Shown here: in pieces, positions 1 to 26,905 of the stretch
Layout: every line of letters starts with the position of its first letter
Numbering within the stretch: the first letter of the stretch is position 1
Source: a virus
Virus record (IMG/VR): IMGVR_UViG_3300005541_000019
Location: 1 to 26,905 of that record
Length of the DNA: 26,905 nucleotides
Direction: 5' to 3' (one strand)
Program-made: the position numbers and the translations under genes
The notes under the pieces: generated by a model
Seen by the model: the letters and a program-made list of their open reading frames with translations, nothing else
Told to the model about the DNA's origin: nothing
The model's database searches: none

Positions 1-273
1 TCCCGCCGTGCTGTAGAAGTCGATGTACTTGGACAAGTCGATGCTTCCCAGGCCAGCAGCTGACGTCAGCGACTGGAACTGCGCGATGATGTCCGACGCG
101 GTATAGACGCCACGCCCGGTGTTCTGCAGGATGTCCAGCAGGATGTTGAAAGCGCTGGGCTGTGCGCCCTGGGCCAGGTTCGGAGACATGCCCAGGTTGG
201 GCATGACGCCGCCCAACATATCGGATGGGGTGAACCCAGTGAAGATGCTGTCGACTGTGGAGAAATCAGGCAT
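1..273 (-). CDS. Structural-module protein, truncated by window edge
   Basis: This frame starts at ATG 273-271 and stays open for 91 codons to the window edge, so the C-terminus is missing. The start lies 3 bases after the stop of the gp53-like gene, and GGGGTGA, which overlaps that stop, can serve as its ribosome-binding site. The product begins MPDFSTVDSIFTGF. It contains a Met/Gly/Pro-rich stretch (about residues 19-37) and then a probable helical segment (NILLDILQN). I do not recognise the family. Its place directly behind a LysM/gp53-like gene in a compact operon suggests a baseplate or tail-tip component, but this is context only. Confidence 0.7.
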   Translation of the reverse strand, partial: MPDFSTVDSIFTGFTPSDMLGGVMPNLGMSPNLAQGAQPSAFNILLDILQNTGRGVYTASDIIAQFQSLTSAAGLGSIDLSKYIDFYSTAG

Positions 274-276
274 ACG

Positions 277-570
277 TCACCCCACGATCGCTGCGACGTC
301 TTTGAGCGCCGGGATGTTGAGGACAGTGCCCGGCGGGACCTGCAGGCCCCAGCCGATGTTTGAAGCTGCGGCCAAGATCCACCAGTACCGCGCGTCGCCG
401 TAGATGACGCCTGCCATGGTGTCCAGCCGTTCACGGCCGCGGAGGACGAGCTGCCGCGTCTGGAGGGTGCCCTTCTTGATCGCGCTCTGGATCGCTTCCC
501 GCGCGCGACCCGTCCCGTACAGGCCTCCGTAGTTCAAGATGGGCGTCCTAGCGTAACGGGTGAAGGGCAT
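277..570 (-). CDS. LysM/gp53-like baseplate wedge protein
   Basis: This 97-residue protein has the pattern GDARYWWILAAASNI followed by VPPGTVLNIP (about residues 57-88). That pattern is typical of LysM-like modules in small phage baseplate proteins (T4 gp53 wedge protein, P2-type tail protein X): an aromatic helix, then a 'PGT-x-L-x-IP' closing strand. In T4, gp53 joins wedges into the hexagonal baseplate. T4 gp53 is about 196 residues, so this is a minimal version carrying mostly the LysM-like part plus a basic N-terminus. It starts 11 bases after the 1110-aa gene and is followed at once by the next gene, so it is cotranscribed. A role in the baseplate is likely; the exact equivalence to gp53 is inferred. 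Confidence 0.65.
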   Translation of the reverse strand: MPFTRYARTPILNYGGLYGTGRAREAIQSAIKKGTLQTRQLVLRGRERLDTMAGVIYGDARYWWILAAASNIGWGLQVPPGTVLNIPALKDVAAIVG

Positions 571-581
571 TGGTCAGTCTC

Positions 582-3500
582 TCAGGAGTTGGACGTGGGC
601 AGCTGGGCCATCGGGCCGACCGGGTAGACGGGCGCGCGGTTGAAGCCGAGGTGGTCGATGCCCGGGCTGATGTCGTGGATCGGGGAGAAGGTCAGGGTGA
701 CCTTGCACAGCTTGGGTGCCACGCGGTTCGTGCCCAGTTCCCAGGTCACCTTGTCATACCAGTCGAACGCCATCGACTCGATGAAGCCCGCCAGGCCGTT
801 GCCGCCCGTGTCGCTGAACGACTTTGCCACAGCGTTGGGTGAGGTGCCCGTCGGCGACAGGAACGTTGTCAGCTCCTGGGCAAAGCTCGTAGCCGAGCTC
901 GCGGGGGCGATCTGGGCCAGGAACTTCGCCTTTTGGGTGTTGGTCGGGGTCAATGCCTTGCTGGGGATCAGGTAGGTGCCGCCGATGACCTGGCGGACGA
1001 TGTTGTTGGTGTTGCTGAAAGCCGACGTCGCCGGACCGATCGCCTGTGAGAAAGCGAGCTGGAAGTCGGGGTCAGTGTTGACCTGCACCTGGCAGACTAG
1101 CATGCCCGGGTCGGGCGGGGGCGAGTTGCCCCACGTCGGGGTTGCCGTCGGGTTCAGGGACTTGGCTTGCACCGTGAACAAGTTATGGATCGCTGCGAGC
1201 TGCGGCTTGAACATGGGGGCGAACTTCGGGCCCTGTGAGCTCGAGCCGACGCCCGGGATGGGCGGCGTGGGAAGGCTCAATCCGCCTCCAGAGCTCGGCG
1301 GAGCGAAGTTGTAGCTGCCTGGAGCGACGAAGTACTCCTCGCTGTTCGGGTTGGCCAGGGCCTTGAGGATCAGGGGAGGCAGCTTGGCCAGCGTGCTCTG
1401 GTCAAAGTTGCCAGCGTCGGTGAACGTCTGGCCGTTGACGCTCATGTTGCTGTTGCCCAAGCCGAACAATCGGGCCAGGTTGAACTGCGAGTAGTTGGTG
1501 TGCAGCAGGTTGCCCAAGCGAAGCCTGATCATTGGTGAAGCTCCGATGAGCTGGCTGAAGGGTTGGGTGAAGACGTACTTGCCCGACTGGTCGCTCTGTT
1601 GCACGCCCTGGGTGTACTGCGGGTACATCAGGGTGACCAGCTTGTTGATCTTGACCCACATCTCATCGAAGTCATTGACCGACGTCGCGGCGATGAAGAA
1701 CGACATGTTGATGCGCCGCTCGGTCGACTTGTAGATCCTGACGGGCTCGACACGACCGAAGCCGTCGACCTTCTCGTAGGCCGCGTTGAAGTCCTCCGAC
1801 AACGACGACAGGAAGGCGTGGAAAGCCACCATCTCGTTGGTACGCAGGTCGTGGAAATAGAAGGGCACGTACTCAGCATCCAGGGTCTGCTCGAACATCT
1901 GGGCCGTCACCGAGTCGATGCGGCCTGCGCTGTCGGTGTTCGTCACCGTCGGCTGGATCAACGAGTGCGGGTCGTTCTGGACGCCGATGTCAGCGACGTT
2001 GAACTGGCCCATGTTGTTGATGCTGGTCATCGCACTCAGGATCGAGTTCGGGATCAGCAGGTTGGCGCGCGACCTGTTCGATGCCCAAGCCAGCTTCAGC
2101 GAGCCGTTGAGCCTGTTCTGGCTCATCGCGTTCGACATGCTGTCCGGGATCGAGTCCATCTCCGAGTACTTGTTGCCGAAGCCCGTGGCCGTGGTGTCCT
2201 GGAACTCTGCAGGGAAGATCAGGAGCTGGTCGCCCAGCTTGGCGAAGACGTTGATGGCTGCGACCACCTTGCTATTGCGGATGGTCTCAATCATCGACAA
2301 GATGGCGTTGATGACGTTCATCGGGTTGCCACCGATCTTGGACAGCGATTGCCCGATGATGATGAAGCCCCTGATGATGCTGCGGGCGACGACGACCAGG
2401 TAGCCTGGGCTGTCGGCGTTCGAAGACGACCCGCCAGGTAGACCGATGCTGATGCTGATGCCTCCCGGGCTGGGCTGTGGCAGGCCGAAGAATGCGGCGA
2501 GACCCGATGACACCGCGGATGACAACGGGAAGTTCGTCGGGTTGATGCCCAGCAACGCTGCGAAGTTGAGCGATGCCAGCGCGGTGATCGCCCCTAGCGG
2601 GCCTGACGGGGGCTGCTGCTTGCCACTGGCCCAGTACTGGCCAATCGCAGCGCGGCCGAATGCATCGACCTGCGGGACGGCCAGCTGCGGGGTGATGAAG
2701 CCCATGATGATGCTCAGGCCGTCGATAATGAGTTCGACTGCAGCCGCCAGCGCGATCGACAGCGTCAACATGCCCAGGGCATCGATGCCCGAGTACGGGT
2801 CGTTGGCGTCGTTGAGCTGGCCCCATGATTGGGTACCGATGCTGAGGATGTTGCTCGACGGTACCTCGTCATTGGTCAGGCTCGTCAGGATGTCAGCGGC
2901 CTGCAACACATGCTGGTCGATCGTCGCCGCACCGAGTTGTGCTAGGCCCGGCAGCAATGCTGCCGCCTGCTCGCCGCCAGAGTTCGGGTCAGCGCCCGCC
3001 GACGTGGCGCCCAGGGTCGTCGTGGCCCGGAGCCCGAGCAGGGTGCCGATGGTGGCCAACCGCCCCACGCTGACGGTGGGCGCTCCCGGGTCCCACTCGC
3101 CCAGTTTGCTCTGTTGAGTCAGTGACGGGTCAAAGCCAGGTCCAGGGTCGCTTGGGTTTGTGCCCTGCGGGACGAACGCTGATGACGCGTCAGTGAAACG
3201 GTTGTTGGCCAGCACTGCTGACGTATATGGGCCGACGATCTTGGCGCTGGTGTCTGTCCTGCCCGGGATCGAGGTCTGCACCACCTTGGGCGCATCGCCC
3301 GTCAGGTTACCAGGGTTGCTGGCGACTGATGTTGAGGTGCCCGTGACGCCCGGGAGCAGGTTATTACCGTCGACAGCGTTTGCCGTCGACAGTCCCTTCT
3401 TGATCTGTGTCGAGATCGCGGGGTACTGTTGGGTCGGGTAGTCGATCTGCGACTCTGCGGTGCCCGCAAAGTTGTTGGGGTTGACGGGCTGGATCTCAAG

Positions 3501-3914
3501 CGCTGCCGGGTAGCCCTTCTCGGAGATCGACGACTGGACCGGGACATCGCCCACGGGGTAGACGTTCGGGTGGGTAGACGCGCCCTGTTGGCCCAGCGTT
3601 ACCTTGCTGAGGTACTTCGACAACGTCATCAACGTTGCGGGCTTCAGGTCCTTGGGCGTGCCGTCAGTGTTCTGGTACGCTGCGCTGACATCGACACCCT
3701 GCTCGTAGTTTCCTTGTGAACCGCCCTGGCCGTTCGCGCCCGTGTCGTAGGTGTACTGCTGCGGGCCGGGTTTCCCGGTCAGGTCCTTGTCGTTGATCGG
3801 GAAACCGTTGTCACCCGTGTTGAGGCCCTTGCCTGCATCGGGCGGAGGGGTCCCAGCCGACGGGACCGGTTGGATCGTCGTGGGGGCTCCGGGGTTGACA
3901 ATAGGCTTGGCCAT
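582..3914 (-). CDS. Large baseplate or tail-hub structural protein (1110 aa)
   Basis: The 1110-residue product has three visible parts. Residues 1 to about 360 are rich in Pro, Gly, Thr and Asn and look extended. Around 375-415 lies a strongly hydrophobic stretch (LSIALAAAVELIIDGLSIIMGF), unusual for a soluble virion protein. The conserved-looking C-terminal half has YVPFYFHDLRTNEMVAFHAF at about 675-700, a region ending KINKLVTLMYPQ near 765, and a terminal block with FSPIHDISPGIDHLGFNRAP near 1078-1098. From memory, FHDLRTNE and FSPIHD-type blocks occur in baseplate-region proteins of large myoviruses. No catalytic motif was found. The position after the tape measure and before a LysM protein also fits a hub or wedge component. 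The start has no obvious Shine-Dalgarno sequence, but a TAGTTA motif lies 42 bases upstream. Confidence 0.75.
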   Translation of the reverse strand: MAKPIVNPGAPTTIQPVPSAGTPPPDAGKGLNTGDNGFPINDKDLTGKPGPQQYTYDTGANGQGGSQGNYEQGVDVSAAYQNTDGTPKDLKPATLMTLSKYLSKVTLGQQGASTHPNVYPVGDVPVQSSISEKGYPAALEIQPVNPNNFAGTAESQIDYPTQQYPAISTQIKKGLSTANAVDGNNLLPGVTGTSTSVASNPGNLTGDAPKVVQTSIPGRTDTSAKIVGPYTSAVLANNRFTDASSAFVPQGTNPSDPGPGFDPSLTQQSKLGEWDPGAPTVSVGRLATIGTLLGLRATTTLGATSAGADPNSGGEQAAALLPGLAQLGAATIDQHVLQAADILTSLTNDEVPSSNILSIGTQSWGQLNDANDPYSGIDALGMLTLSIALAAAVELIIDGLSIIMGFITPQLAVPQVDAFGRAAIGQYWASGKQQPPSGPLGAITALASLNFAALLGINPTNFPLSSAVSSGLAAFFGLPQPSPGGISISIGLPGGSSSNADSPGYLVVVARSIIRGFIIIGQSLSKIGGNPMNVINAILSMIETIRNSKVVAAINVFAKLGDQLLIFPAEFQDTTATGFGNKYSEMDSIPDSMSNAMSQNRLNGSLKLAWASNRSRANLLIPNSILSAMTSINNMGQFNVADIGVQNDPHSLIQPTVTNTDSAGRIDSVTAQMFEQTLDAEYVPFYFHDLRTNEMVAFHAFLSSLSEDFNAAYEKVDGFGRVEPVRIYKSTERRINMSFFIAATSVNDFDEMWVKINKLVTLMYPQYTQGVQQSDQSGKYVFTQPFSQLIGASPMIRLRLGNLLHTNYSQFNLARLFGLGNSNMSVNGQTFTDAGNFDQSTLAKLPPLILKALANPNSEEYFVAPGSYNFAPPSSGGGLSLPTPPIPGVGSSSQGPKFAPMFKPQLAAIHNLFTVQAKSLNPTATPTWGNSPPPDPGMLVCQVQVNTDPDFQLAFSQAIGPATSAFSNTNNIVRQVIGGTYLIPSKALTPTNTQKAKFLAQIAPASSATSFAQELTTFLSPTGTSPNAVAKSFSDTGGNGLAGFIESMAFDWYDKVTWELGTNRVAPKLCKVTLTFSPIHDISPGIDHLGFNRAPVYPVGPMAQLPTSNS

Positions 3915-3919
3915 GGGAC

Positions 3920-4186
3920 TCAGATCGAACCAGAGACTGTGGTCGGGCTCTGCTTGCTAACTACGTCGTTGCGCTCTTTGAGAGCCCTCGTAAGCTTCGC
4001 TCCGAACTCTGGATCAGTCTGCGCCATGTCGATGGCGGGCCCCAAAACGGTGGCGAAGTCGCCGACCATCCCCTCAATGATGTTAGAGATGGCCTTCCGC
4101 TCCGCAGCGTTCCGGGCACGGCCCAAGGCTTCCCGGTACTTCGGGTGCTCCCTCAGGCGCTTGATGAAGTCGATCTTCTCAGACAT
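3920..4186 (-). CDS. Small helical protein behind the tape measure (88 aa)
   Basis: The product begins MSEKIDFIKRLREH and is predicted mainly helical and charged. I chose ATG 4186-4184 because GAGAAG sits 6 to 8 bases upstream. A GTG two codons earlier (4192) overlaps the tape-measure stop and would place that sequence too close. The start lies 2 bases after the tape-measure stop, so translation is probably coupled. In many myoviruses a small protein between tape measure and hub genes assists tail initiation, but no family is recognised here. The last codons (VVS) contain a TAGTTA motif on the sense strand that may be the promoter of the next gene. Confidence 0.75.
   Translation of the reverse strand: MSEKIDFIKRLREHPKYREALGRARNAAERKAISNIIEGMVGDFATVLGPAIDMAQTDPEFGAKLTRALKERNDVVSKQSPTTVSGSI
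3957..3962 (-). promoter_or_regulatory. TAGTTA motif, 42 bases before ATG 3914
   Basis: TAGTTA lies inside the last codons of the 88-aa gene, upstream of the 1110-aa baseplate-type gene. It is the only exact TA(G/C/T)TTA copy in sense orientation that I found inside a coding region. Confidence 0.35.
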
Positions 4187-4188
4187 CG

Positions 4189-7100
4189 TCACTTCTCAGG
4201 AACGGTCTCGCTGAATGGAGCTGCGATCTGGGCAGCCAGTGGCGTCTGGGCTTTCTTGCCCGGGCTACGGTCGGTCGCGAATGCCAAACGATCTGCGATG
4301 ACCGACTTCGCATTGGTGATGATCGCCTTCTCCACGTCGTCCGTCCTCATCGTTACGTTGAAGCTGACATTGATGGTGACGCCCTTGTTCTCGATCGAGT
4401 AGTTGGCCTTGCCACCGAGGCCCACCGCTGAGGCGACCTTCTGCAGGTTCGCCTTGACGTTGATCTTATTCAAGTCTCCGTCAGCCAGCGCTGCGTTGAG
4501 CTTCTTGGCATTGTCGATCATGTCATTCACGGCATCGATCGCAGGCTTGATAGCCCCACCCTTCATCTTCGCCGACGCAGCCGTCAGGCTGTCGCTCATC
4601 ATCGAGAAGTTCTTCGCGGTCTCATCGACCGAGCCAAAGAGCTTGCTCAGGTTGGTGAACGTTTTCTCCGGGTCAGGCGTGCCCTTGCCACCCGTCAACA
4701 TGGCCGAGATGAGCTGGACTGAGTTCATCATCGTCGAGACCGGGTTGTCAGACGACGCACCGACGAGGCCCTTGAAGAAATCTGACACCGAAGCGACAGC
4801 CGCCAGCAATGGATTGGTGTTGGCTGCGCCGCTAGCGGGCGCGTTGGCTGACAGGTTCTGGAGACTGTCGGCCAGCTTTGGGACACCGCCGATGAAGTCC
4901 ATCAGCTTCTGGGCCTTCTCCAGGTGTGCCGTGAAGTCCTTGTCGACCGGGACCGCCGACACCATCGCCTCGACCTGCTTCATGAAGTCAGGCAGGACGG
5001 TGCCCATCTGTGTGATGACCGTGGTCAGGTCGGGCACCTGTTCCATGACCATCGTCGTCTTCTCTTTGTCGATGGTCACTGTCCCGGTGTTGCCCTTGTT
5101 TGCAGACGAGACAGCAGCGATGAAGTCGGTCGTCGACTTCATGATCACGCCGATGAGGTCGATGCCCTTCAGCTGGTCACCCTTCAGGCCCGACGCTTGG
5201 TCAAGGACCGCCTTCATGGGTCCCGTGGTGATGGCGTCGATCAACGTCTTGATGCCAGCGGCTTTTGCCCCGATGAGCTTAGCAATGTCGTCGGGTGATG
5301 CACCCTTCTTGGTGTCGTCCTTCGAGAACACGCCCCACAGGACCGACATCTTGCCGCCGCTGTCGGAGATCGTCTTCAACGTTTCGGGATCAGGAGTGAT
5401 GGCCTTGGTGACGCTGGCGATGCTGGTGAGCATGTCAGCAACGATCTTGGCCTTGCTCGGGTCCGGGATCTTGATGCCCGACAGGTCCTTTAGCAGACCC
5501 AGGACGCCGCCCTTCCCGCCTTCGCCCTCGATCATCTTCATCATCTGGGTCCGCATCGCCTCGGCATACTTGCCGACGTGGAACGTCAGGTCAGCGAACT
5601 CGACAGTCGGGTTCGCCAGCTTGTTCAGCAACCCAGTGCCAGCCTCGAAGAAAGCGTCAGGCGGCGTCATCGCCTTCATGACGTCAGCCATGGCAGTCAT
5701 GACGGTCCCGAAGATCTGCGCCGACTCGGCCATGTGAGGACCGCCGCTCTTGATCTTGCCGATCTGCTTCATGACGGTCTCGACCATGCCGACGATGCCG
5801 CCAGGCCTGCCAGACTCGCCGATCATTGTCTTGATCGCACCCTGTGCTGCGTTGATCTTGTCGGTGAACTTCTCTTCGGTGCCCGTCAGGAAGCCGACCA
5901 ACGTAGGTTGCATCAACTCGATGACCTTGACCAACGCGTCAGTGAAGGATTGGATCGCCTTCATGACGCCCAAGAAGGCGTCGATCTTGCGCTGGAACGT
6001 AGCGTCGATCGTCATCTTGTTCAGCTCTTGGACGATGCCCATCGCGACGGCTGCCATCTCAGCGACAGCGACGCCGATGACTTCCAGACCCACCGCGGCT
6101 GCTCCCAACAGGATCGCTTGCGGGCCCGAAGCCAGAGCACCGATGGCCATGGCTGCAACGATCAGGGGGACCATCGCCAGGAAGACCAGCGACATCTTCA
6201 GCATCATGGTGCCGACAGCGTCCAACATTGCAGGTGTGGTGATGAGACCCAACAGGCCTGCGATGACACCCGCGGTGACAGCGACGATGCCGACGCCCAG
6301 GGCGATGGCCAGGCCGCCCTTGATGATCTCTGAAGGCTTGCCGACCTGGGACGCCAGCTTCAAGGCCAGCATCAGGGGCACCGCGGCGACGACCAAGGCG
6401 CCCAACACCAGGATCTGTGGGAGGACGTCGGTGACCGTCAGGTCACCCATGATGGCCTTCATTGCGACGATGGCAGCGGCCATCTCAACGCCACCCACGG
6501 CGATCGCCGTGGCGATGGCGATCAGCTTGAGGCCGAGCTTGATAGCGTCCTGAGCGCCCCAGTTGCCCTTCTTGTCCTCCGCCATCACCTCGTTCTCGGC
6601 CTTGACAACGCCCTTGACGGTGCCCAACTGACCTGTAGCGCTCTCCATCCCCTTTGTGTTTGCTGCGGCCTCAGTGACCTTGGCAAACAGCTTGGGGAAC
6701 GCCTTCTTGAGGCCCGCTTCGAGCAACGTACCCGCTGCCTTGCCCAATGCCGCGGTCAGAGCGCCGATGGCCGCGCGGGTGAATGCCGGGCCGAAAAGCA
6801 AGCCTGCCACGCCAGCAAGGAGCATCTTCACCTTGCTCATCACCTCGGGCTTCTTCATGAAGTCGACGAACTTCTCCCACAGGGTGCCCGCCAGGTCCTT
6901 CAACGCGGGCAAGAAGACCGTCCAAGCTTCTTTCAACGCCTCAATGATGGGCGTCAGCATGTCTTTCAGGAAACCGAGCCCGCCAGCGATCGCGCCGCGC
7001 GCCCCGCCCATGCCTGGAACGGGCGACTCACCACGGATCATCGAGGCAACGTCGTGCATCGACTCGGCCAGCGTCTTGAAAAGGATCTTGATCGCCTCAG

Positions 7101-8946
7101 CCGCGATGTGCGACATCATCATGAAGAACTTCTTGAACCCCTCAAGGATCTGTCGGGCGTGTGGGCCCTCTTTGAAGAAGAAGTCTTTGATGACCTTCTG
7201 CAGGCTCCTGAACATCTCGGGCACGTTGCCCTTGTACGACTTGAACCGAGGGTCTGAACCGAAGAACCGCTGGACTGCCTCGCTGATGCCCTTGAACAGC
7301 TTGGTGAAGTGGGTCGGGTCAAAGAACTGGTTGAGCCCCTTGCCGATGTCCTTCAGGCCGGGCACGATCTCGACCAGGGCACGGCCCAGCTGGACGCCGA
7401 TCATGTAGACCTGCCGCAACGCGGCTCGGATCTTGAACATGATGCCGACGAAGTCCTTGCTGCCCATGATGCCGTTCTTGATGCCCGCGACGAACTGGTC
7501 CCAGAAGCCGCCGTGCATGCCGCCGCCCGCCATGACCATACGTTCGATGGCGTCTGACAGCTTGCCCATGGCCTCGGCTTGGGACAGGGTCTTCTTCTGA
7601 GCCCGGTCGCCCGCCATCTGGACGTCCTTGAGCGACTTGCCCTGGTTCTTCATTGCCAGGGCGTTCTGGATCTGCTCGTCCGTCATGTGGGTCGCGTCAC
7701 GGATGATCTTCTTCTGGATGTTGTCCAGTTTGGCGCCGTCGACGCCTGCGTCCTTGAAGGCCTTGCGTAGCTCCTCCATCGCACCGCCGACGTCGCCTTC
7801 TGCCGACTTCTTCATCACCTTCATGACATCGATGTTGGCGCCGAAGGCCTGCTGCATCTTGGCAGCTGCGGCAGTCGCGTCTTCGAAGTTCATAAAGGTG
7901 TCGAGGATGCCTGTGGTGTCCTTGACCTCAAGACCGAACTTGTGCATGTAGGCTGTCGACTCGGCCATCACCTTGATGTTGGTGTTGCCGAAGTGGGCGA
8001 TGTCCTTCATCGCCTCACCCATGTCACGGGACATGACCTTGGCATCGATCTTGAGAGCGTTGCCCATCGAGATCGAGTACTGCGTCATCTCCTTCAAAAC
8101 GTCGCCTGCGGTCGTACCCATCGCGTTGGCACGCAGGGTGACAGCCTTCATCGATTCGCCCGACAGACCGAGGCCCTTCTGGTACGCGAGGATGGCGCCG
8201 CCGTTGTCTTCCATCTCCTGGCGCAGCAGCAGGAACGAGCGGCCCATGTCGCTGGCCAGCTTCTGGATGTACTCCAGGCGTTGGGCCATGTTGCCGAAGA
8301 CACGCCAAGCACTGAGGCCCGTGTCGCTGAAGCCCTTCAATGACTTGCTGGTGTCAATGATGGCCTTGTTGGTTGGACCGTAGAAAGCGCCGAACTCCTT
8401 GCGCAGGTTCTCCAAGGCCTGCATCAGCTCGTTGCTGCCGCCCGCACCCTGGGCGGCCATGTCGACCAGGCCCTCGAAGATCTTCAACGGGATCGATAGG
8501 ATCGACACTGTCAAGGATGCGACACCGCCGATGAACGACGAGAAGAAGCTGCCCACTGCCTTGGTCAGGGACACTGTGTTCTTGACGCCCTGCCAGAAGC
8601 CCGTCAGTGCCGCTGTTCCGACCGAGATCGACTTCGCTGATTGGGCGAACTTCTTGCCCGACTCAAGGACCTTCTGGCCCAACGTCTTGAAGGCGTTCTC
8701 ACCAGCTTTGCTGGTGTCCTTCATCTTCTGCTGCATCTGCTGCAGCGACTGGTTCAGCGTCTGGATCTGCTGGACCGAGCCCTGGACATTTAGAGTGCCC
8801 AACGCTTGCGCAACCTGCGTCAGAGTGGCGACCTGCTGGGTGTACGTCTGTTCCAGCTTCTCGGCAGCCGCGGCCATGCGCTCGACCTGCGCGGCCAACT
8901 TGGTCGTCAGGTTCAGCTGCTCTGAGAGATCGTCTTTTGACGGCAC
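4189..8946 (-). CDS. Tail tape measure protein (1585 aa)
   Basis: This is the longest gene in the window. Residues 1-90 form a Gln/Leu-rich coiled coil (AQVERMAAAAEKLEQTYTQQ), followed by Gly/Ala-rich amphipathic helices around 110-170. Two long hydrophobic blocks follow (about 800-865 and 875-968, with many Ala/Val/Ile/Met), and then further helical and Lys-rich segments to the C-terminus. Length, helical composition, central hydrophobic blocks and position right after the chaperone cassette are the hallmarks of tape measure proteins, which set tail length and leave the tube during DNA injection. At roughly 0.15 nm per residue a tail near 240 nm would be expected (inference). Translation starts at GTG 8946 with AGGTGG seven bases upstream. 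No lysozyme or peptidase domain was seen. Confidence 0.93.
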   Translation of the reverse strand: MPSKDDLSEQLNLTTKLAAQVERMAAAAEKLEQTYTQQVATLTQVAQALGTLNVQGSVQQIQTLNQSLQQMQQKMKDTSKAGENAFKTLGQKVLESGKKFAQSAKSISVGTAALTGFWQGVKNTVSLTKAVGSFFSSFIGGVASLTVSILSIPLKIFEGLVDMAAQGAGGSNELMQALENLRKEFGAFYGPTNKAIIDTSKSLKGFSDTGLSAWRVFGNMAQRLEYIQKLASDMGRSFLLLRQEMEDNGGAILAYQKGLGLSGESMKAVTLRANAMGTTAGDVLKEMTQYSISMGNALKIDAKVMSRDMGEAMKDIAHFGNTNIKVMAESTAYMHKFGLEVKDTTGILDTFMNFEDATAAAAKMQQAFGANIDVMKVMKKSAEGDVGGAMEELRKAFKDAGVDGAKLDNIQKKIIRDATHMTDEQIQNALAMKNQGKSLKDVQMAGDRAQKKTLSQAEAMGKLSDAIERMVMAGGGMHGGFWDQFVAGIKNGIMGSKDFVGIMFKIRAALRQVYMIGVQLGRALVEIVPGLKDIGKGLNQFFDPTHFTKLFKGISEAVQRFFGSDPRFKSYKGNVPEMFRSLQKVIKDFFFKEGPHARQILEGFKKFFMMMSHIAAEAIKILFKTLAESMHDVASMIRGESPVPGMGGARGAIAGGLGFLKDMLTPIIEALKEAWTVFLPALKDLAGTLWEKFVDFMKKPEVMSKVKMLLAGVAGLLFGPAFTRAAIGALTAALGKAAGTLLEAGLKKAFPKLFAKVTEAAANTKGMESATGQLGTVKGVVKAENEVMAEDKKGNWGAQDAIKLGLKLIAIATAIAVGGVEMAAAIVAMKAIMGDLTVTDVLPQILVLGALVVAAVPLMLALKLASQVGKPSEIIKGGLAIALGVGIVAVTAGVIAGLLGLITTPAMLDAVGTMMLKMSLVFLAMVPLIVAAMAIGALASGPQAILLGAAAVGLEVIGVAVAEMAAVAMGIVQELNKMTIDATFQRKIDAFLGVMKAIQSFTDALVKVIELMQPTLVGFLTGTEEKFTDKINAAQGAIKTMIGESGRPGGIVGMVETVMKQIGKIKSGGPHMAESAQIFGTVMTAMADVMKAMTPPDAFFEAGTGLLNKLANPTVEFADLTFHVGKYAEAMRTQMMKMIEGEGGKGGVLGLLKDLSGIKIPDPSKAKIVADMLTSIASVTKAITPDPETLKTISDSGGKMSVLWGVFSKDDTKKGASPDDIAKLIGAKAAGIKTLIDAITTGPMKAVLDQASGLKGDQLKGIDLIGVIMKSTTDFIAAVSSANKGNTGTVTIDKEKTTMVMEQVPDLTTVITQMGTVLPDFMKQVEAMVSAVPVDKDFTAHLEKAQKLMDFIGGVPKLADSLQNLSANAPASGAANTNPLLAAVASVSDFFKGLVGASSDNPVSTMMNSVQLISAMLTGGKGTPDPEKTFTNLSKLFGSVDETAKNFSMMSDSLTAASAKMKGGAIKPAIDAVNDMIDNAKKLNAALADGDLNKINVKANLQKVASAVGLGGKANYSIENKGVTINVSFNVTMRTDDVEKAIITNAKSVIADRLAFATDRSPGKKAQTPLAAQIAAPFSETVPEK

Positions 8947-8972
8947 GCGTCACCCACCTGCAGAAAAGTAGG

Positions 8973-9266
8973 TCACAGGGGCCAGGGGACGCCCAAGATC
9001 CGCTCAAACTCCCTTGCGCTAGCGTGTTTCAGGTTCAGTTTCTGCATCACGCTCTCGACTGTGGCCCCAGGGTGGTTCAGTTCGTCCTGGAACCGCCTCG
9101 AGGCCATCATGGCGTTGGCCACAGCCTGCACCTCCTGCGGGCTGCCACGGATCTTCATGTTGACGGCTCGGCCGACCAACCAAGCCGCCGCAGCGACGAA
9201 GAAGATCTTCCCGAGCAGGTTCAGTTTCAGCTCGTTGATCGGTACCCTGGTGTCAATGTCGCTCAT
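8973..9266 (-). CDS. Small protein with one membrane-like segment (97 aa)
   Basis: The product has an N-terminal hydrophobic segment at about residues 16-33 (LLGKIFFVAAAAWLVGRAV) and then a charged helical part with MASRRFQDELNHPG and HASAREFERILGVPW. It lies between the chaperone frameshift cassette and the tape measure, a slot that sometimes holds an extra tail-assembly factor. I do not recognise the family. The ATG is preceded by TAGGGCC, with AGGG only two bases away, and by TATTTA five bases upstream, so it may be read from a leaderless transcript as well as from the upstream message. Confidence 0.75.
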   Translation of the reverse strand: MSDIDTRVPINELKLNLLGKIFFVAAAAWLVGRAVNMKIRGSPQEVQAVANAMMASRRFQDELNHPGATVESVMQKLNLKHASAREFERILGVPWPL

Positions 9267-9271
9267 GGCCC

Positions 9272-9277
9272 TAAATA
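9272..9277 (-). promoter_or_regulatory. TATTTA motif, 5 bases before ATG 9266
   Basis: TATTTA, inside CCTATTTAGG, sits in the 15-base gap between the chaperone extension and the 97-aa gene. The spacing to the ATG equals that at 24871. Confidence 0.45.
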
Positions 9278-9281
9278 GGCA

Positions 9282-9560
9282 TCACGTGAACCGCTTGAGG
9301 CGGCTCGGTACGTGAGCTCGTGTACGGTTCTGCATTGCACGGACATCGGGCGTGTTATGGTGCAGCGCACGGGACGCTCCCGAGCCTTCTTCGCCGTTCG
9401 GGCCCTTCTTGTTGAGCTCCCGAACGATCCTTTCGATCCACCAGCGCTTGATGGGAACAGGCAGGTTGTAAGCCTCAGCTCCCGTGAGCCCACCGTAGTA
9501 GGTCAGCAGGAAACAGGGCTCCCAGATCAGCTGTTCCTTATCGGCTGGCTGCAGGCCAAA
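9282..9560 (-). CDS. Frameshift extension of the tail-assembly chaperone
   Basis: This frame (open from 9605 to the stop at 9282) overlaps the 3' end of the gp26-like gene in the +1 frame. The part past the upstream stop encodes a convincing protein segment: IWEPCFLLTYYGG, LTGAEAYNLPVPIKRWWIERI and RELNKK, which resemble the short C-terminal or companion proteins found next to gp26-type genes. There is no good start: the only upstream candidate is a GTG at 9605 without a Shine-Dalgarno sequence. A +1 slip at TTT-CTT-TGG (9558-9564) would fuse about 92 residues to the chaperone, giving roughly 377 residues. This mirrors the G/G-T arrangement used by long-tailed phages just before the tape measure. 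The tail after residue 60 is basic and low in complexity. Fusion is inferred. Confidence 0.7.
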   Translation of the reverse strand, partial: FGLQPADKEQLIWEPCFLLTYYGGLTGAEAYNLPVPIKRWWIERIVRELNKKGPNGEEGSGASRALHHNTPDVRAMQNRTRAHVPSRLKRFT

Positions 9561-10416
9561 GAAACGAGACCCCGATCGGCATCGAGACCTCCTCTTCGTG
9601 GCCACACGAGGGGCACGCTACCTCTTGGCGCATGATGATCCCGGGCTCGTTGTCCCGGATGTAGTTGCGCAGGGCGAGCGAGTCGCGAGCTGGCATCATG
9701 CGAACGAAGCTGGCGATCTTCGCGCGGTCCTCGGAGCCATCGACAGCCTGGATGCTGTACAGCAGGTTCGTCGTGACGCCCGTCTCGGTCTGGGACAGCG
9801 CCAGCTTCTTCTGCTTCTCCTGCATCGTGAGGATCTGCTCCTCGTCGCGGCCCGTCAGGAACTTGAACCTGACGACCTTCTTGCTCAGGGGCAGCGCGAA
9901 CTCGAACAGGTTCAGCCCAGGGCCGACCGGGTCGATCGCGAGGCGCCTGATCGGCAGCTCACCGAGGTTGAAGTTGCGTGCTGCCTTGGTGTCGCACTCG
10001 GTGCACTGCATCTCAGCGTCGTAATCGGCGCCGTAGCCGGTGATGCGGATGGCGACCATCAGGGCGTTGCGGTCACCCATCAGAAGCTCGGTCGGATCGA
10101 TGGACTTGTTGACCAAGCACGACCTGATCAGCTCGCTGATGACGGTCCCCTTCTTCAGGAGCGCCCGGCTCGTCAGGATGTCCTCCTCACGGGCAGTCAT
10201 CGACCTGATCTCCACGGTCTCGACGCCATGGAGAGGCGACTGGGACGGGTACACCTTACCTCCGCTGGGCAGTGGGACGGTCTCGACCGGGACATCGATC
10301 CCGAAATCGGCCTTGTACTTCTCTGCGGCGGTGACGCCCTGGACGCCCGGCTGGGTGAGGCTCCCCTCGGGCTTGGCCGTAAAGACCTGGTTGCGCTCTG
10401 CGCGTTCTTCAGACAT
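9538..10416 (-). CDS. gp26/gp51-like tail-assembly chaperone (292 aa)
   Basis: The sequence fits the T4 baseplate-hub assembly family (gp26/gp51, T4_baseplate). A VPLPSGGKVYP block at about 47-57 is followed by VETVEIRSMTAREEDILTS (65-83), KGTVISELIRSCLVNKSID (89-107) and a C-terminal FLWP ending typical of the family. Two CxxC pairs (C138/C141 and C268/C271) could bind one zinc ion, and T4 gp26 is shorter (about 208 residues). In relatives, proteins of this type act as chaperones for the tape measure or hub and are not always in the virion. The start is ATG 10416 with AGGAG four bases upstream, following a 77-base gap. Position between tube and tape measure supports the chaperone role, and the 3' end carries a probable frameshift signal. 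Confidence 0.85.
   Translation of the reverse strand: MSEERAERNQVFTAKPEGSLTQPGVQGVTAAEKYKADFGIDVPVETVPLPSGGKVYPSQSPLHGVETVEIRSMTAREEDILTSRALLKKGTVISELIRSCLVNKSIDPTELLMGDRNALMVAIRITGYGADYDAEMQCTECDTKAARNFNLGELPIRRLAIDPVGPGLNLFEFALPLSKKVVRFKFLTGRDEEQILTMQEKQKKLALSQTETGVTTNLLYSIQAVDGSEDRAKIASFVRMMPARDSLALRNYIRDNEPGIIMRQEVACPSCGHEEEVSMPIGVSFLWPAASR
9558..9564 (-). other. Candidate +1 ribosomal frameshift site (TTT-CTT-T)
   Basis: On the sense strand, codons 285-286 of the chaperone read TTT CTT, followed by TGG. Peptidyl-tRNA-Phe can slip from TTT to TTC, or tRNA-Leu from CTT to TTT (the same CUU-to-UUU slip used in prfB). Either enters the frame that continues to 9282. A GAGGAGG sequence lies 23 bases upstream (9588-9594), farther than usual stimulators. 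A -2 shift would give the same frame. The zero-frame stop comes six codons after the slip codon CTT. Confidence 0.55.
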
Positions 10417-10493
10417 GGTGCTCCTGTGTGATCAGACTGTATCCCCTGCCACCCAGAGCGTAAATGTAAGGATCTCAGGATCCCGGGCCGTTT
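10417..10493 (-). other. 77-base gap upstream of the chaperone gene
   Basis: The gap contains a short stem (GGATC-CTGA-GATCC, about 10471-10484), the AT-rich run CTTACATTTACG (10460-10471), a weaker relative of the TA(G/C/T)TTA motif, and the AGGAG ribosome-binding site. A promoter here is possible but less convincing than at the other gaps. Confidence 0.3.
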
Positions 10494-10700
10494 TCAGGCT
10501 TGGAACAGCGACACCTTGGCTTTTTGCTGCGGCGTCCACCGCTTGTCGATCTCGGCGAGGAACTCATCCCAGCTCCACCCGGTGAAACGCATGATGTCGT
10601 CCCACTCCTCGACGTAACGTTCCATGTTGAGGCTGCCCTGCTTCAGTTCGTCAGTGAGGTGATCGAGGATCGCCTCGAGCTGTGAAAACGGGAGCTTCAT
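10494..10700 (-). CDS. Small acidic helical protein (68 aa)
   Basis: The product starts MKLPFSQLEAILDHLTDE and continues with YVEEWDDIMRFTGWSWDEFLAEIDKRW, a Trp-rich acidic helix pair. I chose ATG 10700 because AGGA lies about seven bases upstream; a GTG two codons earlier has no such sequence. It begins 16 bases after the preceding stop. The family is not recognised. Similar small Trp/Asp-rich proteins are common in phage genomes without known function. Its place between the tube and the chaperone gives no firm clue. Confidence 0.7.
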   Translation of the reverse strand: MKLPFSQLEAILDHLTDELKQGSLNMERYVEEWDDIMRFTGWSWDEFLAEIDKRWTPQQKAKVSLFQA

Positions 10701-10716
10701 GGTCACATCCTACACT

Positions 10717-11064
10717 TCACCAGCGAGCTTTTGCAGGCGTGGGCTTCTCGACGAGCCGCCAGATGTTGGCATCGACCCGGAGCCCGTGGTCACGCAGCTC
10801 GCTGCCCGACATCAGCATCACGATGCCACGGTCCTGCATGACCTGCATCATCTCTTCGGTCCGTGCAAGGGACCACCCGATGTACAGCGAGACGGCCCCC
10901 AAGTACGTGGGGCAGGCAACCCTATGCATGTAGCCCTCGATTATTTCGAGGACGGCCTGTGGGGGCTGTTTGCCTTCTCGAAGCCACGATGCCATCTGCC
11001 CGACCACCCTTCCGGCGCGGGTGATTGCGCCGCTGATACTTAGGTTCGAAGTCGAGTTCCACAT
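10717..11064 (-). CDS. Unknown protein (115 aa) in tail operon
   Basis: The most plausible start is ATG 11064 (MWNSTSNLSISGAITRAG), five bases after the stop of the winged-helix-like gene. An upstream in-frame start at 11118 would overlap that gene by 49 bases. The product has helical segments (RVVGQMASWLRE, AVLEIIEGYMHR) and a central hydrophobic stretch (YLGAVSLYIGWSLA), then MSGSELRDHGLRVDANIWRLVEKP. No family was recognised. The tight spacing indicates cotranscription and translational coupling with its neighbour. Confidence 0.65.
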   Translation of the reverse strand: MWNSTSNLSISGAITRAGRVVGQMASWLREGKQPPQAVLEIIEGYMHRVACPTYLGAVSLYIGWSLARTEEMMQVMQDRGIVMLMSGSELRDHGLRVDANIWRLVEKPTPAKARW

Positions 11065-11069
11065 GGGCG

Positions 11070-11558
11070 TCAGGCGCCCGTGAGATGGCCGAAGAGGTCG
11101 GGGCGGGACTTGATCCACTCGTCGGCTTCTTCCGCGAGTTTCTCTCCCTCGGGGGTCAATGCATAGAGCAGCTGATTGCCCTTCTTGCCCGCGACCTTGA
11201 CGTACCCGCGTCGCATGACGCTGTAACGAGCGTTGATGCCCGTGTTGGGCACCATCGCCTCAGGCGTGCGTTGAAAGTGCCCTTCGGCGTCTTGCACCAT
11301 CTCACCGTTGGGACCGATCACCCAGTCGCTCCTCATCACCGGCGACGGAGCCCAATAGTCCTTGTTGGAACCCGGCTTGAAAGCCGTGGGGTCTTTGTCC
11401 TCGAGGGCATGGACCTTCTGCATCACCTCTGGACGGGACATGGGCTGGCCCGCTTGCGCCAGCACCCAACAGATCATGTGCGTCTTGTCATCGGGGTGAC
11501 TCCTGTCGCCGATGGCCTCGCGAAGGAGATCCTTGAGCTCTCGCAGCGTCAGTTCCAT
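11070..11558 (-). CDS. Winged-helix-like protein (162 aa), possible regulator
   Basis: The N-terminus MELTLRELKDLLREA forms an amphipathic helix and is followed by a flexible stretch. Then come THMICWVLAQAGQPMSRPEVMQKVHAL (about 27-53), which looks like a helix-turn-helix, and a C-terminal wing pattern: YSVMRRGYVKVAGKKGN then LLYALTPEGEKLAEEA (about 111-145). The 'YxLTPEGxxLA' ending is typical of winged-helix DNA-binding domains. A DNA-binding role is inferred and not proven. Directly upstream are a TAGTTA motif six bases from the ATG and a 130-base structured gap. No Shine-Dalgarno sequence is near the start, so a leaderless transcript is possible. It could regulate late genes, or be a structural protein that reuses the fold. 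Confidence 0.75.
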   Translation of the reverse strand: MELTLRELKDLLREAIGDRSHPDDKTHMICWVLAQAGQPMSRPEVMQKVHALEDKDPTAFKPGSNKDYWAPSPVMRSDWVIGPNGEMVQDAEGHFQRTPEAMVPNTGINARYSVMRRGYVKVAGKKGNQLLYALTPEGEKLAEEADEWIKSRPDLFGHLTGA

Positions 11559-11564
11559 GGTCTA

Positions 11565-11570
11565 TAACTA
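11565..11570 (-). promoter_or_regulatory. TAGTTA motif, 6 bases before ATG 11558
   Basis: TAGTTA (extended to TAGTTATAG) stands six bases before the winged-helix-like gene, after the double-hairpin end of the tube message. No ribosome-binding site is close to the ATG. Confidence 0.5.
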
Positions 11571-11591
11571 CCCCTCACGAGCCAGAGACGA

Positions 11592-11616
11592 CAATCCCCG
11601 CGTGGAGCGGGGATTG
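11592..11616 (-). terminator. Perfect 10-bp stem-loop after tail tube
   Basis: CAATCCCCGC and GCGGGGATTG form a perfect 10-bp stem around a 5-base loop. It begins 72 bases past the tube stop on the sense strand. The sequence after the stem (TCGTCTCT) is only moderately T-rich, so this could be a weak intrinsic terminator or a 3'-end stabiliser that raises tube mRNA levels. Confidence 0.5.
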
Positions 11617-11626
11617 ACAGGACCAT

Positions 11627-11659
11627 CGTCGTCTGCCGGTGACAGGAGAACCGACGACG
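11627..11659 (-). other. Second imperfect hairpin after tail tube
   Basis: CGTCGTC-(tgc)-CGGT at 11627-11640 pairs with ACCGACGACG at 11650-11659, giving 10-11 paired bases with a 3-base bulge and a 9-base loop. It stands between the tube stop and the first hairpin, so the tube mRNA would end in a double-hairpin structure. Confidence 0.45.
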
Positions 11660-11688
11660 CCTGTGACCGCAGGATTGCGGCCTCTCGA

Positions 11689-12177
11689 TCAGAACTGCAG
11701 GACGGCGTTGTCGAAGCGCAGCGTCAGGCTGATCTCAGCCAGGGTGCCGTCTTCGTAGGTGAGCTCGCCGAAGTTCGCTTCGGTGATCCAGGCGCCCTTG
11801 ACGTCCCAGAGCTCGACGACAGTGCCGACGGGGTCCAGGAGCTTGAGCTGGATGTCACGCTTGTAGAAGTCGGCGTAGCCAGCACGGCCCGACACTGTCT
11901 CCAGGGTCAGGCGGATCCACTCCATGACCTGCTGCGCGCCCGAGGGAGCGATGGGGTCGTAGAGGGTCACCGCGAGGGTGTTGAACTTCGTCAGACCGGC
12001 AAGGTACCGACGGAAGTTGATGAAGGGGACCTCGACCTCCTCGGTGGTCACCGTGGGTCGCGCAGTCGTCTTCATGATGTACGCATCGATGCCCTCGATC
12101 ATGAGCACCCAGCGGTTCTTCCGCTTGGGCTCAAACTTGTTGGGCAGCATTGACGTTACGTCGAGTGTCTCAGCCAT
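11689..12177 (-). CDS. Tail tube protein (gp19-like, 162 aa)
   Basis: The product matches the gp19 tail-tube family in length (T4 gp19 is 163 residues) and pattern. It has RKNRWVLMIEGIDAYIMKTT (about 19-38), VTTEEVEVPFINFRRYLAG (42-60), TLAVTLYDPIAPSGAQQVMEWI (66-87) and a C-terminal ELTYEDGTLAEISLTLRFDNAVL typical of the hexameric tube fold. Tube hexamers stack around the tape measure to form the DNA channel and are enclosed by the sheath. Translation starts at ATG 12177 with an ACAGGAG ribosome-binding site and a TAGTTA motif 28 bases upstream. The gene is followed by two hairpins, consistent with high-level expression. Only one tube gene is visible although two sheath genes are present. 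Confidence 0.93.
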   Translation of the reverse strand: MAETLDVTSMLPNKFEPKRKNRWVLMIEGIDAYIMKTTARPTVTTEEVEVPFINFRRYLAGLTKFNTLAVTLYDPIAPSGAQQVMEWIRLTLETVSGRAGYADFYKRDIQLKLLDPVGTVVELWDVKGAWITEANFGELTYEDGTLAEISLTLRFDNAVLQF

Positions 12178-12205
12178 GTTTCTCTCCTGTCACCGGGTTC
12201 GATCG

Positions 12206-12211
12206 TAACTA
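12206..12211 (-). promoter_or_regulatory. TAGTTA motif upstream of tail tube
   Basis: TAGTTA lies 28 bases before the tube ATG, beginning immediately after the TGA of the 105-aa gene. An ACAGGAG ribosome-binding site follows it. Confidence 0.5.
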
Positions 12212-12529
12212 TCAGGCTGGTGCGCCAGCTGCCCTCTTCTGGGGCTGGCCACCTCTGGCCATGCTCTTCAGCTGCTCGACGTACTTGCGGATCTCAGCGG
12301 CTTTGTTGAATAGGTCGCTGTGGATGCCTGCCACCACCGCTTTTGCAGGGCCCTGGGGAGCTAGTTGGTGGGCTTGCTCCACCTTCTTGTTGGTGTTCTG
12401 CAGATCCATGAGGATCTGGTCGAGCAGGCCACCGAAGTCCTGCTTCTTGCCGAAGATCTCCTGGAGAGCTTCAGCGTACTCGTGCTCTTCGCGGACCAGC
12501 TGCCTGAGGTCGCCGACACGGACCTGCAT
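12212..12529 (-). CDS. Small helical protein between sheath and tube (105 aa)
   Basis: The product opens with MQVRVGDLRQLVREEHEY and continues with coiled-coil-like helices (LLDQILMDLQNTNKKVEQAHQL, IRKYVEQLKSMARG) and a basic, Gly/Pro-rich tail. Its start overlaps the stop of the 140-aa gene as TGATG, so the two are translationally coupled. The N-terminal 14 residues resemble those of two neighbouring proteins (the 140-aa and 162-aa products). No family is recognised. An internal virion protein or a tail-assembly factor are both possible. Confidence 0.75.
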   Translation of the reverse strand: MQVRVGDLRQLVREEHEYAEALQEIFGKKQDFGGLLDQILMDLQNTNKKVEQAHQLAPQGPAKAVVAGIHSDLFNKAAEIRKYVEQLKSMARGGQPQKRAAGAPA

Positions 12530-12951
12530 CAGTTCATCCCGTACAGAGACTGCTCTGCAGCTTTGGTGAACTGCTTGACACGCTCGAGCATCTTGGCGAC
12601 GGCGTGCTCGTCGTCATCACGCATCGCGTTCTCGAGGTTCTCGATGGACTTCTTCAGCATGTTGACGTTGGCACCGACCTTCTGCCACTTCTGCGCGCCA
12701 CCGCCGCCCACCTTCTTCTCGGTGTTCTTGCCGGTATAGTCGAACAGGTCCTCGTTGAGGGTCTCACGCTCCTGGAGCGCTTCCTCCATCTCCTCGTCGA
12801 TGAGCTGCTGGAGCTGCTCCATCGTCACGTAGGGCCCGTCGATCTGGACGGGATCGTACGTCAGCTGCCCCTCGTCCGCGGGACCCATCTCCAGCTTGCG
12901 CCGGACGGCCTCACGGACGATGTTGCGGAGCTGCTTCTTTGACACCTTCAT
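12529..12951 (-). CDS. Small helical protein between sheath and tube (140 aa)
   Basis: The product starts MKVSKKQLRNIVREAVRRKL. It is followed by an acidic central part (TMEQLQQLIDEEMEEALQERE), a Gly/Lys patch (KKVGGGGAQKW) and a C-terminal coiled-coil region (VNMLKKSIENLENAMRDDDE). GGGGTGA lies four bases before the ATG. The N-terminal motif, a short basic amphipathic helix ending VREA, recurs in neighbouring genes and resembles the short leader peptides of phage internal proteins. Function unknown. It is coupled to the 105-aa gene by a TGATG overlap and lies 13 bases after the second sheath gene. Confidence 0.75.
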   Translation of the reverse strand: MKVSKKQLRNIVREAVRRKLEMGPADEGQLTYDPVQIDGPYVTMEQLQQLIDEEMEEALQERETLNEDLFDYTGKNTEKKVGGGGAQKWQKVGANVNMLKKSIENLENAMRDDDEHAVAKMLERVKQFTKAAEQSLYGMN

Positions 12952-12964
12952 GGGTCACCCCGGA

Positions 12965-15900
12965 TCAGACCTGCTGCGAGATGTTGTTCGTCACCACGAA
13001 GTCGAGGGAGACGTACTCGAGCGACTTGGTGGGCTGGACGAAGATCTTGCCGCGGATGGTGTTGTTCTGGATGTCGAGCTGCGTCGTGGTGCTCGAGTCG
13101 ATGACCACCTTGAACCGCTCGAGACCGGCCTGGGCCTGGATCTTCTGCAGCACCGGCGTCACCGCAGCCGAGAAGGCTGCCAACGTGGCGTCCCTGTTCT
13201 GCTCGAACAGGATGGTGTTGGCGATGTCCCTGACCTGGCGACGGATCTCGATCAGGAGGCGGCGGACGTTGACACGGTCGAGGGCGCTTGCAGCCTGCTG
13301 CAGCGTCTTCTGGCCCCACACCACGACACCACCCTTCGGGTTGGTGCCACCCGATGCGTTGCCCGGGAAGGCGACCAGCGGGTTGATGTTGGCGTCGTAC
13401 AGGGTGTCCATGTTCGCCTTGGACAGCTTGACGCGTGCTTCCAGGGTCGTCTGGAGGGCGCCGCGGGTGAAGCCTGCGGGAGCGAACCAGGGGTGCCCGA
13501 CTGCATCGTTGAGGGCGAGGGCGCCCAGGACGACGACCGACGGGGGAACGTACAGGTTGTTGCCCGCATTGGGGTCGGTCATCACGACGTCGGGGAAGTA
13601 GGCGGCGCCGAAGCTCGAGTTCACCGACCGCTCCAGGAAGTTCTGGACAGTGTAGGTGACGCTCGGCATCTGCGAGTCCTCGACCACGAGCTCGTCGTTG
13701 TTGTCGAACTGCTCGAGGTCCATCAGGGACATGCAGTCGAAGCGCTGCTCACAGGCCGACAGGGCCGCGTCGGTGACGACGGGGTGCCTGATGCCAGGGA
13801 CAGCCAGCAGCTCGATGTCGACTGCCGTGACGTCACTCATGATGCCCAGGGCGGTGTTGTAGGCCGACACGCTGGAACCCAGGTTGAAGCCACGGTTGGA
13901 CGCGTTCATGTCGTCCTCGACGGCGGTGTTGGTGATCTGCCGCTCGTCTGCGTCGAACAGGTTGGTACCGTCGAAGCCGCCCTGGACCAGGAAGCTCCAC
14001 TTCAGGAAGCGCCTGTTGGCCTGGACGAAGTCGCTCGGCTCCAGGGCACGGGTGCCATAGGTGCCGTTGCCGATGCTCGGGTTGGGCTGCTGCACCGGGA
14101 TGTTGCCGTTGCGGACGTAGCTGGCGTACTGCCAGTTGGTCGGGTCGGCGATGCCGGTCGAGTTGGTGACGACCTGGACGTTCATCAGGCTGAACAGGTT
14201 GTAGTTGAACCTGTCTGCGTCGATGATCGCGCCGTTCACGGGCGGTGCGCCGTTGTTGTCACCCACCCGGACGTCCTGCACATCGGTGCGGAACTCGGGC
14301 AGGAAGTCAGCGAAAGCCTGCAGCGACTGGTTAGGCAGGGTGCTCAGGTTGGGCGTTGCGAGCGCAGTGACGTGCTCGAACTGCACGCCCCAGTACAGCA
14401 GCGGGTTGACCTGCAGCTTGGCACCAGTGCCTTGCGTTACGTTCTGGCGCAGTGGCAGCGGGGGCTCGACAACCTGGGATGCCCACTGGACGCTGCCAGT
14501 GCCCGAGGTGAAGATGCCGGACGGGATGAAGGAGCCTGTGGGAACGAAGGTTCCAGAGATGATCGAGCCGGAGCTGTACGAGCCCGAGCTGTACGAACCG
14601 CTGCCCTGTTCGAAGTCAACGGGCTGCGCCAGGCAGCCGCCCGCCGTCACCAGGTGGTGGACGCCGCGAAGGCCGACTGGGAGCGCCGTCGGATCCAGTT
14701 CCCCAGCATCAACGCTGGGATCCACTTCAATGCGGATGTAGTTGGAGGCGTTCGGGTAGTTGCCATCGACGACCAGCTTCTGAGCGGTAGGGCCGCGGTC
14801 GAAGTCGAAGAAGTTGTTGGCATCACCGATCACCTGGGCAATGTACTGCGTGTCGCCTGGGTTCAGGCTGAGGCCGCGGAACTGCTCGAGGTAGACGGGC
14901 GCGCCGTCGTTGTCGCCCCACTGGCGGACGACCAGGTCGAAGGTGCCGTACTGGTTCGACGGGTCCGTCGACAGCGACGGGTTCTCGATCGACAGCTTGT
15001 ACATCGTCGACACCCCGGTGCCGTCGTCCAGAGCGTGGACTCGGAATAGGTTGTGGACCTTGCCACCGAAGGGTTGGCTGACGACCCAAGGGCTCTTTGC
15101 GTGCTCAAAGCGATCACGGAAGTCCTCGTAGTCGGGGACCGTCACGCTACCCACATCACGGGCCAGTGAGCTGGTCAGGATGAATGCCGCGAGCTCTGAG
15201 CCGGGGTTGTGTGCCGTTGAAGCGCCTGCGCCCTCACCGCTGTTGATGAGGCCAGAACCCGTCGGAGCTGCTGTCGCCGGGTGGATGTCGTAGTGCAGGT
15301 ACAGGTAGTGACCCGCTTGCTGCAAGTTGTCCGGGTCCGTGTTCAGGACGTTGGCGATGTAGTTGGGTGACGTCAGGTCGAACGATGCAGTGATGACGTT
15401 CGGGAACAACGGGTTGGTGCCCTGGAGACCGTTCAGGAACAGGACGAAGTCCTGCTTGGCGATCGAACCCGCGAACAGTGTCAGATCGCCGACGCTGGCA
15501 CCGTTGCTGTCATTGCCGACTGCCAGCGATGAGGGTGCGAGGCTGCTGACACCAGCAACCGACGACGACAACGTCAGAACGACGCCAGACGCCGCCATGA
15601 TGAGGCCACGGACGATGGGGACGCATGACCCAGAAGTCGAAGAACCCTGGATGCCTGCTGACGAGAAGATCGTGGAGCCGGCTGACTCCGACATGAAGCA
15701 ACCCAGGAAGTAAGCACGGCCAGGCGGACCATCGGTGTTGGCGTACGGGTTCGGGCTCAGCTCGCCGAAGTTGCTCGGATCGGGCTCCTGCTCGCCGACT
15801 GTCCAACCTGCGCCAGTGACGCCACCCGTGGCACCGTTGGGGCCCTGGGGCTGTCCTGCGAGACTTTGCCGTGCCTGGCCTTGCCCGACACCGAGGACCC

Positions 15901-16153
15901 TGAGGTAGGTGAGGGCCTGCGCGTTGCGCAGCCACTCCGTGACCGCCAGGGGACCGAACTTCTTGCCGTCAGTGACGCCGAACTTCAGGTAGAAGTCATT
16001 GACGACTGCCATCGTGATGGGGACGAACGCCGGTCCCTTGACCGACACACCGATGACGCCCGCGGGAGTACCGACCGGCTGCGCTGCCAGGGGCTGCGAC
16101 TGATCGATCTCGGTGGCGGTGACTCCGGGTGCGCCGAACTTGAGCTGTGCCAT
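12965..16153 (-). CDS. Tail sheath protein B (1062 aa)
   Basis: The N-terminus has VGTPAGVIGVSVKGPAFVPI (about 27-46) and a KFGVTDGKKFGPLA segment typical of contractile sheath proteins. The C-terminal core has HPWFAPAGF near 888, GQKTLQQAASALDRVNVRRL near 947 and a final block ending LEYVSLDFVVTN. T4 gp18 is 659 residues, so about 400 extra residues form inserted surface domains. The middle contains SQPFGGKV, LEQFRGLSLNP and LYWGVQFEHV, all shared with the neighbouring paralog. A Ser/Gly-rich segment (about 515-550) carries a five-residue SGSYS repeat encoded by a 15-base tandem repeat. The start is ATG 16153, with AGAGG nine bases upstream and a TACTTA motif 20 bases upstream. Sheath contraction drives the tube through the cell envelope. 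Confidence 0.95.
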   Translation of the reverse strand: MAQLKFGAPGVTATEIDQSQPLAAQPVGTPAGVIGVSVKGPAFVPITMAVVNDFYLKFGVTDGKKFGPLAVTEWLRNAQALTYLRVLGVGQGQARQSLAGQPQGPNGATGGVTGAGWTVGEQEPDPSNFGELSPNPYANTDGPPGRAYFLGCFMSESAGSTIFSSAGIQGSSTSGSCVPIVRGLIMAASGVVLTLSSSVAGVSSLAPSSLAVGNDSNGASVGDLTLFAGSIAKQDFVLFLNGLQGTNPLFPNVITASFDLTSPNYIANVLNTDPDNLQQAGHYLYLHYDIHPATAAPTGSGLINSGEGAGASTAHNPGSELAAFILTSSLARDVGSVTVPDYEDFRDRFEHAKSPWVVSQPFGGKVHNLFRVHALDDGTGVSTMYKLSIENPSLSTDPSNQYGTFDLVVRQWGDNDGAPVYLEQFRGLSLNPGDTQYIAQVIGDANNFFDFDRGPTAQKLVVDGNYPNASNYIRIEVDPSVDAGELDPTALPVGLRGVHHLVTAGGCLAQPVDFEQGSGSYSSGSYSSGSIISGTFVPTGSFIPSGIFTSGTGSVQWASQVVEPPLPLRQNVTQGTGAKLQVNPLLYWGVQFEHVTALATPNLSTLPNQSLQAFADFLPEFRTDVQDVRVGDNNGAPPVNGAIIDADRFNYNLFSLMNVQVVTNSTGIADPTNWQYASYVRNGNIPVQQPNPSIGNGTYGTRALEPSDFVQANRRFLKWSFLVQGGFDGTNLFDADERQITNTAVEDDMNASNRGFNLGSSVSAYNTALGIMSDVTAVDIELLAVPGIRHPVVTDAALSACEQRFDCMSLMDLEQFDNNDELVVEDSQMPSVTYTVQNFLERSVNSSFGAAYFPDVVMTDPNAGNNLYVPPSVVVLGALALNDAVGHPWFAPAGFTRGALQTTLEARVKLSKANMDTLYDANINPLVAFPGNASGGTNPKGGVVVWGQKTLQQAASALDRVNVRRLLIEIRRQVRDIANTILFEQNRDATLAAFSAAVTPVLQKIQAQAGLERFKVVIDSSTTTQLDIQNNTIRGKIFVQPTKSLEYVSLDFVVTNNISQQV
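14571..14596 (-). repeat. 15-base tandem repeat in sheath B
   Basis: The 11-base unit gagctgtacga occurs at 14571-14581 and 14586-14596 (period 15) on the plus strand. It encodes repeated Ser-Gly-Ser-Tyr-Ser in the surface-insert region of sheath B. It is a short in-frame repeat that could change length by slippage. Confidence 0.6.
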
Positions 16154-16173
16154 CTCCTATTGCCTCTGCGCTG

Positions 16174-16179
16174 TAAGTA
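16174..16179 (-). promoter_or_regulatory. TACTTA motif upstream of sheath B
   Basis: TACTTA lies 20 bases before the sheath B start in a 109-base gap, downstream of a hairpin and a near-palindrome. Confidence 0.5.
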
Positions 16180-16186
16180 TCGGGTC

Positions 16187-16205
16187 GATGCGCACATGCG
16201 CCATC
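16187..16205 (-). promoter_or_regulatory. Near-palindrome upstream of sheath B
   Basis: GATGCGCACATGCGCCATC pairs with itself except for one extra base (GATG, CGCA, a central CA/TG, TGCG, CATC). It lies just upstream of the TACTTA motif in the 109-base gap before sheath B. It could be an operator or a 5' mRNA hairpin; no known binding site was recognised. Confidence 0.35.
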
Positions 16206-16233
16206 GAAAGGAAACCGCCCAGGATCTGCGCTA

Positions 16234-16252
16234 GGCCCCTAGGTACGGGGCC
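16234..16252 (-). terminator. Hairpin after sheath A
   Basis: GGCCCC and GGGGCC make a perfect 6-bp stem around a 7-base loop, starting 10 bases after the sheath A stop. There is no clear T-run, so it may be a weak terminator or an mRNA-stabilising end. Confidence 0.45.
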
Positions 16253-16262
16253 CAGTTTTGGC

Positions 16263-19200
16263 TCACACGAACTGGACACCGCTGTTCGTGATGATGAAGT
16301 CGATCGCAATGAACTCGACCACTCGGGTCGGGACCACGACGATGCGGCCGTTCATCTTGTACTGGTCGACATCCGTCTGCGTGTTGTTCGTCGAGTTGCA
16401 GATGACCTGGAAGGCCTCGATGCCCGCCTGGGTCTGAATCAGGCTCAGCTGCAGGGCTGCCTGCGCCGTGAACTTGTTCTGGGTATCGGGCGTGTTCTGC
16501 TCGAACTCCAGGGTCAGGGCGATGTTGCTGATGATGCGCTTGATCTCCAGCAACAGGCGGCGGACGTTGACGCGGTCCAACGCCGAGGACGCGGCCTGCA
16601 GGGTCTTCTGTCCGAAGATGACGAAGCCCTGGCGGGGGAACGTTGCGATCGGGTTGATGCGGCTGGTGTACAGCGTGTCGCGGTCTGCCGAGTTGAGGCG
16701 GACAGCCACATTGGTGACGAAGTCCAGCGCTGCCCGGTTGAAGCCCGCGGGGGCGAACCAGGGGTAGCCGATCTTGTCGTTGAAGCTGAGGGCGCCCATT
16801 GCCGCGATCGATGATGGGACCTTGACGCGCCGGTTGTTGACGGTGTCCTGGATGAAGACGTCGGGGAAGTAGGTGCCGATGTAGTTGTTGTCGATGGCCC
16901 GGGTGTTGAGGCCGACGGCCGACTGATCAACGTCGGGGCGAACCGTGTCGTTGTCGAACAAGCGGTTCTGGTTCTCGTCGTAGCTCTCGAGGTCCATGAC
17001 GTAGAAGGCCAGGCCGTAGGTGCGGACGCTCTGGCCGGCGTAATCGGTCAGGAAGGGCTCGCGGATGCCCGGGATGCAGAGGATGTTGTGGTTCACCTGC
17101 ATCGGGTCCGTCATGATGTTGATGGCGGCGACGTAGGAGGCCACGTTCGAGTTGCTCTGGCCCGTGCCGTTCTCGTTGGTGGCGAAGCCAGGCGGGATGA
17201 AGCCCGGGAAGGCGCCGCCAGTGTCGCCCAACAGGTTGTCATCGAACGACGTGGACTTGTCGTTCATGCGCCGAGCGTCCGGGTCCAGGAAGTTCAGGCC
17301 GTCCCAGCCGCCAGCCAGGAAGGTGGTGAACTTCAGGTAGGTCGCGAAGCGGTTGAACTGCTGTGGGGTGCCCTTGGCCAGCAGCGTGGCGAAGGTCATG
17401 CGGTTCATCAGCAGGGTTGGGTCAGCGTAGGTGTACGAAGAGCCGTCCAGCTGAGCGTTGCGGATGTAGGCCGACTCCTTCATCGTCGTGTCGACCGACG
17501 AGGTGAGTCCCTGCACCAGGAAGGTGTTGAGGTCCGTCAGGAAGGCCACCTTGGCCAGCGTGAACTTGTCATCGTTGAACTGGTCTGCACCAGCGCCGGT
17601 GACGAAGGTGTCGATGCTCGGTGCGCCCAAGAACTGGGTGTAGGCACTGAGCAGCTGGTTCGGCAGCGTCTCGATGTTCGGGTTGAGCGGGATGTCCAGG
17701 CGCTCGAACTGCACGCCCCAGTACAGCGGCGGGTATGCGAGCTCGCTTGCACCCGGCTCACCGAACCACACTGCAGGTGACGGGCGGTTGCCCTTGGTCA
17801 CCTTGGTGCGGAAGGGCACCGGGGGCAGGATGGCGCCAGAGAGCGCCGTCTGCGGGCCCGAGCCGGTCAGAGCACCCGACAGGCGGACGACGTTCGGGGT
17901 CACCGTGGCGTCCTTCAGGCTGTCGTTGGTCTTCAGCAGGCTGGCGCCGCGGAAGCCGAAAGGCAGTGCCGTCGCCGGGACGACCTGGCTGTAGACCTGG
18001 TCAGTCGGCAGCACGCGGATGTAGGCCGACTGGTTCGGGTACTTGCCCGATGCGACGACACGCTTCTCGGCGTTCAGCGTCGAGTCGAAGTTGTAGAAGA
18101 CCTTGCGATCGCCGATGACGGCACCGATGAAGTTCGCAGCCGTCGGGTCCAGGCTCAGGTTGTTGAACTGCTCCAGGACGTTCGGGTTGATGTCGGTGTC
18201 GTCCCAGCTGCGGACCTGCAGCGAGAAGGTGCCGTACAGGTAGTTCTGCGTCGTCGACGCCTGCAGGTTGACGATGCTGATCTTGTAGAGGTTGTTGGCG
18301 TACTGGCCATCGTCCAGCGCCTCGATGCGGAACAGGTCGTATTCGACCTTGCCGAAGGGCTGGCTGATGAATGCCGTCGTTGACGGGGTCTGGTACCGCG
18401 CGTCGAAGGCACCGAATGAAGCCCGGTACGAAGTGTCGTCGTTGTAGGGAGCGCCCGTGTAGGACAGGTCCGGGTTGACGAGGCTGTGGTTGGTCGAGCC
18501 CGACACCACGCCGACGACGTTGCCCGCCTCGACAGATGCGATTTCATCGTCGACGGCGAAGTCAGCGTAGTACAGGTGCTGTGCCGAGAGGAAGTTGTCG
18601 GGGTTGCTGTTCAGCAGCTTTCCAACGTAGTTCTTGTCGTCCGGGTTGAGTGACGCCGTCAGGATGTGGCAGCCTGCGTTGCCGTCATCGTTGTAGAAGG
18701 CGGAACCGAGCGAAGAGCTGATGATCAGCTTGACGTAGGGGGTCGAGCCTTGGGCAACACCGAAGTCTGCCAGGGTGTCGATGTGTCCGGGCTTCCAGGT
18801 GTCAGCCAGGCCGTCAGCGATGATCATCCGGGCCGTGTTCGGCATGAGCACCATGCCGCGGACCAGGTGGGCCACACCGCCCGAGAAGCTGTCGTTGTCA
18901 GTGAAGATAGCTGCACCGAAAGCCTCATCAGGCTGCACTGTGTGCTGAGCAACCAGGAACTGGACCGTGCCGTTGACGATCCTGCTTGAGGGGGTCGGGA
19001 CACCCTGGGTGACGTTGCCATTCAGGTGGAAGCCCGCGTTGACGGTGCGACCCGTGTCCAGCGTGCGCTGGATGTCAGTGCCCGTGGCGTTGGCACCTGC
19101 TCCCAGCATGCGCAGGAAGGTCAGTGCCGACCTGTTGGCCAGGAAGTAGAAGGCCGCGTAGGGACCGAAGCGGTTGGGGTCCAGGGTGCCGAAGACAGCG

Positions 19201-19370
19201 TTGAACTGGTCGAAGTTGCCGACGGTGATCGGCACGAAGGCCGGGCCGCGGTTGGACGTCCCGATGACTCCCGCGGGCACACCAACAGGCCCCTGCGGTG
19301 CGGGGGCCGAAAGGTCGATCTCCCGGTCATAGAAGTTTGGGGACTGAAAGGTCTGCAGCGTCTGCGGCAT
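16263..19370 (-). CDS. Tail sheath protein A (1035 aa)
   Basis: The protein has N-terminal VGVPAGVIGTSNRGPAFVPI (about 29-48) and FGTLDPNRFGPYAAFYFLANR. The C-terminal sheath core has YPWFAPAGFNRAAL near 868, GQKTLQAASSALDRVNVRRL near 920 and a final block ending VEFIAIDFIITN. These match contractile tail sheaths of the gp18 type, but it is about 375 residues longer than T4 gp18. The extra middle region carries SQPFGKVEYDLFRIEALDDG (about 332), LEQFNNLSLDP and LYWGVQFERL, all with counterparts in sheath B, so the two genes are tandem duplicates that have diverged. A good ribosome-binding site (GAGGAG) precedes the ATG. The upstream gap holds two inverted repeats and a TACTTA motif. Confidence 0.95.
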   Translation of the reverse strand: MPQTLQTFQSPNFYDREIDLSAPAPQGPVGVPAGVIGTSNRGPAFVPITVGNFDQFNAVFGTLDPNRFGPYAAFYFLANRSALTFLRMLGAGANATGTDIQRTLDTGRTVNAGFHLNGNVTQGVPTPSSRIVNGTVQFLVAQHTVQPDEAFGAAIFTDNDSFSGGVAHLVRGMVLMPNTARMIIADGLADTWKPGHIDTLADFGVAQGSTPYVKLIISSSLGSAFYNDDGNAGCHILTASLNPDDKNYVGKLLNSNPDNFLSAQHLYYADFAVDDEIASVEAGNVVGVVSGSTNHSLVNPDLSYTGAPYNDDTSYRASFGAFDARYQTPSTTAFISQPFGKVEYDLFRIEALDDGQYANNLYKISIVNLQASTTQNYLYGTFSLQVRSWDDTDINPNVLEQFNNLSLDPTAANFIGAVIGDRKVFYNFDSTLNAEKRVVASGKYPNQSAYIRVLPTDQVYSQVVPATALPFGFRGASLLKTNDSLKDATVTPNVVRLSGALTGSGPQTALSGAILPPVPFRTKVTKGNRPSPAVWFGEPGASELAYPPLYWGVQFERLDIPLNPNIETLPNQLLSAYTQFLGAPSIDTFVTGAGADQFNDDKFTLAKVAFLTDLNTFLVQGLTSSVDTTMKESAYIRNAQLDGSSYTYADPTLLMNRMTFATLLAKGTPQQFNRFATYLKFTTFLAGGWDGLNFLDPDARRMNDKSTSFDDNLLGDTGGAFPGFIPPGFATNENGTGQSNSNVASYVAAINIMTDPMQVNHNILCIPGIREPFLTDYAGQSVRTYGLAFYVMDLESYDENQNRLFDNDTVRPDVDQSAVGLNTRAIDNNYIGTYFPDVFIQDTVNNRRVKVPSSIAAMGALSFNDKIGYPWFAPAGFNRAALDFVTNVAVRLNSADRDTLYTSRINPIATFPRQGFVIFGQKTLQAASSALDRVNVRRLLLEIKRIISNIALTLEFEQNTPDTQNKFTAQAALQLSLIQTQAGIEAFQVICNSTNNTQTDVDQYKMNGRIVVVPTRVVEFIAIDFIITNSGVQFV

Positions 19371-19382
19371 TACCGTGCTCCT

Positions 19383-19404
19383 CTAGCGCGTCGTGAATCG
19401 CTAG
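19383..19404 (-). promoter_or_regulatory. Inverted repeat upstream of sheath A
   Basis: CTAGCG at 19383-19388 pairs with CGCTAG at 19399-19404 across a 10-base spacer. It lies between the TACTTA motif and the ribosome-binding site of sheath A, so it would form a 5' leader hairpin or an operator. Confidence 0.4.
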
Positions 19405-19406
19405 GA

Positions 19407-19412
19407 TAAGTA
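19407..19412 (-). promoter_or_regulatory. TACTTA motif upstream of sheath A
   Basis: TACTTA lies 36 bases before the sheath A start, directly after the hairpin that follows the gp15-like gene. It leaves room for a leader with an inverted repeat and a GAGGAG ribosome-binding site. Confidence 0.5.
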
Positions 19413-19413
19413 C

Positions 19414-19427
19414 CACCCGCCCGGGTG
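19414..19427 (-). terminator. Hairpin after the gp15-like gene
   Basis: CACCCG and CGGGTG form a 6-bp GC-rich stem with a 2-base centre (or 5 bp with 4 bases). It sits 15 bases after the gp15-like stop and directly upstream of the TACTTA motif. It lacks a T-run, so terminator function is uncertain. Confidence 0.4.
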
Positions 19428-19442
19428 AAAGACCAGTTACGG

Positions 19443-20774
19443 TCAGTCCTCGACGGTCAGGATGGTCAGGCCCCCGAGCGTGGCATCAGCCGGGGAAAGC
19501 ACTGTTTCGCCAGTGAACTTGTTGACGTTCCTGACACGGAACAGGCGTGTCACCGTCCGCCCCTTGCTGTCGATGCCCGTCACCTTCTTGTACTGCCCTG
19601 GCTGCTTGCCACGGGGCAGACGCTGCACCGCCGGGTCGTCAGGGTTGGACCCCACGTCCTCGTTCGGATACAGGCGCGTCCCGCGCGTGTTCCTCTGATC
19701 TCTCCGACGGGCCGCCCAGTTGGGCTGCTGGTCAGTGTCGCTGCCCAAAGGCAGGGTCGGGTCATCGGCGCCCAGGTACGGGTCATCGACGGTGGGCGTG
19801 CCGCTGTCAGCCTCCAGGAGATCGGTCGCGCCCGTCGTGAACTCGATCGTCGGGTTCGACACGTAGCGCTTCAAAGGAACGGGCGCGCCCGGGACGCCCG
19901 TCGCAAGGATGTAGCCCGGGACCTTGATGACGAACTTGTACTTGACGATGCGCTCGACCTGCGAATAATCGTCAGCGTTTGTGTCAGAGTTCATCTGTCC
20001 CCCGTCGACATGGGCCAGGAACCAGTAGCCCTTCGGGGTGTTCAACCGCCAGCAATTGCCCTGGGGCAGGTACGAAGCGATCGCCAGCTCCAGGATCTGA
20101 TTCATGTGCTTGGTGTACTGCGTCCAGAACGTGATGTCGTACTGGGCAGTGAAGAACTGGGGCGCGGGCACCGTGATCGTCTCCCAGACGTTGTTCGTCC
20201 TGTCCGGGACCAACAGGCCGCCCTGTTGCACCGTCGGGTCGTTGGCCAGGTCGCCCACGTCACGTAGGGTTGTCAGCTGCATCGGGTCTGCTTGCGCCGG
20301 GTTCACGGCCAGGTTCTGCTGGTGCGGGATCAGCAGCCTGTTGACGAGGCGTTGGTAGTCCCGGTCGGTGTGGTCCAGCTTTCGTTTGATGACGATCTCA
20401 CCTGTCTGTTGGTTGATGCCGCGGCCCGTGATGTCCTCGGTCGGGCTCTGGAAGACATTGGTCCTGATGATGGTGATCAGGGGCAGGATCAGGGCACCGT
20501 TTCGGTCCTTGATGGCGCGCATCCGCTTGGTCAACGCCCACTTCTCGCCAGCTGCCATCAGCACGGGCACCTTGCGCATGTCGGTGCCGTCACCACCGAC
20601 TGCGAACGGGATCTCCTTGTCAAACAACGTGAACAGCGCGCGGTCCACGTCGTCGATGCCGACAGGCGGGATCGTCAGCTCCTTGCCCGTGCTCTTCGCG
20701 CCGTACCCGGACTGCAGGGGCGGCACGCCCTCGCGAACCTGGGTGTACTGCTGGCTGTTGAAACGTGTGGGCAT
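19443..20774 (-). CDS. gp15-like tail sheath stabiliser / completion protein (443 aa)
   Basis: The product has DDVDRALFTLFDKEIPF (41-57), KVPVLMAAGEKWAL (68-81), GALILPLITIIRTN (93-106) and FFTAQYDITFWTQYTKHMNQ (207-226). The last parallels the conserved 'Y-x-I-x-TRYxxxMxQIxEQ' block of T4 gp15, which caps tube and sheath and joins the tail to the neck. Position agrees: neck genes precede it and sheath follows, as in T4. T4 gp15 is 272 residues; here an acidic linker (about 335-370) and a basic C-terminal domain (PGQYKKVTGIDSKGRTVTRL) extend it. Assignment rests on motif pattern and synteny. The start has no clear Shine-Dalgarno sequence and lies 11 bases after the preceding stop. Confidence 0.8.
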   Translation of the reverse strand: MPTRFNSQQYTQVREGVPPLQSGYGAKSTGKELTIPPVGIDDVDRALFTLFDKEIPFAVGGDGTDMRKVPVLMAAGEKWALTKRMRAIKDRNGALILPLITIIRTNVFQSPTEDITGRGINQQTGEIVIKRKLDHTDRDYQRLVNRLLIPHQQNLAVNPAQADPMQLTTLRDVGDLANDPTVQQGGLLVPDRTNNVWETITVPAPQFFTAQYDITFWTQYTKHMNQILELAIASYLPQGNCWRLNTPKGYWFLAHVDGGQMNSDTNADDYSQVERIVKYKFVIKVPGYILATGVPGAPVPLKRYVSNPTIEFTTGATDLLEADSGTPTVDDPYLGADDPTLPLGSDTDQQPNWAARRRDQRNTRGTRLYPNEDVGSNPDDPAVQRLPRGKQPGQYKKVTGIDSKGRTVTRLFRVRNVNKFTGETVLSPADATLGGLTILTVED

Positions 20775-20785
20775 GGGTCAGTGTC

Positions 20786-21469
20786 TCACTGGTTGTCGGG
20801 GTCGTCTTCGTCATAGAACGCACTGTCGCTCTCGAACTCGCCTCCCTTCTGGGAGACCTCCTTGGCGCCAGTGATTGGCTTGTCTAGGACGTCGGGCGTC
20901 TGCAAGTCCCGGATGTCGCCGGTGACGCCCTCCTTGTTGTGCTCCTGGCCTCGCTGCTGGTAGAACGTCGTCTGCACTGCGTCCTTCTCGGGGCGGCTGA
21001 TGTCGGTGGGCCCGATGGTGAGCGCCTTGAACTGCGTCTCGCGGGACTTGATGCCGATCAGCTTGACGCCGTCCTTGTGCTCGGGCATGCCGTAGATGTT
21101 GCGCATGAAGACCTTCTCGGTCACCTCGTAGAAGACATCAGAAAAGGAGAAGAAGTCGCCGATGGCGGGTTGGATGCCCTTGTCGACCAGGTCACGCCAC
21201 TGCAGGTAGGCCTCGATCTTGAACTGTGCATCGACGCCGAACGCCGTGGTCTTGGTGTCAGCTTGGAAGTGGGTGTCCACCAACGCATCCAGCGCGATGG
21301 GCGCGTCAAAGACCTTCTTCAGGGCCTCGTTGTAGACCAGGTCCACCTTCGTCTTGTTCTCGTTGATGGCGTAGTAGTAGATCTTCTGGCCCACCACGTC
21401 CTTGATGAGCTCCTTGGTGATGTCCGAGATGAAGTTGAACTCTCGGGGTGTGAGGTACAAGCGTCCCAT
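20786..21469 (-). CDS. Neck protein, probably gp14-like (227 aa)
   Basis: The sequence has an N-terminal helical part (FISDITKELIKDVVGQKIYYYAI), then the block IGDFFSFSDVFYEVTEKV (about 102-119) with YGMPEHKDGVKLIGIKSRETQF. This resembles the 'GDxxxFxxxxxEVxxV' core of T4 gp14-type neck proteins that close the head portal and receive the tail. The last 45 residues are acidic and probably disordered. T4 gp14 is 256 residues. The gene sits between a gp13-like candidate and the gp15-like gene, matching T4 order 13-14-15. GAGGTGA lies four bases before the ATG. Equivalence is inferred from pattern and position. Confidence 0.75.
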   Translation of the reverse strand: MGRLYLTPREFNFISDITKELIKDVVGQKIYYYAINENKTKVDLVYNEALKKVFDAPIALDALVDTHFQADTKTTAFGVDAQFKIEAYLQWRDLVDKGIQPAIGDFFSFSDVFYEVTEKVFMRNIYGMPEHKDGVKLIGIKSRETQFKALTIGPTDISRPEKDAVQTTFYQQRGQEHNKEGVTGDIRDLQTPDVLDKPITGAKEVSQKGGEFESDSAFYDEDDPDNQ

Positions 21470-21477
21470 GTGTCACC

Positions 21478-22722
21478 TCATCCGAAAATGATCGCCTTGC
21501 CGCCCGGGATGGCGGTGTAGCGTAGCATCTTCTGCATAGCATCGGCGATGTTCGCCTGTGCCTCCAACAGCTTCTCGTAGGTCAGCTTGTCCAGGAACTC
21601 CTTGAGGTTGGTCATCAGCTTCTCCTGGTCTGCACGTGCCTGCTCGATGAGCTCGGCGCCATTCAGCTGCAGGTCAGCGTTCGGGATCGGGATGACCTTG
21701 AACTTGTTGCGGTTGAGGCCCAGCACCTCGCGGGCCAGCGCCAGCGCGTACTGCCTGATCCACTGCCTGCCGGGCGTGGTGATGGTGCTGTAGGGCAGGA
21801 TGCTGAAGGGCACGTTCTCAGGGCCGCTGATGCCGTAGATGCTGTCGTCCTCGTAGGCCGGGTCGAACACGCTTTGGGGCGTGAAGACGCGGACGTAGAG
21901 GTTGCCCAGGCCGTAGGGGCCCGTGCCCGCCTGCAGGTTATCGTACGACTGGGGCTGCGGAAAGATGCGGACTTTGCTGCCGATGACCTGGTACGAGTAG
22001 TTCGACCTGCGCACCCGAAACGCCTCCTTCAGCATGCCGCGACGGACGACGTCCTCAAAGACAGGCAGCACGTAGAACACGGTGCTGTTGACGTATGACT
22101 CATAGTTGAAGTTGGTGGCCAAGAAGTTGGTGATGTTCGATGCATTGAGCAGGAACGTCTGTGCCGCCAACGGCTCGAAGTGGAAGACCTCCATGACGCG
22201 GAGCTTGCCCTTCGATCCCGTCGGGAGCGTGTCGACCACCAGGCCCAGGTCGGGAGATCCCGTCGTAGCAGTGAAGGACAATGGGTCGAAGTTGACCGTC
22301 GCGTGGAGCTCGGTGTAGAGGTCGTAGTCCTGCTTGCCCGGCACCAGCTCGAAGAAGCCGAGGGTGTAGTCGTAGTTGCCACCCACGTAGGAGGCCTGCG
22401 CGTAAGCGTCGGCCAGGCGGAACAAGAAGTCCAGGTTCTGCTGCGGGTACTTGTTGGTGAGGTCCGTGGTGCCCGTGGGCTGGCCTAGGACGTTGGCAAG
22501 CTGGCTGACGATCTTCAGCTCTTGGATCAGGCGGCCGTACTCGAGAGTCGCCTGCTCCAGGCAGGTCCAGATCTCCTTCTTGGTCAGCTCAACGCTCAGG
22601 ACGTCGTCGCCCAGCATCCGCTTGACGAACGTGACCATGGCATCAGCTTCGACCTGGAATGTACCGTCCGTGTCGAAGAAGCCAAACGAGGTGGGGCCGA
22701 CTGTCTGGTTGAAGTTGGGCAT
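21478..22722 (-). CDS. Neck / head-completion protein, possibly gp13-like (414 aa)
   Basis: The N-terminal segment FVKRMLGDDVLSVELTKKEI and following WTCLEQATLEYGRLI (about 32-66) matches a pattern I associate with head-completion and neck proteins ('LGxPxxxVELTxxxIxxaxxxAxxEY'). The middle is beta-rich, with GKLRVMEVFHFEP and VIGSKVRIFPQP. The C-terminus is helical (WIRQYALALAREVLG, and a long helix near 365-405). T4 gp13 is 309 residues, so this form is larger. Synteny with the gp14-like and gp15-like genes supports a neck role. Its start lies in a 52-base divergent region shared with the plus-strand fibre gene. TAGTTA occurs 15 bases upstream and no strong ribosome-binding site is seen. 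Confidence 0.7.
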   Translation of the reverse strand: MPNFNQTVGPTSFGFFDTDGTFQVEADAMVTFVKRMLGDDVLSVELTKKEIWTCLEQATLEYGRLIQELKIVSQLANVLGQPTGTTDLTNKYPQQNLDFLFRLADAYAQASYVGGNYDYTLGFFELVPGKQDYDLYTELHATVNFDPLSFTATTGSPDLGLVVDTLPTGSKGKLRVMEVFHFEPLAAQTFLLNASNITNFLATNFNYESYVNSTVFYVLPVFEDVVRRGMLKEAFRVRRSNYSYQVIGSKVRIFPQPQSYDNLQAGTGPYGLGNLYVRVFTPQSVFDPAYEDDSIYGISGPENVPFSILPYSTITTPGRQWIRQYALALAREVLGLNRNKFKVIPIPNADLQLNGAELIEQARADQEKLMTNLKEFLDKLTYEKLLEAQANIADAMQKMLRYTAIPGGKAIIFG

Positions 22723-22737
22723 AGCGGGGTCCAGAGG

Positions 22738-22743
22738 TAACTA
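22738..22743 (-). promoter_or_regulatory. TAGTTA motif, 15 bases before ATG 22722
   Basis: This is the outward-facing minus-strand copy in the divergent region that serves the neck gene. Confidence 0.5.
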
Positions 22744-22761
22744 TGGCCCGGGGGATCCACC

Positions 22762-22767
22762 TAGTTA
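22762..22767 (+). promoter_or_regulatory. TAGTTA motif, 7 bases before ATG 22775
   Basis: This is the outward-facing plus-strand copy in the divergent region and the only candidate promoter for the plus-strand fibre gene. No Shine-Dalgarno sequence lies between it and the ATG. Confidence 0.55.
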
Positions 22768-22774
22768 TGGTGCG

Positions 22775-24202
22775 ATGTCGCTCACTCAATTCATGAGCAT
22801 GTCCCTCCCGATCGTTGGAGTGACCCCTGGAGGTGGCTCTGGCAACAGCTGGGGCCCGTTGCTGACCACGTCGTTGGGCCAGATCGACGTCCATGACCAC
22901 AGCCCGGGCAAGGGCGCTCCCCTGGTGATGACCAGCGGCTCCTTCAAGGTCGCCACCGACCTGGGCTTTGCAGGTCACAGCCTGTTCGCTGTTGACAACA
23001 TCCAAGCCATCGGACAGATCACCGCCTTGGGCCTGACGGGCAGCCTGACACAGATCATCGTCAGTGCCAGCTTCTCAGGCACGTTCTCCAGCGGCACCCT
23101 GAGCGGCAGCACTTTCCTCCCGACGGGCAGCTTCACCCCACTCAGCCTCTACTCAGCGTCTTACGCCGCTGCATTCGTCGGCGTCGGCGGCATCCAGGTG
23201 TTGACCAACTCGTTCGGCCAAGTGCTGATCAGCGGCACTGTGGGTGACGACCGCTACGCTTCGTTCATCCTGGCACAGCCCGATGCTGAGGACCCAAACT
23301 ACCGTGTCATCACCGGTTCGGGCGGCACCTCGCTCATCGACGGTGGAGCGGGCGGCTTCATGACCGTCAGCAGCTCCATCGGCGCAGGCCGGGACGCGGC
23401 GTTCGTCTTGACTGCAACCGCCGATGGCCGAGCGCCCAACGCCCGGACCATCACGGGTTCGGGTGGCGTCAGCGTCATCGACGGTGGCCCAGGCGGCAAC
23501 CTGACTGTCTCGGGTTCATTCCCACAGATCAGCAACCTGTCAGGCCTGGGCGGCACCGTCGTCACGCCCAACGGCAGCCTCTACACTGTGTCGTCAAGCG
23601 CACCCCCGTGGACCAGCATCCAGGGCCAGGGCGGCACTTCAGTGTCGATCACCGGTGCAACTGTCATCGTCTCGTCTTCTGCGCCGTTGTACAACGACTT
23701 CTATGGCATCGGTGGCATCTCGGTCACCCCGACGGCAGGTCAGCTGCAGATCTCGGGCTCACAGCCCACCATCAGCAACCTGAGCGGCACCGCGGGCATC
23801 ATCGTCACACCCAACGGCAGCCTGTACCTGCTCTCGCAATCGTTGCCTCCACCCAACTATGTCACCGCGTTGGCTGGGACCCAGTCTGGTGTCTCAACGG
23901 CACAGGTCACCGCTCCCAACATCACCAAGTTGAAGAATGGTGTCGTTGAACTCAATGGCATGCTCGTCGTCAACCCGACGATGACCGAGTCGGGTTCAGC
24001 CCAGTTGTTCCGCGACTCAACACCGATCGGACCGAGCCAGCAACTGATGATGTCTGTCCAGTCACCCAAGCTGTTCATCATCAGCTGGATCGATGTCCTA
24101 CCCGACTCGAGCTCACACGCCTACAGCTTGCAGGTCAGTGGCACCCTAAGCACCTTCATGGTCCAGGCGGGCCAGGGCAGCATCACCGCCAAAGAGAGCT
24201 GA
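22775..24202 (+). CDS. Repeat-built tail fibre-like structural protein (475 aa)
   Basis: This is the only plus-strand gene. I chose ATG 22775 because a TAGTTA motif sits seven bases upstream; the frame stays open further upstream but overlaps the minus-strand neck gene. Residues 36-48 have IDVHDHSPGKGAP, a signature common near the N-terminus of phage fibres. Residues 90-125 are Ser/Gly/Thr-rich. From about 135 to 356 there are seven degenerate 20- to 23-residue repeats of the form 'xGxGGxxVxxxxGxxxVSxS', two pairs being nearly identical (ITGSGG...IDGG and SNLSG...VTPNGSLY). The C-terminal 100 residues form a separate, beta-rich domain. Host recognition is likely but inferred. The stop abuts the stop of the opposing gene with no spacer. 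Confidence 0.85.
   Translation: MSLTQFMSMSLPIVGVTPGGGSGNSWGPLLTTSLGQIDVHDHSPGKGAPLVMTSGSFKVATDLGFAGHSLFAVDNIQAIGQITALGLTGSLTQIIVSASFSGTFSSGTLSGSTFLPTGSFTPLSLYSASYAAAFVGVGGIQVLTNSFGQVLISGTVGDDRYASFILAQPDAEDPNYRVITGSGGTSLIDGGAGGFMTVSSSIGAGRDAAFVLTATADGRAPNARTITGSGGVSVIDGGPGGNLTVSGSFPQISNLSGLGGTVVTPNGSLYTVSSSAPPWTSIQGQGGTSVSITGATVIVSSSAPLYNDFYGIGGISVTPTAGQLQISGSQPTISNLSGTAGIIVTPNGSLYLLSQSLPPPNYVTALAGTQSGVSTAQVTAPNITKLKNGVVELNGMLVVNPTMTESGSAQLFRDSTPIGPSQQLMMSVQSPKLFIISWIDVLPDSSSHAYSLQVSGTLSTFMVQAGQGSITAKES
23311..23842 (+). repeat. Protein-level repeat array in the fibre gene
   Basis: The array encodes six of the seven 'GxGG...V...VSxS' repeats of the fibre protein (residues about 179-356). The units beginning at about 23527 and 23771 share long stretches of DNA, including atcagcaacctg and cccaacggcagcct. 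This points to duplication of coding units, and recombination between them could change fibre length. Confidence 0.6.
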
Positions 24203-24865
24203 TCACTTGCCGCCGCGGACGAACGAGCGAGCCAGCTCTTTGATGAGCTCCTCTCCCTCCACGACTGCAGGGCCGCCAGCGCCTCGTTGAGCGTAGCGCT
24301 CTTTCAATGTGGTCGCCGACTTGGGCTTCGTGACGGGAGTCGGGATCCTAGGAGCGAAAGGACGCTTCGCAGCGGGCTTCTGCTCAACCGGTTTCGGTTG
24401 GACAGGCACTGGGGTCGATCGCTCGATGACGAGGGGCTTGGGTTGTACAGGAGGCTGGGGTGCGACGCTCTTGCGGTTGACAACGACGGGTGCTGACGCA
24501 GTCACCGACACGCGAGGTAGCTCCTTCTTCGCCGGGACCCGGATCGCCTCAGCAACGACCTTGACGGCCTGCTTGAGGTTGATGTTGAACTGGACAGGTG
24601 CAAAGTAGCGGTTCTCGATCAGGACCTCAACGCGAGACAGGTACTGACCCTCCTTGAACCGACCCTTCAGGATGGGCAGCACGAACTGCACCACGCCCTC
24701 CTCTGAGGTCGGGTTGCCGCCGAACATGTGGGCGAGCTCAGGGCTCTCCTCCATGACCAGCCTGACCTTGGCAGGCGCCTGGTCGATGCCCTCGACCCGG
24801 ACCTTGAACAGGAGCTCGTTGGCCTCCTCGATGTCGAGGTCAATCGTCTCCAGCATCGGCTCCAT
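24203..24865 (-). CDS. Virion-associated protein with Pro-rich linker (220 aa)
   Basis: Residues 1-110 look like a beta-sandwich: LLFKVRVEG, AKVRLVMEE, AHMFGG, GVVQFVLPIL, SRVEVLIENRYFAPVQF and VKVVAEAI. From memory this 'ENRYFxPVxF...VxAE' pattern occurs in structural proteins of large T4-like phages, with no function I can name safely. Residues about 110-185 are Pro/Lys/Val-rich (VPVQPKPVEQKPAAKRP) and likely extended, and a short C-terminal helix follows (EELIKELARSFV). The start has a TAGTTA motif five bases upstream and no Shine-Dalgarno sequence. The stop abuts that of the plus-strand fibre gene. Confidence 0.75.
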   Translation of the reverse strand: MEPMLETIDLDIEEANELLFKVRVEGIDQAPAKVRLVMEESPELAHMFGGNPTSEEGVVQFVLPILKGRFKEGQYLSRVEVLIENRYFAPVQFNINLKQAVKVVAEAIRVPAKKELPRVSVTASAPVVVNRKSVAPQPPVQPKPLVIERSTPVPVQPKPVEQKPAAKRPFAPRIPTPVTKPKSATTLKERYAQRGAGGPAVVEGEELIKELARSFVRGGK

Positions 24866-24870
24866 GGGTC

Positions 24871-24876
24871 TAACTA
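24871..24876 (-). promoter_or_regulatory. TAGTTA motif, 5 bases before ATG 24865
   Basis: TAGTTA (sense strand) lies in the 13-base gap before the Pro-rich virion protein, which lacks a Shine-Dalgarno sequence. If used as a -10 type element, the transcript would start at or near the ATG. Confidence 0.5.
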
Positions 24877-24878
24877 TC

Positions 24879-25241
24879 TCACTTCAGGCGGCTGACAGTG
24901 ACCTTGATGTAGTCACGGACCACCCTGACGCTCTCCGCCATGACACTGGCGAACCCACGGTTCTTCTGGATTCGGACGCGGATCCAGCCCTTGATCGTCT
25001 TCGGGGGTGGTTTGCTGTTCATCTCGATCAGCTTGGCCCAGACGATGACCTCGTCGAGCTCAGCCAGCCTGCGCTTGGTGCCAGATTGGCCCAGGCGAAG
25101 CCGCAAGGGGCGTTCGATGACCTGGATGATGGCAGACGGAGCTCCACCGTAGCCCTGGACCACCATGCTGCACTCGCCCGAGACCCCGTTGGTGGCGGGG
25201 CCCATGCCCCGCGTGATGATCTTCTGGGTGGTCTGGCTCAC
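24879..25241 (-). CDS. Unknown small protein (120 aa)
   Basis: It starts at GTG 25241, overlapping the stop of the preceding gene as GTGA, so translation is coupled. An ATG at codon 13 (25205) is an alternative start. The product has SMVVQGYGGAPSAIIQVIERP, a central helix (KRRLAELDEVIVWAKLIE) and a basic C-terminal strand-rich region (GWIRVRIQKN, VVRDYIKVTVSRLK). No family is recognised. The operon context makes a virion or assembly role plausible. Confidence 0.7.
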   Translation of the reverse strand: MSQTTQKIITRGMGPATNGVSGECSMVVQGYGGAPSAIIQVIERPLRLRLGQSGTKRRLAELDEVIVWAKLIEMNSKPPPKTIKGWIRVRIQKNRGFASVMAESVRVVRDYIKVTVSRLK

Positions 25242-25768
25242 GGCGGGTTCGGGTTGACCGGCGGCACCAGCTCGCGCTTGAAGACGTTGATCTGGTTCGG
25301 AGCGCCGGTGTCGTCGAACAGGTTGAAGGTCGCCAGCAACGTTGTGTTGTCAGGCGCGTAGAACAGCATCTGGTTGCCGACGATCTGCCACTTGCCGAAG
25401 GTGACGTCGTACATCGCCTCGATCGAGCCGGTGATGTGGTTCACCATGTTCCAGGTGTCAGCCACCTTCGGGTCGTTCTCCTCGACGTTGTACTGCTCGG
25501 TCGCAAACGAACTCGTCAGGATGAAGTTGTACAGCGAGCTGGTGACTGGTGGGCACTCCCACAGGACGCTGCCGTGGAAGCTGTCGGGGAACGAGATGTC
25601 GGCGGCGTAGCAGCCAGAGCCCGAGGCCAGCTCGTAGATCCCGGTCGTCGTCGGGCCAAAGACGGTGACACCGTTCACGTCGAGCAGGGCGTAGTTCACC
25701 CCGCTGGCGCCAGTCACACCCGACCGGAGCCTGCCGAACTCGACGCTGCGCAGCTGGACGTTGGGCAT
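25238..25768 (-). CDS. Conserved phage structural protein (176 aa)
   Basis: The N-terminal part (GRLRSGVTGASGVNYALLDVNG, YELASGSGCYAADISFP) looks like a beta-domain with ligand- or contact-type loops. The middle has the striking run EENDPKVADTWNMVNHITGS, and the C-terminal part has FGKWQIVGNQMLFYAPDNTT and LATFNLFDDTG. From memory, 'GRWxIxxxQMxFYxxDNxTxxAxFNLFDxxG' is a recurrent ending in phage virion proteins. I chose ATG 25768; a GTG two codons upstream (25774) is possible and would add MG. It follows the hydrolase-like gene with a spacing of less than 10 bases. Confidence 0.7.
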   Translation of the reverse strand: MPNVQLRSVEFGRLRSGVTGASGVNYALLDVNGVTVFGPTTTGIYELASGSGCYAADISFPDSFHGSVLWECPPVTSSLYNFILTSSFATEQYNVEENDPKVADTWNMVNHITGSIEAMYDVTFGKWQIVGNQMLFYAPDNTTLLATFNLFDDTGAPNQINVFKRELVPPVNPNPP

Positions 25769-25775
25769 TCCCACG

Positions 25776-26306
25776 TCAATCGTACCCCACGTCGCAGACC
25801 TTGGAAAAACTCACGCCCGAGCGGCACAGTACCAATAGGTCGTGGGGCGTCGTTTTTTCTGCGTCCAACCCAGCCCACTCTGGAATGAGCCTGCCTGTCG
25901 GGTCCAGCTTCAACACATACCGCGCACAGACCAGGGCTTTTGCGCTCGCCAGTGGGTTCTGGATCTTCTTGCCCAACCACTTCGCAACGACCACAGCAAC
26001 ATAGCCCACCAGGCCCAGCTTGTCGTACTTCTCGCACAGGAGCCTGATCATCGGTCGCATGCTGTCCTCCCCGATCTCGGGGATGATGGCGTACTCAGCG
26101 ACGAGCTCGTTGTCATCGAGCCACTTGTCACGGGGTGTGATCTGGACGCCGTTGTGGCCCGTCTCGCCGTCGATTGCGGCATGGATGAGCACGGGTTCAC
26201 CAAAGATCTCAGTGCCCAAGCACACGTGGCTCGTGGCGCTGTTCGTCATCCAGCGGACCGTCTTTGACAGCCAGTGGGATGATGTGGTGAAGACCAAGGA
26301 CGGCAT
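25776..26306 (-). CDS. Probable permuted papain-fold hydrolase (176 aa)
   Basis: The order of motifs suits the circularly permuted NlpC/P60-papain superfamily (YiiX/peptidase C92-like). LVFTTSSHWLSKTVRWM (4-20) is followed by TSHVCLG with candidate His27 and VLIHAAIDG. A later helix, ASAKALVCARYVLKL, carries candidate Cys127, and TTPHDLLVL (152-160) matches the 'TPxDL' that often follows. Such enzymes cleave amide or ester bonds in cell-wall peptides or lipids. No signal peptide was seen, so it may act in the virion, on the cell envelope, or during lysis. The ATG has an AGGAGG ribosome-binding site that is partly buried in a hairpin. Alternative: a catalytically inactive structural relative. 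Confidence 0.65.
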   Translation of the reverse strand: MPSLVFTTSSHWLSKTVRWMTNSATSHVCLGTEIFGEPVLIHAAIDGETGHNGVQITPRDKWLDDNELVAEYAIIPEIGEDSMRPMIRLLCEKYDKLGLVGYVAVVVAKWLGKKIQNPLASAKALVCARYVLKLDPTGRLIPEWAGLDAEKTTPHDLLVLCRSGVSFSKVCDVGYD

Positions 26307-26307
26307 C

Positions 26308-26336
26308 GCCCGCCTCCTCTATCAAAGTAGGCGGGC
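26308..26336 (-). promoter_or_regulatory. RBS-overlapping hairpin of hydrolase gene
   Basis: GCCCGCC (26308-26314) and GGCGGGC (26330-26336) form a perfect 7-bp stem with a 15-base loop. On the sense strand the AGGAGG ribosome-binding site runs from the loop into the stem and the ATG lies just after it. The loop also holds TACTTT, a variant of the intergenic motif. Folding would reduce translation initiation. Confidence 0.5.
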
Positions 26337-26350
26337 CGGCTCGTTGTTGT

Positions 26351-26905
26351 TCAGGTCATCTGGTCGTACGAGGAGTACTGCTCGATGGCCTGGCCCCTGA
26401 ACGACATGTTGGTATTGGGAGAAGCGGTGAACTGGGTCGAGATCGCGGTGTGAGCCGTCTCCATCGTGGCAATGGCACCCGGAGAGCCCGTCCAGTAGGA
26501 CGAGGTACCGTAGCCGCTGTCGGTCAAGCTGACGCACCAGAGGCCGATGTTGTCTGCCTCACCCGTTGCCGAAGCGTAGTTGAACCAGTTCTGGAACTGG
26601 CTGATCTGCTGCGTCGAGGTGTTGAAGTAGGTCTGGACGGCTAGGAAGTCAGCGCAGTCCATCAGGTTGAGGCCCTCGAGCTGGTTAGGCCCACCGTTGT
26701 ACGAGAAGCTGAGTGCTGCCGAGTTCGGGTCAGCGAGCCACTGCGTCGGGCAGCACCCGACGGGCAGGTTGAGCGCCTTCTTCATCGCCAGCATCAAGTC
26801 GCAAAGACCCGTGGGCTCCGTCGCCGTGTAGCCTCCCGACAGGGACCAGTACTCGACATCGAGGATGACGCCATCGAACTGACCACCAGGGTTGGTGGTG
26901 TTGGT
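26351..26905 (-). CDS. GH18-like glycan hydrolase or fibre domain, 5' truncated
   Basis: The frame is open from the window edge through 184 codons to the stop at 26351, so the N-terminus lies outside. Near the edge, GQFDGVILDVEYW matches the GH18 beta-4 motif 'FDGxDxDxE', with the last Asp and the putative catalytic Glu kept and the middle Asp replaced by Ile. Downstream, MDCADFLAVQTYF resembles the beta-6 strand 'D-x-x-x-x-MTYD'. Several Cys residues (CDLM, GCCP, DCADF, LWC) occur. A TIM-barrel glycoside hydrolase acting on host or capsular glycans is plausible. A binding-only barrel or another GH family cannot be excluded. A hydrolase-like gene follows 44 bases later. Confidence 0.6.
   Translation of the reverse strand, partial: TNTTNPGGQFDGVILDVEYWSLSGGYTATEPTGLCDLMLAMKKALNLPVGCCPTQWLADPNSAALSFSYNGGPNQLEGLNLMDCADFLAVQTYFNTSTQQISQFQNWFNYASATGEADNIGLWCVSLTDSGYGTSSYWTGSPGAIATMETAHTAISTQFTASPNTNMSFRGQAIEQYSSYDQMT

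Follow-up and report, generated by a model that had tools for sequence, protein, structure and literature searches.

A hexamer, TA(G/C/T)TTA (TABTTA), marks gene starts in a 26,905-nt stretch of viral DNA, hereafter the window. At a probability of roughly 0.8, we read this box from comparative sequence analysis as the late promoter used by a T4-related lineage of uncultured jumbo phages. It would be a variant of the T4 type, because it departs from the T4 consensus at -9 and -8 and position -13 is not conserved. The first-pass annotation had proposed a phage-specific, -10-only, T4-late-like promoter. Comparative evidence supports this proposal, since the positions of the box are conserved before orthologous late genes, no -35 element accompanies it, virion genes follow it and seven of 16 long relatives encode a gp55-type sigma factor.

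The box in the window

On both strands of the window, TABTTA matches 10 times, whereas 1.4 matches are expected. Dinucleotide shuffles of the window gave a mean of 1.38 matches and a maximum of 5, and none of the 100 shuffles reached 10. Nine copies are in sense orientation to the next gene and stand 5-43 nt ahead of its start. These are the same nine that had been listed before, including the one at the lone plus-strand gene; the earlier spacing of 5-42 nt was right at its lower end, but the upper end is 43 nt by coordinates. The tenth copy (11037-11042, plus strand) falls within a gap of 653 nt that separates 10416 from 11070, and no gene is called behind it. The nine sites are as follows.

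3958..3963, minus strand: TAGTTA, 43 nt upstream of start 3914; box in 1/1 orthologue with an aligned start
9272..9277, minus strand: TATTTA, 5 nt upstream of start 9266 and lacking a Shine-Dalgarno, hence a leaderless message is predicted; 8/8 orthologues
11565..11570, minus strand: TAGTTA, 6 nt upstream of start 11558, with a leaderless message predicted; exact box in 2/4 orthologues
12206..12211, minus strand: TAGTTA, 28 nt upstream of the tail tube gene (start 12177), followed by AGGAG; 69/77 deduplicated orthologous upstream regions
16174..16179, minus strand: TACTTA, 20 nt upstream of tail sheath gene 1 (start 16153); 51/61 orthologues
19407..19412, minus strand: TACTTA, 36 nt upstream of tail sheath gene 2 (start 19370), followed by AGGAG; 14/14 orthologues
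22738..22743, minus strand: TAGTTA box, 15 nt before the head-tail adaptor-like gene (start 22722), one arm of a divergent pair; 23/23 orthologues
22762..22767, plus strand: TAGTTA, 7 nt upstream of the lone plus-strand gene (start 22775), the other arm of the pair, with 18 bp between the two boxes
24871..24876, minus strand: TAGTTA, 5 nt upstream of start 24865 and lacking a Shine-Dalgarno, hence a leaderless message is predicted; 4/5 orthologues

The genes behind five of these boxes were characterized by family searches.

11689..12177, minus strand: tail tube gene (late), phrog_4542 E 3e-29, PF06841 above its cut-off
12965..16153, minus strand: tail sheath gene 1 (late), phrog_23 E 2e-51
16263..19370, minus strand: tail sheath gene 2 (late), phrog_23 E 2e-48
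21478..22722, minus strand: head-tail adaptor Ad2-like gene, phrog_211 E 4e-10
22775..24202, plus strand: lone plus-strand gene, Gly/Ser-rich, no family found

The phage collection holds no isolate close to the window by DNA, and the best isolate by tail tube protein stands at 45%. Host assignment via MAG contigs was dropped, as the three MAGs carry the names of unrelated groups. An actinobacterial host was likewise set aside after a search for WhiB (0/13 records).

Conservation and enrichment in relatives

Divergent contigs of uncultured jumbo phages carry the same box ahead of orthologous genes. It is rare before operon-internal genes, being absent at 12529 (0/7 orthologues), 12951 (0/5) and 25774 (0/3). 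Counting against the promoter reading, there are many pairs of orthologues in which just one member carries the box (47 of 615 pairs, none versus near or far). An A at -12 is present in 147 of 168 orthologous sites and in just four of the nine window sites.

As the window's own record has just 26,905 bases, the genome-wide enrichment check was run on relatives only; it was positive in five long ones and weakest in the AT-rich G005. The box occurs in 145 of 845 pre-start stretches, compared with 13.7 in shuffles (largest 21). Among pre-start hexamers, TACTTA ranks first in G001 and G004 and fourth in G003, and TAGTTA and TACTTA take the first two ranks in G002. Sense copies in gaps outnumber antisense ones by 25 to 5 in G001 and by 19 to 2 in G002 (top two words). 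The effect is not visible in whole-record hexamer counts. With the T4 late region as a positive control, the pipeline recovered TTATAA, TATAAA and TAAATA at ranks 1, 4 and 8.

Because coding frames cannot contain TAG or TAA, words with these stops gather in gaps, and AT-rich hexamers could be pushed ahead of genes by composition or chance. We find this explanation scarcely credible: TACTTA holds no sense-strand stop, antisense copies are few in the same gaps and shuffles give a tenth of the count. Orthologue conservation, the hexamer ranks and the pre-start shuffles already contradict it.

Looser versions of the box (TACTTT, CATTTA) had also been listed. Their letters are present, but they are not the same element: TANTTA is found in 0/7 orthologues of 8946, preceded by TACTTT in the window, and in 0/1 orthologue of 26306. 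CATTTA before 10416 belongs to a TTTAC block, and 11 of 54 orthologues of this gene have an exact TANTTA, versus 9.7 in shuffles. By eye, the TTTAC block recurs in many of these orthologues about 17 bp ahead of a TANNNT-like box. The Microcystis phage Mel-JY01 was rejected as a box carrier, the box being not clearly enriched there (TATTTA 22 sense and 15 antisense, TACTTA 2, TAGTTA 1). A search of the open PubMed Central literature by title and abstract start, including the topics TATAAATA, gp55 and jumbo, found no paper on a TACTTA/TAGTTA motif.

Two putative promoter classes in the same genomes

The TANNNT class of the same genomes provided an internal control for a -35 element. At 201 TANNNT-near sites a -35 block is seen at 0.7-1.1 bits, whereas at the box sites (51 near, 92 far) no upstream position beyond -2 exceeds 0.25 bit, which bears out the earlier remark that no -35 is visible. 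The genes downstream differ as well. Behind the box, 17 of the 25 families listed, for 58 of the 63 proteins given, are virion or lysis families, versus 0 of the 25 listed behind the TANNNT class, where metabolism genes are found instead.

These data bear on whether the box is an ordinary host sigma-70 box with a chance likeness to a late promoter. It is placed and oriented like a -10 box. However, it lacks a -35 and has A where the TANNNT class has T, and that separate class, with its clear -35 block, stands before other kinds of genes. Hence, we regard a host sigma-70 box as quite improbable.

Spacing to the start codon

The distance from box to start codon has a sharp spike at 5-6 nt, with 45 copies compared to 1.1 in shuffles and no Shine-Dalgarno sequence, and from this spike leaderless late mRNAs are predicted. 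The spike would also fit T4-type transcription that begins roughly one helical turn downstream of the box. So many copies beside start codons could suggest a translation or mRNA signal instead of a promoter. Nevertheless, 78 of the 145 copies lie at least 13 nt from the start, 61 of these 78 are accompanied by a Shine-Dalgarno, and the operon-internal genes named above have no box, all of which makes such a signal very unlikely. With the box read as a promoter, the messages are probably often leaderless where it lies very near the gene.

A gp55-type sigma factor

Seven of 16 long relatives (IMG/VR records) encode a diverged gp55-type late sigma factor (phrog_234, E 3e-9 to 9e-6). The other nine, among them the box-carrying G002 and G003, gave no match, and all of these records may be fragments. 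A sigma region 2 test on the gp55-like protein returned phrog_234 at a best E of 6e-8. The 26.9-kb window has no sigma gene; the window's own phage would be expected to carry one elsewhere. phrog_12791, tried as a second sigma model, matched T4 only.

The predicted fold superimposes on T4 gp55 in the promoter complex (7d7c_F) with 4.3 A over 124 of 137 residues and a Z of 10.2. Since the protein is helical, this Z falls short of about 13, from which the tool considers a match safe. The hits of Foldseek alone were mainly sigma factors, none of them individually significant (E 0.02 or higher), and a sigma-profile sequence search of solved structures found nothing. The T4-to-relative gp55 protein alignment has only 15% identity. 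According to the passages on base contacts in PMC7892883, H95 and T99 of T4 gp55 hold -9/-8 and Y97 holds A-12. In our alignment of 36 gp55-like members, these three positions are F, Y and N in 36/36 (H95, Y97 and T99, respectively). Mel-JY01 has a related sigma (E 4e-28) with S, not N, at the T99 position. The C-termini were compared with a trait of the gp55 family, a hydrophobic and acidic clamp-binding segment: several members end in FRLF, FKLF, KFDLF or similar, G006 and G010 do not, and other rows of the alignment are cut off short of the C-terminus. Among 13 records, the T4 clamp family phrog_223 matched T4 itself and 0/12 relatives.

The late promoter might have another reader, a second, RpoD-like phage sigma. 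Eight of 12 relatives encode a protein with a strong Sigma70_r2 match (E ~1e-22 to 1e-25); among them are G003 and G009, in which the search for a gp55-like gene found none. The four copies examined stop a short way into region 4, and for this reason the protein, too, might work without a -35. On the other hand, TANTTA has no T at its sixth position, and the TANNNT class in the same genomes suits this protein better. Its -10-reading stretch FSTYATWWIKQAI resembles that of primary sigma factors, and primary sigma factors read TANNNT. We therefore consider the RpoD-like protein an unlikely reader and prefer the gp55-type sigma.

Comparison with known systems

The T4 late promoter TATAAATA is described as being recognized by gp55 together with gp33 and the clamp gp45 (PMC2988020, PMC1524935, PMC7892883) and as occupying -13 to -6 (in the account of PMC1524935). 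Like it, the box described here is a lone -10-like element without a -35 before virion genes; A-12, T-11, A-10, T-7 and A-6 are identical, and the gp55-type sigma keeps the key tyrosine. Unlike in T4, -9 admits C, G, T and some A, T stands at -8, the sigma has a longer C-terminal part, no T4-type clamp was detected in the 12 relatives and leaderless spacing is common. The box had earlier been called different from that of T4; this holds at -9 and -8, but the kinship of ATANTTA with ATAAATA had been overlooked.

In phage Aeh1, as summarized in PMC1524935, the late promoter is CTAAATA and gp55 is diverged. There, too, a T4-type late box appears changed together with its sigma, although the change is at -12 and not at -9 and -8. 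In the Deinococcus-Thermus leaderless genes outlined in PMC12340547, the -10 box adjoins the ORF, similar to our boxes a few bases from a start codon without a Shine-Dalgarno; that bacterial box is TANNNT, whereas these phages have a box of another sequence plus a TANNNT class. The late promoters of phiKZ and AR9, which PMC5312081 presents as read by phage RNA polymerases, are likewise specific to jumbo phages, but the motifs differ. No RpoB-type polymerase gene was found in our 12 relatives (PF00562, 0/13 records with T4 included, 14/14 control genomes positive), and these records may be fragments. A search for single-subunit RNA polymerase (PF00940) was uninformative, with no match in the records or in the controls.

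Proposed mechanism and its meaning

We propose that the host RNA polymerase core, directed by the phage gp55-type sigma, would read ATANTTA at -12 to -6 without a -35 and start transcription about 6 nt after the box. The box differs from T4 ATAAATA only at -9 and -8, whose holders in T4, H95 and T99, are F and N here, with Y97 kept. For roughly one late gene in three, the nearness of the box to the start codon would place the transcription start at the ATG or a base or two off, and thus the mRNA would be leaderless; most other late genes would have a short leader with a Shine-Dalgarno. We moderately favour the broader view that two pocket changes (H95 to F, T99 to N) re-tuned a gp55-family sigma, whose late promoter would thus be ATANTTA, and that a widespread jumbo-phage lineage couples both early and late promoters to start codons, leaving a large share of genes leaderless.

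If so, T4-type late transcription extends to a large uncultured jumbo-phage lineage. As promoter bases seem to have changed in concert with the residues holding them, gp55 specificity becomes testable base by base. The promoter also helps late-gene calling and the correction of start codons in many metagenomic phage contigs. Finally, the predicted leaderless late mRNAs would, if true, bear on translation in the hosts.

The box in the window and its relatives

All nine copies of TA(G/C/T)TTA reported by the first-pass annotation were found, in sense orientation and preceding gene starts. The window (26,905 bases, 62% GC) holds ten copies against 1.38 expected, a number reached by none of 100 shuffles. 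The gaps between box and start at the nine sites are 5, 5, 6, 7, 15, 20, 28, 36 and 43 nt, and two of the boxes face away from each other:

22738-22743 and 22762-22767, divergent box pair, 18 bp between

The tenth copy, TACTTA at 11037-11042 (+), lies inside a gap of 653 nt, and no plus-strand gene is called downstream of it. By eye, a GC-rich inverted repeat (11596-11612) is seen some 25 bases ahead of the 11565-11570 box, and is perhaps the terminator of the preceding unit.

The tail genes of the window (tube, baseplate hub, wedge, head-tail adaptor and two sheath genes, 1062 and 1035 aa long) place it near the T4-type contractile phages. The sheath genes (12965-19370) lie side by side and are diverged, each exceeding 1000 aa. 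A DNA search of the phage collection with the window gave no match; among isolates the closest tube protein, at 45%, is that of Microcystis phage Mel-JY01. Relatives in IMG/VR are many: at least 583 stretches encode the tube and 103 encode sheath 1, of which the best 80 were kept in each case, on contigs of up to 369 kb.

Enrichment before gene starts

Gene calls for the long IMG/VR relatives came from a simple codon-usage caller made for this analysis, and all hexamers were ranked in the non-coding stretches before starts. The genome-wide enrichment that the first-pass annotation had proposed as a check was seen in these relatives. TACTTA ranked first in G001 (369 kb; 25 sense, 5 antisense, 1.2 expected) and in G004 (309 kb; 21 sense, 2 antisense, 1.3 expected), TAGTTA and TACTTA took ranks 1 and 2 in G002 (127 kb), and TACTTA was fourth in G003 (216 kb). 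The AT-rich G005 was weaker, with TATTTA at rank 5 (24 sense, 4 antisense); TAATTA there is its own reverse complement, so that its antisense count carries no information. The T4 late region, run identically, yielded TTATAA, TATAAA and TAAATA, and no clear TANTTA signal emerged from the same ranking in Mel-JY01. In the window and G001-G004 taken together, 145 of 845 pre-start stretches contain the box (shuffles: mean 13.7, largest 21). Counts over whole records do not by themselves reveal the enrichment: in seven of the eight records TACTTA did not outnumber its reversed control. The signal is positional.

Orthologous pre-start regions were taken from 153 loci whose starts were aligned to the window proteins at 40% identity or more, with the match starting in the first three residues, a start codon within seven codons and near-identical regions removed. 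Sense TANTTA within 60 nt of the start was counted against antisense copies and shuffles.

Table. TANTTA before orthologues of window genes (named by product or start)
Tube: sense 69/77, antisense 18, shuffles 12
Sheath 1: sense 51/61, antisense 4, shuffles 8.4
Sheath 2: sense 14/14, antisense 0, shuffles 1.4
22722: sense 23/23, antisense 5, shuffles 2.6
9266: sense 8/8
24865: sense 4/5
11558: sense 2/4
3914: sense 1/1
Operon-internal genes: sense 0/7 (12529), 0/5 (12951), 4/28 (20774), 5/31 (21469), 0/3 (25774)

As the box precedes orthologous first genes and is scarce before operon-internal ones, it marks the first genes of transcription units, and this conservation holds over contigs from AT-rich to GC-rich. 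The looser sites that had been proposed before three further genes did not hold up, with TANTTA in 0/7 (8946), 0/1 (26306) and 11/54 orthologues (10416; 9.7 in shuffles). In many relatives a TANNNT-like box with a TTTAC block some 17 bp ahead of it is seen by eye at the baseplate hub gene (window 10417-10480), which probably has its own sigma-70-type promoter.

Distance to the start codon

In the window and G001-G004 the distances from box to start are most often 5 or 6 nt (22 and 21 of the 145 starts; 23 and 22 with a caller ignoring Shine-Dalgarno sequences), fall to two or fewer at each of 9 to 13 nt and spread out beyond that. Shuffles place 1.1 boxes at 5-6 nt, against 45 observed. A Shine-Dalgarno sequence accompanies 6 of 56 near sites and 61 of 78 far sites, a contrast that is in part a matter of layout, since a box lying at -11 to -6 fills the Shine-Dalgarno place, and that serves as a consistency check rather than separate proof. 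Reciprocal-best pairs with aligned N-termini numbered 615. In 466 of them neither member has the box, in 61 both members are far and in 19 both are near; another 47 have it, near or far, in one member alone, the middle class is involved in 15, and a near-far switch occurs in 7, from two gene families only. The T4 late promoter box ends at -6, according to PMC1524935; with this geometry a 5-nt gap would make transcription begin with the A of ATG, giving a predicted leaderless mRNA.

The candidate reader

By T4 numbering the box reads A-12, T-11, A-10, N-9, T-8, T-7, A-6; the TANTTA letters were imposed by the search, whereas -12 was free, and A stands there in 147 of 168 orthologous sites with the box ending at -6 (4 of 9 in the window alone). 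The T4 late box is A T A A A T A over these positions, so the box of the relatives departs from it at -9 and -8. According to PMC7892883, A-12 stacks on Y97 of T4 gp55, A-9 contacts N13 and H95, and T99 bonds A-8.

In 7 of the 16 long IMG/VR records phrog_234 detects a gp55-type protein (E 3e-9 to 9e-6), as it does in T4; the other nine, G002 and G003 included, gave no hit. At least ten tube or sheath contigs have a same-metagenome partner that encodes the gp55-type protein (e.g. 3300035696, 3300005607, 3300047160, 3300033063), and in eight of ten such pairs the GC contents agree within 1 to 4 points (outliers 6.5 and 18). The first seven members span 242-306 aa and share a conserved C-terminal part absent from T4 gp55. 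Their alignment to T4 gp55 is gapless over T4 residues 69 to 124, and T4 position 97 is matched by Y, position 95 by F and position 99 by N, both in all seven and in 36/36 of a larger, selected set (12 of 48 left out). An AlphaFold model (mean pLDDT 75, pTM 0.41) matches T4 gp55 in the promoter open complex 7d7c_F (Z 10.2, 4.3 Å, 124 of 137 residues), at a score that the tool rates unsafe for helical proteins (Z below about 13), and matches many other sigma factors as well. A glycosyltransferase gene lies immediately upstream of the gp55-like gene in 3/3 relatives scanned (L198, L203, L204). No sliding clamp was recognised by the T4 clamp family in the 12 relatives searched.

Two putative promoter classes

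The absence of a -35 element, claimed from the window, was borne out: counted from the box, no position further upstream than -2 exceeds 0.25 bit in the TANTTA class, either at 51 sites 4-7 nt from the start or at 92 others. In the same genomes 201 starts have TANNNT 4-7 nt upstream; a GTGNAA block precedes this box by about 18 bp, and GTGG adjoins it on the upstream side. The commonest form in G001-G004 (loci L154-L190, L290-L305) is TAGGAT. This class is the larger of the two in G001-G004.

A second phage sigma, RpoD-like and present in 8 of 12 relatives, could read the TANTTA box instead of the gp55-type protein:

G001: 33359-34165, RpoD-like sigma
G003: 203227-204063, RpoD-like sigma
G004: 282424-283227, RpoD-like sigma
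G005: 78902-79735, RpoD-like sigma

All four copies read have a strong region 2 and end soon after the start of region 4. This sigma may recognise the TANNNT class together with a partner that handles the -35 block.

TANTTA-class proteins of G001 and G002 (58 of 63 scanned, five G002 copies omitted) match 33 PHROG families; among 25 listed, 17 are virion or lysis, one is an endonuclease and seven are unnamed. A random 62 of 104 TANNNT-class proteins match 44 families; among 25 listed none is virion or lysis, and they include epimerase, nucleases, primase, kinase and nudix. By gene content only, the two classes are a split between late and early/middle genes. TANNNT 4-7 nt before start codons suggests that the early or middle genes of these phages, too, may be pervasively expressed from leaderless transcripts.

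Follow-up and report, generated by a model that had tools for sequence, protein, structure and literature searches.

Frameshifting that yields the tail-assembly chaperones G and G-T is widely conserved in long-tailed phages, T4 excepted (PMC5009743). In phage lambda, gpG and gpGT are produced by a -1 shift (Xu, Hendrix & Duda 2004; reviewed in PMC5009743). In T4, gp26 and gp51 have been listed as hub assembly chaperones (PMC3004832). For T4-like phages, such chaperones were identified by Vladimirov, Gautam & Davidson (2022, Virology 566:9), as cited in PMC10885494, and PMC12846349 cites the same study for poly-T -1 signals in T4-like TAC-N genes. Shifts in the +1 direction are on record for structural or tail genes of Listeria phage PSA (from a title in the reference list of PMC9024508) and for a structural or tail gene of the haloarchaeal myovirus HSTV-2 (PMC5009743).

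Here, we analysed a stretch of 26,905 nucleotides of viral DNA (IMG/VR record IMGVR_UViG_3300005541_000019, referred to as the window), in which a gp26-type gene is followed by an open +1 frame. We conclude, with a probability of about 0.92, that this locus encodes the short and long tail-assembly chaperones of a contractile-tailed phage, G and G-T (TAC-N and TAC-NC), by means of a +1 shift. As far as we know, few natural genes of bacteria and phages use a programmed +1 frameshift at a sense codon.

The gp26-type gene and its neighbourhood

The gp26-type gene has an AGGAGC ribosome-binding site directly 5' of its ATG, and its product ends in ...GVSFLWPAASR. The gene matched the profile of the gp26 family (PF12322, T4_baseplate; E 2.4e-16, 60.6 bits against a curated cut-off of 24.5) and, in a PHROGs scan, phrog_150 ('baseplate hub', E 5.5e-19), which bears out the family assignment that had been made from the sequence alone. 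The original prediction was that this 292-codon gene ends shortly after a TTT-CTT-TGG site at which ribosomes change frame, and all of its coordinates agree with our analysis. On the minus strand, the in-frame codons are TTT (9564-9562), CTT (9561-9559) and TGG (9558-9556), with TTTCTTT at 9564-9558, and five codons separate TGG from the stop codon TAA at 9540-9538. The -1 frame closes three codons past this stop. The +1 frame, here called T, extends from GGC at 9557 as far as a stop at 9282 and encodes GLQPADKEQLIWEPCFLLTYYGG...RLKRFT; it has 91 codons, where about 92 had been predicted. The features of the locus are:

9538..10416, minus strand: gp26-type gene, short form (TAC-N or G), 292 aa, with two CxxC pairs
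9556..9564, minus strand: +1 shift site TTT-CTT-TGG, followed by CCT; conserved, synonymously constrained, rare codons
9282..9557, minus strand: +1-frame extension (T or TAC-C), 91 aa, open and homologous in relatives
9587..9592, minus strand: GGAGGT, Shine-Dalgarno-like element and candidate stimulator, with predicted anti-Shine-Dalgarno pairing
8973..9266, minus strand: 97-aa ORF between T and the tape-measure-like gene, without a family match in Pfam or PHROGs
4189..8946, minus strand: tape-measure-like protein of 1585 aa, named for its position and length
11689..12177, minus strand: gp19-type tail tube protein (phrog_4542, 3.1e-29; PF06841, 5.3e-7)

The gene order in the window is tube, small ORFs, gp26, T, 97-aa ORF and 1585-aa ORF. 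The pair thus lies ahead of the tape measure gene with the tube gene nearby, which is the placement of a frameshifted tail-assembly chaperone. The 1585-aa ORF had no significant family match of its own in Pfam or PHROGs; in Flavobacterium phage immuto and Listeria phage LIS04, the gene in the corresponding position carries the annotation tail tape measure protein. This protein is expected to be the client of the chaperones, and the gp19-type tube protein is presumably the target of the T domain. Together with the tail sheath genes, these neighbours fit a contractile tail. The sheath proteins are encoded by two adjacent paralogues on the minus strand (12965-16153 and 16263-19370), both unusually large (1062 and 1035 aa), that share 33% identity over 1118 columns (E 4e-158). 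Elsewhere in the window, a long ORF with repeated SGSGG-type segments lies at about 22766-24202 on the plus strand, opposite to most of the window. It had no PHROG match and may be a genuine fibre-like gene.

The +1 frame encodes a conserved protein

A scan of viral contigs yielded 80 related loci, whose proteins are 50-72% identical to the gp26-type product of the window. The downstream frame is in the +1 phase in all 80, and in each of the 77 loci that are not cut by a contig end it stays open to a homologous, similar C-terminal end. T evolves as a protein: pN was lower than pS in 598 of 598 pairs, the median dN/dS was 0.125 (72 pairs with estimable dS), and G, L, P, W and R residues are invariant among the relatives. 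The protein-like character that the original prediction had seen in this segment is thereby confirmed. Both frames, gp26 and T, are under purifying selection and code for conserved protein. As the site is T-rich, the change of frame could be read as an assembly or sequencing error in a homopolymer, or as the mark of a decayed gene without a long product. This explanation is hardly credible, since 80 separate contigs and cultured, completely sequenced phages agree in the phase and both frames are under selection.

An AlphaFold2 model of T predicted three helices (residues 4-22, 26-31 and 34-50) in a block with a pLDDT of 85-95, followed by a disordered tail that ends in a conserved RRFT-like motif. 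T had no significant family in Pfam or PHROGs, and a fold search with the model in BFVD returned nothing at E <= 0.001. When bacterial genomes were scanned with the T alignment, only two contigs were found, which carry the same site and belong to Halobacteriovorax and Flavobacteriales MAGs; a clear host assignment therefore does not follow. In the 61 loci where a long ORF was found downstream, it starts a median of 348 nt past T.

Next, we considered whether T could be a separate protein, made by initiation of its own or by re-initiation after the gp26 stop, without a frameshift. In many relatives, codon 18 or 21 of T is an ATG, GenBank contains short T genes with internal starts (e.g., 'gp51' of Syn1), and in Ackermann-type phages (Ag3 and D531) and LR756511 an ATG overlaps the gp26 stop (TAATG). 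In the window, however, the first ATG, GTG or TTG of T is at codon 75. Further upstream, the +1 frame offers a single start, GTG at 9605, within gp26 and in a non-conserved stretch, which leaves T without a usable start of its own, as predicted. The +1 frame 5' of the slip site is not conserved and is closed as few as three codons upstream in relatives. In 39 of the 73 distinct loci, this frame lacks any ATG, GTG or TTG from the upstream stop as far as T codon 10. T residues 1-17 are conserved although they lie 5' of the common internal ATG at codon 18, and an internal start would not explain them. No conserved start with a ribosome-binding site of its own thus emerged in the relatives, and it is the slip codons that are constrained in the third base, rather than a start or Shine-Dalgarno sequence for T. 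Taken together, independent initiation of T is very unlikely.

The shift site is constrained at the nucleotide level

The motif TT[TC][CT]TTTGGCC (TTYYTTTGGCC) was found exactly once per locus in all 80 relatives and in the window, 2-8 codons before the gp26 stop. The proposed TTTCTTT site is thus conserved in this wider form. Among the 73 distinct loci, the variants are TTTTTTTGGCCT (50), TTTCTTTGGCCT (19) and TTCTTTTGGCCT (4). The second slip codon is YTT in 73 of 73, whereas the first tolerates TTC. The -1 frame usually closes soon in the relatives as well.

For the 73 distinct relatives, we compared synonymous codon choice in each of 274 columns. Codons 0, +1, +3, +4 and +5, counted from the slip, rank with the most strongly constrained columns at the synonymous level; the constraint is highest at and after the slip codon and near background from codon -8 to codon -2. 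The last two bases of the second codon and the following CCT are invariant, whereas CCT makes up only about a third of the Pro codons elsewhere in these genes. The codons involved are also scarce in the GC-rich window: TTT accounts for 26 of 347 Phe codons, CCT for 55 of 436 Pro codons, and CTT occurs 23 times, against 381 CTG and 155 CTC. The pair CTT-TGG occurs once among the 7573 codons of the window, at the shift site. The shift site is therefore under selection at the nucleotide level.

A Shine-Dalgarno-like element upstream of the site

The 3' end of GGAGGT lies 22 nt upstream of TTT in the window. Anti-Shine-Dalgarno pairing was predicted at this position in 96% of the 73 distinct loci, with a mean of about -10 kcal/mol, and codon -9 is GAG in 68 distinct relatives versus GAA in three. 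Within the 45 nt upstream of the shift site, one other, weaker pairing was predicted near position -12 (52% of the 73 loci). No strong RNA structure was predicted downstream of the site (mean z -0.7 to -1.7, weak).

Known Shine-Dalgarno stimulators act from about 3 nt upstream for +1 shifts and from 10-14 nt for -1 shifts, and we know of no stimulator of either kind at about 22 nt. The distance of GGAGGT is thus unusual for +1 stimulation and, like the lack of a strong downstream RNA structure, counts against the +1 reading. If an element at this distance does stimulate a +1 shift, the stimulatory mechanism would be new.

The +1 layout recurs in distant phages

For more distant members, we relied on a tblastn search of phage isolates and on the records fetched. 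The +1 layout was present in seven distant records, including six isolates: Microcystis phage Mel-JY01, Flavobacterium phage immuto, Listeria phage LIS04, Streptococcus phage GXN1, Streptomyces phages BRock and LuckySocke, and a 484-kb uncultured phage. It was also found in Bacillus phage SP-15, pSt2308 and GiJojo. The gene order in the distant records is mostly sheath, tube, gp26, T and tape measure. The clade with this layout spans phages of Gram-positive and Gram-negative hosts. This recurrence in distant isolates lends good support to the central claim of the original prediction, a chaperone-type +1 frameshift in a gp26-family gene.

The sites of the distant members are TTTTTTTGG, TTTCTTTGG, TTTCTAT, TTTTTTAGT, TTTCGT, TTTCGC, TTTCAG and TTTCAC, which have in common UUU followed by a pyrimidine. 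In these phages, tRNA-Phe could move from UUU to UUU or UUC.

The isolate records we examined carry no annotated long form; the extension appears as a hypothetical or short gene, or is missed. This applies to Bacillus SP-15, Streptomyces BRock, Listeria LIS04, RaK2, 121Q and cyanophage Syn1. In a literature search with partial coverage, no description of the +1 clade was found. The novelty appears to lie in a large clade with a +1 shift in which the A site holds no stop codon and a Shine-Dalgarno-like element is conserved about 22 nt upstream.

Direction of the shift and the slipping codon

The distant and close variants also bear on the direction of the shift, which had been proposed as +1 or -2. 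A -2 shift, as in phage Mu, gives the identical frame with one extra residue, and TTTTTTTGG variants could re-pair after it. However, pairing would be lost in the TTC-TTT-TGG (TTT to TCT) and TTT-CTT-TGG (CTT to TTC) variants, and the distant members with TTT-CGC, TTT-CGT, TTT-CAG and TTT-CAC fit a +1 move from UUU to UUC, not -2. A -2 shift is highly improbable on this evidence, and +1 is the favoured alternative of the two.

For the codon that slips in the +1 direction, both TTT-to-TTC and the CUU-to-UUU move of prfB had been put forward. A slip at the first codon (UUU to UUC) would fit the UUU_C sites of BRock, GXN1 and SP-15. By contrast, relatives with TTC-TTT-TGG can slip only at the second codon, and it is the second codon that is invariably YTT. 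As TTC-TTT-TGG is unable to slip at the first codon or to re-pair well after -2, a +1 move at the second codon (YUU to UUU) is the sole site common to all variants of the window's clade. Within the frameshift model, a first-codon slip in the window itself is possible, though we regard it as doubtful.

Relation to -1 phages and to T4 gp26 and gp51

In the jumbo T4-like phages RaK2, 121Q, Vibrio 2.275, Atu_ph07, SCTP-2, PA5oct, RAS14, XacN1 and BF, the corresponding ORF follows immediately on T_TTT_TTC or T_TTT_TTT and lies in the -1 frame. Where the T frame was readable, it was -1 in 82 of 82 loci (three RaK2-like and 79 cyanophage-type) and +1 in both SP-15-like loci. A -1 layout at U_UUU_UUN was present in 82 cyanophage-type and 10 jumbo-type loci; in the window's clade, T is in the +1 frame throughout. 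The cyanophage-type heptamers are TTTTTTC or have A, T or G in the last position, and in 95% of 58 distinct loci they are preceded by a Shine-Dalgarno-like element whose end lies about 8-10 nt upstream. This spacing resembles the classical -1 arrangement, for example in dnaX.

In GenBank, the T piece of such phages is named 'gp51' in Syn1 (3268-3399 of that locus) and 'baseplate hub assembly catalyst' in phiN3 (3214-3375). Both are very probably the truncated C-terminal halves of a -1 gp26-gp51 fusion. In Ag3, D531 and LR756511, whose TAATG overlap was described above, there is no clean heptamer, and coupled initiation is possibly a fourth way to express the pair.

T4 gp26 and gp51 each matched PF12322 over the whole length, and gp51 has about 48 further residues. 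The T4 pair is thus two genes, a short gp26 and a gp51 that consists of a full gp26-like protein plus an extra domain. Whole records with a frameshift or overlap layout contain a single PF12322 gene, whereas T4 and three T4-type phages contain two; in this count, three divergent records fell below the threshold. An hhalign comparison aligned the cyanophage-type fusions with gp51 end to end (probability 99.0, columns 15-251 of 253). In profile comparisons, cyanophage-type T resembled the gp51 C-terminus (39.4 versus 9.7 +/- 2.1 for shuffled columns), and T of the +1 clade resembled both cyanophage-type T (28.1 versus 9.7 +/- 2.0) and jumbo-type T (41.9 versus 9.8 +/- 1.8). The direct comparison of +1-clade T with the gp51 C-terminus was not significant (7.3, shuffled mean 10.2), and we therefore state this kinship only through intermediates such as the cyanophage-type T. 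An AlphaFold2 model of T4-type gp51, built from an alignment of IMG/VR copies whose first row is 96% identical to T4 gp51, has predicted helices at 207-221, 226-230 and 234-248, in the same long-short-long order as in T of the window.

According to its abstract, the 2022 study reportedly assigned TAC-N and TAC-NC of T4 to genes 26 and 51. As chaperone genes of T4-like phages had already been reported by Vladimirov et al. (2022), to whom the original prediction did not refer, we do not present the relation between T4 gp26 and gp51 as a discovery. Nor do we claim as new the identity of the chaperones, the -1 groups or the T4 duplication, which were re-derived here as evidence for the product of the window.

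In a tree of 48 proteins, the +1 members fell in one clade together with LR756511 (support 88/77). This clade adjoins the jumbo -1 clade, and the T4-type pair lies beside the -1 phage Aeh1; the tree was rooted at its midpoint only, and support for the +1 fork is moderate. Most parsimoniously, the -1 shift came first and was followed by one change to +1 and by one gene duplication that replaced the shift in the T4 line. Our more specific proposal is tentative: a deep clade of contractile-tailed phages may have switched its tail-chaperone recoding from -1 to +1 at a sense-codon site (YUU_UGG, or UUU_C in distant members), with the Shine-Dalgarno-like element at about 22 nt perhaps acting as stimulator in the window's clade. 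Sister lineages make the same pair in different ways: by a -1 shift, by a +1 shift, from what appear to be overlapping genes, or after gene duplication. The family is thereby a natural experiment on how a required ratio of short to long form is kept when the mode of decoding changes.

Proposed mechanism and comparison with known systems

The pair of G and T is shared by the -1 phages of the cyanophage-like and RaK2-like types and by T4 gp26 and gp51, and we therefore take the pair in the window to be the G and G-T (TAC-N and TAC-NC) chaperones of a T4-type tail; homology and gene order point to this role. We infer the occurrence and efficiency of the shift, both products and the exact slipping codon from comparative data. 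Most ribosomes would terminate at the gp26 stop and release the short form G (TAC-N). In a minority, while the A site waits for UGG, the peptidyl-tRNA on the second codon of TTT-CTT-TGG would re-pair one base forward, from CUU to UUU; in relatives, this re-pairing would be from UUU to UUU or from UUU to UUC. The shifted ribosomes would continue in the +1 frame to the 377-residue long form G-T (TAC-NC), which carries the three-helix T domain. If the parallel with lambda holds, the tape measure protein would be covered by many copies of G and a few of G-T, the latter drawing in tube subunits through their T part.

The closest described systems are the T4-like chaperones, which belong to the same gp26 family and follow the same N and NC logic. 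The T domain of the window shares homology with T of the -1 phages and, by way of these, with the gp51 C-terminus. As far as they are cited, the T4-like chaperones are expressed by a -1 shift at poly-T or, in T4, from separate genes 26 and 51, whereas the window has a +1 shift at a different site. Lambda gpG and gpGT share with the window a gene before the tape measure, a slip at its 3' end and a minority long form; lambda shifts -1 and the window +1, and we draw this likeness without a claim of sequence kinship. PSA and HSTV-2 shift in the +1 direction, as the window does, in what are, as far as known, different gene families. PSA reportedly shifts at a stop codon, whereas the A-site codon in the window is the sense codon UGG. 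The slip itself most resembles that of prfB (RF2), in which peptidyl-tRNA-Leu re-pairs from CUU to UUU. The same CUU followed by U is present in the window (TTT-CTT-TGG, 9564-9556), but prfB has UGA in the A site and a Shine-Dalgarno sequence 3 nt upstream, where the window has UGG and a Shine-Dalgarno-like GGAGGT at 22 nt.
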